Assembly: GCF_900113185.1 (NCBI RefSeq)
Contig: NZ_FOZD01000001.1
Span: 496,001 to 560,000, forward strand
From: Agromyces sp. CF514
GTDB taxonomy: Bacteria > Actinomycetota > Actinomycetes > Actinomycetales > Microbacteriaceae
Direction: 5' to 3'
DNA: 64,000 nucleotides
Within the stretch, counting starts at the first letter, position 1. Every line of letters starts with the position of its first letter. Below the pieces are notes generated by a model. It was not told where the DNA came from and did no database searches. It worked only from the letters and a program-made list of their open reading frames with translations. Below, piece after piece: positions 1-64,000 of this stretch. Position numbers and translations under genes: made by a program.

Positions 1-19
1 GAGGTCGGCGCAGCGGGCT

Positions 20-610
20 TCAGGCGGATGCCGCGGCGAGCTCGCCCTCGGCGCGAACCCCGGCTGCGGCCAGCACCCCGAGGAACGCCTTCATCCAGGT
101 GCCGTTGTCGGGCCACGCACGCGAGGTGACGAGGTTGCCGTCGACCACGCCGCCGCCGTTCTCGAACGCGGCCCCGACCACCTCGAGGTCGATCGCGAGC
201 TCGGGGTAGATCGAGGAGGTGCGGCCGGCGAGCACGCCGGCAGCCGCGAGCAGCAGCGGGCCGTGGCAGGTGGCCGCGACCGGGGCATCCGCCTCGAAGA
301 AGTGGCGCACGATGCGCTTCGCGTCCTCGTTGTTGCGCAGGTACTCGGGCGCACGGCCGCCCGGGATCACGATGGCGGCGTAGTCGGCCGGATCGACGTC
401 GGCGAGCGCGACATCCGCGGGCCAGGTGTGGCCGAGCTTCTCGGTGTAGGTGTCGAAGCCGTCGACGAAGTCGTGCACGACGAACTGGAGCTTGCGCGCC
501 TCGGGTGCGCCGATGTGCACCTCGAAGCCCTCCTCCTTGAGGCGCTCGTAGGGGTAGAGCACCTCGAGCGTCTCGGCCGCGTCGCCGGTGATGATGAGGA
601 TCTTGGTCAT
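20..610 (-). CDS. DJ-1/PfpI (ThiJ) family protein
   Basis: A 196-residue single-domain cytoplasmic protein of the DJ-1/PfpI superfamily, whose members include glyoxalase/deglycase-type enzymes, chaperones and amidases. The nucleophile elbow is visible as ATCHGP with Cys115 followed by His116, and the glycine-rich IVIPGG strand-turn lies at about 80-85. Length is usual for the family. The ATG is preceded by GGAGG about 7 nt upstream, which supports this start. The gene is divergent from the IclR-family regulator at 791, with 180 bp between them, so the regulator may control it, but nothing in the sequence proves this. The exact substrate cannot be told from the sequence. No truncation is seen; the stop codon lies 20 bp from the window edge. 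Confidence 0.9.
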   Translation of the reverse strand: MTKILIITGDAAETLEVLYPYERLKEEGFEVHIGAPEARKLQFVVHDFVDGFDTYTEKLGHTWPADVALADVDPADYAAIVIPGGRAPEYLRNNEDAKRIVRHFFEADAPVAATCHGPLLLAAAGVLAGRTSSIYPELAIDLEVVGAAFENGGGVVDGNLVTSRAWPDNGTWMKAFLGVLAAAGVRAEGELAAASA

Positions 611-777
611 GAGGGGACCTCCATTGGTCTGGATCGGCCGGTCTGCTCCGACCGGACGGGTCGACTCTGCGCCCGCGTGCGGCCCGCGTCACGCCGCGTT
701 CGCACTATGTGCGAAAACGCCCCGGATCGGTGCGGGCGGGCGGCGGACGAGCCTGTCGGTCGCGCCGCCGCCCGGCG

Positions 778-790
778 TACCATCGGGGAC
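778..790 (+). promoter_or_regulatory. leaderless -10 box TACCAT for the IclR gene
   Basis: TACCAT (778-783) fits the actinobacterial TANNNT -10 consensus and lies exactly 7 nt before the ATG at 791, so transcription would begin at or next to the start codon. No Shine-Dalgarno sequence precedes this ATG. Confidence 0.6.
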
Positions 791-1567
791 ATGAGCGCAG
801 AGGAGCGCCACGGCGGCGCGGGCATCCAGTCGGCCGAGCGCGTGCTGCGCATCCTCGAGCTCGTCGGCGCGGCGCCGACCGGGCTCACGGCCGCCGAGAT
901 CGCAAGCTCGCTCGGGCTCGGCCAGTCGACCACCTACCGCCTGCTCGCCACCCTGCACCGGCAGGACTACCTGGCCCGGCAGGCGGGCGAGCACCGCTAC
1001 ATCCTCGGCCGCACGGTCGACCAGCTCGGCCGGGCGCTCCAGTACCAGCTCGTCGCCACCGACCCCGTGCGGCAGGTGCTGCGCGCGATGCACGACGCCG
1101 TCGGGGCGCCCGCGTACCTCACGGTCTTCCGCGGTGACGACATCGCGGTGGCCCACATCGAGGATTCCGCCGCGCACCCGCGCATCGGCCAGTTGCACGT
1201 CGGCTTCTCGGAGGCCTCGCACACGACCGCGTTCGGCAAGCTCATGCTCGCGTCGCGCGACGACGCCGCGGTCGCCCGCTTCCTCGAGCGGCACGCGCCC
1301 GCTCGCCTCACGGCATCGAGCATCACGGATGCCGCGGCGCTGAACGACCAGCTCGACGAGATCCGCGCCCAGCAGGTCGCCGTCGAGATCGAGGAGTACC
1401 TGCCGAAGCTCGCGTGCATCGCCGCACCCGTGCGCTCGGCCGCCGGCCGCACGGTCGGAGCCGTCTCGGTCTCGGTGCAGGCGAAGGACTTCGCCGCCCG
1501 GTCGACCCAGCTCGAGCGCGCGGTGCGCCGCGGCGCGTGGCAGGTCTCGGCGCGGCTCGCGGGCTGA
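791..1567 (+). CDS. IclR family transcriptional regulator
   Basis: A 258-residue DNA-binding regulator. The N-terminal winged helix-turn-helix spans about residues 10-70 (AERVLRILE, then TAAEIASSLGLGQSTTYRLL), and the C-terminal effector-binding IclR domain (GAF-like) covers about 85-255, including HTTAFGKLMLA, typical of the family. Although the frame stays open far upstream, the ATG at 791 is chosen because the HTH begins right after it and a TACCAT -10 box lies 7 nt before it (leaderless mRNA). It is divergent from the DJ-1/PfpI gene and 131 bp upstream of the aldo/keto reductase gene, both possible targets. IclR proteins bind small aromatic, acidic or sugar-derived effectors; the ligand here is unknown. 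Confidence 0.9.
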   Translation: MSAEERHGGAGIQSAERVLRILELVGAAPTGLTAAEIASSLGLGQSTTYRLLATLHRQDYLARQAGEHRYILGRTVDQLGRALQYQLVATDPVRQVLRAMHDAVGAPAYLTVFRGDDIAVAHIEDSAAHPRIGQLHVGFSEASHTTAFGKLMLASRDDAAVARFLERHAPARLTASSITDAAALNDQLDEIRAQQVAVEIEEYLPKLACIAAPVRSAAGRTVGAVSVSVQAKDFAARSTQLERAVRRGAWQVSARLAG

Positions 1568-1698
1568 GCGGGCGCGTCACACGGGGCAACGGGGGAATAC
1601 CGGCATCCGCTGGTCGTTGGGGTCACTGTCGGTCGTGGGCGCTCGCGCCATCGAGGCCGGCGAGACGTCCACCGTTCCGACCCCTGCGAGGAGCCAGC

Positions 1699-2670
1699 AT
1701 GACCGAATCCGTCCAGACCGCCGACCGCGTGCGCATCGGCGCATCCGACCTCGAGATCACGCCGCTGTCGCTCGGCACCAACGTGTTCGGCTGGACCGCC
1801 GACCGCGACGCGACGTTCGCCGTGCTCGACGCGTTCACCGCGGGCGGCGGCGACTTCCTCGATACTGCCGACGGCTACTCGGCCTGGGTGCCGGGCAACA
1901 CGGGCGGCGACAGCGAGCGCCTGATCGGCGAGTGGGTCGCCTCGCGCGGTCCGCGCGACGACGTCGTGATCGCGACGAAGGTGAGCACCCACCCCGACTT
2001 CACGGGCCTCTCGGCTGCGAACATCCGGGCGGCGGCGGATGCTTCGCTCCAGCGCCTCGGCACCGACGTCATCGACCTCTACTACGCGCACTTCGACGAC
2101 GCCGAGGTTCCGCTCGACGAGACGATCGGCGCCCTCTCGGAGCTCGTTGACGCCGGGAAGATCCGGGCGATCGGCATCTCGAACTACTCGCCGGAGCGCA
2201 TCGACGAGTGGTTCCGGGTGACCGAGGCGAACGGTCTGCACCGCGCGGTCGCCCTCCAGCCGCACTACAACCTCGTCGAGCGCGACTTCGAGACGAACGG
2301 GCTGCGCGAGCGCGCCGAGCGCGAGGGGCTCGCGGTCTTCCCGTACTTCTCGCTCGCGAAGGGCTTCCTCGCCGGCAAGTACCGCACCGAGGCGGATGTC
2401 ACCGCCGCCGGCGCGAGCGTCCGTGCCGGCGGCGCGGCACCGTACGTGGGCGAACGCGGCGACCGCGTGCTCGCGGTGCTCGACGAGGTCGCGGCCGCCC
2501 ACGCGGCATCCGTCGCCTCGGTCTCGCTCGCGTGGCTCAGGCAGCAGCCGACCGTCGTCGCCCCGATCGCGAGCGCGCGCAGCGTCGAACAGCTGGGCGA
2601 CCTGCTCGCCTCGCTCGAGCTGGAGCTGACGGCCGAGGAGCTCGCCGCGCTCGCCGCGGCATCCGCCTGA
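1699..2670 (+). CDS. aldo/keto reductase
   Basis: A 323-residue (alpha/beta)8-barrel NADPH-dependent oxidoreductase. The catalytic tetrad of the family is complete: Asp55 and Tyr60 in DTADGY, Lys94 in IATKV and His131 in YYAHFDD. The GISNYS motif and the C-terminal nucleotide-binding PIASARS stretch (Ser/Arg contacts to the 2'-phosphate of NADP) are present. Length matches the family. The ATG is preceded by GAGGAGC at good distance; the frame is open upstream but no better start is seen. It is most similar in style to the aldehyde/sugar reductases of the YajO/Tas group; the natural substrate cannot be assigned. It stands alone between the IclR gene and the membrane hydrolase gene. Confidence 0.92.
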   Translation: MTESVQTADRVRIGASDLEITPLSLGTNVFGWTADRDATFAVLDAFTAGGGDFLDTADGYSAWVPGNTGGDSERLIGEWVASRGPRDDVVIATKVSTHPDFTGLSAANIRAAADASLQRLGTDVIDLYYAHFDDAEVPLDETIGALSELVDAGKIRAIGISNYSPERIDEWFRVTEANGLHRAVALQPHYNLVERDFETNGLRERAEREGLAVFPYFSLAKGFLAGKYRTEADVTAAGASVRAGGAAPYVGERGDRVLAVLDEVAAAHAASVASVSLAWLRQQPTVVAPIASARSVEQLGDLLASLELELTAEELAALAAASA

Positions 2671-2742
2671 CCCTCGCGCGGCGGCACGGACTCCGGATGC
2701 CCGTGTCGCCGCGGTTCGGCGCGGGCGTCGTGCCATGATGCG

Positions 2743-4419
2743 GTGACGCCGCAGCCCGGGGCGACGTCGAAGGGGGTCGGTGTGCGCGCTCGCTGGTGGA
2801 GGCTCGACCCCGGGGGAGCCCTGATCGGGCTGCTCGCGGCCGCACTCTCGATGACCCCGTCGCTGCTGCCCCGCCCGGCGCTGCTCCAGGGCGTCATCAC
2901 CGCGTTCGCGTTCCTCATCGGCTACGGCATCGGGGCGTTCCTGTGGTGGCTGGTGCGTCGCTTCGTCCGCTGGCGCCCGACGGAGAAGTGGCGCCGCATC
3001 GCCTGGTGGGTGTACCTCGGGGCCGCCGTGGTGCTCGCGATCGTGCTGTCGATCGCCTCGGTCGGATGGCAGAACGAGGTGCGTCGCACCGTCGAGCTCC
3101 CCGAGACCGACGGCTTCGACGGACTGCTCTTCGTCGTCGGATTCGTGCCGGTGGTGCTCATCGGCATCGCCCTCGCCCGTGCCGAACGACGGCTGGGGAT
3201 CCGGCTCTCGGCCCGCCTCGGGCGCGCGTGGGGCGTGACCGCGACCGTGGCAATCATCGTCGCCTCGACCGTTGCGGTCGTCTCCGTCGTGATGTTCGGA
3301 CTCGACCGGCTGTACCTGGCGAACAACGGCCCGGCGGCGCCCTGGGTCACCGAGCCGATGAGCGCCTTCCGCTCGGCCGGCCCCGACTCCGAGGTCGAGT
3401 GGGACCTGGTCGGCCGCCATGGCACCGCCTTCCTCGGCGGCGGTCCGAAGGCCGTGGACATCGAGGAGCTCACGGGGCGACCCGCGCTCGAACCGATTCG
3501 CGTCTACGTCGGCCAGGCGAACGCCCCGACCGTCGAGGAACGCGCCGAGATCGCCGTGCGCGAGCTCGAGCGCACCGGCGCGTTCGACCGCGACCTGCTC
3601 GTGGTCGCCACGACGACCGGTTCGGGCTGGCTCGAGCCGCAGGCCGTCGACGCCGTCGAGTACCTGCACGGCGGCGACACGGCGATCGTGTCGACGCAGT
3701 ACGCGTACACGCCGAGCTGGGTGTCGTTCCTCTTCGACCCCGATGCCCCGGTCGCGTCATCCGTCGCCCTGTTCGATGCCGTGCACGCGAAATGGGAGAC
3801 CTTGCCGGAGGACTCCCGACCGCAGCTCGTCGTGTACGGGCTGAGCCTCGGCGCGCACGGAACGCAGGAGGCGTTCGGCGGCCTCGACGAGATGCGCGCC
3901 CGCACCGAGGGGGCGCTCCTGGTCGGCAGCCCGAACGGTTCGACCATGTGGCGCACCCTCACGGCGGCGCGCGAGGAGGGGAGCCCGCAATGGCTCCCGG
4001 TCGTCGACGACGGGCGCGAGGTGCGCTGGCAGTCGGTGCCCGGCGACTTCGAGGCACTCGGCCCGGGATGGGAGGCGCCGCGGGTCGCCTACCTGCAGCA
4101 CGCGACGGACCCGGTCACGTGGCTCGGACTCGAGCTGATCTGGGCCGAGCCCGACTGGCTGACCCCCGAAGAGCGTTCCGACGACGTCAGCGACTCGATG
4201 CGTTGGATCCCGGCCGTGACCGCGCTCCAGGTCGCGATCGACATGTTCGTGAGCGCGGGCGTGCCCGCCAGCTACGGCCACAACTACGGCGACATCATGC
4301 TCGACGGATGGCAGGCGGTCACGGGCGACGGCGGACTGGATGCCGCTGCGCTCGCGCGGGTCCAGAGCGTGCTCGAGGGCTACGCGGAGGTGCAGCCGGT
4401 CGGCAGCGTGAGCGAGTAG
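2743..4419 (+). CDS. membrane-anchored alpha/beta-hydrolase (Abhydrolase_9)
   Basis: A 558-residue integral membrane hydrolase found mainly in actinobacteria. About four or five hydrophobic helices fill residues 20-195 (the Abhydrolase_9 N-terminal domain), followed by an extracytoplasmic or cytoplasmic catalytic domain from about 200 to 540. The nucleophile elbow is GLSLG with Ser368. Members of this family (formerly DUF2319) are uncharacterised; an esterase or lipase role on membrane or envelope lipids is inferred from the fold. The start is a GTG at 2743, directly before the first membrane helix region; no strong Shine-Dalgarno sequence precedes it. It is 72 bp after the aldo/keto reductase gene and could share its transcript. 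Confidence 0.85.
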   Translation: MTPQPGATSKGVGVRARWWRLDPGGALIGLLAAALSMTPSLLPRPALLQGVITAFAFLIGYGIGAFLWWLVRRFVRWRPTEKWRRIAWWVYLGAAVVLAIVLSIASVGWQNEVRRTVELPETDGFDGLLFVVGFVPVVLIGIALARAERRLGIRLSARLGRAWGVTATVAIIVASTVAVVSVVMFGLDRLYLANNGPAAPWVTEPMSAFRSAGPDSEVEWDLVGRHGTAFLGGGPKAVDIEELTGRPALEPIRVYVGQANAPTVEERAEIAVRELERTGAFDRDLLVVATTTGSGWLEPQAVDAVEYLHGGDTAIVSTQYAYTPSWVSFLFDPDAPVASSVALFDAVHAKWETLPEDSRPQLVVYGLSLGAHGTQEAFGGLDEMRARTEGALLVGSPNGSTMWRTLTAAREEGSPQWLPVVDDGREVRWQSVPGDFEALGPGWEAPRVAYLQHATDPVTWLGLELIWAEPDWLTPEERSDDVSDSMRWIPAVTALQVAIDMFVSAGVPASYGHNYGDIMLDGWQAVTGDGGLDAAALARVQSVLEGYAEVQPVGSVSE

Positions 4420-4484
4420 CGGCGCCGCGCCCGAAGCAGGAGCCCGGGCGTTCGGGGGTCGTGCCCCCGCCCCGCGACGGACGC

Positions 4485-4490
4485 TAGGCT
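4485..4490 (+). promoter_or_regulatory. -10 box TAGGCT upstream of the serine hydrolase lipoprotein gene
   Basis: TAGGCT fits the TANNNT consensus and lies about 60 bp before the GTG at 4553, which unlike many genes here also has a GGGAGGA ribosome site, so this mRNA would have a conventional leader. Confidence 0.4.
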
Positions 4491-4552
4491 TCGGTCGTCG
4501 GCTCGAGGGGGAGCCGTGGCTCCGACGAGCCGGGCGATGGGGGAGGAATGCC

Positions 4553-6136
4553 GTGCGCATTGTGAAGGGTGCTGCCGTCTCGGCGGCCGTGATCCTGCTC
4601 GTGACGCTCGCAGGCTGCGCGCCCGAACCCGAGCCGTACGCGCCACGCGTCTCGGCCGACGGCCCGCCGCCCGGTGACGCGGTCGAGGTGGCGGAGGGCG
4701 GCCTCGACGGCGCGCTCGAAGCGCTGGAGGGCGACATCCAGGGGATCCTCGACGAATCGGGCGTGCCCGGCGCAGCCGTCGCGGTCGTGCACGGCGACGA
4801 GCTGCTCTTCGCCAAGGGGTTCGGCGTTCGCGAGGTCGGTGAGGACGAGCCGGTCGACGAGGAGACGGTGTTCCAGATCGCCTCGATGTCCAAGCCGATC
4901 GCAGCGACCGTGGTGGCCTCGCAGCTGGGCGACGGACTCACGTGGGACACCCCGGCTGCGCAGTACCTGCCCGGGTTCGGGCTCGCCGACCCGTGGGTCA
5001 CCGAGCACGTCACGGTCGGCGACCTCTTCGCGCACCGGTCGGGGCTGCTGATGGCCGCCGGCGACTCGCTCGAGGACATCGGGTACGACCGCGACTACAT
5101 CCTCGAGCACCTCGACCAGGTGCCGCTCGACCCGTTCAGGTCGACGTACAACTACGCCAACTTCGGGCTCACCGCGGGCGCAGAGGCGGTCGCGAACGCC
5201 GTCGGCACCGACTGGGAGACCCTGTCGGAGCAGGCCCTGTACGAGCCGCTCGGCATGGACTCCACGAGCTCGCGCTACGAGGACTTCCTCGCGCAGGACG
5301 ACCGGGCCACGCTGCACGCGCTCGAGGACGGCGAGTTCCAGCCGCTCTACGAGCGGGATGCCGACGCGCAGACCCCGGCCGGCGGGGTCAGCTCGAACGT
5401 GCTCGACCTGGCGAAGTGGATGTCGCTGCTGCTCGACGAGGGCACCTTCGCGGGCGAGGAGATCGTGCCGGCGGCAGAGCTCGTGCCCGCGATGACGCCC
5501 GAGATCGTGTCGGGGCAGGCCGGCGCATCCGACCTCCGCGCGGGGTTCTACGGGTACGGCTTCAACACCGGCACCGACCCGTCGGGGCACACGACCGCGT
5601 CGCACTCCGGCGCGTTCTGCCTCGGTGCGGCGACGAACTTCCAGATCGTGCCGAGCCTCGGCCTCGGCGTCGTCGCGCTGACGAACGGCGGGCCGATCGG
5701 CGTGCCCGAGGCGATCGTCAGCACCTTCCTCGACCGGGTGCAGTTCGGCGAGGTGCACCGCGACTGGCTCGCCGACTACGGGCAGGCGTTCGCCCACTAC
5801 TACGAGCCCGCCGGCGATCTCGCGAACGAGGAGCAGCCGGCGGATGCCACGGCGCCCGGCCCGCTCCAGGAGTACTCGGGCACGTGGTCGAACCCGTACT
5901 ACGGCGATGCCGTGGTGACCGTGGAGGGCGACTCGCTCGTCGCCCGGCTCGGCCCCGACGGCGGCTACGAGTTCGAGCTCGAACCGTGGGACGGCGACGA
6001 GTTCGCGTTCGTGCCGACCGGTGAGAACGCGCCGTGGGGCTCGAAGTCGTCGGCGACGTTCGCGGTCGGCGGCGGTGCCGACACGATGACGCTGCAGTTC
6101 TTCGACACGAACGGCCTCGGCACCTGGACGCGATGA
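4553..6136 (+). CDS. serine hydrolase lipoprotein, beta-lactamase/PBP4 fold
   Basis: A 527-residue exported lipoprotein of the class C beta-lactamase/DD-peptidase family. A lipoprotein signal ends in LAGC with Cys22 as lipidation site. The catalytic domain runs from about 55 to 400: Ser111 and Lys114 in SMSK, the YAN triad in TYNYANFG, and HSG in the SHSGAFCLG segment replacing the KTG box. A C-terminal lipocalin-like beta domain (about 425-527) follows, as in many esterase/peptidase relatives. GGGAGGA 5-6 nt before the GTG sets the start. Family members include D-Ala-D-Ala peptidases, esterases and amidases; the substrate is not predictable. It converges on a second hydrolase of the same fold across a tandem-repeat spacer. 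Confidence 0.9.
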   Translation: MRIVKGAAVSAAVILLVTLAGCAPEPEPYAPRVSADGPPPGDAVEVAEGGLDGALEALEGDIQGILDESGVPGAAVAVVHGDELLFAKGFGVREVGEDEPVDEETVFQIASMSKPIAATVVASQLGDGLTWDTPAAQYLPGFGLADPWVTEHVTVGDLFAHRSGLLMAAGDSLEDIGYDRDYILEHLDQVPLDPFRSTYNYANFGLTAGAEAVANAVGTDWETLSEQALYEPLGMDSTSSRYEDFLAQDDRATLHALEDGEFQPLYERDADAQTPAGGVSSNVLDLAKWMSLLLDEGTFAGEEIVPAAELVPAMTPEIVSGQAGASDLRAGFYGYGFNTGTDPSGHTTASHSGAFCLGAATNFQIVPSLGLGVVALTNGGPIGVPEAIVSTFLDRVQFGEVHRDWLADYGQAFAHYYEPAGDLANEEQPADATAPGPLQEYSGTWSNPYYGDAVVTVEGDSLVARLGPDGGYEFELEPWDGDEFAFVPTGENAPWGSKSSATFAVGGGADTMTLQFFDTNGLGTWTR

Positions 6137-6148
6137 TGGTGCTTCATC

Positions 6149-6203
6149 GCGCGATGATCGCGCGATGATCGCGCGATGATCGGGTGTTGATCGGGTGGTG
6201 ACC
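6149..6203. repeat. 11-bp tandem repeat, five units
   Basis: Three perfect copies of GCGCGATGATC (6149, 6160, 6171) are followed by two diverged copies, GGGTGTTGATC (6182) and GGGTGGTGACC (6193). They fill nearly all the spacer between two convergent hydrolase genes. No hairpin terminator is seen here. Confidence 0.85.
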
Positions 6204-6213
6204 GATGGCGCGG

Positions 6214-7188
6214 CTACGCGGCCGAGGCCACCGCGTTGTGCAGCAGGTCGCCGTCGACGCCCGGCGCGTCGGCCCGGTTGGTGAGCAGCACGAAGCACAC
6301 CCCGAGCGACGGGGTCACCCAGAACTGGGTGCCCGCCCATCCGCCGTGCCCGTAGGTGTCGCGCGTGAGCAGTGCGGGCGCCGCGTTGCGCAGGTTCCAC
6401 GTGACGCCCCAGTCCTGGCCGCGCGACGCGGGATAGGGATCGAGTCTCGGAAGTCCCGCGGTGAGCGGTCGCAGCATGGCCTCGAGGCCGATGGGCGAGA
6501 GCAGCGATCCGTCGTCGCGCAGCAGCGCGCTGCCGACCGCGAGCAGGTCGCGGGCGCGGCCGAACAGCCCGGCACCCGGGTGGCGCATCGAGGCGAAGCG
6601 TTCGAAGTCGAGGCCGTTCTCGGCGGCGTCGATCGGCGCATGCGGGCTGTCGGCGTCGAACGTGAAGCCGTTCGCCCCCACGCGCTCGCCGACGGCGAGG
6701 ACCCGTCGCTCCCACGGCTCGCCGCTCGCGTGCTCGATGAGCGCGGCGACGCCCGAGTAGGCGATCGTCGAGTACCGGCTCGTGGTGCCTGCGGCGAAGT
6801 CGCGGCCCGGGGCGAGCAGCCCGGCACGCAACCCTTCGACTGCATCCATCGCCGGCTCGACGATTCCCGAGGTGTGGCTCACGAGGTGCCGCAGGCGCAC
6901 GACGTCGTCGCGGCCGGCCCCGAACTCGGGCACCGCCGCGGTCAGCGGCGTCTCGAGCGTCAGCCGGCCCTGCTCGATGAGGTGCATCGCGGCCAGTCCG
7001 ACGATCGGCTTCGTGATCGAGAACAGCGGGTAGCGGTCGTCGACGGATGCCTCGTGCGACCCGGTCGCACCGAACGCGTCGAGTGCGACGACGCCGTCGG
7101 CGCTCGCGACGCCGAGCACCGCGGTCGGCAGGCGTCCGGACTCGACGTGGTCACGTGCCCAGTCGAAGGCGTGGTCGAAGTGCGGCAT
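6214..7188 (-). CDS. serine hydrolase, beta-lactamase fold (cytoplasmic)
   Basis: A 324-residue protein of the class C beta-lactamase/esterase family without signal peptide. Ser57 and Lys60 form the SITK box; the second motif is an altered YST in SRYSTIAYSG instead of YxN; and HGG in YGHGGWAGTQFW stands for the KTG box. The lack of an export signal and the HGG motif fit the EstB/LpqH-like esterase side of the family more than a cell-wall peptidase; this is inference. GAGAGGA precedes the ATG. It lies 33 bp downstream of the hydroxyacid dehydrogenase gene on the same strand, probably one operon, and converges with the lipoprotein hydrolase. Confidence 0.88.
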   Translation of the reverse strand: MPHFDHAFDWARDHVESGRLPTAVLGVASADGVVALDAFGATGSHEASVDDRYPLFSITKPIVGLAAMHLIEQGRLTLETPLTAAVPEFGAGRDDVVRLRHLVSHTSGIVEPAMDAVEGLRAGLLAPGRDFAAGTTSRYSTIAYSGVAALIEHASGEPWERRVLAVGERVGANGFTFDADSPHAPIDAAENGLDFERFASMRHPGAGLFGRARDLLAVGSALLRDDGSLLSPIGLEAMLRPLTAGLPRLDPYPASRGQDWGVTWNLRNAAPALLTRDTYGHGGWAGTQFWVTPSLGVCFVLLTNRADAPGVDGDLLHNAVASAA

Positions 7189-7221
7189 CGCAGTCCTCTC
7201 GGAGTGGCGGGCAGGGCGGGT

Positions 7222-8145
7222 TCAGCTGCGCAGCACGACGTTGCGGGGCTCGTCGCCCCGGAGCATCCGCTCGACCTGATCGCGCACGAGCCGCGCCATG
7301 CGCGGCGTCATCGCGGTCGACGCACCTCCGACGTGCGGCGAGACGAGCACGTTCGGCAGGGCGAACAGCGCGTGCCCGGCGGGCAGCGGCTCGGGGTCGG
7401 TGACGTCGAGCGCGAAGCGGAGGCGACCGGATGCCGCCTCGGACAGGATCGCGTCGGTGTCGGCCACCTTGCCGCGGGCGATGTTCACGACGAGGGCGCC
7501 GTCGGGCAACGCCGACAGGAACGCCGCGTCGACGAGGCCGGTCGTGGCCTCCGTCAGCGGAACGCCGACGATGACGATCTCGGCGAGCGGCAGCAGATCG
7601 GGCAGTTCGTCGATGCCGTGGACACGGCCGCGCTCGTCGTCGCGCGGGCGGCTCGCGACGCGCGTGAGCTCGACCTCGAACGGCAGCAGGCGCGCCTCGA
7701 TCGCCTGCCCGACTCCTCCGTAGCCGACGAGCAGCACGCGGCGGTCGGCGAGGCTGGTGTGCATGGCCGGCGCCCAGCGGCCCTCGCCCGCGGCGCGCAC
7801 GAAGTCGGCGATGCCGCGCTGGGCCGCCAGTACGAGGGCCAGCGTCAGCTCGGCCGTCGAGGTCTCGTGCACGGATGCCGCGTTCGCGTAGACGTGCCCG
7901 GGCGGCAGGGCCGCCTCGACGTCGTCGTAGCCGATCGACTGCGACTGCACGAGGCGCGTCGACACGCCCCCGAGCGCACCGAGCCGCTCGGCCGAGCCCA
8001 TGTACGGCGGCACGACGAGGTCGAGGTGCGCGGCAGGGGCCGGGTCGGCCAGATCCCACAGCACCACGTCGACGCCTTCGGGCAGCTGCCCGATCGCGTC
8101 GCGCAGGGCCGCATCGGGCAGGGAGACGAGCAGGCGGTCGGTCAT
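7222..8145 (-). CDS. D-isomer specific 2-hydroxyacid dehydrogenase
   Basis: A 307-residue NAD(P)-dependent oxidoreductase of the D-2-hydroxyacid dehydrogenase family (glyoxylate/hydroxypyruvate reductase-like). The Rossmann motif is VGYGGVGQ at about 140, followed by the family landmarks NIARG (catalytic Arg), DVTDPEPLP (with the Glu of the dyad) and SPHVGG (catalytic His). Length is slightly short but complete, with the split catalytic domain closed by the C-terminal segment. GAGAGGA lies upstream of the ATG. It is the first gene of a two-gene minus-strand unit with the serine hydrolase. Substrate specificity cannot be read from the sequence. Confidence 0.92.
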   Translation of the reverse strand: MTDRLLVSLPDAALRDAIGQLPEGVDVVLWDLADPAPAAHLDLVVPPYMGSAERLGALGGVSTRLVQSQSIGYDDVEAALPPGHVYANAASVHETSTAELTLALVLAAQRGIADFVRAAGEGRWAPAMHTSLADRRVLLVGYGGVGQAIEARLLPFEVELTRVASRPRDDERGRVHGIDELPDLLPLAEIVIVGVPLTEATTGLVDAAFLSALPDGALVVNIARGKVADTDAILSEAASGRLRFALDVTDPEPLPAGHALFALPNVLVSPHVGGASTAMTPRMARLVRDQVERMLRGDEPRNVVLRS

Positions 8146-8236
8146 GCGTCGATCCTCTCAGGGGCGAGGTGCCGGTCGGCAGCGCGGCGCGGCATCCGCT
8201 CGACCCGGCTCGGCGCGGTCGAGGCCGCGGCCCGGG

Positions 8237-8926
8237 TCACGGCAGCTGCTCGACCTGGGCCCGGATGATGCGTTCCGCCACTCCCATGGCTTCGTCGCTC
8301 GGCGCGATCTCGTCGAAGCCGTGCAGCACGCCGTCGACCGCGAGCGAGGCGATGCCGTGGCTCATGGCGCAGAGCTGGAGGAACGTGCTCTCGACGTCGC
8401 CGGTGATGTCGCCGTTCGCGTGCACCTCGACGACGAGGGCGCGCAGGCCGCCGAGCGCGGCGAGCCTGGCGCGGTCGAGCGTCTCATCGCCGCGGGCGAT
8501 GCTCGGGGTGCGGAACATCGCGTCGAAGTGCGCGGGGTTGCGCTGGGCGAACGCGACGAATTCGAGCGAGTCGGCGACGAGCCGCTCGCGTCCGGGCAGA
8601 TGGGCCGCCCGTTCCTGCGCGGTGCAGAGCTCGTCGTCGAGCAGCGCCAGGCCCTCGAGGGCGAGTGCGCGGATCATGCCCTCGCGGCTGCCGAAGAAGT
8701 GGGTGGGCGCTGCGTGCGAGAGGCCGGCCCGTCGGGCGACCTCGCGGAGCCCGACGCTGTTCACGCCGTGCTCGCGGGCCAGCTCCTCCATGGCTCGCAG
8801 CAACGCGGCGCGGCCGGGGGCGCCGGGGGCGGCGGAAGCGACGGGCTTGCCGGCCGCGGCGGGCGCCAGTGGTGCGACGGGCGCCACTGGTTCGGCGGCG
8901 GGAACGGTCGGGATCGTGTCTGGCAT
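8237..8926 (-). CDS. TetR family regulator (WHG C-terminal domain)
   Basis: A 229-residue repressor with an unusually long Ala/Pro-rich leader (about 30 residues) before the HTH, VNSVGLREVARRAGLSHAAPTHFFGS. The C-terminal half contains MSHGIASLAVDG, matching the WHG-type ligand domain. The ATG at 8926 is preferred because GGAAG lies 5 nt before it; an in-frame ATG at 8938 and a TTG at 8965 are alternatives, the latter abutting the operator. It is divergent from the flavin-binding protein gene at 9034, and two near-identical 15-bp palindromes lie between them, so it very probably represses that gene and itself. Confidence 0.88.
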   Translation of the reverse strand: MPDTIPTVPAAEPVAPVAPLAPAAAGKPVASAAPGAPGRAALLRAMEELAREHGVNSVGLREVARRAGLSHAAPTHFFGSREGMIRALALEGLALLDDELCTAQERAAHLPGRERLVADSLEFVAFAQRNPAHFDAMFRTPSIARGDETLDRARLAALGGLRALVVEVHANGDITGDVESTFLQLCAMSHGIASLAVDGVLHGFDEIAPSDEAMGVAERIIRAQVEQLP

Positions 8927-8968
8927 CGTGACTTCCATGGTGGGCGCATCGTCGGCTCCGGGCAAGCG

Positions 8969-8983
8969 CTTGACAATGTAAAG
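8969..8983. promoter_or_regulatory. TetR-type operator, site 1
   Basis: CTTGACAATGTAAAG differs at one base from the perfect palindrome CTTTACAATGTAAAG and overlaps the -35 hexamer TTGACA of the plus-strand promoter. Site 2 begins 34 bp further on. Confidence 0.75.
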
Positions 8984-8999
8984 CGGGCGCGCGTACCGT
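8970..8999 (+). promoter_or_regulatory. promoter of the split-barrel flavoprotein gene
   Basis: TTGACA (8970-8975) and TACCGT (8994-8999) are separated by 18 bp, a good housekeeping promoter that would start transcription inside operator site 2. Repressor bound at either site would block RNA polymerase. Confidence 0.7.
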
Positions 9000-9002
9000 G
9001 TG

Positions 9003-9017
9003 CTTTACATTGTAAAG
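9003..9017. promoter_or_regulatory. TetR-type operator, site 2
   Basis: CTTTACATTGTAAAG is a palindrome apart from its central base and lies just downstream of the -10 box, 17 bp before the ATG of the target gene. Confidence 0.8.
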
Positions 9018-9033
9018 CGATTGGAGCGGGAAC

Positions 9034-9528
9034 ATGGTCGACGTCACGAACGGAGAGGTCTGGAAGGCGATCTCCGCAGAGAACTTCATGGTCATCGGCA
9101 TGGTGACCGCGCGCGGCGAGTCGCGCACGGCCGGGGTCATGCACGCCGTGCACGACGAGCGCATCTGGTTCACCTCGCACGACCTCGCCTGGAAGACGAG
9201 GCACATCTCGGCCAACCGCAACGTGTCGATCACCGTGCCCGTCGCCAAGCGCGTGCCGCTCATGCCGTGGATCAAGATCCCGGCGGCGACCGTCACCTTC
9301 TCGGGCGACGCCGAGATCGTGCCCGTCGCCGAGATGCCCGAGCACGTGCGCAGCGCGCTGCTCGACGACATCGACGTCTCCGACGGTGGCGACCACGGTC
9401 ACGTCATCGGCGTCAGCGTGCGCCCGCGGGGCGACTTCGTCACGTACGGCGTCGGCGTCTCGGCGCTCGGCATGCGCGACACCGAGGCGGCCGCAGGGCG
9501 CGTGCGCGCGGCATCCGTCACCGCCTGA
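9034..9528 (+). CDS. pyridoxamine 5'-phosphate oxidase-like FMN-binding protein
   Basis: A 164-residue split-barrel protein of the PNPOx-like superfamily, which binds FMN or F420 and includes many small oxidoreductases of actinobacteria. The sequence begins VWKAISAENFMVIGMV and follows the pattern of beta strands with HDERIWFTS and the basic KTRHISANRNVSI stretch that usually contacts the cofactor phosphate. The ATG at 9034 has GGAGCGGG upstream. It is controlled in all likelihood by the divergent TetR protein through the two operators at 8969 and 9003. The tight repression suggests an inducible role in detoxifying or reducing a foreign compound, but this is inference. Confidence 0.82.
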   Translation: MVDVTNGEVWKAISAENFMVIGMVTARGESRTAGVMHAVHDERIWFTSHDLAWKTRHISANRNVSITVPVAKRVPLMPWIKIPAATVTFSGDAEIVPVAEMPEHVRSALLDDIDVSDGGDHGHVIGVSVRPRGDFVTYGVGVSALGMRDTEAAAGRVRAASVTA

Positions 9529-9548
9529 GCGTGGTGCCTGCAGGCTGG

Positions 9549-9561
9549 TACCGTTGCGCTC
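9549..9561 (+). promoter_or_regulatory. leaderless -10 box TACCGT
   Basis: TACCGT (9549-9554) lies 7 nt before the ATG at 9562, giving the membrane protein gene its own leaderless promoter separate from the TetR-controlled one. Confidence 0.55.
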
Positions 9562-10146
9562 ATGGATGGCGGGGGCACGGGATCCGAGCAGGCGAACGAC
9601 CAGGGCGATGAGCGCCAGGGTGCGGTCGGCGCCGTGGTCGGCGACGACCGCGTGCGACCCGAGCAGGTGCGCGGCGAAGCCCTGAAGGAGCGCGTCTACG
9701 CGACGTTCACCGGGCTCGCGATCGTGCTCGTGCAGCTGCAGAACGTCGACCACCTCGTCGCAGGCCGCACGGCCGCCGAGTTGGCGGTCGGCATCCTCGC
9801 GATCAGCGCCGCAGGCCTCGCCGCCGACGTCATCTCGTTCGTCTCGGTGCACAGCCGATTCCCGCGCGCCCACGAGGTGCGCGTCATGCTGCGCATCGCC
9901 GCCTCGGCGATCGCGTCGGCCGGCGTGCCGGTGCTGCTGCTGCTGCTCGCCGCGTTCGGCGTCATGGAGTTGGAGCCCGCGCTCCGCCTCGGCTCGCTGG
10001 TGTACCTCGTCACGCTCGGCGTGATCGCCTACCTGGGCGTCCGCCGGACCAACGCGCCCTGGTGGAAGCAGCTCGCGGCGCTCGCCATCCTGATGGCGGT
10101 CGGCCTCAGCGTGATCCTCATCCAGCTCGCGGCGCACGGGCACTGA
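9562..10146 (+). CDS. multi-pass membrane protein of unknown function
   Basis: A 194-residue protein. Residues 1-40 are hydrophilic and rich in Gly, Asp and Gln; about five hydrophobic stretches follow (roughly 46-60, 71-95, 110-134, 141-160 and 168-190), joined by short basic loops such as RVMLR and RRTNAPWWKQ. I do not recognise a family and see no catalytic motif. The start is supported by a TACCGT box 7 nt upstream, so it probably has its own leaderless transcript, although it is only 33 bp after the flavoprotein gene. It converges with the small lipoprotein gene at 10195. Confidence 0.75.
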   Translation: MDGGGTGSEQANDQGDERQGAVGAVVGDDRVRPEQVRGEALKERVYATFTGLAIVLVQLQNVDHLVAGRTAAELAVGILAISAAGLAADVISFVSVHSRFPRAHEVRVMLRIAASAIASAGVPVLLLLLAAFGVMELEPALRLGSLVYLVTLGVIAYLGVRRTNAPWWKQLAALAILMAVGLSVILIQLAAHGH

Positions 10147-10194
10147 TCGGGCCGTCGCCGTCGCCGTCGTCGCCGTTGCGCGCGACGTTCCGGC

Positions 10195-10614
10195 TCAGCC
10201 GACCAGGCTGATCGAGACGATCCGCGCCGGCGCACCCGACCCGCACGAGTCGACGTCCGTCGGGAGCGGCTCGACCTTCGCGAGCACCGTGTCGCCGACG
10301 GCGATCACGACGTCGACCGCGCCCGTGAGCGACCAGACGTCGCCGTCGTCGGTCGTCACGTCGATGCAGCCTTCGGATGTCGCGGACACCCGCCCGGCGA
10401 CCGTGCCGTTCGGCAGCACGTCGGTCGGGTCGGTCGGCGGAGCCGTGGGCGGCTTCAGCGTCGGCAGGTCCGTCGACGACAGCGTCGGCGAACTCGACGG
10501 CGAGTCGGCGGCTCCGGATGCCGAGGGCCCGCCCGCATTCCGGCTCGCGGGCGCGCAGCCGGCGAGCAGCCCGACGGTGACGGCCGCGAGTGCGAGGCCC
10601 AGGATCTTCTGCAT
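10195..10614 (-). CDS. small putative lipoprotein
   Basis: A 139-residue exported protein. The signal peptide ends in LLAGC (Cys20), a good lipobox. A Ser/Pro/Thr-rich linker follows (about 22-65), then a small beta-rich domain (about 66-139) with two cysteines that could pair. I do not recognise the domain. The ATG has GGAAG upstream. The gene stands alone, convergent with the membrane protein gene and separated from the protease gene by a shared terminator region. Confidence 0.75.
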   Translation of the reverse strand: MQKILGLALAAVTVGLLAGCAPASRNAGGPSASGAADSPSSSPTLSSTDLPTLKPPTAPPTDPTDVLPNGTVAGRVSATSEGCIDVTTDDGDVWSLTGAVDVVIAVGDTVLAKVEPLPTDVDSCGSGAPARIVSISLVG

Positions 10615-10693
10615 GCGTGCTTCCTTCCGAGCGTCCCTCGGCGCGATCGCCGTGGCACATTCTCCTCCGGCACTGCGTCCGCCGGAAGCGGGA

Positions 10694-10725
10694 CGGCGCC
10701 CGGGAGTCGGAACTCCCGGGCGCCG
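10694..10725 (-). terminator. strong hairpin terminator of the M6 protease gene
   Basis: A perfect 14-bp stem (arms 10694-10707 and 10712-10725) with a 4-nt loop lies 30 bp after the protease stop codon. It begins CGGCGCCCGGG and has no U-tract, as is usual in high-GC actinobacteria. Confidence 0.8.
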
Positions 10726-10754
10726 CCCGTCGTGCGTCGTGCGTCGAGCCGAGG

Positions 10755-13067
10755 TCAGAAGACCGCGACCGTCATCGACGTGCCCTGCTGGTTCAGCACC
10801 GCCATCCTGACCCCGACGGCCGGGAGCTTGACGCCGTGGTTCGGCAGCTCGGGGTACCAGTAGGTCTTCGTGTCGTCGAACAGCGGGTTGGGCAGCTGCG
10901 CCTTGATGACGCTCTGCACGCCGCCCACATGGAGCACCGTCTTGTCGGTCGGCTTCAGGCCGAACGGTGCGTCGAACACCTGCACCCGCGAACGCCAGTA
11001 GTTGCCGTTGACGTCCTTCAGCAGCTTCGGGTGCGCGTCGACGTACAGGTTGCGACCGCTGCCCGGGTGGGCGAACGTGTCGTTGTCACCATACGAGGTG
11101 TCCCAGTACGAGATGAGCAGACCCTGCTGGTAGGCGTAGTGGTCGACCTTGTCGACGTACGTCGGGTTGTACCCGAAGAAGTACGGACCCGTCTGCAGGT
11201 ACTTGTCGTACGACACGTAGGAGCGGTTCGCAGCGATGTAGTAGTTGTCGAACAGGTTCGTCGTCTGCGCGCCGACCGCCGTGAAGCCGTCGACCGTCCA
11301 GCCGTTGTCGCCCGACTCGGCACCGTCCTCGAACACGCCGGCGATCGCGATGTCGTCGACGAAGAGGCCCGGGATCAGGTCGCCGCCGTTGCCGGCGACA
11401 CCGCCGTCGGTCAGGTACCGGATGCGGAGGCCGACCGTCTGGCCCGCATAGGCGCCCAGGTCGTAGGAGGCCTGCACCCAGTCGGCCTGCGACCCGTCGG
11501 TTCCGTTGGTGGCGGGATCGAACGGCAGGCTGCCGGTGATCGGCAGGTACCCCGAGCCCGTGTCGACCTCGACGAACGCGTAGTCGTACCCGGCCTCGAT
11601 GTCGTACCTGGTCTTGAAGGTCAGCTGCGCGCCGGCGGGCACGGTCACCTGACGGCTCAGCGAGACGTCGAGGTCGTCGCCCGTGCCGCTGTACCACTGC
11701 TTCGCGCCCGAGGCGGGTGCGCCGAGTTCGGAGACGACCTCCTTCTTCGGCAGCGGCACGACGATGGCCTGCGCCTTCTTCGAGTTGTACTCGGCGGGGC
11801 CGAGGTTCACGATCTTCTTCTTGCCCGGCTCCACGAGCGTGTAGTCGAGCCATCCGAGCTGCAGCTTGTTCCACGCGCCGAGGTCGCCGCCGCGCTCGCC
11901 GATGCCCTGGTCGGACTTGGCGCCGAGCCGGCTCTGCGCCATGAGGGTCCAGTGCTCGTTGTTGTTGTCACCGCCGGAGAGCACGTTGTAGTCGTCGGGC
12001 AGGCCGAGGTCGTGTCCGTACTCGTGGTAGAACACGCTGCGACCGCCGTTCTCGGGCTGCATCGTGTAGTCGCCGATCCACATGCCCGAGTCGCCGATCT
12101 GGGTGCCGGTGATCGAGTTGCCGGTGCCGGGCACGTACGCGAGGTTGGCGTACCAGCGGTGGCTCCAGATGGCGTCCGAACCGTAGATCGGGTCGCCATC
12201 GGCCTCGTCGCCGCCCGCGTGCACGATCTGGAAGTGGTCGATGAAGCCGTCGGGCTCGTTGAAGTTGCCGTCCCCGTCGAGGTCGTAGCGGTCCCAGACG
12301 TCGAACGTGGCCAGCTCGGCCTTCACTTCGGCGGGCGTGCGGCCCTTCGCGATCTGGTCGGCGTACCAGACGTTCGCCGCATCGCGCACGAGCGCCTTGG
12401 CGTTGTTGCAGACGTTCGATCCGCAGTAGTTCGCGCCGTAACGTCCTTCGGTGTAGTTCACCTTTACCCAGTCGGTGACCTCGCCGCCGATGCTGTAGCG
12501 GCCGGAGGACTGGCTCTCGTAGTAGGTGCGCAGCGATTCGTCGTTGCCGAAGTAGAGGTCCTGGAAGTAGCTCTGCGAGTAGTCCGAACGCCAGACCGTG
12601 CTGTTGTCGACCGTGCGGTCGGGAGCGGGGATCTGGTTGTGCAGCGGACCCGTGGTGCGCTGCGCGTTGGCTGCGGGCGGGTACGGCGACGCGTCGTCGC
12701 CGAACTCGACGAGGATCGCGAAGACGCGGTCCGTCGTCTCGCGCGCAAGCTCGACGTACTGGTCCTTCGCCTTGCCCGGCTTGCCGTAGCGGCTGCTGCT
12801 GCCCGCCGCGGGGCCGGAGGTGTCGGTGCCGACCTTGACGACGGTGCTGTCACCGCGCTGCTCGGTCGTGAGCTCTCCGTTGAGCACGCCCGTGATCGCC
12901 GACTCGCGGAGCGCGGTGCGCTTCTCCTCGAGCGGGTTGGGCAGGTTGTCGCTTGGAACGACCGCCGAGGGTTCGTCGGCGGGTGGGGCTGCGAACGCGG
13001 CCGGAGCCCCGATCATGCTCGCAGTGAGGAGCGCCGCGGTCGCGGCCCCCAACAGCATCTTGCGCAC
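10755..13067 (-). CDS. secreted M6 family metalloprotease (immune inhibitor A type)
   Basis: A 770-residue secreted zinc protease. The Sec signal peptide is residues 1 to about 26 (APAAFA cleavage). A propeptide precedes the M6 catalytic domain, whose zinc site is HEYGHDLGLPDD: His348, Glu349, His352, with Asp358 in the HExxHxxGxxD pattern. An acidic loop DLDGDGNFNEPDG at about 262-274 looks like a calcium site. The region from about 420 on contains a beta-sandwich resembling the MAM-like domain of InhA proteases. The start is GTG, preceded by GGAGGT with 4-nt spacing. Such enzymes degrade extracellular proteins; Bacillus InhA cleaves antimicrobial peptides and matrix proteins. It is monocistronic, with its own terminator. 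Confidence 0.9.
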   Translation of the reverse strand: MRKMLLGAATAALLTASMIGAPAAFAAPPADEPSAVVPSDNLPNPLEEKRTALRESAITGVLNGELTTEQRGDSTVVKVGTDTSGPAAGSSSRYGKPGKAKDQYVELARETTDRVFAILVEFGDDASPYPPAANAQRTTGPLHNQIPAPDRTVDNSTVWRSDYSQSYFQDLYFGNDESLRTYYESQSSGRYSIGGEVTDWVKVNYTEGRYGANYCGSNVCNNAKALVRDAANVWYADQIAKGRTPAEVKAELATFDVWDRYDLDGDGNFNEPDGFIDHFQIVHAGGDEADGDPIYGSDAIWSHRWYANLAYVPGTGNSITGTQIGDSGMWIGDYTMQPENGGRSVFYHEYGHDLGLPDDYNVLSGGDNNNEHWTLMAQSRLGAKSDQGIGERGGDLGAWNKLQLGWLDYTLVEPGKKKIVNLGPAEYNSKKAQAIVVPLPKKEVVSELGAPASGAKQWYSGTGDDLDVSLSRQVTVPAGAQLTFKTRYDIEAGYDYAFVEVDTGSGYLPITGSLPFDPATNGTDGSQADWVQASYDLGAYAGQTVGLRIRYLTDGGVAGNGGDLIPGLFVDDIAIAGVFEDGAESGDNGWTVDGFTAVGAQTTNLFDNYYIAANRSYVSYDKYLQTGPYFFGYNPTYVDKVDHYAYQQGLLISYWDTSYGDNDTFAHPGSGRNLYVDAHPKLLKDVNGNYWRSRVQVFDAPFGLKPTDKTVLHVGGVQSVIKAQLPNPLFDDTKTYWYPELPNHGVKLPAVGVRMAVLNQQGTSMTVAVF

Positions 13068-13184
13068 GTATACCTCCAGGAGGAGTGCCGGAGCCGCTGA
13101 GGGCGGCGGCGGTGCAGCATTTGAGGCAGCTCACGAGCCCGTCACTGGTGGTGGCGCCTCAGCCTCTTGTGGGGTGATGCAACA

Positions 13185-13198
13185 CGCCGGATCCGGCG
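13185..13198. repeat. 14-bp perfect palindrome
   Basis: CGCCGGATCCGGCG lies in the 234-bp gap between the protease and rhamnulokinase genes. It could be an operator or the base of a terminator for neither side; no role can be assigned. Confidence 0.4.
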
Positions 13199-13207
13199 AT
13201 GCCCATG

Positions 13208-13242
13208 AGTCTATGAATCACCTGCGAGACAAGACAGTCTTG
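13208..13242 (-). promoter_or_regulatory. putative promoter and operator of the M6 protease gene
   Basis: On the minus strand a TAGACT -10 box (13208-13213) is preceded by the odd-centred palindrome CAAGACAGTCTTG (13230-13242), which covers the -35 region. The palindrome is a plausible repressor or activator site. The leader to the GTG start would be about 140 nt. Confidence 0.4.
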
Positions 13243-13301
13243 AACTCCGAGCCGGGTCGGAGGATGATTCCGCCCCTCAGCGCGCGCCGGGTCCGTGTGC
13301 C

Positions 13302-14759
13302 TCACCGAGTGCGGGGCTCGTACCGCCGCGGGGCGAACGCCCTCGCGACGAGCGCCCGCATCGATTCCAGGTCGCCCCCGACGAAGCCCTGCGCCCGCGC
13401 CTGCACCAGCACGTTGCCGATCGCGGTGGCCTCGACGGGGCCGGCGAGCACCGGCAGCCCCGAGCGGTCGGCGGTGCGCCGGCAGAGCAGTTCGTTCAGC
13501 GCGCCGCCGCCGACGACGTGGATCGTGTCGACGTCGACGCCCGAGAGCACCGACGCCTGCCGCACCGCGCCCGCGAAGGCCTCGGCCAGCGATTCGATGA
13601 TCGACCGGGCGAACTCGGCGCGGCTCTGCGGTGCGGGCACGCCGTGCTCGGCGCACCATTCCGCGATGCGGCTGGGCAGGTCGCCTGGCGGGCTGAAGCG
13701 CGCGTCGTTCACGTCGAAGACGGCGACCGGCACGGTGACGGATGCCGCGGCGGCGAGCAGCTCGGCGAGGTCGATGTCCGTGCCGTCCCGCTCCCACCAC
13801 CGCACCGACTCCGAGAGCAGCCAGAGGCCCATGACGTTGTGCAGGAACCGCACCCGCCCGTCGACCCCGGCCTCGTTCGTGAAGTTCGCCTCGCGCGCGG
13901 CATCCGTCGTCACGGGATGCTCGAGCTCGACGCCCACGAGCCCCCACGTGCCGCACGAGATGTACGCCGCCGACTGGGCGCGCATGGGCACGGCGGCGAC
14001 CGCCGAGGCGGTGTCGTGCGAACCGACCGCAACGACCTCGACGCCCGCGGGCGCGCCCAGCTGCTCGGCGACCGAGGGACGCAGCTCCCCGAGCGAGTCC
14101 CCGGGGGCCACGATCGGGGCGAAGACCGAAGCCGGCAGGCCGAGCTGCTCGATGAGCTCGTCGTCCCATTCCCCGGTGCGCACGCCGACGAGCCCGGTCG
14201 TCGAGGCGTTGGTCCGCTCGGCGACGCGGCGTCCCGTGAGCTGGTACGCGATGAGGTCGGGCACGAGCAGCAGCGAGTCGGCGAGCCCGAGCCAGCCGCC
14301 GACGACGCCGTCGTCTGCCGCGGACTGCTCGGCGGCCAACTGGTACAGGGTGTTGAACGGGAGGAACTGCAGGCCGTTGCGACGGTAGAGCTCGGCGAAC
14401 GGCACGACCGCGTGCACGCCGTCGACCGCGGCGGCGTTGCGGTCGTCGCGGTAGTGGAACGGCTCGCCGAGCAGGCGCTCTCCGCGCAGCAGCCCGTAGT
14501 CGACGGCCCACGAGTCGATGCCGATCGAGCTGACCGCGCGGTCGCGCCGGAACGCCTCGGCGAGGCCCGCCGTGAGGTCGCGGTAGAGGCCGGTGACGTC
14601 CCAGTGCAGTCCGGAGGCGAGCCGCACCGGCCCGTTCGGGAACCGGGCGACGTGGTCGAGCTCGAGCGTGCCGGCGCGGCCGTCGACCCGTCCGAGGATC
14701 ACGCGCCCGCTCGTCGCACCGAGGTCGACGGCCGCGACGGTTCCCGAACCGGTGCTCAT
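13302..14759 (-). CDS. rhaB: rhamnulokinase
   Basis: A 485-residue FGGY-family sugar kinase that phosphorylates L-rhamnulose to L-rhamnulose 1-phosphate. The phosphate-1 motif is AAVDLGATSGRVILG at about 9-23, the rhamnulokinase landmark IDSWAVDYGLL follows at about 79-89, and the C-terminal adenosine loop is HVVGGGALNELLCRRTAD with GPVEATAIGN. Length is typical (about 480-490). The frame runs on far upstream, but the ATG at 14759 overlaps the stop of the aldolase-dehydrogenase gene by 4 bp (ATGA), which fixes the start and shows translational coupling. It is the last gene of the four-gene catabolic unit rhaM-rhaI-rhaEW-rhaB. Confidence 0.95.
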   Translation of the reverse strand: MSTGSGTVAAVDLGATSGRVILGRVDGRAGTLELDHVARFPNGPVRLASGLHWDVTGLYRDLTAGLAEAFRRDRAVSSIGIDSWAVDYGLLRGERLLGEPFHYRDDRNAAAVDGVHAVVPFAELYRRNGLQFLPFNTLYQLAAEQSAADDGVVGGWLGLADSLLLVPDLIAYQLTGRRVAERTNASTTGLVGVRTGEWDDELIEQLGLPASVFAPIVAPGDSLGELRPSVAEQLGAPAGVEVVAVGSHDTASAVAAVPMRAQSAAYISCGTWGLVGVELEHPVTTDAAREANFTNEAGVDGRVRFLHNVMGLWLLSESVRWWERDGTDIDLAELLAAAASVTVPVAVFDVNDARFSPPGDLPSRIAEWCAEHGVPAPQSRAEFARSIIESLAEAFAGAVRQASVLSGVDVDTIHVVGGGALNELLCRRTADRSGLPVLAGPVEATAIGNVLVQARAQGFVGGDLESMRALVARAFAPRRYEPRTR

Positions 14760-16792
14760 CGCAGGAAGGCCGCCGCGACGCCCGCGTCGACGGGGATGTG
14801 CAGGCCCGTGGTGTGGCTGAGCTCGGGTCCGGTGAGCACGATGACGGCGTTCGCGACGTGCTCGGGCAGCACCTCGCGCTTGAGGATCGTGCGCTGCGCG
14901 TAGAACTTGCCGAGGTCCTCCTCCTCGATGCCGTAGGTCTTGGCGCGGTTCGCACCCCATCCCGAAGCGAAGATGCCCGAGCCGCGCACGACGCCGTCGG
15001 GGTTGATGCCGTTGACCTTGATGCCGTACTCGCCGAGCTCGACCGCGAGCAGGCGCACCTGGTGGGCCTGATCGGCCTTCGTCGCCGAGTAGGCGATGTT
15101 GTTGGGGCCCGCGAAGACCGAGTTCTTCGAGGAGATGTAGATGATGTCGCCGCCCAGGCCCTGGTCGATGAGCACGCGCGCGGCGGCCTTCGACACGAGG
15201 AACGAGCCCTTGGCCATGACGTCGTGCTGCAGGTCCCAGTCGGCCTCGGTGGTCTCGAGCAGCGGCTTCGAGAGGCTGAGCCCGGCGTTGTTCACGACCA
15301 GGTCGAGGCCGCCGAAGGCGAGCACGGCGTCGTCGATCGCGCGCTGGATCGCGGCACCGTCGGTGACGTTCGCCTGCACGCCGATCGCGACATCCGTGCC
15401 GCCGAGTTCTGCAGCGGCCGCCTGGGCCTTGTCGAGGTCGAGATCGGCGATGACGACGCACGCGCCCTCGGCAGCCAGCCGGGTCGCGATGGCCTTGCCG
15501 ATGCCGGAGGCCGCGCCGGTCACGAGCGCGATGCGGCCCGCGTGCGGCTTGGGCTTCGGCATGCGCTGCAGCTTGGCCTCCTCGAGCGCCCAGTACTCGA
15601 TCGCGAACTTCTCGGCGTCGCTGATGGGGGAGTAGGTCGAGAGCGCCTCGGCGCCGCGCATGACGTTGATCGCGTTGACGTAGAACTCGCCGGCGACGCG
15701 CGCGGTCTGCTTGTTCGCGCCGTAGCTGAACATGCCGACGCCCGGCACGAGCACGATGAGCGGGTCGGCGCCGCGGATCGCGGGGCTCTCGGGCGTCGCG
15801 TGCGCGTCGTAGTAGGCGCGGTAGTCGGCGCGGTAGGCCTCGTGCAGCTCGGCCAGGCGGGCCACGGACTCCTCGATCGACGCCGAGGCGGGCAGGTCGA
15901 GCAGCATGGGCTTGACCTTGGTGCGCAGGAAGTGGTCGGGGCAGCTCGTACCGAGGGCTGCGAGCTCGCCCGACTTCGCGCGGGAGAGGAAGTCGAGCAC
16001 CTCGGGAGCGTCGGTGAAGTGACCGACCATGGGCCGGTCGTGCGAGGCGATCCCGCGGATCGTCGCGGCGAGGGCCGCCGCCTTCGCCCGGCGCTCGCCG
16101 GGCTCGAGCGGCTCGAAGCCGTCGACCACGGGTCCGAACGGCTCGGCCGCTCCGTGCTCGGCGATGTACGCGGCGGCCGTGTCGATGATGCGCAGCGAGT
16201 TCGCCTCGGCCTCGTCCGAGGTGTCGCCCCACGCGGTGATGCCGTGCCCGCCGAGGATGCAGCCGATGGCCTGCGGGTTCGCGGCCTTGATCGCGGCGAT
16301 GTCGAGCCCCAGCTGGAATCCGGGGCGGCGCCACGGCACCCACACCACCGTGTCGCAGAAGATCTTGCGGGTCAGCTCCTCGCCGTCGGCCGCGGTCGCG
16401 ATCGCGATGCCGGAGTCGGGGTGCAGGTGGTCGACGTGCGCCGCGTCGACGAGGCCGTGCATGGCCGTGTCGATCGAGGGCGCCGCACCGCCCTTGCCGT
16501 GCAGGGTGTAGTCGAACGCGGCGACCATCTCGTCTTCGCGCTCGAGGCCCGGGTACACGTCGACGAGCGCGCGCAGCCGGTCGAGCCGCAGCACCGCGAG
16601 TCCCGGCTCGGTGAGCGTGCCGAGGTCGCCGCCCGAGCCCTTGACCCACATGAGCTCGACGGGCTCGCCCGTGACCGGGTCGGTCTCGGTGCCCTTGGCC
16701 GACGTGTTGCCGCCGGCGTAGTTCGTGTTCTTGGGGTCGGCGCCGAGGCGGTTCGACCGCGCGATGAGGTCGGCTGCGGTGGGGTTCGTCAT
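14756..16792 (-). CDS. rhaEW: bifunctional rhamnulose-1-phosphate aldolase / short-chain dehydrogenase
   Basis: A 678-residue fusion. Residues 1 to about 400 are a class II aldolase/adducin domain (NYAGGNTSAKG near the N-terminus; zinc ligands in DHLHPDSG and GGHGITAWG) that splits L-rhamnulose 1-phosphate into dihydroxyacetone phosphate and L-lactaldehyde. Residues about 425-678 are a classical SDR: ALVTGAASGIGKAIA for NAD binding, NNAG, and the Ser-Tyr-Lys active site with YSATK. In Chloroflexus and Bacillus such fusions oxidise the lactaldehyde product, so cleavage and removal of the aldehyde are coupled. The ATG lies 2 bp after the rhaI stop and the gene overlaps rhaB by 4 bp. Confidence 0.94.
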   Translation of the reverse strand: MTNPTAADLIARSNRLGADPKNTNYAGGNTSAKGTETDPVTGEPVELMWVKGSGGDLGTLTEPGLAVLRLDRLRALVDVYPGLEREDEMVAAFDYTLHGKGGAAPSIDTAMHGLVDAAHVDHLHPDSGIAIATAADGEELTRKIFCDTVVWVPWRRPGFQLGLDIAAIKAANPQAIGCILGGHGITAWGDTSDEAEANSLRIIDTAAAYIAEHGAAEPFGPVVDGFEPLEPGERRAKAAALAATIRGIASHDRPMVGHFTDAPEVLDFLSRAKSGELAALGTSCPDHFLRTKVKPMLLDLPASASIEESVARLAELHEAYRADYRAYYDAHATPESPAIRGADPLIVLVPGVGMFSYGANKQTARVAGEFYVNAINVMRGAEALSTYSPISDAEKFAIEYWALEEAKLQRMPKPKPHAGRIALVTGAASGIGKAIATRLAAEGACVVIADLDLDKAQAAAAELGGTDVAIGVQANVTDGAAIQRAIDDAVLAFGGLDLVVNNAGLSLSKPLLETTEADWDLQHDVMAKGSFLVSKAAARVLIDQGLGGDIIYISSKNSVFAGPNNIAYSATKADQAHQVRLLAVELGEYGIKVNGINPDGVVRGSGIFASGWGANRAKTYGIEEEDLGKFYAQRTILKREVLPEHVANAVIVLTGPELSHTTGLHIPVDAGVAAAFLR

Positions 16793-16794
16793 GA

Positions 16795-17961
16795 TCACGC
16801 ACCCCATCCGGCCTGCACGCCGCCGACGCGGTCGGCGGCGATCTTCGCGAGGTATCCGGATGCCGCGAACGCGCGCATCGGGTCGGCGGGCAGCCCGCGC
16901 GACTCGCGCCATTCGGCGAGGGCGGGGCGCACGTCGGTGTAGAAGGCGTCCATGAAGATGCGGTTGGCCTCGAGCACGTCGCCGGAGCGCTGCGCGGCGA
17001 CCAGCGCCTCGCCGTCGACGAGCAGGGCGCGAGCCGTCATCTCCTGCACGTTGAGCACCGACCGGATCTGGCCGGGCACCTTGTCCTCGACGTTGTGGCA
17101 CTGGTCGAGCATGAACGCGACATCCGGGTTGTTCAGGCCGCCGCCGCGGATCACCTCGTAGATGATGCGGAACAGCTGGAACGGGTCGGCCGCGCCCACG
17201 ATGAGGTCGTCGTCGGCATAGAAGCGCGAGTTGAAGTCGAACGAGCCGAGCTTGCCGAGCCGCAGCAGCTGCATGACGATGAACTCGATGTTCGTGCCGG
17301 GCGCGTGGTGGCCCGTGTCGAGGCAGACCATGGCCTTGTCGCCGAGCGCGGCCACCTGGGCGTAGCTCGTGCCCCAGTCGGGAACGTCGGTGTGGTAGAA
17401 CGCGGGCTCGAAGAACTTGTACTCGAGCACGAGGCGCTGCTCGTCGCCGAGGCGCGCGTAGATCTCGGCGAGCGACTCGTGCAGGCGGTCCTGGCGGCCG
17501 CGCAGGTCGGCCTGGCCGGGATAGTTCGAACCCTCGGCGAGCCAGATCTTGAGGTCGCGCGAGCCGGTGGCGTGCATGATGTCGATGCACTCGAGGTGGT
17601 GGTCGATCGCCTTGCGGCGCACCGCCGCGTCCTCGTGGGTGAGGGCGCCGAACTTGTAGTCGTCGTCCTGGAAGGTGTTCGAGTTGATGGTGCCGAGCTG
17701 CACGCCCAGGTCTTCGGCGTGGCGGCGCAGGTCGTCGTACGAGTCGACCTTGTCCCACGGGATGTGCAGGGCGACGGTCGGCGCGAGCGCGGTGTGCGCG
17801 TGCACCTGCGCGGCATCCGCGATCTTCTCGTAGGGATCGCGCGGCGTGCCGGGCGTGGCGAACACCTTGAAGCGGGTGCCCGAGTTGCCGAACGCCCAGC
17901 TGGGGAGTTCGATGGCCTGCTGCTCGAGCCGGGCGAGCTGGTCTGCGGTGAAGATGCTCAC
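16795..17961 (-). CDS. rhaI: L-rhamnose isomerase
   Basis: A 388-residue (beta/alpha)8 isomerase of the RhaI type (Pseudomonas stutzeri-like, not E. coli RhaA), converting L-rhamnose to L-rhamnulose with divalent metal ions. Metal-binding landmarks are visible: LEYKFFEPAFYHTDVPDWG, CLDTGHHAPGTNIEF and FDFNSRFYADDDL. The start is the GTG at 17961, whose GTGA overlaps the stop of the mutarotase gene by 4 bp; the open frame further upstream lies inside that gene. It is the second gene of the catabolic unit. Length is close to the family (about 390-430). Confidence 0.95.
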   Translation of the reverse strand: MSIFTADQLARLEQQAIELPSWAFGNSGTRFKVFATPGTPRDPYEKIADAAQVHAHTALAPTVALHIPWDKVDSYDDLRRHAEDLGVQLGTINSNTFQDDDYKFGALTHEDAAVRRKAIDHHLECIDIMHATGSRDLKIWLAEGSNYPGQADLRGRQDRLHESLAEIYARLGDEQRLVLEYKFFEPAFYHTDVPDWGTSYAQVAALGDKAMVCLDTGHHAPGTNIEFIVMQLLRLGKLGSFDFNSRFYADDDLIVGAADPFQLFRIIYEVIRGGGLNNPDVAFMLDQCHNVEDKVPGQIRSVLNVQEMTARALLVDGEALVAAQRSGDVLEANRIFMDAFYTDVRPALAEWRESRGLPADPMRAFAASGYLAKIAADRVGGVQAGWGA

Positions 17962-18404
17962 GAGTTGCTGCTTTCTGCGGTGGGGGCGACGGATGCCGCG
18001 TGGTCGGTGGTGGTCTGCGTGACGGATGCCGCGGGCGCGGCGTCGAGCGCCGCAAGCTGGTCTTCGAGGTGGAACACCTCGGTGAGGCGCACGAAGCCCT
18101 CGTCGGGCGGCACGTCGAGGTCGACGAAGAACTCGCCCATCTCGGCCTGCCAGCGGGCGTTCACCTCGGTCTCGGCCATGGCGGCCTGCGCGTCGTGGAT
18201 CGACGGGGTCTCGACGTACCCGATGAGCAGGCCGTCGTCGCGGAGGAAGAGCGAGTAGTTGTTCCATCCGGTGCGCTTGAGCGCGCGGAGCATGTCCGGC
18301 CACACGGCCGCATGGCGTTCGCGGTACTCGGCCATGCGCTCTGGCTTGACCTGCAGCTGGAAGCACACCCGGGTGAGCGGTGGGGCCGCTGCGTCATGGC
18401 TCAT
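17958..18404 (-). CDS. rhaM: L-rhamnose mutarotase
   Basis: A 148-residue protein that interconverts the alpha and beta anomers of L-rhamnose so that the isomerase receives its preferred form. The dimeric alpha/beta-barrel core is residues 10-112, with the family landmarks VCFQLQVKPERMAEYRERHAAVWPDM and GWNNYSLFL and a conserved tryptophan near the active site. The usual length is about 104; here an Ala/Thr-rich tail of about 35 residues is added. GGGAG precedes the ATG. It is the first gene of the catabolic unit, with a LacI-type operator 22 bp upstream. Confidence 0.93.
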   Translation of the reverse strand: MSHDAAAPPLTRVCFQLQVKPERMAEYRERHAAVWPDMLRALKRTGWNNYSLFLRDDGLLIGYVETPSIHDAQAAMAETEVNARWQAEMGEFFVDLDVPPDEGFVRLTEVFHLEDQLAALDAAPAASVTQTTTDHAASVAPTAESSNS

Positions 18405-18425
18405 CTTCGAGCTCCCTCTCGTTTA

Positions 18426-18437
18426 TGAATCGTTTCA
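18426..18437. promoter_or_regulatory. LacI-type operator in front of rhaM
   Basis: TGAATCGTTTCA differs by one base from the perfect palindrome TGAATCGATTCA found before the importer genes at 25228. The shared half-site shows that the catabolic and transport units answer to the same LacI regulator. Confidence 0.75.
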
Positions 18438-18501
18438 ACGATAGCTTCGCGATCCCGATGTCGCAAGCGGAGAACGCGTTCCGCGGGCTACTCCGGCGGG
18501 A

Positions 18502-18822
18502 TCAGCCCACGACCCCTCTGATGGGGTCGCCGAGCGGCACCGCGTCGAGGAACCACACGTCGTAGGGCTTCACGAGCAGGCCTGCGTTGAGCTCGTTCAG
18601 TCGCTCGAGGGGTGCCCCGCTCGCGTGCGCATCGAGGTCGGCCCGCGTCGTCCAGCGTTCGACCATCACGACCGTGTCGCCGTCGCGTTCGAGGTGCGCC
18701 GCGTAGAGCTCGCACCCCGGCTCGGCATGCACGAGCGGCGAGACCTCCCTGAACGACTCGACCACCTGCGGCCCGAGGCCGGGCTTCGCCTGCAGCACGG
18801 CGACGACGCTCACGGCAGTCAT
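18502..18822 (-). CDS. antibiotic biosynthesis monooxygenase (ABM) fold protein
   Basis: A 106-residue ferredoxin-like dimeric alpha/beta-barrel protein: VVAVLQAKPGLGPQVVESFREVSPLVHAEPGCELYAAH is a typical ABM start, and VMVERWTTRADLDAHASG is the usual second half. Although the family is named after monooxygenases, several members have no cofactor, and L-rhamnose mutarotase shares the fold. Its ATG follows the stop of the isomerase-like gene by 2 bp, so the pair is translated together. A mutarotase-like role on the substrate of that isomerase is a reasonable inference but unproven. The frame is open upstream but overlaps the neighbour, so the ATG at 18822 is chosen. Confidence 0.82.
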   Translation of the reverse strand: MTAVSVVAVLQAKPGLGPQVVESFREVSPLVHAEPGCELYAAHLERDGDTVVMVERWTTRADLDAHASGAPLERLNELNAGLLVKPYDVWFLDAVPLGDPIRGVVG

Positions 18823-18824
18823 CG

Positions 18825-20270
18825 TCACACCTGCCTGAAGTCGATGCCGAGCAGCGATGCCGCGGCGCGGTAGTCCCCGGCCCGATGCCCGATCGAGAGG
18901 GACCAGTGATGGCCGATGCCCGTCGCCGACCACTCGTCGACCCATTCGCCGGGGTCGCGCCCGAAGTCGACCCGGCTCGTCGTGTTGCCGATCGCGAGCA
19001 GCGGCCCGGGCACGACGGTGCCCTGCGAGGCCACGAACGAGAGCGAGCCGTCGCGGTCCTGCCCGAGGCCGAGCAGCGTCACCGGTCCGGCCTGCACGTC
19101 GAACTCGACCGAGACGCCCCAGCCGCGCTTGCCGTGGTAGACGCCGAGGCCGCGCAGCAGCGGATCCCGGCTCGAGACCGCGAGGTGGGCCGGGCCGTCA
19201 TGGCCCATCTCGACGACGTCGTCCTCGAAGTTGAGCGCCTGGATCTCGCAGAACGAGCCGCCGGCGCCGACGACCTGCGTCGCCAGCTGCGCGACGGTCG
19301 TGCGGAGCTCGTACTCGCCCGTGGTCGGGATGCCGCGGCCCGTCAGCAGCGAGGCGCCGAGGATCATGCCCGCGCCGAGGCGTTCGTGCTGCTCGCCGGC
19401 CAGGCCGCGGTGGTAGTAGGCCAGCGAGTCGAGGTCGAAGTCCTCGACCAGTCGATCGAGGCCCACCGAGACGCGCGCGCCCCACTCGAAGTCCTCGTCC
19501 TTCACCGAGCCGTCGAGCGTGAACACCTGCCGCGCGAGCGCCATGCGCTCGCGCGTCTGCTCGTCGGTGACCTCCTCGACCCGCACCCGCAGGTCGTCGA
19601 ACTCGAGCACCTCCACGTGCGAGCCGAACGTGGTCGGCAGCAGCGTGAGGTCGGTCGACACGTCGAGCATGCCCGGGTAGAGGTGGCCCATGAGCCCGTG
19701 GCGCGCGTGGCGCAGCGCGGCTCGCACGTGGGCGGCGTTGATCCACTGCTCGATGCGCGCCCACGCCGACTCCTGGCGCAGCCACCCCGAGACCGAGCGG
19801 AACGGGATGCCGGCGCGGCGGAACACGTTGCCGACCTCGGGCACCGGGCACTGGCCGCAGTACGCGAGCCACGCCCCGGTGTCGAAGTTCGCGTGGTCCA
19901 TCTTCTCGGTCGGTTGCAGGTCGATCACGAGCACCGGGGTATTCGAGCGCTGCGCGATCGGGAGCACCATCGACGAGGTCAGGTACGTGGTGAGGAAGAG
20001 CACGATGAGGTCGCAGTCCGCCTGGCGCAGCCGCTCGGCCGCGATCACGCCCTCGGGCGCATCCGAGATGAAGCCGACGTCCGTGACCTCGGCATCCATC
20101 TCGCGGAACCGCGACGAGACGTAGCGGGCCGACTCCTCCAACTGGGGGAGCAGGTCGGGGAACTGCGGCCAGTAGGTGCCGAGGCCGCCGGCGACGAGGC
20201 CGATGCGGGGCTTCCGGCGCACCTTCGGCGGCAGCAGTGCGCTCACGTCTGGCTGGTGGTGTTCGGTCAT
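18825..20270 (-). CDS. L-arabinose/L-fucose isomerase-like family protein
   Basis: A 481-residue protein of the L-fucose/L-arabinose isomerase superfamily (COG2407 type). The N-terminal Rossmann-like domain starts RIGLVAGGLGTYWPQFPDL; metal-binding candidates lie in TTGEYELRTT, FCEIQALNFED, GHDGPAH and the C-terminal GIGHHWSLSIGH. The locus already has a dedicated L-rhamnose isomerase, so this protein probably handles another sugar entering by the same importer, or a different step; this is open. The ATG has GAAGGACC upstream. It is separated from the receptor gene by a strong hairpin and followed, 2 bp on, by the ABM gene. Confidence 0.85.
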   Translation of the reverse strand: MTEHHQPDVSALLPPKVRRKPRIGLVAGGLGTYWPQFPDLLPQLEESARYVSSRFREMDAEVTDVGFISDAPEGVIAAERLRQADCDLIVLFLTTYLTSSMVLPIAQRSNTPVLVIDLQPTEKMDHANFDTGAWLAYCGQCPVPEVGNVFRRAGIPFRSVSGWLRQESAWARIEQWINAAHVRAALRHARHGLMGHLYPGMLDVSTDLTLLPTTFGSHVEVLEFDDLRVRVEEVTDEQTRERMALARQVFTLDGSVKDEDFEWGARVSVGLDRLVEDFDLDSLAYYHRGLAGEQHERLGAGMILGASLLTGRGIPTTGEYELRTTVAQLATQVVGAGGSFCEIQALNFEDDVVEMGHDGPAHLAVSSRDPLLRGLGVYHGKRGWGVSVEFDVQAGPVTLLGLGQDRDGSLSFVASQGTVVPGPLLAIGNTTSRVDFGRDPGEWVDEWSATGIGHHWSLSIGHRAGDYRAAASLLGIDFRQV

Positions 20271-20371
20271 GTCAGGTCCTTCGAGATCAGGGGCTGCGAG
20301 CGGATTCCCCGGCTGCGACGCGTCCCGTCGGGTGGGCGCAGCAGGTGAAACGACGAGCAGGCGGAACGGGA

Positions 20372-20410
20372 GGGGCGGATGCCGACGGCGCGCGCCGCGA
20401 CATCCGCCCC
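20372..20410 (-). terminator. intercistronic hairpin after the rhamnose receptor gene
   Basis: A 10-bp perfect stem (GGGGCGGATG at 20372-20381, CATCCGCCCC at 20401-20410) encloses a second palindrome CGGCGCGCGCCG (20386-20397). It starts 11 bp after the receptor stop codon. It may act as an attenuating terminator or protect the upstream mRNA end. Confidence 0.7.
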
Positions 20411-20420
20411 CGGATGCCGA

Positions 20421-21485
20421 CTAGAAGTCGTAGTCGTCGATGTTGTCCTTGTTGAAGACCGTCGGCGGGCCGACGATCACGATGCCGCCGTCGATGACCT
20501 CCTTCTCACCGAGGTCGCCCGCGTCGAACTTGTCGCCGACCGCGCCGGTGATCGTGCCGTCGGCGAGCGCCTTGCCGGCGAACGCCGCGACGTAGCCGAG
20601 CTGGGCCGGGTCCCACAGCGCGAACTCGGTGACCGTGCCGTCCTTGACGAACGGGCGCATCTCGTTCGGAAGGCCGAGGCCGGTCAGCGCGACCTTGCCC
20701 TTGTACTCCGAGGTCGAGAGGTAGCGCGCGGTCGCCGCGATGCCGACGGTCGTGGGCGAGATGATGCCCTTGAGGTCGGGGTAGGCCTGCATCAGGCCCT
20801 GCGCCTCCTGGAACGACTTGGTGTCGTCGTCGTCGCCGTAGACCTTCGCGACCAGTTCGATGTCGGGGTAGTTGGCCGCGAGGTCCTCCTCCATGTACTT
20901 GATCCACTCGTTCTGGTTCGTGGCGTTGGCGGTCGCCGAGAGGATCGCGATCTGGCCCTTGCCGCCGATCTGCTCCGAGATGAGCTTCGTCTGGATCAGT
21001 GCGACGTCCTTCGCGACGACCTGGCTGATGAACACGTCGCGGCAGTCGGGGTTGGTGTCCGAGTCGAACGCCACGATCTTCGCGCCGCCGCTGCGTGCCT
21101 CGTCGAGTGCGGAGCAGACCGCATCGGGGTCGTTCGCGGCGATCACGATGACGTTCGTGCCCGCCTGGGTCTCGGCGTTGATGAACGAGACCTGGCTCGA
21201 GGCGCTCGCGTCGAGCGGGCCGACGACCTGGCTCGACGCGAAGCCGGCTGCGGTCGCGCCCTCCTCGCCGCCGCCGAGCACGACGTCGGTGTACGGGTTG
21301 TTGAGCTGCTTGGGGATGAACGTGATCGTCTGCTCGCCGTCGGCGCCGGAGCCGCCGTCGGAGCCCGACCCCGAATCGCCCGCGGCGCAACCCGTGGCGA
21401 TGAGTGCGACGACCGCCGCGGTTGCGGCGAGCGAGGCGATGCGGCGAGCACGGGTGCCCGTGCCGCGGTTGCGGAACAACTCCAT
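20421..21485 (-). CDS. rhaS: rhamnose ABC transporter substrate-binding lipoprotein
   Basis: A 354-residue type I periplasmic-binding-fold receptor, anchored by a lipoprotein signal (IATGC, Cys33) with a Gly/Ser-rich linker to about residue 50. The mature part begins TITFIPKQLNNPYTDVVLGGG, close to the RhaS/LsrB (AI-2 receptor) group, and continues with VIAANDPDAVCSALDEA and the closing IVIVGPPTVFNKDNIDDYDF typical of RhaS. It captures L-rhamnose outside the membrane and delivers it to the two permeases. It is the fourth gene of the importer unit, 66 bp after the second permease gene, and is followed by a strong hairpin. Confidence 0.9.
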   Translation of the reverse strand: MELFRNRGTGTRARRIASLAATAAVVALIATGCAAGDSGSGSDGGSGADGEQTITFIPKQLNNPYTDVVLGGGEEGATAAGFASSQVVGPLDASASSQVSFINAETQAGTNVIVIAANDPDAVCSALDEARSGGAKIVAFDSDTNPDCRDVFISQVVAKDVALIQTKLISEQIGGKGQIAILSATANATNQNEWIKYMEEDLAANYPDIELVAKVYGDDDDTKSFQEAQGLMQAYPDLKGIISPTTVGIAATARYLSTSEYKGKVALTGLGLPNEMRPFVKDGTVTEFALWDPAQLGYVAAFAGKALADGTITGAVGDKFDAGDLGEKEVIDGGIVIVGPPTVFNKDNIDDYDF

Positions 21486-21551
21486 TGTTCTTTCCTTTCA
21501 TTGGGCGCCGGGTGCGTGGCGCTGGGGTGGTCCTGAGTCCGGGCCGTTCGG

Positions 21552-22631
21552 CTAGGCCTGAGGAAGCGAGCGCCTGAGGCGCTGGTCGTGTCGTCGGCGC
21601 TTGACGGCGTCGACGATGCTCGGGGTGACGACCGAGGCGATCAGCAGCGTGCCGGTCACGATGATGAGCACCACGTCGGAGACGCGGCCGAGGCGCAATG
21701 CGTAGTTGATCGTGCCGATGAGCAGCACGCCGGCCACGACGCCGGGGATCGAGCCCTTGCCGCCGAAGATCGAGACGCCGCCGAGGAGCACCGCCGCGAT
21801 CACCGCGAGTTCGAGGCCGCTGGCATTGTCGGAACGGGCGCTCGAGTAGCGCAGCGTCCAGTAGACGCCCGCGAGGGCGGAGACGCCGCCGGATGCCACG
21901 TAGAGCCAGAACTTCGAGCGCGCCACGTCGATGCCGACGAACCGGGCCGCCTCGGGGCTGAAGCCGAGCGCGTAGAGCCCACGCCCGAACGGCGTGAAGT
22001 GCAGCACGACCCCGAACGCGAGCACGACGAGCACCACGCCGATCATGACGGTCGGGATGCCGGTGGCGCCGAGCTTCGACGTGAAGAACGACGTGAGCTC
22101 GGGCGGGAAGTTCGCCACGGCGTTGTCGCCGATGACGACCAGCGCGAGCCCGCGGAACAGCGCGAGCGTGCCGATCGTCACCGCGAGGGAGGGCAGCCCG
22201 ACGACCGCGACGAGGAAGCCGTTGAAGGCGCCGGCGACGATGCCGATCACGATGCCGAGGAACAGCACGAGGCCGATGTCGAGACCGGCCTGCCAGAGCA
22301 CGCCGATGAGGGCGCTCGTGAGCCCGGCGATCGAGGCGACCGAGAGGTCGATCTCACCCGTGATGATGATGAGCGTCATCGGCATCGCGATGAGCAGCAC
22401 CGGGATCACGTCGAGCAGCAGGAACCCGGTCGTCACGGGGGAGGCGAACCTCGGGATCGAGACCATGGCCACGACGATCGTCGCGAGGAGCGCGTAGATC
22501 ATGATGGCGTCGCGCCCGAGCAGGATCCGGCTCCACCCGGTGCGCCCGCGCGGCTCGTCGCGCAGGGTCTTCGTGGTGTCGGCGCTGATGACCGAGGTCG
22601 CGGTCGATTCCCTGGTGTCGGTCTCAGACAT
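21552..22631 (-). CDS. rhaQ: rhamnose ABC transporter permease (second)
   Basis: A 359-residue inner-membrane permease of the BPD_transp_2 (ribose/AI-2) family with about 8-10 helices beginning near residue 43. Landmarks are LIIITGEIDLSVASIAGL and LGGVSIFGGKGSIPGVVAG, which contact the ATPase. The start is the ATG at 22631 (a GTG one codon earlier is possible); it overlaps the end of the first permease gene by 8 bp, so translation is coupled. Assignment of the Q rather than P name follows the order in the operon and is arbitrary. Confidence 0.88.
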   Translation of the reverse strand: MSETDTRESTATSVISADTTKTLRDEPRGRTGWSRILLGRDAIMIYALLATIVVAMVSIPRFASPVTTGFLLLDVIPVLLIAMPMTLIIITGEIDLSVASIAGLTSALIGVLWQAGLDIGLVLFLGIVIGIVAGAFNGFLVAVVGLPSLAVTIGTLALFRGLALVVIGDNAVANFPPELTSFFTSKLGATGIPTVMIGVVLVVLAFGVVLHFTPFGRGLYALGFSPEAARFVGIDVARSKFWLYVASGGVSALAGVYWTLRYSSARSDNASGLELAVIAAVLLGGVSIFGGKGSIPGVVAGVLLIGTINYALRLGRVSDVVLIIVTGTLLIASVVTPSIVDAVKRRRHDQRLRRSLPQA

Positions 22632-23679
22632 CACGTGCCTCGCTCATTCGGAGTCGGCGGGCCGTGCGGAGGCTCGCGACGCGGTCGATGATGATCGCGG
22701 CGAGGATGAGCACGCCCACGATCGCCTGCTGCCAGAACTTGTCGACCCGCAGGGCCGTCAGCGCACTCGTGATGGTCGTCAGCAGGACCGCGCCGATCGC
22801 GGCGCCGACGACCGAGCCGCTGCCGCCGAAGATCGCGACCCCGCCGACGACGGCGGCGGCGACGACGTCGAGCTCGAGGCCGGTGCCGGTGGTCGCGCCG
22901 ACCGAGTTGAACCGCGACGCGTAGAGCACGCCCGCGAGCCCGGCCAGCAGCCCGTTCACGGCGAAGGCGGTGAAGACCCGTCGTCCGACCGGGATGCCGA
23001 ACAGCTTCGCCGCATCGGGGTCGGAGCCGATCGCGTAGAGGTCGCGGCCGCCGCGGGTGGCCGCCATCACGATCGCCACGATGACGACCACGACGAGGGC
23101 GAGGAGCGTGATGACCGGGAACCCGAGGAACGTGTCGACCGAGAGCGCACCGAACGCGTCGGGCCGGTCGTCGGCGAAGTACTGGGTGCCTCCGGCCCAC
23201 GCGTTGTTCAGCCCGCGGTAGATGTAGAGGGTGCCGAGCGTGATCACCAGGGCCGGCACCTTCGCGAGGGTGACCAGCAGGCCGTTGACCGCACCGAGCA
23301 CCGTGCCGAAGAGCAGGCCGATCACGAAGACCACCGGGATCGGGATGCCGGGCACGTTGGCGAACAGCGTTCCGGTGCCGAAGGCCACGAGGCCGAGGAT
23401 CGAACCGACCGAGAGGTCGACGTTGCGCGTGATGATCACGATCGCCTGGCCGACGGCCAGGATGATCATGATCGTCGAGTTCAGCAGCAGGTCCTTGGTG
23501 CCCTGGGGCGACAGGAACAGCGGGTTCGCGGCGTACGTGACGACGACGAGCACGACCAGGGCGAAGGCGACGGGCAGTTCGCGCAGTCGCATCAGGTTCG
23601 CGAACCGGCTCTGCTTCCTCGCCGCGGTCGGCGGTGCCGCCGGCTGCGGCGACGGGCTGGGGGGTGCGGTCTGGGTCAT
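22624..23679 (-). CDS. rhaP: rhamnose ABC transporter permease (first)
   Basis: A 351-residue permease of the BPD_transp_2 family. A Pro/Ala-rich cytoplasmic leader of about 30 residues precedes the first helix ([14 protein letters not shown]). The permease signature is [18 protein letters not shown] and later [19 protein letters not shown]. The frame stays open upstream inside the ATPase gene, but the ATG at 23679 overlaps that gene's stop by 4 bp (ATGA), which sets the start. It pairs with the second permease to form the membrane channel. Confidence 0.9.
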
Positions 23680-25205
23680 GCGCTGTGCTCCAAGGAGGCG
23701 GTCGCCGCGTGCATCACGGCTTCGGGCGTGGCATCCGCTCGGTCGAGGTGTGCGGTGATGCGCCCCTCGTGCATCACCAGCACCCGATCGGCCATGCCGA
23801 GCACTTCGGGCAGTTCGGACGAGATCATGAGGATCGCGATGCCCCGGCCGGCGAGGTCGGAGAGCAGTCGGTGCACCTCGGACTTGGTGCCGACGTCGAT
23901 GCCGCGGGTCGGCTCGTCGACGATGAGGAACTTCGGCTCGGTCGCGAGCCACTTGGCGAGCACGACCTTCTGCTGGTTGCCGCCGGAGAGCGTCGAGACC
24001 GCATAGTCGGGCGAGCCGGTCTTGACCTGGAGGCGCTTCGACCACTCGGCCGCCTCGCGTCGCTCCTGCGCGCCGTTGATGAGGCCGAAGCGGGCCAGCG
24101 AGTTGCGGAGCGTGAGCGAGACGTTGCGCGTGACCGACAGGTCCATGACGAGGCCCTGCTTGCGACGGTCTTCGGGCACGAAGCCCATGCCTGCGTCGAT
24201 GGCGGCCTGCGGCGTGTGCGCCTTCACGGGCGAGCCGAGCAGCTCGACGGTGCCCCGGTCGTAGGCGTCGATGCCGAAGATCGCGCGTGCGACCTCGGTA
24301 CGGCCCGCGCCGACGAGCCCGGCGAGTGCGACGATCTCTCCGGCCCGCACCTCGAGGTCGATGTCGGCGAACACGCCGATGCGGGTGAGCCCGCTCACCT
24401 TCAGCACGACGTCGCCGATCTCGGCGACCTCCTTGGGGAACAGCTGGTCGATGTCGCGGCCGACCATCTCGCGCACGATGTCGGGCGTCGTGACGCTCGC
24501 CGTCTCGTGCGTGGCGATGTACCGGCCGTCGCGCATGACGGTGATGCGGTCGGTGAGCGCGAAGATCTCGTCGAACCGGTGCGAGATGAACAAGATGCCG
24601 GCGCCGCGGTCGCGGAGGCTCCGCGCCACGGCGAACAGCCGGTCGACCTCGACGCCCGACAGTGCGGCGGTCGGCTCGTCCATGATGAGGATCTTCGCGT
24701 CGAGCGAGATGGCCTTGGCGATCTCGATGATCTGCTGGTCGGCGATCGACAGGCCCTCGGCGACGCGGTCGGGGTCGATCGGCACGCCGAGCTGCTCGAA
24801 GAGCCGCGTGGCGCGTGCACGCATCTCGCTTCGGCTGATGAGGCCGAGGCGACCGCGGGGCTGGCGGCCGATGAAGATGTTCTCGGCGACGGTGAGGTCG
24901 GGGAAGAGGGTCGGCTCCTGGTAGATCACCGAGATGCCGACGGCCTTGCTGTCGGCCACGGTGCGGAACGCGACCGCCTGGCCGTCGACCTCGAACTGGC
25001 CGGCGTCGGGGTGGTACAGGCCGGCGAGGATCTTCACCAGGGTCGACTTGCCCGCGCCGTTCTCGCCCACGAGGGCGTGGATCTCACCGGGGCGGATCTC
25101 GACGGTGCCGTCGGCCAGTGCGACGACGGGACCGAAGGTCTTGACCGCCCCGCGGAGCGAGAGCGCCGGCGGGGGCGAGTCCGTTCCGCGTGTCTCTTCG
25201 AGCAT
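23676..25205 (-). CDS. rhaT: rhamnose ABC transporter ATP-binding protein (two ABC domains)
   Basis: A 509-residue tandem ATPase of the monosaccharide importer type. The N-terminal domain has the Walker [10 protein letters not shown] (47-55) and Walker [11 protein letters not shown]; its signature is the degenerate LSIADQQ. The C-terminal domain has a degenerate Walker A (GLVGAGRTE), a good signature LSGGNQQK and Walker [12 protein letters not shown], the usual asymmetry in RbsA/LsrA/RhaT proteins. It is the first gene of the importer unit, with a perfect LacI-type palindrome 23 bp upstream of its ATG. Confidence 0.93.
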
Positions 25206-25227
25206 CGTTGCTTCGTCTCCTCGTCAT

Positions 25228-25239
25228 TGAATCGATTCA
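25228..25239. promoter_or_regulatory. LacI-type operator in front of the importer genes
   Basis: TGAATCGATTCA is a perfect 12-bp palindrome 23 bp before the ATPase start. It shares the TGAATCG half-site with the site before rhaM. Confidence 0.8.
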
Positions 25240-25296
25240 GGGATGACGATAGAACCGTGGAGCCGAGCCGTCAAGACCTGCGGGATCATCGTTTCG

Positions 25297-25314
25297 GATT
25301 TAATCGATTAAATC
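25297..25314. promoter_or_regulatory. 18-bp perfect palindrome, second operator
   Basis: GATTTAATCGATTAAATC is a perfect and unusually AT-rich palindrome in the gap between the importer genes and the LacI pair. Its centre AATCGATT equals the centre of the 25228 operator, so the same or the partner LacI protein may bind here. Confidence 0.65.
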
Positions 25315-25394
25315 AACTGTGACGTTTCAACGGTCTCCGAGATCCCCGGATTCGAGGGGATCATGCCAAACCTCGTCCGCTCGAACCGGTGGGA

Positions 25395-25429
25395 TACCAT
25401 CTCGTTCATCAGAACGTTTGAACGAAACG
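25395..25429 (+). promoter_or_regulatory. promoter/operator region of the tandem LacI genes
   Basis: A TACCAT -10 box (25395-25400) is followed by two short inverted repeats, CGTTC-ATCA-GAACG (25403-25416) and CGTTT-GAACG-AAACG (25415-25429), directly before the ATG at 25440. They would allow autoregulation. Confidence 0.5.
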
Positions 25430-25439
25430 GGGTGGGTTC

Positions 25440-26513
25440 ATGGGTCGCGGGCAGGGCATCGGGCTCGCCGAGGTCGCACGCGCCGCGGGCGTCTCGACGG
25501 CGACGGTCTCGAACGTGCTCAACCGGCCCGAGATCGTCTCCCCGCAGACGACCGCGCGCGTGCTCGACGCGATCCGCGAGCTCGATTTCGTGCCGAACCG
25601 AGCGGCCGCGACACTGCGCCGCGGCGTCAATCCGCTGATCGCCCTGTTCGTGCCAGAGGTCGCGAACCCGTTCTACTCCGAGATCGTGGGTGCCGTGGCC
25701 GACGAGGCCGCGGCGCACGACTTCACGATCGGATTGTGCGTCACCCACGACGACCCCGAGCGCGAGGTCGCCTTCGCGAACTCGCTCGCCGAGCAGCGGG
25801 CCGCCGCGGCGATCGTCGTGCCCATCACGGCCGATGCACCCCGCCTCTCGCAGCTCCGGCGCATCGGGGCGAGACTCGTGCTGCTCGACCGCATGGCGTC
25901 GAGCGCCGACGGGTGCTCGGTTGGCATCGACGACGTGCTCGGCGGGCGTCTCGCCGTGCGGCACCTGCTCGACTCGGGGGCGACCGAGGTGACCCTCGTC
26001 AACGGGCGGCATTCGATCCAGCAGTGCGCCGACCGGCATTCGGGCGCCGTGCAGGCCCTCGCCGAGCGCCGGTTCGGGGCCGAGGCGCTCACCGAGATCG
26101 TCGTCGACTCGATGTCCGTCGACGCCGGTCGCCGGGTCGGCCTCGAGATCGCCGGCTCCGCGGTTCCGCGGGCGATCTTCTGCGCCAACGACCAGCTGGC
26201 GGTCGGCGTCATCGCGGGTCTGCGCGACGGCGGCGTCGACGTGCCGGGCCAGGCGATCGTCGTCGGCTACGGCGACCAGTCGCTCGCGCTCGACGGCCCG
26301 GTGCCGTTGACATCGGTCGCGCAGCCGACGCACCATATGGGAGTCGAAGCGGTGCGGTGCGTGTTCGCCGAGATCCACGAGGGTGAGCGGCACGTCCACC
26401 GGGCGGTCCAGCTCAGCCCCGAACTCGTCGTGAGGGACTCGGCTCCCGCGACGGCCGAGCATCGCCCGCCGCGAGGGGGCCTCCCCGAACCGACGCGACA
26501 GGAGCGCGAATGA
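25440..26513 (+). CDS. LacI family regulator of the rhamnose locus (first of two)
   Basis: A 357-residue repressor. The HTH is GLAEVARAAGVSTATVSNVLNRP (about 7-30) with the hinge helix at about 48-60, followed by a periplasmic-binding-type ligand domain (IALFVPEVANPFYSEIV onward). A charged, Pro-rich tail of about 30 residues after the usual end (LVVRDS) is extra. It is divergent from the importer genes; palindromes with the TGAATCG half-site in front of both halves of the locus are the expected targets. Its stop overlaps the start of a second LacI gene by 4 bp. Confidence 0.92.
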   Translation: MGRGQGIGLAEVARAAGVSTATVSNVLNRPEIVSPQTTARVLDAIRELDFVPNRAAATLRRGVNPLIALFVPEVANPFYSEIVGAVADEAAAHDFTIGLCVTHDDPEREVAFANSLAEQRAAAAIVVPITADAPRLSQLRRIGARLVLLDRMASSADGCSVGIDDVLGGRLAVRHLLDSGATEVTLVNGRHSIQQCADRHSGAVQALAERRFGAEALTEIVVDSMSVDAGRRVGLEIAGSAVPRAIFCANDQLAVGVIAGLRDGGVDVPGQAIVVGYGDQSLALDGPVPLTSVAQPTHHMGVEAVRCVFAEIHEGERHVHRAVQLSPELVVRDSAPATAEHRPPRGGLPEPTRQERE

Positions 26514-27529
26514 CCGTCAGCGTGAAGGACGTCGCGGCCGCGGCATCCGTCTCCGTCGGAACCGTCTCGAACGTGCTCAACCGACCCGACATCGTCGCGC
26601 CGGCGACGGTGGAGCGCGTGCAGGCCGCGATCGAGCGGCTCGGGTTCGTGCGCAACGACGCCGCCCGGCAGCTGCGGGCCGGGCGCAGCCGCAGCATCGG
26701 GCTCGTCGTGCTCGACGTGCGCAACCCGTTCTTCACCGACATCGCGCGCGGCGCCGAAGATCGAGCGGCCGAAGACGGCATGACGATCCTCCTCGGCAAC
26801 AGCGACGAGAACGCGTCGCGCGAGGGCGCCTACCTCGACCTCTTCGAGGAGCAGCGCGTGCACGGCGTGCTCATCTCGCCCCTGAGCGACGACCTGCCTC
26901 GGCTGGCGAGGCTGCGGGATCGGGGCACGCCCGTCGTGCTCGTCGACCGCGAGTCCGCCGATCGCGCCTTCTCGTCGGTCGCGGTCGACGACGTGGTCGG
27001 CGGCGAGCTCGCCGTGCGGCACCTCCTGTCGATCGGCCGTCGCCGCATCGCGTTCGTCGGCGGTCCCGCCGGGCTCCAGCAGGTGGCCGACCGACTCGAG
27101 GGCGCTCGCCGTGCGGTCGCGTCCGAGCCCGATGCCACGCTCGAGGTCATCGCGACCGACTCGCTCACGGTGCTGCAGGGGCGCGCGGCCGGCGAGATCG
27201 TGCGCGAGCGCGGCGCCGGCGAACGACCCGACGCCGTCTTCGCCGCGAACGACCTGCTCGCCATGGGCGTGCTCCAGGCGCTCACGATGCAGGGCGGGCT
27301 TCGAGTGCCCGGCGACATCGCGCTCATCGGCTACGACGACATCGACTTCGCCTCGGCCGCCGTCGTTCCGCTCTCGTCGATCCGCCAGCCGGCGACCCTC
27401 ATCGGCCACACCGCGGTCGACCTGCTGCTCAAGGAGGCCGCGGCCGCGGCCTCGGATTCCGAGTCGTTCGAGCGCGAGCACGTGGTGTTCCAGCCCGAGC
27501 TCGTCGTGCGGGAGTCGACGCGCGCCTGA
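26510..27529 (+). CDS. LacI family regulator (second of two)
   Basis: A 339-residue repressor starting MTVSVKDVAAAASVSVGTVSNVLNRPDIV, so the recognition helix nearly equals that of the preceding regulator (SVGTVSNVLNRP against STATVSNVLNRP). The ligand domain runs from about 60 to 335 and ends in the usual LVVRES. The ATG overlaps the previous stop (ATGA), giving near-equal amounts of the two proteins. Similar reading heads and different ligand domains suggest two effectors acting on one set of operators, or heterodimers; this is inference. Confidence 0.92.
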   Translation: MTVSVKDVAAAASVSVGTVSNVLNRPDIVAPATVERVQAAIERLGFVRNDAARQLRAGRSRSIGLVVLDVRNPFFTDIARGAEDRAAEDGMTILLGNSDENASREGAYLDLFEEQRVHGVLISPLSDDLPRLARLRDRGTPVVLVDRESADRAFSSVAVDDVVGGELAVRHLLSIGRRRIAFVGGPAGLQQVADRLEGARRAVASEPDATLEVIATDSLTVLQGRAAGEIVRERGAGERPDAVFAANDLLAMGVLQALTMQGGLRVPGDIALIGYDDIDFASAAVVPLSSIRQPATLIGHTAVDLLLKEAAAAASDSESFEREHVVFQPELVVRESTRA

Positions 27530-27557
27530 CTCCGGTGCGGGGGCCGGTGCCGGGGCC

Positions 27558-27592
27558 GGGCGCCGCGCTGTCCGCGTGCCGGGCCGGCGCCC
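27558..27592 (+). terminator. hairpin terminator of the LacI pair
   Basis: GGGCGCCG (27558-27565) pairs with CGGCGCCC (27585-27592) across a 19-nt loop, 28 bp after the stop of the second LacI gene. No U-tract. Confidence 0.5.
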
Positions 27593-27629
27593 GCGTCACA
27601 CGGGAGAGCGGCTGCCGTTCGCTGGCTAG

Positions 27630-29048
<1,419 letters not shown>

Positions 29049-29096
29049 CGCGTCGGCGGCGACGGCCGTCCGGCGGACGCGACGCTCGGCCGGCCT

Positions 29097-29152
29097 TGAT
29101 CCGTCGATGTTCGCCCTTCGTCACCGGGGCGGGGGCGAAGATCGACGGATCA
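29097..29152. terminator. long bidirectional hairpin between convergent genes
   Basis: Arms 29097-29116 and 29133-29152 match over 20 bp with a single mismatch, around a 16-nt loop. The outer part is TGATCCGTCGAT and its complement. It sits between gdhA and the MFS gene and should stop transcription from both sides. Confidence 0.7.
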
Positions 29153-29223
29153 CGTGGGCATGCCGTGACGGACGAGGGCCGGTCCGCGTTCGCACGGCAG
29201 CGGACGGATGCCGCGGGCGGCCG

Positions 29224-30747
29224 TCAGCGGCGTGATCGCGAGTCTGCGGTGTCGGGCGTCCGGTCTGCCGCCTCTGCGCGGTCGGCGACCTCGGCTGCGT
29301 TCTGCCCAGCTGCCCAGGACGCCCGCCCGGAGTTCTCGGACGCCCGCCCCGCGGCATCCGTCCGGCTGACCGGGAGCTTCGGCAGGGGGATGGGCGAGGT
29401 CATCGCGACCTCGTCGGAGAAGTCCTCGGGGCCGGCCTCCACGACGGCCACCGCGCCGGTCGGCAGTGCGACGCGGTCGCCGTCGGCGATGGCGTCGGTG
29501 GCCGCGGCCCAGGCCACGCCGAAACGCCAGGGCCGCTGCGGCACGCGCGTGATGCGCAGCCCGCGCGCGACGACGAGCCACCCGACGCCGATGCCGAGCG
29601 ACACGAACGACGCGAGAGCGCCGGCGCCGAGCGCCCAACGGGGGCCCGCGGCATCCGCGACCCACCCGACGATGGGCGCGCCCACGAGGGTCGAGCCCAT
29701 GAGCACGGCGGTGTAGAGCGCCATGACCCGGCCGCGCACCGAGGCGTCGGTCGTGGTCTGCACGTATCCGTTGGCGGTGGTGAGGAGGGTGACCGTGCAG
29801 AAGCCGATGAACACGGTCGAGGCGGCGAACGTCGCGTAGGTCGGCATGAGCGAGGCGACGACCATCGCGACGCCGAGCGCGCCGACGCTGATGACGACGA
29901 CCCGCAGCCGCGCCCGAGAACGGCGGGCGGCGAGCAGGGCGGCGGTGAGCGACCCGATCGCGAGGATCGACGAGAGGATGCCGTACTCGCCCGCGCCCTC
30001 GCCGAACATGACCGCCATGGTCGACGAGAAGATCGGGAAGTTCATGGCGAACGCGCCGACGAGGAACACGATCGTCATGACCACGACGAGGTCGGAACGC
30101 CCGGCGACGTACCGGAACCCCTGCACGAGCGCGTTGCCCTCGCGGGGTCGGCGCGGGTGCCGGATCAGCTCGCGCTCGCGCATGGCGAGCAGGGCCCCGA
30201 TGAGGGCGAGGAACGTCACCCCGTTGATGAGGAACACCCAGCCGGAGCCCACGAGCACGATGAGCCCGCCCGCCACGGCCGGGCCGATGAGGCGTGCGAC
30301 GTTGAAGGAGGCCGCGTTCAGGGCGACCGCGTTCGAGGCGTTCGGGCCGCTCACGAGGTCGGAGACGAAGGTCTGGCGCGCGGGTGCGTCGAAGGCCGAC
30401 GTGATGCCGAACGCGAGCGCGAAGGCGTAGAGGTGCCAGAGCTCGGCGTGCCCTGCGAGCAGCAGCAGGCCGAGGCCGAACGCGAGCAGCATGAGCACGG
30501 TCTGCGTGACCAGGAGCACCTTGCGGCGGTCGAACCGGTCGATGACGGCGCCGGTGATCGGCACGAGCAGCAACTGCGGGCCGAACTGCAGCGCCATGGT
30601 GGTGCCGACCGCGGCGGCGTTGTTGTCGGTCATCTCGGTGAGCACGACCCAGTCCTGGGTGGTGGACTGCATCCACCCGCCCACGTTCGAGACGATCGCG
30701 CCGATGAACCACAACCGGTAGTTGCGGCCCGCGAGCGATCGGAACAT
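29224..30747 (-). CDS. MFS transporter (MFS_3/enterobactin-exporter-like)
   Basis: A 507-residue major facilitator with 12 predicted helices over residues 10-410: it begins FRSLAGRNYRLWFIGAIVSNVGGWMQSTTQDWVV, characteristic of the MFS_3 group, and has VIDRFDRRKVLL in the first cytoplasmic loop. A long hydrophilic tail (about 95 residues, rich in Ala, Glu and Arg) follows. The ATG at 30747 has AGGTGAG upstream; a GTG at 30756 would overlap the MarR stop and is an alternative. It follows the MarR gene in one transcript, so it is probably a regulated drug or metabolite exporter; the substrate is unknown. Confidence 0.88.
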   Translation of the reverse strand: MFRSLAGRNYRLWFIGAIVSNVGGWMQSTTQDWVVLTEMTDNNAAAVGTTMALQFGPQLLLVPITGAVIDRFDRRKVLLVTQTVLMLLAFGLGLLLLAGHAELWHLYAFALAFGITSAFDAPARQTFVSDLVSGPNASNAVALNAASFNVARLIGPAVAGGLIVLVGSGWVFLINGVTFLALIGALLAMRERELIRHPRRPREGNALVQGFRYVAGRSDLVVVMTIVFLVGAFAMNFPIFSSTMAVMFGEGAGEYGILSSILAIGSLTAALLAARRSRARLRVVVISVGALGVAMVVASLMPTYATFAASTVFIGFCTVTLLTTANGYVQTTTDASVRGRVMALYTAVLMGSTLVGAPIVGWVADAAGPRWALGAGALASFVSLGIGVGWLVVARGLRITRVPQRPWRFGVAWAAATDAIADGDRVALPTGAVAVVEAGPEDFSDEVAMTSPIPLPKLPVSRTDAAGRASENSGRASWAAGQNAAEVADRAEAADRTPDTADSRSRR

Positions 30748-30752
30748 CGCGC

Positions 30753-31178
30753 TCACCTGGTGGCGATCCGATCCATGATCTCGGATGCCGCGATGAGCGT
30801 CGTGCGTTCCGCCTCGGTGAGTTCGTGCATGCGCTCGGCGAGCCAGGCGTTGCGCTTGTGCAGGGTCGCGGCGACGATCTCGCGGCCGGAGTCGGTGGCC
30901 GTGATGTTCGTCTTGCGGCGGTCGACGGCGTCGGGCGTGCGCACGACGTGCCCTTCGGTCTCGAGGCAGTCGACCGTGCGGTTCATCGAGGGTGCGCTGA
31001 TGCGCTCGGCCTCGGCGAGTTCGGAGAGGGTCATCGACCCGTGCTTCGACAGGTGCATGAGCACGGTCATCTGACTGTCGGTGACGCGGTCGTCGGACTT
31101 CTGCGCGCGCAGGCGGCGTGAGAGGCGCACGGCCGCGAGTCGCACCTGCGAGGCGGCCTGGTCCTGGACGTCGGTCAT
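30753..31178 (-). CDS. MarR family regulator
   Basis: A 141-residue winged-helix repressor. The DNA-binding part is MTVLMHLSKHGSMTLSELAEAERISAPSMNRTVDCLE with the wing VVRTPDAVDRRKTNITAT (the DRR signature). It heads a two-gene unit with the MFS exporter. Two adjacent 13-bp operator-like sites lie 7-32 bp before its ATG and cover the -10 region (TATGCT, 8 nt before the ATG, a leaderless arrangement), so autorepression relieved by a ligand or drug is the expected mode. Confidence 0.92.
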   Translation of the reverse strand: MTDVQDQAASQVRLAAVRLSRRLRAQKSDDRVTDSQMTVLMHLSKHGSMTLSELAEAERISAPSMNRTVDCLETEGHVVRTPDAVDRRKTNITATDSGREIVAATLHKRNAWLAERMHELTEAERTTLIAASEIMDRIATR

Positions 31179-31184
31179 AGATGG

Positions 31185-31210
31185 TTAGCATAGCTCATTA
31201 GCGTTGCTAA
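31185..31210. promoter_or_regulatory. double MarR operator
   Basis: TTAGCATAGCTCA (31185-31197) and TTAGCGTTGCTAA (31198-31210) are abutting 13-bp sites with TTAGC/GCTAA half-sites; the second is a perfect inverted repeat, the first has one mismatch. They overlap the -10 box of marR. Confidence 0.75.
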
Positions 31211-31293
31211 AGAAATGCAGAGCCGGGACGGATGCCGCGGGCGCGACGCACGATGGAAACAGCCCCGAAACGGCGGGTTGGAATGCTCTCGTC

Positions 31294-33075
31294 ATGGCGA
31301 CACTCTTCGACGGATATGCCACCGCGGGCACGAACCGGGCCGGGCGAAGGCGGCGCGCCGGGCGCCCGTGGGATGAGATGTTCCCCGACGGCGAGGCCGG
31401 CGCGCGCGAGCCGTACCGAGAGCTCTACCGGGCGCTCGCCCGCATGTCGCAGGACGAACTGCGCGGCCGCACCGACGCGCTCGCGAGCTCGTACCTCGCG
31501 CAGGGCGTGACGTTCGACTTCGCGGGCGAGGAGCGCCCGTTCCCCCTCGACGCCGTGCCGCGCGTGATCGCCGCGTCCGACTGGGAGCGCGCAGAGACTG
31601 GCGTCGCCCAGCGCGTGCGGGCGCTCGAGGCCTTCCTCGCCGACGTGTACGGGCCGCAACGGGCCGTCGCCGACGGCGTGATCCCTGCAGCCCTCATCAG
31701 TTCGTCGACGCACTACCACCGCCAGGCCGCGGGCATCGTGAGCGCGAACGGGGTGCGCATCCACGTGGCGGGCATCGACCTGATCCGCGACGAGCTCGGC
31801 GACTGGCGGGTGCTCGAAGACAACGTGCGCGTGCCGAGCGGAGTGAGCTACGTCATCTCCAACCGACGCGTGATGGCGCAGACCCTGCCCGAGCTGTTCA
31901 CCTCCATGCGCGTGCGGCCGGTGGGGGAGTACCCGAACCGGCTGCTGCAGGCCCTTCGGGCGAGCGCGCCCGAGGGCATCGAGGACCCGACGGTCGTCGT
32001 GCTCACGCCCGGCGTGCACAACTCGGCGTACTACGAGCACACGCTGCTCGCCCGGCTCATGGGGGTCGAGCTCGTCGAGGGTCGCGACCTGTTCAGCTCG
32101 GGCGGCCGCATCTGGATGCACACGACCGCCGGCCCGACCCGCGTCGACGTCATCTACCGCCGCGTCGACGACGAGTTCCTCGACCCGCAGCAGTTCCGGC
32201 CCGACTCGGTGCTCGGCGCGCCCGGGCTCATGCTCGCGGCGCGCCTCGGCCATGTCACCATCGCGAACGCCGTGGGCAACGGCGTCGCCGACGACAAGCT
32301 CGTCTACACCTACGTGCCCGACCTCATCCGCTACTACCTGGGTGAGGAGCCCGTGCTCCCGAACGTCGACACCTGGCGCCTCGAGGAGCCCGAGGCGCTC
32401 GCCGAGGTGCTCGACCGGCTCGACGAGCTCGTCGTGAAACCCGTCGACGGGTCGGGCGGCAAGGGCCTCGTCATCGGTCCGGATGCCTCGAAGGGCGAAC
32501 TCGACGAGCTGCGCATGCGACTGCTCGCCGACCCGCGCGGCTGGATCGCGCAGCCCGTCGTGCAGCTCTCGACGATCCCGACGCTCGTCGAGGACGGCCT
32601 GCGCCCCCGTCACGCCGACCTCCGCCCCTTCGCCGTCAACGACGGCGACGAGGTGTGGGTGCTGCCCGGCGGCCTCACCCGCGTGGCCCTGCCCGAGGGC
32701 CGGCTCGTCGTGAACTCCAGCCAGGGCGGCGGCTCGAAGGACACCTGGGTGCTCGAGACGCGCGTGGCCCCGCTGGTCGACACCGGCGGGTTCCCGGTGA
32801 TGCCTGGGCTCGCCGACACGACGCACCGCTCGGTCGGGGCGCTCGTGGCCGACCAGGCCTCGCCGAACACGCCTGCCGCGACCGGGCTGCACGGCACCCA
32901 CGCCGTCGTCGGCGAGACCCGAACCGGCTCGGGCGAGACGCGCACGGCGTCGCCCGTGACCGCATCCCCGCAGGACGCGGACGCCCCGGTGCGCCAGCAG
33001 CAACAGCAGCAGCAACAGCAGCAGCGGATGCCGCGGCATCCGCTCGTCGAAGGCAGGGAGGGCACATCATGCTGA
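31294..33075 (+). CDS. circularly permuted ATP-grasp protein with polyglutamine tail
   Basis: A 593-residue protein of the circularly permuted ATP-grasp type 2 family (formerly DUF404/407). The core covers about residues 25-505: YGPQRAVADGVIPAALI, RVPSGVSYVISNRRVM, LTPGVHNSAYYEHTLLARLMGVELVEGRDL and the ATP-site VVKPVDGSGGKGLVIG. The family is predicted to be an amidoligase making a peptide or amide bond. The last 80 residues are atypical: low-complexity Thr/Gly/Ala, then ten glutamines in a row and RMPRHPL. The ATG at 31294 is preferred; the open frame before it overlaps the MarR operator. It overlaps the alpha-E gene by 7 bp. Confidence 0.88.
   Translation: MATLFDGYATAGTNRAGRRRRAGRPWDEMFPDGEAGAREPYRELYRALARMSQDELRGRTDALASSYLAQGVTFDFAGEERPFPLDAVPRVIAASDWERAETGVAQRVRALEAFLADVYGPQRAVADGVIPAALISSSTHYHRQAAGIVSANGVRIHVAGIDLIRDELGDWRVLEDNVRVPSGVSYVISNRRVMAQTLPELFTSMRVRPVGEYPNRLLQALRASAPEGIEDPTVVVLTPGVHNSAYYEHTLLARLMGVELVEGRDLFSSGGRIWMHTTAGPTRVDVIYRRVDDEFLDPQQFRPDSVLGAPGLMLAARLGHVTIANAVGNGVADDKLVYTYVPDLIRYYLGEEPVLPNVDTWRLEEPEALAEVLDRLDELVVKPVDGSGGKGLVIGPDASKGELDELRMRLLADPRGWIAQPVVQLSTIPTLVEDGLRPRHADLRPFAVNDGDEVWVLPGGLTRVALPEGRLVVNSSQGGGSKDTWVLETRVAPLVDTGGFPVMPGLADTTHRSVGALVADQASPNTPAATGLHGTHAVVGETRTGSGETRTASPVTASPQDADAPVRQQQQQQQQQQRMPRHPLVEGREGTSC
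32995..33024 (+). repeat. CAR trinucleotide repeat encoding ten glutamines
   Basis: Ten consecutive CAG/CAA codons (eight CAG, two CAA) near the 3' end of the ATP-grasp gene. It is the only long trinucleotide tract of this kind in the window and is expected to be prone to length change. Confidence 0.9.
33025..33042. repeat. 18-bp palindrome made of two facing GGATGCC units
   Basis: CGGATGCCGCGGCATCCG is a perfect palindrome directly after the CAR tract, in frame as RMPRHP. It joins the two orientations of the heptamer that recurs over the whole window. Confidence 0.85.
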
Positions 33076-33998
33076 GCCGCATCGCCGAGTCGCTGTTCTG
33101 GATCGGCCGCTACATCGAACGCAGCGACGGCACCGCGCGCATCCTCGACGTGCACCTCCAGCTGCTGCTCGAGGATCCGTGGATCGACGAGGACACCGCG
33201 TGCCGATCCCTGCTGAGCGTCATGGGCAGCGAGGTCGAGTCCGACGATCGGCTCGGTCGCGACGACGTGATCGCCCTGCTCGCGGTGGACCGCAAGCATC
33301 CGGCGTCGATCGCGCACTCGGTCGCCGCGGCGCGCGAGAACGCGAGACGGGCGCGCGAGATCGTCTCGACCGAGCTGTGGGAGGCGCTGAACCACACGAA
33401 CGCGCGCATGCCGCACCGGGTCGCGAGCGACAAGACGCACGAGTTCTTCCGCTGGGTGCGCGACCGCTCGGCGCTCGCGATCGGCGTCGTCGACTCGGCG
33501 ACCAGCCGCGACGAGGCCTGGCACTTCTTCGCCCTCGGGCGGGCGATCGAACGCGCCGACATGACGGCGCGACTGCTCGCGACCCGATCGCTCACCGAGG
33601 CGAGCGGCCCGAGCTGGACCACGATCCTCCGCAGCTGCGGCGGCTACGAGGCGTACCTGCGCAGCTACCGTGGCGTGCCCTCGACCGAGTCGGCGGCGGA
33701 GTTCCTGCTGCTCGACCGCCTGTTCCCGCGGTCGATCATCTCGAGCGTGATCCGCGCAGAGGAGTCGCTCCGCGAGATCGACCCCAGGGCGGGCCGCGTC
33801 GGCGTGACTGACCAGGCCAGGCGCCTGCTCGGCCAGATCAGGTCGGAGCTCGAGTACCGGCCGATCGCCGACATCCTCGTCGACCTCACCGGGCACATGG
33901 AGCAGTTGCAGGCCGTCACGTCGGCCACGAGCGAGGCGATCAGGGCGCGCTACTTCCCGACGAGCGTGGTTCCGGTCTGGATCGGGGAGGTCTCATGA
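33069..33998 (+). CDS. alpha-E domain protein
   Basis: A 309-residue all-helical protein of the alpha-E family (DUF403), starting MLSRIAESLFWIGRYIERSDGTARILDVHL, which is the family hallmark. Other landmarks are FFRWVRDRSALAIGVVDSATSRDEAWHFFALGRAIERADMTARLL. It always travels with the ATP-grasp protein and is thought to form a complex or scaffold with it; no reaction is known. The ATG overlaps the end of the ATP-grasp gene by 7 bp and its stop overlaps the transglutaminase gene by 4 bp, so the three proteins are co-translated. Confidence 0.92.
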   Translation: MLSRIAESLFWIGRYIERSDGTARILDVHLQLLLEDPWIDEDTACRSLLSVMGSEVESDDRLGRDDVIALLAVDRKHPASIAHSVAAARENARRAREIVSTELWEALNHTNARMPHRVASDKTHEFFRWVRDRSALAIGVVDSATSRDEAWHFFALGRAIERADMTARLLATRSLTEASGPSWTTILRSCGGYEAYLRSYRGVPSTESAAEFLLLDRLFPRSIISSVIRAEESLREIDPRAGRVGVTDQARRLLGQIRSELEYRPIADILVDLTGHMEQLQAVTSATSEAIRARYFPTSVVPVWIGEVS

Positions 33999-34840
33999 GC
34001 CGCATGCGCATCGTGCACCGCACGGGCTTCACCTACGCGGAGCCGGCGACGGCCTCGTACAACGAGGCGCGCATGCTGCCGCACTCCGACGGGCACCAGT
34101 TCGTGCTGCAGTCGGGCCTCGACATCCGCCCTGGCGCGAGCCAGCACGCGTACCTCGACTACTGGGGCACGCGCGTGTCGACCTTCGAGGTGCTGACCCC
34201 GCACCAGGAGCTCTCCGTCACCGCGACGAGCCTCGTCGAGGTGCACGCCGCGCCCGCGCCGCGCAGCGAGCTCGGCTGGGACGAGCTCGCGGTCGCGGCC
34301 GCGTCGACCGTGACGCTCGTCGAGTCGAGCGGGCTCTCGCGGCAGACCGACCCGCCCGAGGAGGTGCGGGCGCTCGCCGCGGAGATCCGCGCCGAGGGCG
34401 GCGGCGTCGGCGAGACCGCGCTCGAGATCTGCCGGGCCGTCGGCTCGTCGATGGAGTACATGCGCGGGGTCACCGGCGTGCACTCGACCGCCGCCGAGGC
34501 CTGGGCCGAGCGCAAGGGCGTCTGCCAGGACATCACGCACGTCGCGCTCGGCGCGCTGCGCTCGGTCGGCATTCCCGCGCGCTACGTGTCGGGCTACCTG
34601 CACCCCGACCCCGAGGCATCCGTCGGCCAGACCGTCGTGGGCGAGTCGCACGCCTGGGTGGAATGGTACGCGGGGGAGTGGCGCGGCTACGACCCGACCA
34701 ACCTCGTCGAGGTCGGCGACCGCCACGTGCTCGTCGGCCGCGGACGGGACTACGGCGACGTGCCGCCCCTGCGCGGGGTCTACGCGGGCCCCGGCGCGTC
34801 GGAGCTGTTCGTCTCGGTCGAGATCACGCGCGTGGCGTGA
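33995..34840 (+). CDS. transglutaminase-like cysteine protease
   Basis: A 281-residue transglutaminase-fold protein with an N-terminal beta domain (MSRMRIVHRTGFTYAEPATASYNEARM, the bacterial transglutaminase-like N-terminal region) and a catalytic core with Cys177 in KGVCQD, His219 in GESHAWVEWY and Asp233 in GYDPTN. Bacterial members are usually peptidases rather than crosslinkers. With the ATP-grasp and alpha-E neighbours it forms a conserved trio for which a peptide-tag or amide-bond synthesis-and-removal role has been predicted from comparative genomics; the product is unknown. It is the last gene, followed by a strong hairpin. Confidence 0.92.
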   Translation: MSRMRIVHRTGFTYAEPATASYNEARMLPHSDGHQFVLQSGLDIRPGASQHAYLDYWGTRVSTFEVLTPHQELSVTATSLVEVHAAPAPRSELGWDELAVAAASTVTLVESSGLSRQTDPPEEVRALAAEIRAEGGGVGETALEICRAVGSSMEYMRGVTGVHSTAAEAWAERKGVCQDITHVALGALRSVGIPARYVSGYLHPDPEASVGQTVVGESHAWVEWYAGEWRGYDPTNLVEVGDRHVLVGRGRDYGDVPPLRGVYAGPGASELFVSVEITRVA

Positions 34841-34845
34841 CGCAC

Positions 34846-34882
34846 GACGGGGCCCGCGCGACTCGGTCGCACGGGCCCCGTC
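34846..34882. terminator. bidirectional hairpin terminator
   Basis: An 11-bp stem (34846-34856 with 34872-34882) is extended inward by GCGAC/GTCGC around a 3-nt loop with one mismatch between the stems. It lies between the convergent transglutaminase and GH31 genes. Confidence 0.85.
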
Positions 34883-34897
34883 GGTCTCACGGTCGGC

Positions 34898-37800
34898 TCA
34901 CTCGCAGGTGAACCGCGCGTCCCCCCAGACGCCGTGAGCGCCGTTGATGCTTCCGGGCGCCTGCACGATCAGGTCGACGTACTGCACGCCGGTGAGATCG
35001 ACCTCCACCTGCTCGGGCGCGAACCCGGGCGTGAACGTGCGCGACTGGTAGCGGTTCACGCCGTCGACGTCGACCTGGAAGATCACGTTGCCGGCGAAGC
35101 CCGCCTCCAACCCGACCGCCGAGGTGAAGGCGCTGCACGCCCCGCCCACGTAGTAGGTGATCTTCGAGGCGGCGTGCACGCCGAGGCCCTTGGCGTACGT
35201 CGGCTGCTCGCCCGTCGCGGGATCGGTGTAGTTCACCGCGAGCGGCACGTCGGGCGAGTCCGCGGCATCCTTGTTCGCCACGTCCTTGCCGATGACGCCC
35301 CACCCGTTCGTGGCGCTCTGCCACGGCACGTCGGAGGCCCACGCGGTGCCGCTCGGGGTCGCGGGCATGGGCTGGTCGACGACCTTCCAGTCGAAGATGC
35401 GCATCCGCGACTCGGTCGGCAGCACCACGTACTCGAGCTCCTTCGCCGGGTTCAGCCGAACGAGGTTCGAGTACACCTGGTACTTGCCCGTCGGGTACTC
35501 GTACACCGCGGGGTTCGTCGCGCTGTTGCGCCCGAGCGACGTGATCGCGACGCTCGAACCGCCGAGCCCCGAGGCCTGCAGCAGCCAGTTCGGGAAGTAG
35601 ACGCCCTGCTTCGCGACCGTGCCGTCGGTGTAGTGCAGCTCGAGCTCGGGGCTCACTCCGCCGCCCGTGGCGGCGGAGGCGAGCACGGCGAGGTGCGTGC
35701 CCTGACCCGAGAGCGCGACGGTCTGGCCGGCCGGCGAGACCGAGTCGGCGGCACCGTCCGGGGCCGGCCACGTGTACCCGATCGCGGCGTCTCCCGTGCC
35801 GACGGTCACCGTCGACCCGGGCGTGACGCCGGCCCTGGCGAGCGCCTCGGCCGAGAAGCTCGCGCCGCCGCCGTCGAAGTCGCCGGCCTTCGCCGTCGAG
35901 AGCTCGGTGACCGAGTCCGCGTTGTACGCACCGGCGAGCGACCCGTACGCCACGTAGAGCTGGTTCGCCCCCGACACGGTGTTCGCCGTGCCCTTGGAGG
36001 TGTACGACGCCTCGACGGCGACCGTCTGCAGGTCGGCCGCTGCGGCATCCGTGATCTCGAAGACGAACTCGGCCTTCGCGGTGCCGCCCTGCTTCACGGT
36101 GCCGGGCTCGCCGCCGTTCGACGAGACGAGGGTCCAGCCCTCGGGGGCGACGGGCGTCAGCACGACCGCGTCCTTGGCCTTGCCGCCGGTGTTCGCGAAG
36201 GTGGCCGTCACCGTGGTCTGCTCGCCCTGGAACACGCGCTCCGCGAGGTCGACGGCGACGGATGCCGCGGCGACCTCCGCGTCCTGGCCGCCCACGCCGC
36301 TCGTGTCGGTGAGCGTGAGGCGGACCGAGTCGTCGGCGTCGACCGCGCCGGTCGAGATCACGACGACCCCGCCCGCCCGATCGGCGAGGTAGGTCCAACC
36401 GGGCGCGGCGTCGAGCGCGACGACGTCGTCGACGCGGGGCAGGGCGCGGTTGCCGAGCTTGACCTGCTTCGGCGCCGAGCCGGTGTGCGCCTCGACGCGA
36501 TAGGGTCGCGCCTCGGCCATGCCCGCGTAGTCGCCGTCGCGCTCGCCGATCTCGATGCGCACCGTGCCCTTCTTGCCGGCCTTCGGCGCGTCGACCGAGA
36601 ACGCCTGCGTGCTCGAGTCTCCGTCGGCGTAGGCCCGGGTCACCTTGTCGTCCTCGTACAGCGCGAAGCCGCTGTCGCCCTGCGGGTAGACCGAGAGCGT
36701 GATGGGCGAGTCCTCGGGCACGAGCGACGCGTTGCGGGCGACGACGCCCTGCGGCACCACGGCCCCTGCGCGCACGAAGATCGGCAGCCGGTCGAGCGGC
36801 GCCGGGTGCCCGTTGAGCACCTGTCCGCCCTCGTGCACGCGACCCGTCCAGTAGTCGACCCACTGATCGCCCGCGGGCAGGTAGATGCCGTTGCGAACGG
36901 TGGTCTTCGTGAAGACGGGGGCCACGAGGTAGTCGCCGCCGAGGAGGAACTCGTTGTTGGCCTCGACGCTGTACGCGCCGGGGTCGTGGGGGTACTCGAG
37001 CGCCACCGAGCGCATCATCGGCAGGCCGCTGCGGTGCGATTCGGCCGCGAGCGAGTAGATGTACGGCATGAGCTGCTGGCGCAGCTGCAGGTACGAGCGG
37101 TTGATCGCGGTCGCCTCGTCGCCGTAGAGCCACGGGCGCTTGTCGGTCGACGCCCACCCGCTCATCGAGTAGAGCGCAGGGGCGAACGCCTTCCACTGCA
37201 GGTCGCGCACGTAGCTCTCGGCCGACCCGCCGAAGATGCCGTCGACATCGCCCGTCGTGAACGGCAGGCCGGAGTTGCCCGCGCCCGTGAGCGCCGAGAC
37301 CTGCCAGCGCACGGCGTCGAGGTTGCCGCTGTGGTCGCCCGTCCACTGCATGCCGCAGCGCTGCGAGCCTGCCCATCCCTCGACCATGAGCGAGGTGCCG
37401 CGGGCGTCGGAGTACTGCTCGATGCCCGCGTGCGCGGCCTCGCAGCCGGTCAGCGCGAGTCGGTAGCCCGACCCGACCCAGGCCACGTCGAGCTTGCGCA
37501 GGCGGATGCCCGCGTCGCCGACCTCCGACTCCTGCTCGGTCAGCGATCGCTGGGTCCAGAGTCCCGTCTTCAGGCCGGTCTCGGCGGCGATGGCGTCGAC
37601 GGTCTGCGGCAGGTCCTGGTACTCGCAGCCGTAGCCGTCGTTCACGAGCATCCAGCCCGCCGGCATGTCGTTCTCGACGAAGTCCTTCGCGATCTCGAGC
37701 GCCTGCGGCGTCTTCAGCTTCGCCGGGTCGCGCGAGCCGGAGTAGGTGGGGCTCGACCGGTTGTAGCAGTCGGCGTCGCCGTACTCGAGGGCGTACACCG

Positions 37801-38713
37801 GCGGCATCATCGGGCGGCCCGTGAGCTTGGTGTACGAGTCGAGCGCGTGGGCGTAGTCGCCCACGAAGTAGTAGGCGTCGAAGCGCTGCTCGGCGTGGGT
37901 CGTCGTGTGCGCCGCGAAGTCGTAGCTGCCGGCGGCGAAGGTGTTCCGCAGCACGCCGTAGCCGTTCGAGGACATGTAGTACGGCACCGCGTTGGGGTAT
38001 CCGTCGTCGTCCCAGTCGAAGTTCTTGGCCACGTTGATGGTCGCGCCCGTGTGGATCGAGCGGCCGTTCTGCATGCCGCCTCCGAGGAACTGCTCGCCCT
38101 CGACGCCCGCGAGGTGCTGGGTGGTCGAGCGGTCGCCGAAGCTCAGCGGTGCGGACTCCGACCAGACGACGTCGCCGCCGTCGCGCTTGAGCGTGGTGCT
38201 GCCGCTGGCGGGATCGACCTCGAGCTTCACCTTCGAGGTGGAGATGGTGATGGGCTTGCCCCGGCGCTCGCTCACCTTGACCGAGGCATGCGTGAAGTCG
38301 TCGGTGCCGACCACGATGTCCGCGGTGCGTGCGGGGTCGCCTTCCGGCGTGTTCGCGGGGTCGGTGAACTCGCCGGTCGGCGAGGCCTCGAGCCGCAGGG
38401 TCTCGGCGTCGAGGAACGTGACCCGGTAGGCGCCGCGCTCGGCCTCGAGCGTGACCGTCGATCCGTCGCGTTCGACGCCGGTGATGGCGCCCAGGGTCTT
38501 GCCGGCGTCGTCCACGGGGACTTCGGGACTCACCGGCTTCGGCGTGATCGGCGTGGGCGCGCTCGCCGCGGCCGAGGCCGGTTGGGCGGTGCCGATCGTG
38601 AAGGTGATCGCGCTGAGGCCGGTGATCGCGACGAGGGTCGCGAGGCCCAGTGCGGTGGTGCGCCGGGCTCTGCCGACGGCGGGTGTTCGAGACTGCTGCA
38701 TCGTTGCTCGCAT
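34898..38713 (-). CDS. secreted GH31 family glycoside hydrolase with NEW3 and NPCBM domains
   Basis: A 1271-residue secreted enzyme. The signal peptide is residues 1 to about 49. The GH31 N-terminal beta domain (about 75-300) leads into the barrel; KLDVAWVGSGY with Asp409 matches the nucleophile region of GH31 alpha-galactosidase-type enzymes rather than the WxDMNE of alpha-glucosidases, and WTGDHSGN with Asp460 is the acid/base region. C-terminal GH31 beta domains run to about 740, a NEW3 domain lies near 850-930, and an NPCBM carbohydrate-binding domain closes the protein (about 1130-1271). Alpha-galactosidase-like action on plant or microbial glycans is the best guess. ATG at 38713 is chosen; an in-frame ATG at 38701 is an alternative. 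Confidence 0.9.
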   Translation of the reverse strand: MRATMQQSRTPAVGRARRTTALGLATLVAITGLSAITFTIGTAQPASAAASAPTPITPKPVSPEVPVDDAGKTLGAITGVERDGSTVTLEAERGAYRVTFLDAETLRLEASPTGEFTDPANTPEGDPARTADIVVGTDDFTHASVKVSERRGKPITISTSKVKLEVDPASGSTTLKRDGGDVVWSESAPLSFGDRSTTQHLAGVEGEQFLGGGMQNGRSIHTGATINVAKNFDWDDDGYPNAVPYYMSSNGYGVLRNTFAAGSYDFAAHTTTHAEQRFDAYYFVGDYAHALDSYTKLTGRPMMPPVYALEYGDADCYNRSSPTYSGSRDPAKLKTPQALEIAKDFVENDMPAGWMLVNDGYGCEYQDLPQTVDAIAAETGLKTGLWTQRSLTEQESEVGDAGIRLRKLDVAWVGSGYRLALTGCEAAHAGIEQYSDARGTSLMVEGWAGSQRCGMQWTGDHSGNLDAVRWQVSALTGAGNSGLPFTTGDVDGIFGGSAESYVRDLQWKAFAPALYSMSGWASTDKRPWLYGDEATAINRSYLQLRQQLMPYIYSLAAESHRSGLPMMRSVALEYPHDPGAYSVEANNEFLLGGDYLVAPVFTKTTVRNGIYLPAGDQWVDYWTGRVHEGGQVLNGHPAPLDRLPIFVRAGAVVPQGVVARNASLVPEDSPITLSVYPQGDSGFALYEDDKVTRAYADGDSSTQAFSVDAPKAGKKGTVRIEIGERDGDYAGMAEARPYRVEAHTGSAPKQVKLGNRALPRVDDVVALDAAPGWTYLADRAGGVVVISTGAVDADDSVRLTLTDTSGVGGQDAEVAAASVAVDLAERVFQGEQTTVTATFANTGGKAKDAVVLTPVAPEGWTLVSSNGGEPGTVKQGGTAKAEFVFEITDAAAADLQTVAVEASYTSKGTANTVSGANQLYVAYGSLAGAYNADSVTELSTAKAGDFDGGGASFSAEALARAGVTPGSTVTVGTGDAAIGYTWPAPDGAADSVSPAGQTVALSGQGTHLAVLASAATGGGVSPELELHYTDGTVAKQGVYFPNWLLQASGLGGSSVAITSLGRNSATNPAVYEYPTGKYQVYSNLVRLNPAKELEYVVLPTESRMRIFDWKVVDQPMPATPSGTAWASDVPWQSATNGWGVIGKDVANKDAADSPDVPLAVNYTDPATGEQPTYAKGLGVHAASKITYYVGGACSAFTSAVGLEAGFAGNVIFQVDVDGVNRYQSRTFTPGFAPEQVEVDLTGVQYVDLIVQAPGSINGAHGVWGDARFTCE

Positions 38714-38741
38714 TCTTCAGATTGATAGTTTGTGACGTTTA

Positions 38742-38757
38742 GAGCGGCCAAACGCTC
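38742..38757. promoter_or_regulatory. inverted repeat upstream of the GH31 gene
   Basis: GAGCG-GCCAAA-CGCTC lies 29 bp before the GH31 start in a relatively AT-rich stretch shared with the divergent hydrolase gene. It is a candidate operator; no regulator gene is adjacent. Confidence 0.4.
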
Positions 38758-38857
38758 AAATCAGATCACTTTAAGATCACCCCCGTCAAGGGGACACGCA
38801 CGATCGACGCGAAGGTCGCACCTGTCGAGCGGATGCCGCGCCTGCCATGATGTGCGC

Positions 38858-39706
38858 ATGCCGACGTTCACCGATGCGCACGGGGTCCACATCCACTACC
38901 AGGCGTGGCGGGTGCCCGAGCCGACCGCGGTGGTGCAGCTCGCGCACGGCGTCGGCGAGCACATCGGACGCTACGGCGAACTCGTCGCCGCGCTGAACGA
39001 GGCGGGCTACTCCGTGTGGGCCGACGATCATCGCGGCCACGGCCAGACCGGCTTCGAGCAGCACGGCGGCGACCTCGACCGCATCGGCCGCCTCGGGCCT
39101 GGCGGCCTGCGCGCCACGATCGATGCCGTGCACCAGTTCACGGGCGTGATCCGCGAGACCGAGGGTGCCGACGTGCCGCTCGTGCTGCTCGGTCACTCGT
39201 GGGGCTCGCTGATGGCGCAGATCATCGTCAACCGGCATCCGCGGGACTACGACGCCGTCGTGCTCACGGGCACCGCGTACCGCACGCTGTTCGACATGAA
39301 CGGCGGCGACCTGAACGCCCGCCACAAGCACCTCGGGCCGACGCCGGTGGAGTGGCTGAGCCGCGACCCTGCGGTGGCGCCCGCGTTCATGGCCGACCCC
39401 TACACGACCGAGGTGCCGCTGCGGAAGCTGTTCGGCACGCTCGACGCCATGCGCCTGCTCGGCCGGCCCGCGAAGCACCTGCCGCCCGAGCTGCCGCTGC
39501 TCATCATGGTCGGCTCCGACGACACGCTCGGCGGCGAGCAGAGCGCCGTGAAGCTCGCCAAGGCGTACACGCGTCGCTCGGGCCTGGTCGACGTGACCCT
39601 CGTGGTCTACGACGACGCCCGCCACGAGGTCTTCAACGAGACGAACCGCGAAGAGGTGCGCAGCGACCTCATCACCTGGCTCGACGAGCGCTTCGCGGTC
39701 GACTGA
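38858..39706 (+). CDS. alpha/beta hydrolase, monoacylglycerol lipase-like
   Basis: A 282-residue soluble hydrolase of the lysophospholipase/monoglyceride lipase (Hydrolase_4) group. The nucleophile elbow is GHSWG with Ser114, the acid is in GSDDTLGG and the histidine in YDDARHEVFNE; the oxyanion HGVGEH at about 30-35 is also typical. Length fits the family. The ATG at 38858 gives the usual N-terminus; a CATGAT box 6 nt upstream might serve a leaderless mRNA, but a GTG two codons earlier is possible. It is followed 4 bp later by the convergent phosphatase gene. Confidence 0.9.
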   Translation: MPTFTDAHGVHIHYQAWRVPEPTAVVQLAHGVGEHIGRYGELVAALNEAGYSVWADDHRGHGQTGFEQHGGDLDRIGRLGPGGLRATIDAVHQFTGVIRETEGADVPLVLLGHSWGSLMAQIIVNRHPRDYDAVVLTGTAYRTLFDMNGGDLNARHKHLGPTPVEWLSRDPAVAPAFMADPYTTEVPLRKLFGTLDAMRLLGRPAKHLPPELPLLIMVGSDDTLGGEQSAVKLAKAYTRRSGLVDVTLVVYDDARHEVFNETNREEVRSDLITWLDERFAVD

Positions 39707-39710
39707 CCGG

Positions 39711-40355
39711 CTACATCTTCGCGTGCCAGGGCGGCACGTCGTAGCCGAGCAGGCGGATGCGCGGGTGGTGCGATGCGTCGGACTCCGTCGCCCACGGGTA
39801 GACGATCGTCGTGACGTGGCAGTTGCCGAGCACGGGCAGCAGGTCGCGGTAGCCGTCGGGATCCATGCCGGCCAGCTCGCAGAACAGCAGCCGGATCAGC
39901 GTCGCGTGCGCCACGATGAGCACGCGCCCGTCGGGGAACTCCTCGACGAGCTCGTCGAACACCGGAATGGCCCTGGCGATGCCGGCGCGACCGGTCTCGC
40001 CGCCCGGGAACGGGTTGCTCGCCGGGGCCCGGCAGAAGGCCGCCCACTCGTCGGGGAACCGCTCCACGAGCTCGTCGGGAGTGAGGCCCTCGGCGTCGCC
40101 GAAGTCGATCTCGACGAGCCGGTCGTCGACGCGCAGCGGCAGGCCCGTGGTCTCGACCGAGGGCGCCGCCGAACGTCGCGCGCGGCTCAGCGGCGAGGCC
40201 ACGATCGCGTCGAGCTCGGCGTCGACCGCCCAGGCGCCGAGCGCGGCCGCCTGACCGAGTCCGTGGCGCGTGAGCGCGACATCCGAGTTGCCGGCGTACC
40301 GATGGTCGGCGTGCCAGACGGTCTCGCCGTGCCGTGCCAGGAAGAACGTCGTCAT
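39711..40355 (-). CDS. histidine phosphatase family protein
   Basis: A 214-residue phosphatase of the phosphoglycerate-mutase-like branch. The phosphohistidine motif is LARHGET with His9 and Arg8; the second conserved histidine lies in IVAHATLIR. Length and motif spacing match broad-specificity acid phosphatases and alpha-ribazole-type enzymes; the natural substrate cannot be given. The frame is open upstream across the lipoate ligase start, but the ATG at 40355 begins directly at the domain and has GAGGGG upstream. It is divergent from the lipoate ligase gene with overlapping -10 boxes. Confidence 0.9.
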   Translation of the reverse strand: MTTFFLARHGETVWHADHRYAGNSDVALTRHGLGQAAALGAWAVDAELDAIVASPLSRARRSAAPSVETTGLPLRVDDRLVEIDFGDAEGLTPDELVERFPDEWAAFCRAPASNPFPGGETGRAGIARAIPVFDELVEEFPDGRVLIVAHATLIRLLFCELAGMDPDGYRDLLPVLGNCHVTTIVYPWATESDASHHPRIRLLGYDVPPWHAKM

Positions 40356-40381
40356 CGCAGCCCCCTCAGGTCCACGATTCG

Positions 40382-40398
40382 ATCGTAGGCTGTCCCTC
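40382..40398. promoter_or_regulatory. overlapping divergent -10 boxes
   Basis: TAGGCT (40386-40391, plus strand) lies 7 nt before the ATG of the lipoate ligase gene (leaderless). TACGAT on the minus strand (40387-40382) serves the phosphatase gene. The two hexamers share the central TA, so the promoters should exclude each other. Confidence 0.5.
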
Positions 40399-41448
40399 AT
40401 GCACGGTGAGTACAAGGTTCCCGGTGGCAAGCTCGTGGTCGTCGACTTCGACGTCGTCGACGGGGTCATCCGCTCGCCCAGGGTCGCAGGCGACTTCTTC
40501 CTCGAGCCCGACGAGGCGCTCGCCGACATCGACGGGGCGCTCGACGGGCTCGCCGCGGCGGCCGATGCCAAGACCATCGCGGCCGCCGTCGCCGCGGCGC
40601 TCCGACCCGACGCGGTGCTGCTCGGCTTCTCGCCCGAGGCCGTCGCGGTCGCGGTGCGGCGTGCGCTGACGGATGCCACGAGCTGGTCGAACTACGAGTG
40701 GGAGGTCGTGCACGACCCGGCCGTGTCGCCGCGCGTGCACCTCGCGCTCGACGAGGTGCTCGCCACGCGCGTGGGCGACGGTCGTCGCAAGCCGACCCTG
40801 CGCTTCTGGGAGTGGGACGAGTCGGCCGTCGTGATCGGCAGCTTCCAGTCGGTGAAGAACGAGGTCGACCCCGAGGGCGCCGAGCGCAACGGCTTCGACG
40901 TCGTGCGCCGCATCTCGGGCGGCGGCGCGATGATGATGGAGCGCGGCAACGTCGTCACCTACTCGCTGTACGTGCCGGCCGAACTCGTGCAGGGCATGAG
41001 CTTCGCCGACTCCTACGCGTTCCTCGACGACTGGGTGCTGCAGGGCCTGCGCGGCCTCGGCATCGAGGCGACGTACCAGCCGCTGAACGACATCGCCTCG
41101 CCCCTGGGCAAGATCGGCGGGGCCGCGCAGAAGCGCCTCGGATCCGGCGGCGTGCTGCACCACGTGACCATGGCGTACGACCTCGACAACGAGAAGATGC
41201 TCGAGGTGCTGCGCATCGGCCGCGAGAAGATCAGCGACAAGGGCATCGCCTCTGCGGCCAAGCGCGTCGACCCGCTGCGTTCGCAGACCGGGCTCAGCCG
41301 CGCGGCGATCATCGAGGCGCTCATCCAGACCTTCGTGTCGCTGCACGGCGCGACCCGTGGCACGGTCGCTCCCGACGAGCTCGCCGAGGCCGAGGCGCTC
41401 GCCGAGTCGAAGTTCGCGAGCGAGGAGTGGCTCTACCGCGTGCCGTGA
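40399..41448 (+). CDS. lplA: lipoate-protein ligase with N-terminal accessory domain
   Basis: A 349-residue enzyme that attaches lipoate (or octanoate) to lysines of dehydrogenase E2 and GcvH proteins through an adenylate. Residues 1-90 (GEYKVPGGKLVVVDFDVVDGVI, then VAGDFFLEPDEAL) match the LplA C-terminal accessory domain, and residues 95-349 the BPL/LplA/LipB catalytic domain: RRISGGGAMMMERGN (170-184) and Lys238 in KIGGAAQKR. In E. coli LplA the order is the reverse. The ATG at 40399 is fixed by the TAGGCT box 7 nt upstream. It is divergent from the phosphatase. Confidence 0.88.
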   Translation: MHGEYKVPGGKLVVVDFDVVDGVIRSPRVAGDFFLEPDEALADIDGALDGLAAAADAKTIAAAVAAALRPDAVLLGFSPEAVAVAVRRALTDATSWSNYEWEVVHDPAVSPRVHLALDEVLATRVGDGRRKPTLRFWEWDESAVVIGSFQSVKNEVDPEGAERNGFDVVRRISGGGAMMMERGNVVTYSLYVPAELVQGMSFADSYAFLDDWVLQGLRGLGIEATYQPLNDIASPLGKIGGAAQKRLGSGGVLHHVTMAYDLDNEKMLEVLRIGREKISDKGIASAAKRVDPLRSQTGLSRAAIIEALIQTFVSLHGATRGTVAPDELAEAEALAESKFASEEWLYRVP

Positions 41449-41456
41449 CCGCCCGA

Positions 41457-41503
41457 AGCCGCAGCGGCAGTCGCAGCGGCAGCGGTGTCGTCGCAGCGGC
41501 TGC
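41457..41503. repeat. GCAGCG-rich short repeat in the spacer after lplA
   Basis: Hexamers close to GCAGCG recur about five times, and AGCCGC at the left end can pair with GCGGCT at the right end. It may form an imprecise terminator for lplA. Confidence 0.35.
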
Positions 41504-41557
41504 GCGAGGCATCCGCTCGGCTCGAAGCCCGTGTGAGGAACGCTCATCCGGCGCAGG

Positions 41558-41569
41558 TACAATCGCCGG
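41558..41569 (+). promoter_or_regulatory. leaderless -10 box TACAAT
   Basis: TACAAT (41558-41563) lies 6 nt before the ATG at 41570 and is the closest match to the consensus TATAAT among the leaderless promoters of this window. Confidence 0.6.
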
Positions 41570-41890
41570 ATGGAGTGGTGGATCTGGCTCGGCCTCGGTG
41601 TGCTCATCGTCGCCGCGCTGACCCTTTCGGTGCGCCGGGGGTGGGTCGACCTCTCCGACAAGACCCGCAAGGGCAAGCCGAGCGGCAGTGCCGTCATGAT
41701 GATCGGCGACGAGGTCTTCGCCCCGCGCAAGTACGAGGCGCAGATCGAGCAGGAGCGCCAGGCGCGGCTCCCCACGCCCGCACCGCTCGCGGGCGACCCC
41801 GACAAGGGCATCTCGTACGCTGCGGCCGACGCTGAAGCCGGTGCTCCCAATCGCTTCAAGGGCAGCATCCGTCTCGACGTCGAGCGCTGA
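41570..41890 (+). CDS. small single-pass membrane protein of unknown function
   Basis: A 106-residue protein with one N-terminal helix (WWIWLGLGVLIVAALTLSV, about 3-21) and a hydrophilic, charged cytoplasmic part that contains GSAVMMIGDEVFAPRKYEAQIEQERQ. The family is not recognised; the MIGDEVFxPxKYE part looks conserved enough to be a domain. The start is supported by a TACAAT box 6 nt upstream. The DNA methyltransferase gene begins 29 bp downstream. Confidence 0.78.
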   Translation: MEWWIWLGLGVLIVAALTLSVRRGWVDLSDKTRKGKPSGSAVMMIGDEVFAPRKYEAQIEQERQARLPTPAPLAGDPDKGISYAAADAEAGAPNRFKGSIRLDVER

Positions 41891-41919
41891 CCGACCCGGT
41901 CACTGCCAGACTGGAGCGC

Positions 41920-42819
41920 GTGACCCACGACGAGCCCGACCGCATCATCCACGCGGACAACCTCGCCGTGCTCCCCACGCTCCCCGACGGGCGCTTCACG
42001 CTCATCTACCTCGATCCGCCGTTCAACACGGGGCGCGCACAGACCCGTCGGGCGACCAGCCACATCAGGGTCGAGGCGACGGATGACGCGACGCCACCGC
42101 CCGGCTCCAAGGGCGCGGCCGGAACCATCACCGGATTCGCGGGCCGCCGCTACGAACGCATCAGGGGCGACCTGCTGCGCTACGACGACCGCTTCGACGA
42201 CTACTGGGGGTTCCTCGAGCCGCGCCTCGTCGAGGCATGGCGGCTGCTCGCCGACGACGGCACCCTGTACCTGCACCTCGACTATCGCGAGGCGCACTAC
42301 GCGAAGGTGCTGCTCGATGCGCTGTTCGGGCGCGAGTGCTTCCTCAACGAGCTGATCTGGGCCTACGACTACGGCGCGAAGGCCAAGCGCAAGTGGCCGA
42401 CCAAGCACGACACGATCCTCGTGTACGTGAAGAACCCGGCGGCGTACTGGTTCGACTCGACGACGGTCGACCGCGAGCCGTACATGGCGCCCGGGCTCGT
42501 GACGCCCGAGAAGGCGGAGCTCGGCAAGCTGCCGACGGATGTCTGGTGGCACACGATCGTGTCGCCGACCGGCCGTGAGAAGACCGGGTATCCGACGCAG
42601 AAGCCCGAGGGCATCCTGCGGCGCATCGTGCAGGCGTCGACCCGCGAGGGCGACTGGGTGCTCGACTTCTTCGCCGGATCGGGCACGACCGGTGCCGTGG
42701 CCGCGACCCTCGGCCGACGGTTCGTGCTCGTCGACGAGAACCCCGAGGCGATCGCCGTCATGCGCGCGAGGTTCGCGAGCATCGAGGGCGTCGAGTTCGA
42801 GGGCGTCGAGCCGGGCTGA
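41920..42819 (+). CDS. orphan site-specific DNA methyltransferase (beta class)
   Basis: A 299-residue N6-adenine or N4-cytosine methyltransferase. Motif IV is DPPFN (Asp32-Asn36), and the SAM-binding motif I FFAGSG lies at 250-255, so the order catalytic-target recognition-SAM binding marks the beta class (CcrM/MboII-like). The target-recognition part lies between about 95 and 215. No restriction endonuclease gene is near, so it may mark DNA for timing, expression or repair rather than defence. The start is a GTG at 41920, with CAGACT 7 nt upstream, a weak leaderless promoter, or GGAG as ribosome site. The recognition sequence is unknown. Confidence 0.88.
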   Translation: MTHDEPDRIIHADNLAVLPTLPDGRFTLIYLDPPFNTGRAQTRRATSHIRVEATDDATPPPGSKGAAGTITGFAGRRYERIRGDLLRYDDRFDDYWGFLEPRLVEAWRLLADDGTLYLHLDYREAHYAKVLLDALFGRECFLNELIWAYDYGAKAKRKWPTKHDTILVYVKNPAAYWFDSTTVDREPYMAPGLVTPEKAELGKLPTDVWWHTIVSPTGREKTGYPTQKPEGILRRIVQASTREGDWVLDFFAGSGTTGAVAATLGRRFVLVDENPEAIAVMRARFASIEGVEFEGVEPG

Positions 42820-42822
42820 GCC

Positions 42823-42856
42823 GGTTACCCATGGGCGCGCCGCCCTTCTCGTAACC
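42823..42856 (+). terminator. two-level hairpin after the methyltransferase gene
   Basis: GGTTAC (42823-42828) pairs with GTAACC (42851-42856), and inside it GGGCG (42833-42837) pairs with CGCCC (42841-42845). It starts 4 bp after the stop codon and ends before the promoter of the MFS gene. Confidence 0.45.
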
Positions 42857-42869
42857 CCCTCAGCGGGAG

Positions 42870-42882
42870 TAGCGTCGGGCGG
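42870..42882 (+). promoter_or_regulatory. leaderless -10 box TAGCGT
   Basis: TAGCGT (42870-42875) lies 7 nt before the GTG at 42883; no Shine-Dalgarno sequence is present. Confidence 0.5.
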
Positions 42883-44868
42883 GTGACGGCCTCAGCACCG
42901 AACGACTCGAATGCGGCGAACGCGCCGGGCGGCGCATCCGCCCCGCTCATGACGCACCGGCAGATCCTGCTGGTGATCTTCGGACTGATGTCCGCCATGT
43001 TCCTCTCGGCGCTCGACCAGACGATCGTCGGCACGTCGATGCGCACGATCGCCGACGACCTCGGCGGCCTCGACCTGCAGGCGTGGGTGACGACCGCGTA
43101 CCTCATCACCGCGACCATCACGACGCCGATCTACGGCAAGCTGAGCGACCTGTTCGGCCGACGCCCGCTGTTCCTGTTCGCGATCGGCATCTTCCTGCTC
43201 GGCTCGCTGCTCTCGGGCATGTCGCAGACGATGTACCAGTTGGCGGCCTTCCGCGCCCTGCAGGGCATCGGCGCCGGCGGGCTCATGGCGCTGCCGCTCG
43301 CGATCATGGGCGACATCCTCGCGCCGCGCGAACGCGCGAAGTACCAGGGATACTTCCTCGCGGTGTTCGGCATCTCGAGCGTCATCGGGCCGCTCATCGG
43401 CGGCCTGCTCTCGGGCACCGAGGAGATCCTCTTCGTCGCAGGGTGGCGGTGGGTGTTCCTCGTGAACATCCCGGTCGGCATCGTCGCGCTGTTCATGGTC
43501 GTGCGCTTCCTGCACGTGCCGCGGTTCCGCACGGCCGAGAAGGTGCGCATCGACTGGTGGGGCGCGACGTTCGTGGTCGTCGCGCTCGTGCCGCTGCTCA
43601 TCGTGGCCGAGCAGGGCACCGAATGGGGCTGGGATTCCGCGTGGGCGATCGGCTGCTACGTCGTCGGCGCGATCGGCATCGTCGCGTTCATCCTGACCGA
43701 GATCCGGATGAAGCAGGACGCCCTCCTGCCCATGAAGCTGTTCCGCATCCCGACGTTCTCGGTGATCGCGGGGCTCGGCCTGCTCGTCGGCTTCGCCATG
43801 TTCGGCGCGATGATGACGATCCCGCTCTACTTGCAGCTCGTGCAGGGCGCGACGCCGGCCGAGAGCGGCCTGCTCATGCTGCCGATGATCCTCGGGCTGA
43901 TGGTCTCGTCGATCGGGAGTGGCCAGATCATCGCGCGCACGGGCCGGTACCGCATATTCCCGATCCTCGGTACGGCGTTCCTCGCGCTCGGGTACCTGTG
44001 GCTCACAAACCTCACCGCTGATCAGGGCATCTGGTTCATCATGACCGGCATGGCGATCATCGGCCTCGGCCTCGGTCAGCTCATGCAGACCCTCACGATC
44101 GCGAGCCAGAACGCCGTCACCGCTCGGGACATGGGGGTTGCGACGAGCGCCTCGACGTTCTTCCGCCAGATCGGCGGCACGCTCGGTACGGCGGTGTTCT
44201 TCTCGCTGCTGTTCTCGCGGCTCGCCGAGACGCTCACTGCGGCGTTCAGCGATCCGGACATCATCGGGCCGCTCACCGAGGCGGCGCAGGACCCGGCCGT
44301 GCAGGCCGATCCGGCGAACGCTGACATCCTGGCGTTGCTGAGCACGCAGGACCCGGCGCAGATCGGCGATGCGCTCGACACCGACAGCTCGTTCCTCGTC
44401 GGCGCCGACCCGCGGCTGGCCGAGCCGTTCCTCGTGGGCTTCAACGACGCGACGGTCTCGGTGTACTGGCTGGGGTTCGTCATCTCGGTGCTGGCGTTCG
44501 TCGTCGCGTGGTTCGTGCCCGCGCTGCCGCTGAGGCAGGTCTCCGCCATGCAGGAGGAGGCCGACGCGAACGCCGTCGACCTCGCAGCGGCCGCCGAGCT
44601 CGTGGCTCAGGGGCTCGACGAGGCCGAGACGCTCACCGATGCGGACGTCGCCGAGCAGCAACCCGCCCACGCGAAGTCTGACGGGCGGACGACGGATGCC
44701 GCGCACCGTCGCCGTGTGGTCGCCGGCGTCGTGCCGGGAGACGACGAGCCCGAGATCGACGAGGTCGCGCACCATGCGGCGCGGCTCTCGGGAGCGCTGC
44801 TCGAACCCACCACGGGATCGCTGCACGCGATCGACGACGACGAGCCGCCGAGCGGCCCTCGGCACTGA
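42883..44868 (+). CDS. DHA2-type MFS multidrug exporter
   Basis: A 661-residue proton antiporter with 14 predicted helices over residues 25-560 (EmrB/QacA group). Landmarks are ALDQTIVGTSMRTIADDLGG in helix 1, GKLSDLFGRRPLFL in loop 2-3 and the antiporter motif C region FGISSVIGPLIGGLL. A large hydrophilic loop carrying many Asp residues lies before the last helix, and an acidic tail of about 100 residues follows. The GTG start has a leaderless TAGCGT box. No regulator is adjacent on its own strand; the convergent LacI gene belongs to the beta-glucoside operon. The substrate is unknown. Confidence 0.9.
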   Translation: MTASAPNDSNAANAPGGASAPLMTHRQILLVIFGLMSAMFLSALDQTIVGTSMRTIADDLGGLDLQAWVTTAYLITATITTPIYGKLSDLFGRRPLFLFAIGIFLLGSLLSGMSQTMYQLAAFRALQGIGAGGLMALPLAIMGDILAPRERAKYQGYFLAVFGISSVIGPLIGGLLSGTEEILFVAGWRWVFLVNIPVGIVALFMVVRFLHVPRFRTAEKVRIDWWGATFVVVALVPLLIVAEQGTEWGWDSAWAIGCYVVGAIGIVAFILTEIRMKQDALLPMKLFRIPTFSVIAGLGLLVGFAMFGAMMTIPLYLQLVQGATPAESGLLMLPMILGLMVSSIGSGQIIARTGRYRIFPILGTAFLALGYLWLTNLTADQGIWFIMTGMAIIGLGLGQLMQTLTIASQNAVTARDMGVATSASTFFRQIGGTLGTAVFFSLLFSRLAETLTAAFSDPDIIGPLTEAAQDPAVQADPANADILALLSTQDPAQIGDALDTDSSFLVGADPRLAEPFLVGFNDATVSVYWLGFVISVLAFVVAWFVPALPLRQVSAMQEEADANAVDLAAAAELVAQGLDEAETLTDADVAEQQPAHAKSDGRTTDAAHRRRVVAGVVPGDDEPEIDEVAHHAARLSGALLEPTTGSLHAIDDDEPPSGPRH

Positions 44869-44896
44869 CCGTGCGCGACGTGCCGCGTGCGATGCG

Positions 44897-45919
44897 CTAG
44901 GCCGAGGCGCGGCGCACGAGGTGCGTCGGCATGATGCTGCGGCGCGGGACGTCTTCGCCGGCGAGGTGGCGCAGCAGCAGGTCGGCCATCTCGAAGCCCA
45001 TCTGCTCGGAGGGCTGGTGCACGGTCGTGAGGGGGATCGCCGACGACGTGGCCGCGGGGCTGTCGTCGAATCCGACGACCGCGACGTCGCCGGGCACCGA
45101 CCGGCCGCGCTCGCGCAGCACCGAGAGCGCGCCGGTGGCCATGATGTCGCTCGCGACGAAGATGCCGTCGAGGTCGGGAACGCGGTCGAGCAGGCGGCGG
45201 GTGGCTGCGACGGCGCCTGCCGCCGTGAAGTCCGCCGTCTCGACGGCGTCGTCGGGCAGGGAGGCCGCGCCCATGGCGCGGCGGTAGCCGTCGAGCCGGT
45301 CGACGCTCGCGGGCATGTCGAGGGGCCCGGTGACCGTGCCGATGCGGTGGCGCCCGACGTCGATGAGGTGCTGGGTGCCGATGGCCCCGCCCTCGACGTT
45401 GTCGACGTCGACGAAGAAGTGGTCGCCCGGCTGCGACGGACGGCCGCCGTAGACGAGCGGCAGCATCATGCCGGCCTCGTGCTGCAGGTCGTCGCCCTCG
45501 TGGTGCGAGACGACGAGCGCGCCGTCGACGACGCCGGAACGCAGGTAGCGCGCGGTCTTGTGGCCCGGGTCGGTGGAGGCGACGAGCAGGTTGAGCAGGT
45601 AGTCGCTCTCTTCGAGCCGGCGGGTGATGCCCTGCACGATCGCCGCGAAGTAGGGGTCGCCGAAGAAGAACGCGGTGTCTTCGGGCACGATCAGCGCGAT
45701 CGCGCCAGAGGTGCGGCTCGCCAGCGATCTGGCGGCCCGGTTCGGCACGTAGTTCAGCTTGGCGATCGCGGCGTTCACCGCGGTCACCACGTCGGGGCGC
45801 ACCTTGGGCGAGCCGTTCACGACGCGGCTCACGGTCGCGCGCGACACGTTCGCCTCGCGAGCGACCTCTTCGAGGGTCGGTGCGGTCGGTCGTGTCTTGA
45901 TGTCGTCACCCCCCTGCAT
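44897..45919 (-). CDS. LacI family regulator of the beta-glucoside operon
   Basis: A 340-residue repressor: HTH TLEEVAREANVSRATVSRVVNGSPKV (about 15-40), hinge ARSLASRTSG, then a sugar-binding domain ending LVRRASA. The recognition helix RATVSRVV differs from that of the rhamnose pair, in line with a different operator (GAGAGCGCTCTC). It follows the GH1 gene on the same strand after a strong terminator and has its own leaderless promoter, TAGACT 6 nt before the ATG (45926-45931). The three palindromes before the receptor gene at 50930 are its likely targets, with a glucoside as inducer. Confidence 0.9.
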   Translation of the reverse strand: MQGGDDIKTRPTAPTLEEVAREANVSRATVSRVVNGSPKVRPDVVTAVNAAIAKLNYVPNRAARSLASRTSGAIALIVPEDTAFFFGDPYFAAIVQGITRRLEESDYLLNLLVASTDPGHKTARYLRSGVVDGALVVSHHEGDDLQHEAGMMLPLVYGGRPSQPGDHFFVDVDNVEGGAIGTQHLIDVGRHRIGTVTGPLDMPASVDRLDGYRRAMGAASLPDDAVETADFTAAGAVAATRRLLDRVPDLDGIFVASDIMATGALSVLRERGRSVPGDVAVVGFDDSPAATSSAIPLTTVHQPSEQMGFEMADLLLRHLAGEDVPRRSIMPTHLVRRASA

Positions 45920-45931
45920 TCGGTCAGTCTA
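45920..45931 (-). promoter_or_regulatory. leaderless -10 box TAGACT of the LacI gene
   Basis: On the minus strand TAGACT occupies 45931-45926 and is 6 nt from the ATG at 45919. Confidence 0.6.
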
Positions 45932-45937
45932 TGTGCG

Positions 45938-45984
45938 CGTCGACGGCTCCACGATCGGTGATCACCGGTGTGGAGCCGTCGACG
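45938..45984 (-). terminator. strong cruciform-like terminator after the GH1 gene
   Basis: Perfect 15-bp arms (45938-45952 and 45970-45984, GTGGAGCCGTCGACG on the right) enclose another palindrome GGTGATCACC (45957-45966). It lies 34 bp after the GH1 stop codon and separates the transport operon from the repressor gene. Confidence 0.85.
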
Positions 45985-46017
45985 GATGCCGCTGGGCGGC
46001 CGGATCCCGTTGGCGGC

Positions 46018-47486
<1,469 letters not shown>

Positions 47487-47490
<4 letters not shown>

Positions 47491-48419
47491 CCCTTCACGG
47501 CTCCCGCCATGATTCCGCTCACGAGCTGCTTGCCCGCGAACACGAAGAGGATGAGCAGGGGGATGGTCGACAGCAGCACGCCGGCGAGCACGATCGAGTA
47601 GTCGACGAAGTGGTTCGACTGCAGGAGCGAGAGCGCGACGGGCAGCGTCGGGTCGCTGCGGTCCAGCACGATGAACGGCCAGAAGAAGTTGTTCCACGCG
47701 GTGACGAAGGTGAACAGGCCGAGCATCGCCGCGGCGGGGCGGGCTGCCGGCAGGCCGACCGTGAGGAACGTGCGGAACGAGTTGGCGCCGTCGACGCGGG
47801 CCGCCTCGAGCAGCTCGTCGGGCACCGACTGCTGGATGTACTGCGTCATCCAGAACACGCCGAACGCCGTCACGAGTGCGGGGATGATGATCGCGCCGAT
47901 GTTACCGGTCCAGCCGAGGTCCGCGAAGAGGATGTAGAGCGGCACGACGCCGAGCTGCATGGGCACGGCCATGGTCGCGACGACGAAGACGAGCAGCACC
48001 TTGCCGCCCTTGAACTTGAGCTTCGCGAACGCCCAGCCCGCGAGCGTCGAGAAGAAGACCACCGACAGGGCGATGAGCGCCGAGCTGTAGATCGAGTTCC
48101 AGAGTGCGCGCCAGAAGTTCACGGCGGGGTCGTTGACGACGGTCAGGGCGTTCTCGATGAAGTTGCCGCCGGGCAGCCACGACATGTTCTGGTCGCGGAT
48201 GGTGCCGGCATCGCCCGATCCGATGAGGAGCGACCAGTAATACGGGAACAGCGCCGAGCCGAGCACGATCGCGAGGGCCGTGTACACGAACCAGCCGGGT
48301 CGCGAGCCGCGCACGGGGCGCGAGCGGAGGCGACGCTTCGGGTCGGCCGCGTTCACGGTCACCGAGGCGACGGTGTTCAGGTTCGTGGTGGCCTGGGTCG
48401 TGGGTTCCGTGGCGGTCAT
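47487..48419 (-). CDS. beta-glucoside ABC transporter permease (MalG type)
   Basis: A 310-residue permease with six helices starting near residue 45 and the EAA loop DELLEAARVDGANSFRTFLTVGLPAARPA, which binds the ATPase. The ATG at 48419 overlaps the previous permease stop by 4 bp (ATGA). It forms the channel with the MalF-type partner. No ATPase gene lies in the operon, so a shared MsiK-like ATPase encoded elsewhere probably energises it, as is common for actinobacterial CUT1 importers. Confidence 0.92.
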
Positions 48420-49570
48420 CGTGCCACCTCCGTGGTCTGTTCGTTCGAATCGGATGCCGCGGCGCCGGCCTCGGCCCTGCCGTCGCGCACGGTGCTGCCG
48501 ACGCGGTGCTCCAGGTCGTTGCGGGCGGCGATGGCCGCGGCCCGACGGTTGCGGCGACTGAGGCCGTCGCGGGAGCCCTCGTCGCGGACGAGGCGGTTGG
48601 TGACCAGCATGTTGATCACGCCGATCGCGAGGATGATGAGGAACAGGATCCAGGCGAGCGCGGCCGCGCGACCGAAGTTCCACTGCCCCCAGCCGATGTC
48701 GTAGAGGTAGAGCGAGATCGTCAGCCACTGCGAGTTGGCGCCGCCGGTGCCGAACTGGTCGTACATGCGGGGCTCGTCGAAGATCTGCAGGCCGCCGATG
48801 GTCGACGTGATGATCACGAAGATCAGGGTCGGGCGCAGGCTCGGAAGGGTGATCGCGGTGAACTGGCGGAAGCGGTTCGCGCCGTCGATGGCCGCGGCCT
48901 CGTAGTAGTCGCGCGGGATGGCCTGCATGGCCGCGAGCAGGATCAGGGTGTTGTAGCCGGTCCAGCGGAAGTTGACCATGGTCGCGATGGCGATGTGGCT
49001 CGCGAACGCGTTGCTGTGCCACATGACCGGGGGAAGGCCGATGTTGCCGAGCAGCGTGTTGATGAGGCCGTACTTGTCGCCGAACATGTTGCTGAAGATG
49101 AGGGCCACGGCGACGGGGGCCATGACGTAGGGGAGCAGCACGCCCATGCGCCAGAAGGTCTTGGCGCGGATGTTCTGGTCGAGCATGGTCGCGATGAAGA
49201 CCGCGAGGATCAGTTGGGGCACGCTCGACAGCAGGAAGATGCTGAAGGTGTTGCGGAGGGCGATCCAGAACTTCGGCTGGGTGAGCACGTAGACGTACTG
49301 GTCGAAGCCGATGAAGGTGCCGCTGTTGCGCACCAGGTCCCAGTCCATGAAGGAGATGACCGCGGTGTACGCGATGGGGAAGAGCCCGGTGATCACGAAG
49401 AGGATGAAGAACGGGGAGATGTAGAGGTAGGGCGAGAGCTTGAGGTCCCAGCGGCTCAGCCGGTGCCCGAAGGCGATGCGGCGGGGGGAGCGCTCGGTGC
49501 GTTCGGTGCGGTCGGGCCGTGCCTGCTCGGGGCTCGGGGCGGACGGCGTCGCCGTTTCTGTCGAGGTCAC
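48416..49570 (-). CDS. beta-glucoside ABC transporter permease (MalF type)
   Basis: A 384-residue CUT1 permease with six helices over about 50-345 and the EAA loop DYYEAAAIDGANRFRQFTAITLPSLRP. Hydrophilic extensions of about 45 residues at both ends are longer than usual; the C-terminal tail is rich in Arg and Ala. The start is a GTG at 49570. It lies 88 bp after the receptor gene, across a strong hairpin, and overlaps the next permease by 4 bp. Confidence 0.9.
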   Translation of the reverse strand: MTSTETATPSAPSPEQARPDRTERTERSPRRIAFGHRLSRWDLKLSPYLYISPFFILFVITGLFPIAYTAVISFMDWDLVRNSGTFIGFDQYVYVLTQPKFWIALRNTFSIFLLSSVPQLILAVFIATMLDQNIRAKTFWRMGVLLPYVMAPVAVALIFSNMFGDKYGLINTLLGNIGLPPVMWHSNAFASHIAIATMVNFRWTGYNTLILLAAMQAIPRDYYEAAAIDGANRFRQFTAITLPSLRPTLIFVIITSTIGGLQIFDEPRMYDQFGTGGANSQWLTISLYLYDIGWGQWNFGRAAALAWILFLIILAIGVINMLVTNRLVRDEGSRDGLSRRNRRAAAIAARNDLEHRVGSTVRDGRAEAGAAASDSNEQTTEVAR

Positions 49571-49607
49571 GGTCGTTCCTTCAGTGGTTCCGGTTCGGTG
49601 CGAGGGG

Positions 49608-49641
49608 CGTGGCGGGCCGGGACATGTCCCGACCCGCCACG
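49608..49641 (-). terminator. intercistronic hairpin after the beta-glucoside receptor gene
   Basis: A 34-bp near-perfect palindrome (17-bp arms, one mismatch that pairs as G-U in RNA) centred on GGGACATGTCCC begins 17 bp after the receptor stop codon. It has no T-tract and is likely a partial terminator or 3'-end stabiliser. Confidence 0.75.
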
Positions 49642-49658
49642 TGGTGCGTCAGCTCAGG

Positions 49659-50930
49659 TCAGCCGATCGCCTCGACTTCGGAGACCCACTGGTCCCACGA
49701 AGCCTTCTTGTCCTGCGTGCCGTCCTCGACACGGGTCAGCGCCTGCTGCATCGCGTCGTTCACCTGGAAGTAGAACTGGCCCTTGAAGGGGGCGACGGTG
49801 ACGGCGTTGGCGCGGTCCGTGAGGATCTGGCCGACCGGGGCGTTGTTGAAGTACTCGTTGGTCGAGCCGAGGAGCGTGTCGGAGGTCAGGGCCTCGTTCT
49901 GGCTCGGGAAGGTGCCGGCGTTCTCGAACGCCTTGACCTGCTGCTCGGGAGCGGTCAGCCAGTCGGCGAGCTTCTGCGCCTCTTCGACGTTCGCGCCGTT
50001 GGCGGGGACGGTCAGGTACGAGCCGCCCCAGTTGCCGCCGCCGTTGGGGAAGGTGTTGGCGATGTCCCAGCCGGTGACGTCCTCGGCGTTGCCCGAGATG
50101 ACGCCGAGCATCCAGCCCGGGCAGAGCATGGTCGCGAAGGCGCCGTTCGAGAGGCCTGCGAACCAGTCGTCGCTCCACTGGCCGAGGTGGGCCGACTGCG
50201 TCGCGCTGGCGTCGAGCACCTGGTTGTAGAGGTCCTCGACCTCGGGGTTCTCGGTCGCGATGATGTCGCCGGAGTCGGGGTCCTCGTATGCGGCCTCGAC
50301 CTGGTTGATCATGCCCTGGTAGGTGCCGCCGGCCGAGTCGAAGAACGCGGCGCCGGTCGCCTTGGTGTACTGGGCGCCGACCTCGAAGTACTTGGCCCAG
50401 TCGCCCTCGAGGAGCTTGGCGACCTCTTCGCGGTCGGTCGGGAGGCCGGCAGCGGCGAACAGGTCGGAGCGGTAGCAGACGCCCTCGGGGCCGATGTCGG
50501 TGCCGTAGCCGATGAGGTTGCCGTCGGCGTCGGTCGCGGCGTCGGTCTTCCAGTCGAGCCAGCGGTCCTTCAGGTCGGCGGGGACCGGAGCGAGCAGGTC
50601 GGAGTACTGCATGACCTCGGGCAGCCAGTCGACCTCGATGGCCTCGACGTCGGCGAGGCCCTTCTTGCCGAGCTTCTGGAAGTAGTTCGCGCGGGCGTCG
50701 TTCGACGTGGCGGCGACGTTCTGGACGACCTTCACGTTCGGGTTCTCGTCCATGTACTCCTGGAGGAGTTCGTCGGTGTAGCCGAAGTCGTTGAAGGTGG
50801 CGACCGTCAGCTCGACGGTGCCGCCGTCGCTGCCCGAGTCGGACGAGGGCGCGCAGCCTGCGGCGATGATGGCGATGGATGCTGCGCCTGCGACGGCTGC
50901 GATCGCCCTGGTGCGTCGTGAAAGCTTCAC
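49659..50930 (-). CDS. beta-glucoside ABC transporter substrate-binding lipoprotein
   Basis: A 423-residue receptor of the CUT1 family (SBP_bac_1). The lipoprotein signal ends in AAGC (Cys26), followed by a short Ser/Gly linker and the mature start VELTVATFNDFGYTDELLQEYMDENPNVKV. The C-terminal lobe carries DIANTFPNGGGNWGGSYLTVP, typical of oligosaccharide receptors. GTG at 50930 is chosen because AAAGGAG lies 5 nt before it; the GTG two codons earlier overlaps that ribosome site. It is the first gene of the operon, below three repressor palindromes, and its ligand is inferred to be cellobiose or another beta-glucoside from the linked GH1 gene. Confidence 0.9.
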   Translation of the reverse strand: MKLSRRTRAIAAVAGAASIAIIAAGCAPSSDSGSDGGTVELTVATFNDFGYTDELLQEYMDENPNVKVVQNVAATSNDARANYFQKLGKKGLADVEAIEVDWLPEVMQYSDLLAPVPADLKDRWLDWKTDAATDADGNLIGYGTDIGPEGVCYRSDLFAAAGLPTDREEVAKLLEGDWAKYFEVGAQYTKATGAAFFDSAGGTYQGMINQVEAAYEDPDSGDIIATENPEVEDLYNQVLDASATQSAHLGQWSDDWFAGLSNGAFATMLCPGWMLGVISGNAEDVTGWDIANTFPNGGGNWGGSYLTVPANGANVEEAQKLADWLTAPEQQVKAFENAGTFPSQNEALTSDTLLGSTNEYFNNAPVGQILTDRANAVTVAPFKGQFYFQVNDAMQQALTRVEDGTQDKKASWDQWVSEVEAIG

Positions 50931-50997
50931 GGTCACTCCTTTGTGTGCGTGGGATGGGGTTGCGGAATGGTCACGTGAGGACGCGCCGACCCACTGG

Positions 50998-51013
50998 GTG
51001 AGAGCGCTCTCAC
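50998..51013. promoter_or_regulatory. LacI-type operator 1 of the beta-glucoside operon
   Basis: GTGAGAGCGCTCTCAC is a perfect 16-bp palindrome, 67 bp before the receptor start. Confidence 0.88.
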
Positions 51014-51031
51014 GATGCGTCGATGACTCTA

Positions 51032-51045
51032 CGAGAGCGCTCTCA
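51032..51045. promoter_or_regulatory. LacI-type operator 2 of the beta-glucoside operon
   Basis: CGAGAGCGCTCTCA holds the same 12-bp core GAGAGCGCTCTC as operator 1. Core centres of sites 1 and 2 are 33 bp apart. Confidence 0.85.
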
Positions 51046-51054
51046 CGAATGTCA

Positions 51055-51068
51055 AGAGAGCGCTCTCA
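51055..51068. promoter_or_regulatory. LacI-type operator 3 of the beta-glucoside operon
   Basis: AGAGAGCGCTCTCA, third copy of the core; its centre is 23 bp from that of site 2. Its distance to the M15 gene promoter is about 70 bp, so it might also affect that gene. Confidence 0.85.
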
Positions 51069-51136
51069 TTCCGAGCCTTCGTTATCGAAGCGTGACCTGT
51101 GCGTCTCCTGATCGGAGGGTTCGAAGTGGCTCGTCG

Positions 51137-51148
51137 TAGACTCGTACG
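51137..51148 (+). promoter_or_regulatory. leaderless -10 box TAGACT
   Basis: TAGACT (51137-51142) lies 6 nt before the GTG at 51149. Confidence 0.55.
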
Positions 51149-51979
51149 GTGTCAGCAGACGAGCGCGAGTACCCCTCAGAAGAGGTCCAGCGGCGTCGGC
51201 TGACCGTTGCGGGCGTGCTCAGCCTCGTGCTCGTCGCGATCGCCGTCGTCGTCATCGGCGCCGTCGCCGGGGCCCCGCAGGGGGCGGCATCCGGCGCCGC
51301 ATCCACCACGAACCCGAACGGCGACGCGACGTCGGCGGGGGCCGATGCCGCCCCGCGCCCCGCCCCGAGCGAGGCCATCGCTCCCGCGGCGGTCGACACG
51401 TTCGACAAGACGGCGGGCTCCATCGACGACCCGGCGAGCATCTGGGTGGTCGTCAACAAGCTCCGCCCGCTGAACCCGCAGGACTACGAGCCCGTCGACC
51501 TCGTCGATGTCCCGGTCGCCCACACGTGGGAGCCGATGATGCGTCAAGAGGCCTCCGACGCCGCCGCCGCGATGTTCCAGGCGGCGACCGACGAGGCCGA
51601 CCTGTACCTCGCGTCGAACAGCGCCTTCCGCAGCTACTCGACGCAGGTCGAGCTCTACGGCGACGGCAGCGACCCGACGACCGCCCCGCCGGGGGCGAGC
51701 GAGCACCAGACCGGCCTCGCGATCGACATCGGCGCCGAGAACGGCTGCACGTTCGAGTGCCTCGAAGACAGCCCCGAGGGCGAGTGGCTGCGCGCCAACG
51801 CCTACCGGTTCGGGTTCCTGCTGCGGTACCCGGCCGACAAGGTCGACGTCACCGGCTACCCGCACGAGGCCTGGCACTACCGCTACATCGGCGTCGACCT
51901 CGCGACCGAGATGCACGACACGGGCTTCACCACCCTCGAGGAGTTCTTCGGACTGCCGTCGGTGCCGCTCGACCAGTGA
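51149..51979 (+). CDS. M15 family D-alanyl-D-alanine carboxypeptidase (VanY-like)
   Basis: A 276-residue membrane-anchored peptidase. A helix at about 19-42 anchors it, an Ala/Pro-rich linker follows to about 80, and the VanY domain covers about 105-265. The zinc site is SEHQTGLAIDIG (His and Asp ligands) and EAWHYRY (catalytic Glu region and third His), with the substrate-binding SAFRSYSTQ before it. It trims the terminal D-Ala of peptidoglycan stem peptides outside the membrane. The GTG start has a TAGACT box 6 nt upstream. It is monocistronic. Confidence 0.9.
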   Translation: MSADEREYPSEEVQRRRLTVAGVLSLVLVAIAVVVIGAVAGAPQGAASGAASTTNPNGDATSAGADAAPRPAPSEAIAPAAVDTFDKTAGSIDDPASIWVVVNKLRPLNPQDYEPVDLVDVPVAHTWEPMMRQEASDAAAAMFQAATDEADLYLASNSAFRSYSTQVELYGDGSDPTTAPPGASEHQTGLAIDIGAENGCTFECLEDSPEGEWLRANAYRFGFLLRYPADKVDVTGYPHEAWHYRYIGVDLATEMHDTGFTTLEEFFGLPSVPLDQ

Positions 51980-52023
51980 CGCCGGGCGCGATCGCGACCT
52001 GATCGGGTGTCGGCGGGCGTCGA

Positions 52024-52065
52024 TACGATGACGGCGTGACCGGTCAGACGAACGTGCCTCGATGA
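52024..52065 (+). other. possible leaderless 9-codon upstream ORF
   Basis: TACGAT (52024-52029) is followed after 6 nt by a GTG (52036) that opens a reading frame of nine codons (VTGQTNVPR) whose TGA overlaps the ATG of the next gene as ATGA. A leaderless mini-gene coupled to the MFS gene, which lacks its own ribosome site, would explain this layout. Confidence 0.4.
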
Positions 52066-53399
52066 CCGAGCGGATGCCGCGGGCGGCCGCCGCTGCGCCA
52101 CGTCGCCCGCGCCGCGGGCTCGCGCTCGGCGTGCTCGTCGCGAACCAGCTGCTCGCGGGCATCGGCGTCGCGACCGGCATGGCGCTCGCGGCGATCCTTG
52201 TCGCCGACCTCACGGGGGTCGTGGCCATGGGCGGCCTTGCGCAGTCGTCGAGCGTGCTCGGGGCGGCGATCGTCGCGATCCCGCTGGCCCGGCTCGCGAT
52301 CCGCGCCGGTCGGCACGTCGCGCTGGCCGTCGGCTACGGGCTCGCCGCCGTGGGTGCACTGCTGGTCGTCGCCGCCGCGGCGAGCGGATGGGCGCCGCTC
52401 GTGTTCCTCGGCCTCGCGGCGTTCGGGGCCGGCGCTGCCGCCGGGCTCCAGGCCAGGTTCGCGGCGACCGAGGTCGCGGCGCCCGGGTTCGAGGCGCGGT
52501 CGATGTCGGTCGTGCTCTGGGCCACCACGATCGGCTCGGTCGCAGGCCCCCTGCTCTCCGAGTTCGGCAACGAGTTCGGCGAGGGGCTGGGCCTCCCGCA
52601 GCTCGTGGGTCCGTTCATCTTCTCGGCGGTCGCGTTCGCGACCTCGACGCTCCTGGTGGCCACGCTGCTTCGCATGCCCCGTGCCGGCGTGCTCGAGACC
52701 GACACGGTGCAGACGGGGAGTGGGGCGGTCTCGAACGACACGACCGAGGGCGAGGCGAGCCGCCTCGACGATCCGGCAGTTGGTGCCGCGGATGCCCCGA
52801 TCGGCTCGTTCTCCGCGCTGCGCGAGGCCGCCAGGTCGCCGCGCTCCCTCTTCGCGATCCTCGCGATCGTCTGCTCGCACACCGTCATGGTCGGCGTCAT
52901 GGTCATGACGCCCATCCACATGACCCAGCACGGCCTGTCGCTGAGCCTCGTCGGCCTCGTGCTCAGCATCCACATCCTCGGCATGTACGGTGCGAGCCCG
53001 CTCATGGGGTGGCTCGTCGACCGGGTCGGCTCGGTGCGGGTCGTGCTGCTCGGCGCGGCGATCCTGGTCTCGGCGGCCGTGATCGGCATCCTCGCGCCCG
53101 GTGACGACGTGCTGCTCGTGCCGCTCGCACTCGGCCTGCTCGGCCTCGGCTGGTCGGCGGGCATGATCGGCGGGTCGACGCTGCTCACCACCTCGGTCGA
53201 CTCCCGGTTGCGCGTTCCGCTCCAAGGGGCGACGGATGCTGCGATGAACGTCGCGGCCGCGGCATCCGCAGCCCTTTCCGGGCTGGTGCTCGGCGCTTTC
53301 GGATTCGCGGGTGTGAACATGGTGGCATTGCTCGTACTGGTGCCGCTCGCGGTCGTCGGGCTGCGCCTGGCGCTGTCGAGCCGCGCCGTTTCTGCGTGA
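52062..53399 (+). CDS. MFS transporter
   Basis: A 445-residue major facilitator with 12 predicted helices from about residue 20, split by a hydrophilic loop (about 210-245) with many Thr, Glu and Asp residues. LMGWLVDRVGSVRVVLLG in the second half is the repeated loop motif. The substrate is unknown. The ATG at 52062 has no Shine-Dalgarno sequence, but a nine-codon leaderless frame ends on it. The protein begins MTERMPRA, almost identical to the start of the unrelated HAD protein at 62614, owing to the GGATGCC repeat. Confidence 0.85.
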   Translation: MTERMPRAAAAAPRRPRRGLALGVLVANQLLAGIGVATGMALAAILVADLTGVVAMGGLAQSSSVLGAAIVAIPLARLAIRAGRHVALAVGYGLAAVGALLVVAAAASGWAPLVFLGLAAFGAGAAAGLQARFAATEVAAPGFEARSMSVVLWATTIGSVAGPLLSEFGNEFGEGLGLPQLVGPFIFSAVAFATSTLLVATLLRMPRAGVLETDTVQTGSGAVSNDTTEGEASRLDDPAVGAADAPIGSFSALREAARSPRSLFAILAIVCSHTVMVGVMVMTPIHMTQHGLSLSLVGLVLSIHILGMYGASPLMGWLVDRVGSVRVVLLGAAILVSAAVIGILAPGDDVLLVPLALGLLGLGWSAGMIGGSTLLTTSVDSRLRVPLQGATDAAMNVAAAASAALSGLVLGAFGFAGVNMVALLVLVPLAVVGLRLALSSRAVSA

Positions 53400-53410
53400 G
53401 CGCGCTCTCA
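53397..53410. promoter_or_regulatory. degenerate copy of the GAGAGCGCTCTC operator
   Basis: TGAGCGCGCTCTCA differs by one base from TGAGAGCGCTCTCA and spans the stop codon of the MFS gene, about 90 bp before the amidase gene. It may be a real member of the LacI regulon or chance. Confidence 0.3.
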
Positions 53411-53497
53411 TAGGTCTCCCAGCGTTCGAGAGGGATCCTCACAATTTGGCGTGTTGGGCTGGAAGTCCCCCTTAACGCCGACACGAAACTCTCCGGT

Positions 53498-55096
53498 TTG
53501 CTGAATCCCTCCGATCTTCCCGTCCTCCGCCGCGCCACGTTCCAAGCCCCCACCGCGGCGCCCGAACCGAAGGACGCTCCCTCGTCCAAGCTGCGCGCGC
53601 GCCGTCGGGGCCGCTCCGCAGCGGCGTCGACCGACGTCGAGACGGTTGTCGAGCCGGTCGTCGAGCCGGTCGTCGCGACCGCGATCGATGCCGACTCCGT
53701 GATCGTTGCCGACTCCGTGATGGTTGCCGACTCCGTGATGGTCGCCGACTCCGCGATCGTGGCCACGCCCGCGGTCGACGCGATCGATGCCGAGGCCTCG
53801 GTCGCGACCGACGACACCGCGACGATCGTCGAGACCGACGCCACGGGCCTCGTCGAGACCGACATCACCCTGACGGCCCTCGAGACCGACGACCGGGCCC
53901 TGCCCGAGACGGACGGCACCGCGACGACCGGTGCGACCGATACCGCGTCGGCAGGCGTCGACGCCGCGAGGCCCTCGATCACGGCACCCGCCCAGCCGAG
54001 GCACCGCGCCGAGCGCGTCCGCAACCGCCGAGGCACGAAGGCGCCGGCGAAGGGCTCCGCGTTCAAACGGTCGGCCGCTCTCGGCTCGGCCGCCGCGTTC
54101 ATGGGGCTCAGCGCGTTCGGCGCGCTGCTTCCCGCCGAGGCCGAGCCCTCGACCACCGCGACGGACTCCGCCGTGCACGACGTGGTCGACACCCACCCCG
54201 ACGCGGGCGCAGGCCCCGGCGCCTCGGCCGGAGACTCGCTCACCGTCGCCGAGCCCGACCTCTCGCCGAAGATCACGAGCGCGCTCTCGACCGCGAGTGC
54301 GCCGTTCACGGGTGGCGCCGAGGTCACGCTGACCGGCCACTCCCTCGACGAGGCCACGTCGGTGACCGTCGGGTCGACGCCAGCGACGATCGTCGCCGCC
54401 GAGGACACGAAGCTCACCTTCCAGGTGCCCGCCGTCGCCGAGGCCGACCAGGGTGCGGCCATGCCGATCACCGTCGCCGACGCCGAGGGCACGCCGATCG
54501 AGGCCGTGACCACCGACGCGCCGATCTCGCAGACCGCGTCGCTCCTGACGCAGCTCGCGCCTGCGGCGCTCGAGGCCGAGGCGACCGTCGACAAGCCGAT
54601 CGACCTCACGTTCACGTACACGAGCGACCCCGGCATCGACGCCCAGCTGAACTACGTGCTCGCGCACTGGAACAACTACAACACCGCGCAGTACCCCGTG
54701 CTCGACGGCGTCGACTGCGCCAACTTCGCGAGCCAGTCGCTCGCGGCGCGCGGCTTCGCCATGGACGGCGGCTGGTACTACGACGGCTCGACCGGCGCCA
54801 TGTCGCCGAGCTGGGCGAGCTCGACCGCGCTCCGCGACTACCTGCTGACGCAGACCGCGCGCGCGACCTACCTCGACGACTCGCAGCGCGGCCTGGTCAA
54901 GGTCGGCGACATCGCCCAGTTCGACTGGGACGGCTCGGGCGACCGCGACCACACGGCCGTCGTCACGCGGGTCGAGCACAGCGACGCCGGCACGAAGATC
55001 TGGGTCGGCGGCCACACGAAGGACGCCGACTACTGGGACGTCGACGAGGCGCTCGCCTCGGGCGGCGGGTACGTCACGTACTTCTCGATCCACTGA
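53498..55096 (+). CDS. Amidase_6 domain protein with IPT/TIG domain and long N-terminal extension
   Basis: A 532-residue predicted secreted or surface protein. The C-terminal part (about 365-532) is a papain-like putative amidase domain: Cys407 in DGVDCANFASQSL and His485 in RDHTAVVTR. An IPT/TIG beta domain lies at about 256-330. A hydrophobic stretch (192-213, ending AEA) looks like a signal or anchor but is preceded by about 190 low-complexity, acidic residues with repeats, which is odd. The TTG at 53498 is therefore uncertain and a later start may be used. Cell-wall or protein amide hydrolysis is inferred. It is convergent with pgm. Confidence 0.75.
   Translation: MLNPSDLPVLRRATFQAPTAAPEPKDAPSSKLRARRRGRSAAASTDVETVVEPVVEPVVATAIDADSVIVADSVMVADSVMVADSAIVATPAVDAIDAEASVATDDTATIVETDATGLVETDITLTALETDDRALPETDGTATTGATDTASAGVDAARPSITAPAQPRHRAERVRNRRGTKAPAKGSAFKRSAALGSAAAFMGLSAFGALLPAEAEPSTTATDSAVHDVVDTHPDAGAGPGASAGDSLTVAEPDLSPKITSALSTASAPFTGGAEVTLTGHSLDEATSVTVGSTPATIVAAEDTKLTFQVPAVAEADQGAAMPITVADAEGTPIEAVTTDAPISQTASLLTQLAPAALEAEATVDKPIDLTFTYTSDPGIDAQLNYVLAHWNNYNTAQYPVLDGVDCANFASQSLAARGFAMDGGWYYDGSTGAMSPSWASSTALRDYLLTQTARATYLDDSQRGLVKVGDIAQFDWDGSGDRDHTAVVTRVEHSDAGTKIWVGGHTKDADYWDVDEALASGGGYVTYFSIH
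53690..53761 (+). repeat. 18-bp in-frame tandem repeat, four units
   Basis: Units at 53690, 53708, 53726 and 53744 follow GCCGACTCCGTGATGGTT and encode ADSVMV-like hexapeptides (residues 65-88 of the amidase protein). Units 2 and 3 differ at one base; units 1 and 4 are slightly diverged. Confidence 0.85.
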
Positions 55097-55136
55097 TCGG
55101 ACCGATCCGCTGATCCGGATGCCGCGCCACGCGCAG

Positions 55137-55169
55137 AACGCCCGGTCGAGCCTCGCTCGACCGGGCGTT
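55137..55169. terminator. bidirectional hairpin terminator
   Basis: A perfect 14-bp stem (55137-55150 with 55156-55169) around the 5-nt loop CCTCG, between the convergent amidase and pgm genes. Confidence 0.88.
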
Positions 55170-55187
55170 CGCCGTTGAGGCGGGCGT

Positions 55188-56813
55188 TCAGCCGAGCGCC
55201 GAGTCGACGACCCGCTTGGCCTCCTCCTGCACCTGCGCGAGGTGCTCGGCGCCGAGGAACGACTCGGCGTAGATCTTGTAGACGTCTTCGGTGCCGCTCG
55301 GGCGTGCCGCGAACCAGGCGTCGGCCGTCTCGACCTTGACGCCGCCGATCGCGGCGTCGTTGCCCGGCGCGTGCGAGAGCTTCGCGGTGATCGGTTGCCC
55401 CGCGAGTTCGGTCGCTGCGATGGCGTCGCCGGTGAGCTTGCCGAGCGCGGCCTTCTGCGCGGGCGTGGCCGCGGCGTCCTTGCGCTCGTAGGCCGGATCG
55501 CCGAAGCGCTCGACCAGCTCGGCATACAGCGCCGACGGCGACTTGCCGGTGACCGCGCGGATCTCGGAGGCGAGTAGGCAGAGCAGGATGCCGTCCTTGT
55601 CGGTGGTCCAGACCGTGCCGTCGAATCGCAGGAACGAGGCGCCCGCGCTCTCTTCGCCGCCGAAGCCGACCGAGCCGTCGACGAGGCCGGGCACGAACCA
55701 CTTGAACCCGACCGGCACCTCCCACAGCCTGCGCTCGAGGGCCGCCGCGACCCGGTCGATCATCGAGCTCGACACGAGCGTCTTGCCGATCGCGGCATCC
55801 GCCCGCCATTGGGGCCGGTGCGCGAAGAGGTACTCGATCGCGACCGCGAGGTAGTGGTTGGGGTTCATCAGTCCGCCGTCTGGCGTGACGATGCCGTGTC
55901 GGTCGGCGTCGGCGTCGTTGCCCGTGAGGATGTCGAAGGCGCTGCCGTGCTCGAGCACCGAGGCCATGGCGCTCGGCGACGACGGGTCCATGCGGATCTT
56001 GCCGTCCCAGTCGAGCGTCATGAACGACCAGGTCGGGTCGACGCGTTCGTTCACGACCGTGAGGTCGAGCCCGTACGTGTCGCGGATCGCGGCCCAGTAG
56101 TTGACCGAGGCCCCGCCGAGCGGGTCGGCGCCGATCCGGATGCCGCTGCGCTTGATCGCGTCGATGTCGATGATGTTCGCGAGGTCTGCGACGTAGGCGG
56201 TGCGGAAGTCGTAGGTCTCGACGGCGCTCGGCTCGGCCTGCTTGACGTCGCGCAGCCCGTCGGCGATGAGCTCGTTGGCGCGATTCGCGATCCAGCTCGT
56301 GGCGTCGGAATCGGCGGGGCCGCCGTGCGGCGGGTTGTACTTGAAGCCGCCGTCCTGCGGCGGGTTGTGGCTCGGCGTGATGACGATGCCGTCGGCTTCG
56401 CCCTCTGCCCGCTTGGCCGGGTCGTTGTTCCACGTGAGGATCGCGTGCGAGAGCGCGGGCGTCGGCACGTAGTCGTCGTACTGGTCGACGAGCACGCGCA
56501 CGCCGTTCGCGACGAGCACGTCGAGCGCCGTGGTCTGGGCGGGGGCGCTGAGCGCGTGCGTGTCGGAGCCGATGAACAGGGGTCCCGTGATGCCCTGCGT
56601 GGCGCGGTACTCGACGATCGCCTGCGTGATCGCGAGGATGTGGTGCTCGTTGAAGCCCGTGTTGAACGACGAGCCCCGGTGGCCCGAGGTGCCGAACGCG
56701 ACGCGCTGCTCGGGCACCGAGACATCCGGTGTCAGCTCGTAATACGCCCTGATGAGGGCTTCGACGTCGATGAGGTCGGACTCGGTGGCCGGGGTTCCCG
56801 CGCGTGCGTGCAT
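55188..56813 (-). CDS. pgm: phosphoglucomutase (alpha-D-glucose phosphate-specific)
   Basis: A 541-residue enzyme that interconverts glucose 1-phosphate and glucose 6-phosphate, linking glycogen and cell-wall sugar synthesis to glycolysis. All four domain motifs are present: the phosphoserine loop TPSHNPP with Ser148, the magnesium loop [10 protein letters not shown], the sugar loop [10 protein letters not shown] and the phosphate-binding ARPSGTED. Length is typical for the Pgm (PNG) subgroup. The ATG at 56813 has CAGACT 6 nt upstream, a near-consensus leaderless promoter. The DUF445 gene lies upstream on the same strand, 63 bp away. Confidence 0.96.
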
Positions 56814-56876
56814 GCGACCAGTCTGGCGCGAGTGACCGCCCGCCGCATCCCCGCCGGGTCGTCGGGTCGCGGCACC

Positions 56877-58163
56877 TCAGACGAGCGCGTGCAGGGCCGT
56901 CGCGACCGAGTAGATCGCGAGGCCGGCGAGCGCGCCCACGACGGTGCCGTTGATGCGGATGAACTGCAGGTCGCGCCCGACCTGGATCTCGAGCTTGCGG
57001 GTGGTCTCGGCCGGGTCCCACCGCTCGACCGTCTCGGTGATGACGCCCGCGATCTCGTGCCGGTACGTGCGCACGACGTAGGCCGCGGCATCCGTCACCC
57101 AGGTGTCGACCTTCGCCGCGAGCGCCTCGTCGGCCACGAGCCGGGATCCCACCTCGGCGATCGCCGAGGCGAGGCTCTGCCGCAGCTCGCTCGAGGGGTC
57201 GGCGAGCGATTCGTCGAGCGCGGCCTTCACGGCGGTCCAGGCCTCGCCGGCGAACTCCCGCACGCGGGGGCTCTCGAGCAGGTCCAGCTTGATGCCCTCG
57301 ACGCGTGCGATCGTCGCGGGGTCGTGCTGCAGCGCATCGGCGAGGTCGGCGAGGTAGCGGTCGATCGCCTCGCGGAGCGGATGCCGCGGGTCGGCGCGCA
57401 CGGCACGCACGAACCCGAGCACCTCGCGAGCCGCGCGGTCGTCGACGAGCCGGTCGACGAACCCGGGCATCCAGCGGGGCAGGCGGTCGGAGACCATGCT
57501 GCCGAACGCCTCGGGATGGGCGACGAGCCAGTCCTCGGCCTTGACGAGCAGGGCGTCGACCGCGGCCCGCTGCTGGTCCGCCGCCACGAGCCGCGCCCCG
57601 ACCCGGCCGATCGAGGGCGACCACTCGGGCTCGAAGAGGTGCTTGCGGGCGAGCCGTTCGATCACGTCGGCGACGTCGTCGTCGCCGAGCAGTTCGAGCA
57701 CGCCGCGTGCGGCGACGGTGGCCTCGGCGGTGAGCCGTTCGGCGTTCGCCGGCATCGCGAGCCACCCGCCCAGGCGGCGCGAGATGCCGATCGAGCGGAG
57801 CTTGCCGAGCACGACGTCGTCCGAGAGGAACTCGTCCTCCACGAAGGCTCCGAGCGTCGCGCCGATCTCGTCCTTGCGCGTCGGGATGATCGCGGTGTGG
57901 GGGATCGGCAGCCCGAGCGGCCGGCGGAACAGCGCCGTCACCGCGAACCAGTCGGCGATCGCGCCGACCATCGCGCCCTCGGCGGCGGCGCGTACGTAGC
58001 CCATCCAGGGGATCTCGTCCTGCAGTGCGAACGCGACGGCGAACACGATCGCGGCGACGACGAGCAGCGAGGTCGCGAGCCGCTTCATGCGCCGCAGCGC
58101 AGCCAGCCGTTCGGCCTCGGTCGGAACGGGCGGCCGGGTGGGGCGTTCGACGGTCGTGGTCAT
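56877..58163 (-). CDS. DUF445 family membrane-associated protein
   Basis: A 428-residue protein of the DUF445 (YjiN) family. After a basic N-terminus there is a helix at about 30-46, then the family landmark GAMVGAIADWFAVTALFRRPLGLPIPHTAIIP; a second hydrophobic segment closes the protein (GTVVGALAGLAIYSVATALHAL). The middle is helical and charged. Function is unknown. GAGGAGAT precedes the ATG. It may be co-transcribed with pgm, and is divergent from pheA. Confidence 0.9.
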   Translation of the reverse strand: MTTTVERPTRPPVPTEAERLAALRRMKRLATSLLVVAAIVFAVAFALQDEIPWMGYVRAAAEGAMVGAIADWFAVTALFRRPLGLPIPHTAIIPTRKDEIGATLGAFVEDEFLSDDVVLGKLRSIGISRRLGGWLAMPANAERLTAEATVAARGVLELLGDDDVADVIERLARKHLFEPEWSPSIGRVGARLVAADQQRAAVDALLVKAEDWLVAHPEAFGSMVSDRLPRWMPGFVDRLVDDRAAREVLGFVRAVRADPRHPLREAIDRYLADLADALQHDPATIARVEGIKLDLLESPRVREFAGEAWTAVKAALDESLADPSSELRQSLASAIAEVGSRLVADEALAAKVDTWVTDAAAYVVRTYRHEIAGVITETVERWDPAETTRKLEIQVGRDLQFIRINGTVVGALAGLAIYSVATALHALV

Positions 58164-58230
58164 CGCGATCTCCTCACGATTCGCGTTGCGGACGGTTCCG
58201 ACGCTAGCCCCTCGACCTGCGACCGCTGGC

Positions 58231-58242
58231 TAGGCTTGCTCC
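58231..58242 (+). promoter_or_regulatory. leaderless -10 box TAGGCT of pheA
   Basis: TAGGCT (58231-58236) lies 6 nt before the ATG at 58243. Confidence 0.6.
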
Positions 58243-59199
58243 ATGACGGATGCCGCACCTGCACGCCCGGAGGACACCTACTCCTACCTGGGGCCGGCGG
58301 GCACGTTCACCGAGGCCGCACTGAAGCAGGTGCCCGAGGCGGCAGGCAAGACGTGGCGCTCGGTCAACAACGTGGGCGAAGCACTGGCGGATGTCACGAG
58401 CGGCCGCTCGATCGCCGCCGTCATCGCGATCGAGAACTCGATCGAGGGCGGGGTCTCGGCCACGCAGGACGCGCTCGCGACGGTGCCGGGCCTGCGCATC
58501 GTCGGCGAGTACCTGGTGCCCGTGAACTTCGTGCTCGTCGCACGCCACGGCACGACGCTCGACGACGTGCGCACCGTCAACGCGCACCCGGTCGCCTACG
58601 CCCAGTCGCGCGGATGGCTCGAACGGCACCTGCCAGAGCACGGCCACATCCCCGCCTCGAGCAACGTGCAGTCCGCGGCATCCCTCTTCGACGCCGACAA
58701 CACGGCCGACGCCGCGGTCGCCCCGCCCGGCATCACCGACCACCACGACGTGACCGTGCTCGCCCGCGACATCGGCGACAACCCGAACGCGGTGACGCGG
58801 TTCGTGCTGGTCTCGCGGTCGCGCGTGCTGCCCGAGCCCACGGGCGCCGACAAGACGAGCCTCATCGTCGAACTGCCGAGCGACGAACCCGGCGCGCTGC
58901 TCGCGATGCTCGAGCAGTTCTCGACGCGAGGCGTGAACCTCTCGCTGCTCGAGTCCCGCCCCATCGGCGACGCCCTCGGGCGCTACCGCTTCGTGGTCGA
59001 CCTCGATGGGCATGTGGCCGACGAGCGCGTCGCCGACGCCCTGCTCGGCCTCCGGCGCACGAGCCCGAACGTGATCTTCCTCGGCTCGTATCCCCGCGCC
59101 GACCAGCGCGAGATCGAGTACCACGCGAAGTACGATGACGAGATCTTCATCGAGGCGCGCGACTGGCTGCGCGGCCTGCTGAGCGGCGAGCCCGACTGA
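58243..59199 (+). CDS. pheA: prephenate dehydratase
   Basis: A 318-residue monofunctional enzyme converting prephenate to phenylpyruvate in phenylalanine synthesis. The catalytic domain starts YSYLGPAGTFTEAAL, contains VIAIENSIEGGVSATQDAL, and has the essential Thr-Arg-Phe in NAVTRFVLVSR; a C-terminal ACT domain (about 205-285, GALLAMLEQFSTRGVNLSLLESRP) provides feedback control by phenylalanine. There is no chorismate mutase domain, as usual in actinobacteria. It has a leaderless promoter and is followed 51 bp later by a membrane protein gene. Confidence 0.95.
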   Translation: MTDAAPARPEDTYSYLGPAGTFTEAALKQVPEAAGKTWRSVNNVGEALADVTSGRSIAAVIAIENSIEGGVSATQDALATVPGLRIVGEYLVPVNFVLVARHGTTLDDVRTVNAHPVAYAQSRGWLERHLPEHGHIPASSNVQSAASLFDADNTADAAVAPPGITDHHDVTVLARDIGDNPNAVTRFVLVSRSRVLPEPTGADKTSLIVELPSDEPGALLAMLEQFSTRGVNLSLLESRPIGDALGRYRFVVDLDGHVADERVADALLGLRRTSPNVIFLGSYPRADQREIEYHAKYDDEIFIEARDWLRGLLSGEPD

Positions 59200-59250
59200 C
59201 GGGCGAGCGCGAGCATCCGGCACGCAGGCACTGAGACCGAAGGAAACGCG

Positions 59251-59985
59251 ATGAGCGACGAGGCTGCGCGGGGCATCGACCCGAGGTTCGATCCCAGATT
59301 CCAACGCGGGTATGTTCCGGATGTCGCGGCGGACCGCCGCGCGTCCACGCGTCGTGAGCCGACGGCCCCGCCCAGCACGGTGGAGACCGAGCTGTACGGG
59401 CCCCGCCAGGTCGGCGCCGTTGCCGAGCGACCTGCGTCGCACCGCGAGGAGGCTGCCGTCCTCGAGGCCGACCGGGCCACCGAGCCCGACCATGCCGCTG
59501 CCCTGCTGGCGTACTTCGCTCCGGAGGCGCAGGCGGAGGCGGGCCACGCCCCCCGTCCCGTGCCCGACGACGAGGCGATGTTCGCGCCACGTTCCGACGC
59601 GCGCTCCGCACCGCAGCAAGCCCGCATCGGCCCTCCACCGAGCGCCATCGGCGAGCATGCCGATCCCGGCATGCATTCCGAGCGTGGTGACGCCCGCTTC
59701 GTCGTCGAACCCGAGCCCGAAAGCGAGTCGCCGTTCGTGCGGCATCCGTCACTGCGGTACTGGGTTGCGCTCGTCGCGAGCATCGGGTTCGTGCTGACGG
59801 GTGCGGTTCTCTACTGGAATATCAACCTCATGCAGATGAGCGGGATGATGACGTTGTCGAGCGAGGAGCAGGCGCTGCAGAGCGCGGTCTACTCGTTGAG
59901 CAGCGGGTTCATGCAGGCAGGGGTCGTCGGCGTCGTCCTCGTCGTCGGACTTTGGGCCGTGCAGACGGGACGCGGGCGATCGTGA
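59251..59985 (+). CDS. two-helix membrane protein of unknown function
   Basis: A 244-residue protein. Residues 1-165 are hydrophilic and low in complexity (many Ala, Glu, Pro, Arg); two helices follow at about 168-192 and 218-239 with a short outer loop ([17 protein letters not shown]). No family is recognised. The ATG has GAAGG upstream. Its stop overlaps the GTG of the next membrane protein gene by 4 bp, so the two small proteins are probably made together and may form a complex. Confidence 0.75.
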
Positions 59986-60434
59986 CCCGTCGGTCGGCAT
60001 TCCGGAATCCCGCGGTGATCGCGCTCATCGCGCTGCTCGTCGGATCCGTCCTGTTGCTGCAGTGGGTCTCGCGCGCACAGGCCGACGGGTACCAGGCGAT
60101 CAGCTCGTTCCAGCAGAGCGTCACCGTCGGGGAGCAGACCGCGGTGCAGGTCGAGGTGAACGCGATGTACGCGTGGATCAATGCCGCGGGCATGGCCGCG
60201 ACGGTCCTCGGCGGGTTCGCCGCCGCATCCGCCCTGGCCCTCGTGTTCGCGTGGTGCTTCTGGCCGCGTGCTGCGAAGGCCGCAGGTCAGTCGAGCGACG
60301 GCACGCGGATGATGAGCGCGGCGGGATCGACCGTGAACCGCGCCGACACGACGGTGCCGAACTCGTCGCCGTCGATCTCGAACTCCTCGGCTCCCTCGCC
60401 GATCTCGATGTCGACCGAGCGCCCGCGCGAGTAG
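59982..60434 (+). CDS. two-helix membrane protein of unknown function
   Basis: A 150-residue protein. Helices lie at about 9-26 ([19 protein letters not shown]) and 60-85 ([27 protein letters not shown]) with an outer loop between them, a layout like the second half of its upstream neighbour, to which it is coupled by a GTGA overlap. The last 48 residues are Ser- and Pro-rich and are read antisense to the 3' end of the diacylglycerol-kinase-family gene (148 bp overlap), so the true C-terminus may be non-functional sequence. No family is recognised. Confidence 0.65.
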
Positions 60435-61303
60435 ACGATCTCGCGGCGACGGCTGCCGCCGGTGAGGTCCATGATCTGCCGGCCGATGGCGGACTTGCGC
60501 AGCACCGGGTTCTCCCATGTGACCTTGCGCCAGATGAAGAGCCACTCGAGGAAGTTGCGCGGCTGCAGCACGGCCATGTCGAGGCGTCCGTCGTCGAGCT
60601 GGGCGTCGGGGATCAGCTCGATGTTGCCCGGCAGGTAGCCGAGGTTCGCCACGAGGATGGTCGAGACCTTCGACCGGTGCAAGCGGCCGGCATCCGTGCG
60701 GTAGTAGGCCCGATACGGCTTCGAGGCGGGCAGCGCGCGGAGCCCGGCGTCGACGTAGGCGAGCCAGCCCACACGCTTCTTCAGGTCGGGGTTCGTGCTC
60801 GAGATCATGGTGGCGTCGATGCCGATGCCGGCCATGACCAGCGACGTGTGGGTCTCGGTGTCGCCGTTCGGGCGGGTGATGTCGGCGACGACCACGTCGA
60901 CCGCGCGGTCGAGGCCGGAGAATGCGAGCACGACGGCGTCGCGCATGTCGTTGACGGGGATGTCGACGTTCCGGGCGAACAGGTTGCCGGTGCCGATCGG
61001 CACGATGCCCATGGGCAGGCCGCTGTCGCGGAGCCCGGCGGCGACCGAGCGAACCGTGCCGTCGCCGCCCGCTGCGATGACGAGGTCGACCTTCGACTCG
61101 CGCGCCTCGTGGGCCATGCCCTTGCCCGGGTCGTCGACCGTCGTCTCGATCCACAGGGGCTCGGCGAAGCCCTGGAGCGCGGCGACCTCGGTGATCGCCT
61201 TGCGCAGGTTCTCGACGCCCTGCTTGCTCGGGTTGAAGATCACCGCGACGCGCGGCTGATCGCCTGCGGTCTCCGCCGCCTGCTGCTTGCCGCCCCGCAC
61301 CAC
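60287..61303 (-). CDS. diacylglycerol kinase family lipid kinase
   Basis: A 338-residue protein with the DAGK catalytic domain: [11 protein letters not shown] at the start of the fold, the nucleotide loop [15 protein letters not shown], and [14 protein letters not shown]. The C-terminal beta domain contains [28 protein letters not shown]. Members phosphorylate diacylglycerol or related lipids at the membrane, or act on other alcohols (DgkB, YegS, BmrU). The GTG at 61303 is chosen because TATGTT lies 6 nt before it; the ATG at 61321 is an alternative. It is divergent from serS and overlaps a convergent membrane protein gene by 148 bp. Confidence 0.88.
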
Positions 61304-61315
61304 GGAGCAAACATA
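61304..61315 (-). promoter_or_regulatory. leaderless -10 box TATGTT of the lipid kinase gene
   Basis: On the minus strand TATGTT (61315-61310) is 6 nt before the GTG at 61303. It lies inside the alternative longer frame that begins at 61321. Confidence 0.5.
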
Positions 61316-61335
61316 TTCCATTCGGATGCCGCGGC

Positions 61336-61348
61336 TAGACTGGCACGC
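61336..61348 (+). promoter_or_regulatory. leaderless -10 box TAGACT of serS
   Basis: TAGACT (61336-61341) is 7 nt before the GTG at 61349. Confidence 0.6.
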
Positions 61349-62617
61349 GTGATCGACCCCGTGCTGCTCCGCGAGAACCCCGACCTGATCAAGCATTCGC
61401 AGGAACTCCGCGGCGAGTCTCCCGACCTCGTCGACGACGCCGTGGCCGCAGACGCCGCACGTCGTCACGCCATCACGGCCTTCGAGGCGTTGCGCGCCGA
61501 GCAGAACGCGTTCGGCAAGCGGGTCGCGCAGGCCCCGAAAGACGAGAAGGCCGCACTCGTGGCGCAGGCGCAGGAGCTCGCGGCGAAGGTCAAGCAGGCC
61601 AACGCCGACGTCGCCGTCGCCGAAGACGCCTTCACCGAGGCCGTCCGCCGCATCGGCAACGTCGTGATCGACGGCGTGCCCGCGGGCGGCGAAGACGACT
61701 TCCTGCTGATCAAGACGGTCGGCGAGGTGCCGACGTTCGACTTCGAGCCACGCGACCACCTCGAGATCGGCGAGCTGCTCGACGCGATCGACATGCAGCG
61801 CGGCGCGAAGGTCTCGGGCGCCCGCTTCCACTACCTCAAGGGCATCGGCGCCCGTCTCGAGCTCGCGATCATGACCATGGGACTCGACCGGGCCCTGGCC
61901 GCGGGCTTCACCCCGCTCATCACGCCGACGCTCGTACGCCCTGAGATCATGCAGGGCACCGGGTTCCTCGGCGCGCACGCCGACGAGATCTACCACCTGC
62001 CGGCCGACGACCTCTACCTGACCGGCACGAGCGAGGTGGCGCTCGCGGGCTACCACGCCGACGAGATCATCGACGTGTCGAACGGCCCGATCCGCTACGC
62101 CGGCTGGTCGACCTGCTACCGCCGCGAGGCGGGCTCGGGCGGCAAGGACACCCGCGGCATCATCCGCGTGCACCAGTTCAACAAGCTCGAGATGTTCAGC
62201 TACGTCGACCCGGCCGATGCCGAGGCCGAGCATGCCCGCCTGCTCGCGTGGCAGGAGGGCATGCTGCAGGACCTGGGGCTCACGTACCGCGTCATCGACA
62301 CCGCCGCGGGCGACCTGGGTTCGAGCGCTGCCCGCAAGTACGACGTCGAGGCGTGGGTGCCCACGCAGGGCGCGTACCGCGAGCTCACGTCGACCTCGAA
62401 CTGCACCACGTACCAGGCGCGGCGCCTCGACATCCGTCACCGCACCGAATCGGGCAGGACGGCGCCCGTCGCCACCCTCAACGGCACGCTCGCCACCACG
62501 CGCTGGATCGTCGCGATCCTCGAGACGCACCAGCAGGCCGACGGGTCGGTGCGCGTGCCCGAGGCGTTGCGGGGCTACCTCGGCGGCCTCGAGGTGCTCG
62601 AGCCCGTCACGCGATGA
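61349..62617 (+). CDS. serS: seryl-tRNA synthetase
   Basis: A 422-residue class II aminoacyl-tRNA synthetase that charges tRNA-Ser. The N-terminal coiled-coil tRNA-binding arm covers about 25-100, and the catalytic core shows the serine-site TGTSEVAL, motif 2 [22 protein letters not shown] and motif 3 [15 protein letters not shown]. The start is a GTG giving [14 protein letters not shown], which matches the conserved N-terminus; the frame is open for more than 1 kb upstream, antisense to the lipid kinase gene, and that part is not coding. The leaderless TAGACT box supports the GTG. Its stop overlaps the next gene by 4 bp. Confidence 0.97.
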
Positions 62618-63510
62618 GCGAGCGGATGCCGCGGGCCGACCTCCGGGCACCGGATCACGCCGACGCGCCCATCCGCCCGACTGAAGACCCGTGGTTCGTC
62701 GCGCTCGACGTCGACGGCACGATCATGCACGAAGACGAGACCATCGATCCCGCGGTGGCTTCGGCCGTGGCATCCGCCCGGGATCGCGGGCACGACGTCA
62801 CGATCGCGACCGGCCGCTCGTGGGCCGGCACGTCGACCGTGCTCGACGCGCTCGGCCTCCGCCCCGAGTACGTGGTCTGCGCGAACGGCGCCGTGACGAT
62901 GAAGCTCGACGACGCGGCGTCCGACAAGGCGGCGTCCGACAGGGCTGCGTCCGACAGGTACGTGCGATCGCACGTCGAGACGTTCGACCCGACGAAGGCG
63001 CTCGAGCGCATCCGGTCGTTCCTGCCGGAGGGGCGGTTCATGGTCGAGCTGCCCGACGGCGAGCGGCTCTACACGGCGGGAATGGACACCTGGAATCTCG
63101 ACTCGGCCCGCCAGGTCGAGTTCGAGGGCCTGTTCGTGCCGAGTGCGACGCGAGTTGTCGTGGTCTCGCCCGAACACGAGACGCAGGAGTTCATGGACCT
63201 CGTCGCGGGCATGGGCCTGCACCAGGTCAGCTACGCGATCGGCTGGACCGCCTGGCTCGACATCGCGCCCGACGGCGTCAGCAAGGCGACCGCGCTCGAG
63301 CGCGTGCGCGGCTGGCAGGGGCACGAGCTGAACCGCGTCATCGCCGTCGGCGACGGCCGCAACGACATCGAGATGTTCACCTGGGCCGGCGCCGCCGGTC
63401 GCGCGGTCGCCATGGGCCAGTCGCCCGACGAGGTCAAGGCGGCCGCGACCGAGGTCACCGGCGGCATCGACGAGGCCGGGCTCGCCGAGGTGCTCGACAC
63501 GCTGCCCTAG
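62614..63510 (+). CDS. HAD family (Cof-type) phosphatase
   Basis: A 298-residue haloacid-dehalogenase-like hydrolase of the Cof/IIB type. Motif I is ALDVDGT (Asp32 nucleophile, Asp34), motif II is IATGRSW and motif III-IV is [14 protein letters not shown]. The cap domain carries a low-complexity insert [16 protein letters not shown] encoded by a 15-bp tandem repeat. The ATG overlaps the serS stop (ATGA). The protein begins MSERMPRA before the conserved domain. The substrate is unknown, probably a sugar phosphate or a flavin/nucleotide phosphate. It shares a transcript with serS. Confidence 0.92.
62914..62958 (+). repeat. 15-bp in-frame tandem repeat, three units
   Basis: GCGGCGTCCGACAAG (62914), GCGGCGTCCGACAGG (62929) and GCTGCGTCCGACAGG (62944) encode [15 protein letters not shown] in the HAD cap domain. 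Confidence 0.88.
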
Positions 63511-63550
63511 CAGGCGTCCCGCCTCCCGTGCCGGGCCCGGCCCACCCGGT

Positions 63551-63556
63551 TACACT
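63551..63556 (+). promoter_or_regulatory. -10 box TACACT of the LytR-CpsA-Psr gene
   Basis: TACACT lies 30 bp before the GTG at 63581, which also has GGGGGGAG about 7 nt upstream; this is a conventional leader. Just before it, GCCGGGCCCGGC (63530-63541) is a perfect palindrome that may end the serS-HAD transcript. Confidence 0.5.
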
Positions 63557-63580
63557 CGGCATTCTGGGGGGAGTGCCGTC

Positions 63581-64000
63581 GTGAGCGATGATCGCGGAGG
63601 GAAGTCCGGACCGGCCGACGAGGTCGAGCCCGAGTCCATGGCGCCTGCCGACGGGGTGCCGGCGCCCGGACCGACGGCACCGGAACCGCCGCGTCACGGG
63701 CGCATGCCCCGCCGCAACGGCTGGATCTCCGCAGCGAAGCTCGCGGCATCCGTCGTCGCCGTCGTCGCGATCAGCGGCATCGCGGTCGCCGCATTCGCCG
63801 CCGTCGACCTCGTCACCACCGCCGTGTCCGCGCCGACGCTGACCCTCGCGAACGAGGAGATCCTCGAAGGCGTGCCCGACATCGGCGCCATGGACGGCGG
63901 CCTGAACTTCCTGCTCGTGGGCAGTGACAAGCGTCCGGCCGACGGCGCCTTCGGCGACCCCGAAGAGGAGTCCGCGGTCCTCAACGACGTCACGATGCTC
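63581..64000 (+). CDS. LytR-CpsA-Psr (LCP) family protein, N-terminal part
   Basis: The first 140 codons of a gene cut by the window end. A hydrophilic, Pro-rich cytoplasmic leader (about 45 residues) is followed by one membrane helix (about 53-78) and then GLNFLLVGSDKRP, the start of the LCP domain, with LNDVTML at the very edge. LCP enzymes transfer undecaprenyl-linked anionic polymers such as teichoic acid or arabinogalactan onto peptidoglycan outside the membrane. The GTG is chosen because GGGGGGAG lies about 7 nt before it. A TACACT promoter precedes it. Confidence 0.85.
   Translation, partial: MSDDRGGKSGPADEVEPESMAPADGVPAPGPTAPEPPRHGRMPRRNGWISAAKLAASVVAVVAISGIAVAAFAAVDLVTTAVSAPTLTLANEEILEGVPDIGAMDGGLNFLLVGSDKRPADGAFGDPEEESAVLNDVTML

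Follow-up and report, generated by a model that had tools for sequence, protein, structure and literature searches.

What maintains a short DNA word at high density, on both strands, in genes and spacers alike? The question arises from a 64-kb stretch of the Agromyces sp. CF514 genome (the window, meaning the whole of the DNA analysed here), in which a sequence-only reading had noticed the heptamer GGATGCC, or GGCATCC, recurring on both strands. The recurrence is real and larger than that reading claimed.

A 12-base word recurs throughout the window

Exact counting gives 44 copies of GGATGCC on the forward strand and 37 on the reverse strand (as GGCATCC), 81 in total; the earlier estimates were about 39 and 34. 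The word also extends further than had been noted: GGATGCC is the core of the non-palindromic 12-mer CGGATGCCGCGG, with consensus CGGATG[C, rarely T]CGCGG and a core of 7-8 bases that reads CGGATGCC as an 8-mer. A preceding C is found in 63 of the 81 window copies, and 21 of the 81 are the full 12-mer. With genes called by a codon model, 15 of the 81 copies are intergenic or partly intergenic, at a density of 3.12/kb vs 1.11/kb in genes, and the seven copies originally placed in spacers (20377, 20412, 31230, 38831, 45984, 55117 and 61324) all fall outside called genes. At 33025-33042, within a gene, two copies of CGGATGCCGCGG overlap head-to-head to form an 18-base palindrome. The copies in the window (coordinates, strand, form, location) are:

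25..36, +, CGGATGCCGCGG, full 12-mer, in gene
284..291, -, CGGATGCC, in gene
821..827, -, GGATGCC, in gene
1326..1337, +, CGGATGCCGCGG, in gene
1601..1609, -, CGGATGCCG, intergenic
2502..2512, -, CGGATGCCGCG, in gene
2654..2665, -, CGGATGCCGCGG, in gene
2694..2701, +, CGGATGCC, intergenic
4338..4346, +, GGATGCCGC, in gene
5356..5363, +, GGATGCCG, in gene
5841..5848, +, CGGATGCC, in gene
7044..7051, +, CGGATGCC, in gene
7428..7437, +, CGGATGCCGC, in gene
7872..7882, +, CGGATGCCGCG, in gene
8188..8198, -, CGGATGCCGCG, intergenic
9507..9517, -, CGGATGCCGCG, in gene
9789..9796, -, GGATGCCG, in gene
10515..10523, +, CGGATGCCG, in gene
13739..13750, +, CGGATGCCGCGG, in gene
13896..13906, -, CGGATGCCGCG, in gene
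16857..16867, +, CGGATGCCGCG, in gene
17809..17819, -, CGGATGCCGCG, in gene
17990..18000, +, CGGATGCCGCG, in gene
18023..18034, +, CGGATGCCGCGG, in gene
19328..19338, +, GGATGCCGCGG, in gene
19805..19812, +, GGATGCCG, in gene
20090..20097, -, GGATGCCG, in gene
20376..20384, +, CGGATGCCG, intergenic
20376..20406, unstranded, inverted pair of word and variant CGGATGTC, potential stem-loop, intergenic
20411..20419, +, CGGATGCCG, intergenic
21890..21897, +, CGGATGCC, in gene
22055..22062, +, GGATGCCG, in gene
22992..22999, +, GGATGCCG, in gene
23343..23350, +, GGATGCCG, in gene
23730..23737, -, CGGATGCC, in gene
26538..26549, -, CGGATGCCGCGG, in gene
27662..27669, -, CGGATGCC, intergenic
28610..28617, -, CGGATGCC, in gene
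28922..28929, -, GGATGCCG, in gene
29205..29216, +, CGGATGCCGCGG, intergenic
29349..29360, -, CGGATGCCGCGG, in gene
29646..29657, -, CGGATGCCGCGG, in gene
29976..29983, +, GGATGCCG, in gene
30782..30792, +, CGGATGCCGCG, in gene
31229..31240, +, CGGATGCCGCGG, intergenic
32480..32487, +, CGGATGCC, in gene
33025..33036, +, CGGATGCCGCGG, in gene, first half of the palindrome 33025-33042
33031..33042, -, CGGATGCCGCGG, in gene, overlapping the 33025..33036 copy head-to-head
34615..34622, -, CGGATGCC, in gene
35260..35270, -, GGATGCCGCGG, in gene
36042..36051, -, CGGATGCCGC, in gene
36259..36270, +, CGGATGCCGCGG, in gene
37503..37510, +, CGGATGCC, in gene
38830..38840, +, CGGATGCCGCG, intergenic
39233..39241, -, CGGATGCCG, in gene
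40670..40677, +, CGGATGCC, in gene
41508..41515, -, CGGATGCC, intergenic
42610..42616, -, GGATGCC, in gene
44693..44703, +, CGGATGCCGCG, in gene
45983..45992, +, CGGATGCCGC, intergenic
46344..46355, -, CGGATGCCGCGG, in gene
48451..48462, +, CGGATGCCGCGG, in gene
51284..51293, -, CGGATGCCGC, in gene
52071..52082, +, CGGATGCCGCGG, intergenic
52789..52796, +, CGGATGCC, in gene
53084..53091, -, GGATGCCG, in gene
53257..53268, -, CGGATGCCGCGG, in gene
55116..55126, +, CGGATGCCGCG, intergenic
55586..55593, +, GGATGCCG, in gene
55791..55801, -, CGGATGCCGCG, in gene
56137..56146, +, CGGATGCCGC, in gene
57083..57094, -, CGGATGCCGCGG, in gene
57378..57389, +, CGGATGCCGCGG, in gene
57466..57472, -, GGATGCC, in gene
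58247..58256, +, CGGATGCCGC, in gene
58673..58683, -, GGATGCCGCGG, in gene
59739..59748, -, CGGATGCCGC, in gene
60688..60696, -, CGGATGCCG, intergenic
61323..61334, +, CGGATGCCGCGG, intergenic
62623..62634, +, CGGATGCCGCGG, in gene
62769..62776, -, CGGATGCC, in gene
63742..63752, -, CGGATGCCGCG, in gene

Against these 81 copies, Markov models of orders 1, 2, 3, 4 and 5 predict 12.9, 14.3, 19.4, 40.3 and 62.2 on both strands. At order 5 the excess persists (z 4.4), but this is a weak test because the model already holds the word's 6-mers. The 21 one-base neighbours of GGATGCC occur 1-66 times in the window and none reaches 81; CGATGCC comes closest with 66, and the other GGATGNN neighbours have only 4-21 copies.

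Enrichment is genome-wide and acts at synonymous positions

Across the 4.3 Mb genome, CGGATGCCGCGG occurs 628 and 619 times on the two strands (1,247), vs 0 and 7 for the reversed word, and its parts are the commonest 9-14-mers across 344 kb. Codon shuffling of 307 genes (344 kb), a check proposed with the original observation, yields 124.6 +/- 6.0 copies of GGATGCC where 349 are observed, and 2.8 +/- 1.6 copies of the 12-mer where 68 are observed. The suggestion that the word forces rarer codons is likewise borne out: GAT makes up 12% of Asp codons overall, yet 190/211 of those within CG[GAY]GCC. In five codon contexts, covering both strands, the base that spells the word is chosen in 190/211, 198/257, 41/48, 19/27 and 19/36 cases (0.53-0.90), vs genome-wide usage of the same five bases of 0.12, 0.07, 0.11, 0.08 and 0.22. 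Since uncommon codons are favoured in all five contexts on both strands, the word acts on DNA and not on translation.

Overrepresentation of the 11-mer falls steeply rather than gradually with mismatch, from 66x for exact copies to 3.7x, 1.1x and 1.0x at one, two and three mismatches, while two control words stay at 0.5-1.5x in every class. Exact and one-off copies number 368 and 463, a ratio of 1:1.26; for a word of different length, ratios of 1:1.15 and 1:1.45 are given for two Neisseria genomes (PMC3630211). Little or no information lies beyond positions -2 to +10 of the word, the spacing between copies is near random (CV 1.08), and density climbs with GC. The word is thus massively and specifically enriched, and near saturation at synonymous positions, independently of strand and reading frame.

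Orientation, spacers and turnover of sites

The word has no replichore polarity: its strands are balanced in its own genome, and in a complete congener (G336) orientation does not switch along the chromosome (first 100 of 112 sites, p 0.96). These two results leave KOPS and leading-strand-biased Chi unsupported, and the argument from near-equal strand use against a replication-direction word stands. In the Agromyces sp. CF514 genome, GGATGCC reaches 2.4/kb in intergenic vs 1.1/kb in coding DNA. It also contains 25 intergenic inverted pairs of the word that could form terminator-like hairpins. Of these, 23 lie in spacers flanked by tandem or convergent genes, a class of spacer that holds 71% of intergenic bases.

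Individual sites turn over between species, and at several in-gene sites the protein is kept while synonymous codons change. Under stricter alignment a gap occurs in 8/144 comparisons, the remainder being substitutions or identical; under looser alignment an indel touches 36/227 coding-site comparisons (50/250 with spacers), vs 1,940/28,704 for control words in genes. One resident 12-kb prophage shows no excess of the word, with 2 copies vs 2.03 expected from its own composition; it is only a modest control, because word density rises with GC and its GC is 0.59.

The word among relatives, and the competence genes

Comparison with relatives, also suggested at the outset, shows enrichment in 36/36 other Agromyces genomes sampled and none in 23 genomes from other families (0-10 copies per strand). 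The word is a property of the genus Agromyces and of many Microbacteriaceae genera, and many genomes of the family are without it. Its spelling differs between species and between genera, with variants seen in congeners, and one genus (g56) has the replacement word CGGATCCG, with palindromic GGATCC.

The Agromyces sp. CF514 genome carries adjacent comEA and comEC genes and three Tad/Flp-type loci, and transformation of Micrococcus luteus requires tad genes (PMC4322843). ComEC is present in 293 of 299 genomes of the family, many of which lack the word, and competence genes therefore do not predict it.

Discussion

Genomic uptake sequences are described for the naturally competent Pasteurellaceae and Neisseriaceae (PMC7811141). 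We find in Agromyces sp. CF514 a comparable set of features: a non-palindromic word of ~9-12 bases in at least ~1000 copies, no orientation bias, intergenic excess and inverted pairs in its own genome, graded near-matches, no excess in foreign DNA (one prophage stretch), and competence machinery, whose presence is non-discriminating. We therefore lean, by a narrow preference, towards reading the word as a DNA uptake sequence in an actinobacterium capable of natural competence, recognised by a Tad/Flp-ComEA-ComEC system. On free DNA the word would be bound by ComEA or by a Tad/Flp pilus protein at the cell surface, and word-bearing fragments would pass through ComEC before joining the chromosome by recombination. 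Word-bearing alleles would then be imported more often, driving near-matches at permissive positions to the word. For the broader proposal the balance is even: Microbacteriaceae may have their own self-DNA recognition for natural transformation, a near-saturated 12-base watermark read by Tad/Flp machinery, with species and genus dialects (including the change from CGGATGCC to the palindrome GGATCC) that would act as a recombination barrier between lineages.

Several observations count against uptake. The GGATCC replacement is palindromic, unlike the uptake words of the cited papers. In three other genera that carry the word (G187, G225 and G138) the intergenic excess is weak or missing, and conservation of in-gene sites is lower than that of control words (0.29 vs 0.18 mismatches). 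The word is not depleted from genes whose codon scores are unusual, and the distribution of ComEC does not discriminate.

Among other explanations, maintenance by methylation has a precedent in the HIP words of cyanobacteria, which accompany methyltransferases and in some genomes have given way to different palindromes (PMC4390886). A conserved orphan methyltransferase would modify the word or part of it, methylation-linked repair or selection would uphold it, and another enzyme would serve GGATCC in g56, whose word is palindromic as HIP1 is. Among three methyltransferase families (N6/N4, D12 and C5) in 25 chosen genomes, the N6/N4 family is present in 25/25, with a window copy at 41920-42819, whereas D12 (2/25) and C5 (12/25) enzymes are patchy. 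However, the main word is non-palindromic and 12 bases long, its GGATGNN neighbours are scarce, and the recognition region of the conserved enzyme matches the window copy at identity 0.82-0.99 across 18 genomes with GGATGCC and at 0.83 in the two with GGATCC; the same enzyme occurs at a family MAG locus (L034) with only 3 copies of CGGATGCC in 21 kb. Since the recognition region is alike whatever the word, the enzyme does not appear to change target along with the word, and we consider this explanation unlikely. We judge similarly the idea of binding sites for a nucleoid protein or one that organises the chromosome, or of some different role inside the cell under cell-level selection: the word does span the whole chromosome on both strands in many genera of the family, but ~1.2 core copies/kb, filling 0.53-0.90 of possible synonymous places, would require thousands of individual sites each to be under weak selection. 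Individual sites also turn over between species, and their spacing is near random.

Chi and KOPS are short, abundant chromosome words whose orientation follows replication, Chi words being 5-8 bases long. A Chi-like guide word, read by AdnAB/RecBCD-type nucleases and selected for protecting broken DNA, would account for an abundant, chromosome-wide word at synonymous sites with no excess in a prophage, but not for its 12-base length, its intergenic hairpin pairs or its lack of polarity, and is improbable. A mobile repeat family (REP/MITE-like) with the word as conserved core is very improbable: the hairpin-capable pairs and the indel frequency under looser alignment are in its favour, but conservation scarcely extends outside the 12 bases, gaps are few in the stricter comparisons, and several in-gene sites change by synonymous codons with the protein kept. 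It is hardly credible that the word simply falls out of base composition, codon usage, pairing of amino acids or a single mutational bias. The word is GC-rich and denser at high GC, and the order-5 model yields 62 of the window's 81 copies; yet codon shuffles fall ~25-fold short for the 12-mer, different base changes in different frames converge on the same word, the 11-mer has 333 copies vs 115 expected for all its one-step neighbours summed, and GAT fills only 12/57 of the same contexts at 30 loci from other actinobacterial families. Neither codon bias nor a mobile repeat fits the data, nor does the polarity expected of KOPS. Of the three kinds of function that the sequence-only reading had offered, uptake fits best, KOPS and a leading-strand-biased Chi are unsupported, and, for methylation, the conserved one of the three methyltransferase families searched does not seem to vary with the word.

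If the word is indeed an uptake sequence, such a system exists beyond the two Gram-negative families in which uptake words are known, and a third, high-GC actinobacterial lineage with near saturation, dialects and Tad-type pili would represent an independent origin, allowing a direct test of molecular-drive theory. This would point to natural transformation as a main route by which genes are exchanged within Microbacteriaceae, a large family for which our literature searches found no report of uptake or transformation. Should the word serve otherwise, it is still a near-saturated word across many genera of one family.

Comparison with known systems

The word resembles the DUS of Neisseriaceae, words of 10-12 bases in thousands of copies, with hairpin-forming inverted pairs in spacers, dyads that overlap in one of the species, a similar ratio of exact to one-off copies, and species-level dialects, one with an inserted base (PMC3630211). 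The Agromyces word differs in sequence, in its high-GC actinobacterial host, in its pilus genes, which here are of the Tad/Flp and not the type IVa kind, and in the palindromic spelling of one related lineage. The DUS receptor in Neisseria is ComP (PMC3868556), whereas in Agromyces the putative receptor would be a Tad/Flp surface protein or ComEA. The USS of Pasteurellaceae is similarly spread genome-wide through genes and spacers, with no orientation bias and a non-coding excess, and its gradual gain through point mutation has been proposed (PMC1939737); it differs in sequence and in its extended AT-rich flank, which the Agromyces word lacks, and uptake of the latter is our proposal. Chi and KOPS track replication in their orientation, and the Agromyces word does not. 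HIP1 of cyanobacteria is likewise a very abundant GC-rich word that some lineages have swapped for others, but it is palindromic and has specificity-matched methyltransferases (PMC4390886), while the main Agromyces word is non-palindromic and does not seem to be tracked by the conserved methyltransferase.

Results

GGATGCC occurs 44 times in the window and its other-strand form GGCATCC 37 times, 81 copies in all by exact count, so that the recurrence on both strands first put at about 39 and 34 copies by the sequence-only reading stands with slightly higher numbers. Markov models of orders 1-3 predict 13-19 copies on the two strands together, far under 81; the prediction rises to 40 at order 4 and to 62 at order 5, against which the proposed excess is weaker. 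C precedes the word in 63 of the 81 copies, the full 12-mer CGGATGCCGCGG is present in 21, and clear information around GGATGCC is confined to positions -2 to about +10. Searches of the window for Rfam families and for tRNA genes gave no match. In a 344-kb set made up of the window and 14 stretches, the top 9-, 10-, 11-, 12-, 13- and 14-mers all are, or overlap with, the word, and the whole genome (4.30 Mb) holds 628 and 619 copies of CGGATGCCGCGG per strand, against 0 and 7 for the reversed control, the same letters read backwards.

The word acts on DNA rather than on protein. When synonymous codons were shuffled 50 times within each of the 307 genes called by a simple codon model in the 344 kb, GGATGCC fell from 349 observed to 124.6, CGGATGCCGC from 146 to 10.7 and the 12-mer from 68 to 2.8; an equal count after codon shuffling, which would have told against the sequence-only reading, was not seen. 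We also held all other letters of CGGATGCC fixed and scored the synonymous letter (own genome, about 790 kb). Five of the eleven positions printed call for an uncommon codon, among them the GAT and GCA that had been thought to be forced in genes.

Uncommon codons favoured in word contexts
Asp: GAT 190/211; genome usage 0.12
Ala: GCA 198/257; genome usage 0.07
His: CAT 41/48; genome usage 0.11
Gly: GGA 19/27; genome usage 0.08
Arg: CGG 19/36; genome usage 0.22

Four of the remaining six positions are raised too (for example TCC, 198/207 vs 0.25), the last two being common codons and uninformative. These positions span different frames, both strands and different base changes, so codon preference does not account for them, nor does any one mutational bias. 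GAT is frequent in the word context of other word-bearing genera (46/58 in G187, 40/43 in G138, 14/20 in G225), in contrast to G353 of genus g56 (1/21) and G280 of genus g72 (6/23), and makes up 12 of 57 cases of the same Asp context in other actinobacterial families (30 loci, 613 kb). For Asp contexts represented by 60 or more cases, GAT is high only in CG[GAY]GCC (178/198) and CG[GAY]GTC (66/78), the next best reaching 23/65.

The 33 one-step neighbours of the 11-mer, pooled, are expected 115 times and observed 423 times, and since the word itself occurs 333 times, a single kind of precursor is hardly its source; a single C-to-T mutation bias was rejected because the 11-mer with C replacing T is expected only 7.7 times. 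Overrepresentation falls from 66-fold to 3.7-, 1.1- and 1.0-fold with zero, one, two and three mismatches, and reversed and permuted control words lie at 0.5-1.5-fold. On the synonymous shuffles, neighbour counts, codon contexts and other-family loci, a codon or composition effect was rejected.

Over 730 kb of the genome, density of the 12-mer is 0.225 per kb within genes and 0.766 per kb in the spacers, where its copies lie nearer to stop codons than to start codons; TGA ahead of the word served as stop codon in none of 46 cases. Of 25 intergenic head-to-head pairs (CGGATGCC and CGGATGTC within 70 bases), 19 lie between tandem genes, 4 between convergent and 2 between divergent ones (divergent spacers are 29% of intergenic bases). 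Many are clean predicted stem-loops; 14 pairs are opposite-facing. The gap of an overlapping dyad, CGGATGCCGCGGCATCCG, occurs at 13 places in the 730 kb, and the window holds one overlapping dyad:

33025-33042, overlapping dyad of the word

Near an overlapping word pair lies an ATP-grasp gene (window 31378-33075) with a poly-glutamine tail that varies in length and sequence among Agromyces species.

Spacing is near random (mean 763, CV 1.08). Over the first 100 of 112 sites in G336, a complete one-contig congener, orientation does not switch (statistic 16, null mean 23.6, p 0.96), which upholds the earlier argument from strand symmetry against a replication-direction word. Some other findings are a poorer fit. 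Density climbs with GC, its range being 0.19 to 1.59 per kb; the word is not depleted in genes whose codon scores are atypical, the best-adapted genes show the lowest density, and four further stretches of 5.3-5.7 kb and ordinary GC are without GGATGCC. The foreign-DNA control is a single stretch:

L132 8001-20000 (G000:C1:2218001-2230000), prophage-like stretch, GC about 0.59, no word enrichment

Its assignment is based on matches to RusA, a RecE-type exonuclease, a phage DNA methyltransferase and replication proteins. Its 12 kb contain 2 copies of GGATGCC against 2.03 expected from its own composition, a modest control given that density rises with GC and the prophage is GC-poor. A small contig (L122; G000:C4, 5697 bases) has a GC of 0.56 in a 71% GC genome and one GGATGCC, and is possibly phage, plasmid or contaminant. 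An exact 14-base form of the word was found in at least 120 viral stretches; among the 80 matches listed, each has a single match and none is enriched.

At several of 24 window sites aligned with at most five congeners, GCG GAT GCC stands here for GCC GAC GCC there with the protein unchanged; other sites, mostly in spacers or protein tails, lie within variable stretches. Stricter alignments with five congeners gave 144 site comparisons (a site common to both genomes being counted from either side), 76 unchanged, 8 gapped and 60 substituted. In looser alignments with 20 congeners, in-gene sites are less conserved than control words (0.29 vs 0.18 mismatches), and indels affect 36/227 site comparisons vs 1,940/28,704 for control words, a share that is lower with the stricter, longer-match alignments. 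Single sites thus turn over at steady density, for which drive is a better fit than upkeep of fixed sites. A mobile repeat was rejected, since there is little or no information beyond the word's own positions and the stricter alignments are mostly without gaps.

Comparison with relatives extends the pattern, with the word enriched in all 36 other Agromyces genomes sampled (21-652 per strand; reversed control 0-9) and in several genera of the family. Judged by one protein (87%), Agromyces salentinus is the closest named relative of the window. Counts across 299 family genomes run from 0 to 628 per strand, with varied enrichment in g85 (five sampled, 130-201 per strand), g28, g59, g62, g51, g82 and g101 and background levels in genera such as g72. 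Genomes no larger than 1.9 Mb reach 0-3 per strand, G234 (17/10) excepted; within the order but outside the family, 23 genomes show 0-10 per strand, much like their control. Among loci of about 14-22 kb each, CGGATGCC is frequent in Compostimonas (16) and one Herbiconiux (15), scarce in Amnibacterium (2) and Frigoribacterium (1), and present 0-6 times in 11 loci of other families.

The spelling itself varies. Eight Agromyces species with few copies of the 12-mer carry the core at about the usual frequency in the stretch compared; there the base following CGGATGCC is often C or T, and the variants CGGATGCCCCGG (17 copies) and CGGATGCCTCGG (13) rank with the commonest 12-mers in their pooled 158 kb. 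By synonymous shuffle, G353 is not enriched in GGATGCC (34 vs 52) and is enriched in GGATCC (215 vs 44); its top 8-mer is CGGATCCG, and its Asp in CG[GAY]CCC is GAT in 14/16 cases vs 5% overall. GGATCC is under expectation in three GGATGCC genomes and near it in the window's genome (86 vs 76). CGGATCCCGCG is raised in all six g56 genomes sampled (83-124 per strand) and in G221 (40/53), and counts 11/10 in the window's genome. We take GGATCC to be an alternative spelling, exclusive of the first, and infer a common origin of the two. Neither is enriched in G280. A repeated word of a different kind, TCGACAGGCTCA / TGAGCCTGTCGA, has 14 copies in G225 (L253-L259, 140 kb) and 6 in G280 (L273-L279, 140 kb).

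Discussion

On balance we favor a model in which the word would work like the uptake sequence of Neisseriaceae (DUS) or the uptake signal of Pasteurellaceae (USS), as a watermark of the cell's own kind of DNA, a reading that its sequence properties make somewhat probable. Candidate machinery is present. On L123, comEC (Pfam PF03772, over cut-off) adjoins a ComEA-like gene with SLBB and HHH_3 above Pfam cut-offs and a match to NCBIfam comEA of 80 bits, under cut-off. Pilus genes lie at three loci:

L297, Tad/Flp locus: prepilin peptidase, Flp pilin, TadE, TadE/G-like proteins, CpaB-like protein (under cut-offs), ParA/MinD-like ATPase, TadA-type ATPase, two T2SSF proteins
L298 and L299, two more Tad-like loci

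Compared with the fuller L297, the Tad-like locus at L298 8093-10913 is compact and includes a small DUF4244 protein. Transformation of Micrococcus luteus needs tad genes, two clusters of which act jointly (PMC4322843). ComEC occurs in 293 of 299 family genomes, word-free ones included, so its presence fails as a predictor of the word.

The sequence-only reading had offered uptake signals, guide words and methylation targets as options. KOPS and strand-biased Chi do not fit, KOPS being rejected on the absence of an orientation switch over the first 100 of 112 sites in G336; the same goes for codon bias and for mobile repeats. That some intracellular reader of the word accounts for its spread seems to us improbable. 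A methylation-linked word, like the cyanobacterial HIP1, we likewise consider unlikely, and here the window offers a candidate enzyme:

41920-42819, + strand, window METHYLTRANSFERASE: CcrM/RsrI-like N6/N4 DNA methyltransferase

No obvious restriction gene lies alongside it; a lipoate-protein ligase gene is nearby. Its Pfam family has members in all 25 chosen genomes (23 with GGATGCC, 2 with GGATCC), which makes a HIP1-like model worth testing. Among the 25, C5 enzymes occur in 12 and D12 enzymes in 2. For Arthrobacter, Blow et al. report a conserved orphan methyltransferase for TTAA (PMC4752239). A reader should differ where the word differs, but the region between the catalytic motifs, compared in 20 of 24 relatives, shares 0.82-0.99 identity with the window's copy across 18 GGATGCC genomes and 0.83 for each of the two GGATCC genomes, and a relative (67%) lies on L034, a MAG locus of the family that has 3 CGGATGCC over 21 kb. 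In the 20 compared, the recognition region is highly conserved and does not seem to follow the word's spelling, and we think that its target is probably something other than the word.

Among the matches listed, with most subscription journals outside the scope of the search, no account of a word of this kind in Actinobacteria appeared; for the family, the matches listed, judged by title and start of abstract, included no paper on uptake words. Among the papers listed in a separate search, none contains GGATGCC. Term searches of PMC4322843 and PMC8467076 gave no passage on uptake sequences.

Uptake remains, of the options first proposed, the one that fits best, and with a little more than even confidence. 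The intergenic excess of the word is not general in the family, and the palindromic spelling GGATCC in g56 is a feature that fits DUS and USS less well, but most sequence-level features of DUS and USS are found in the window's genome.
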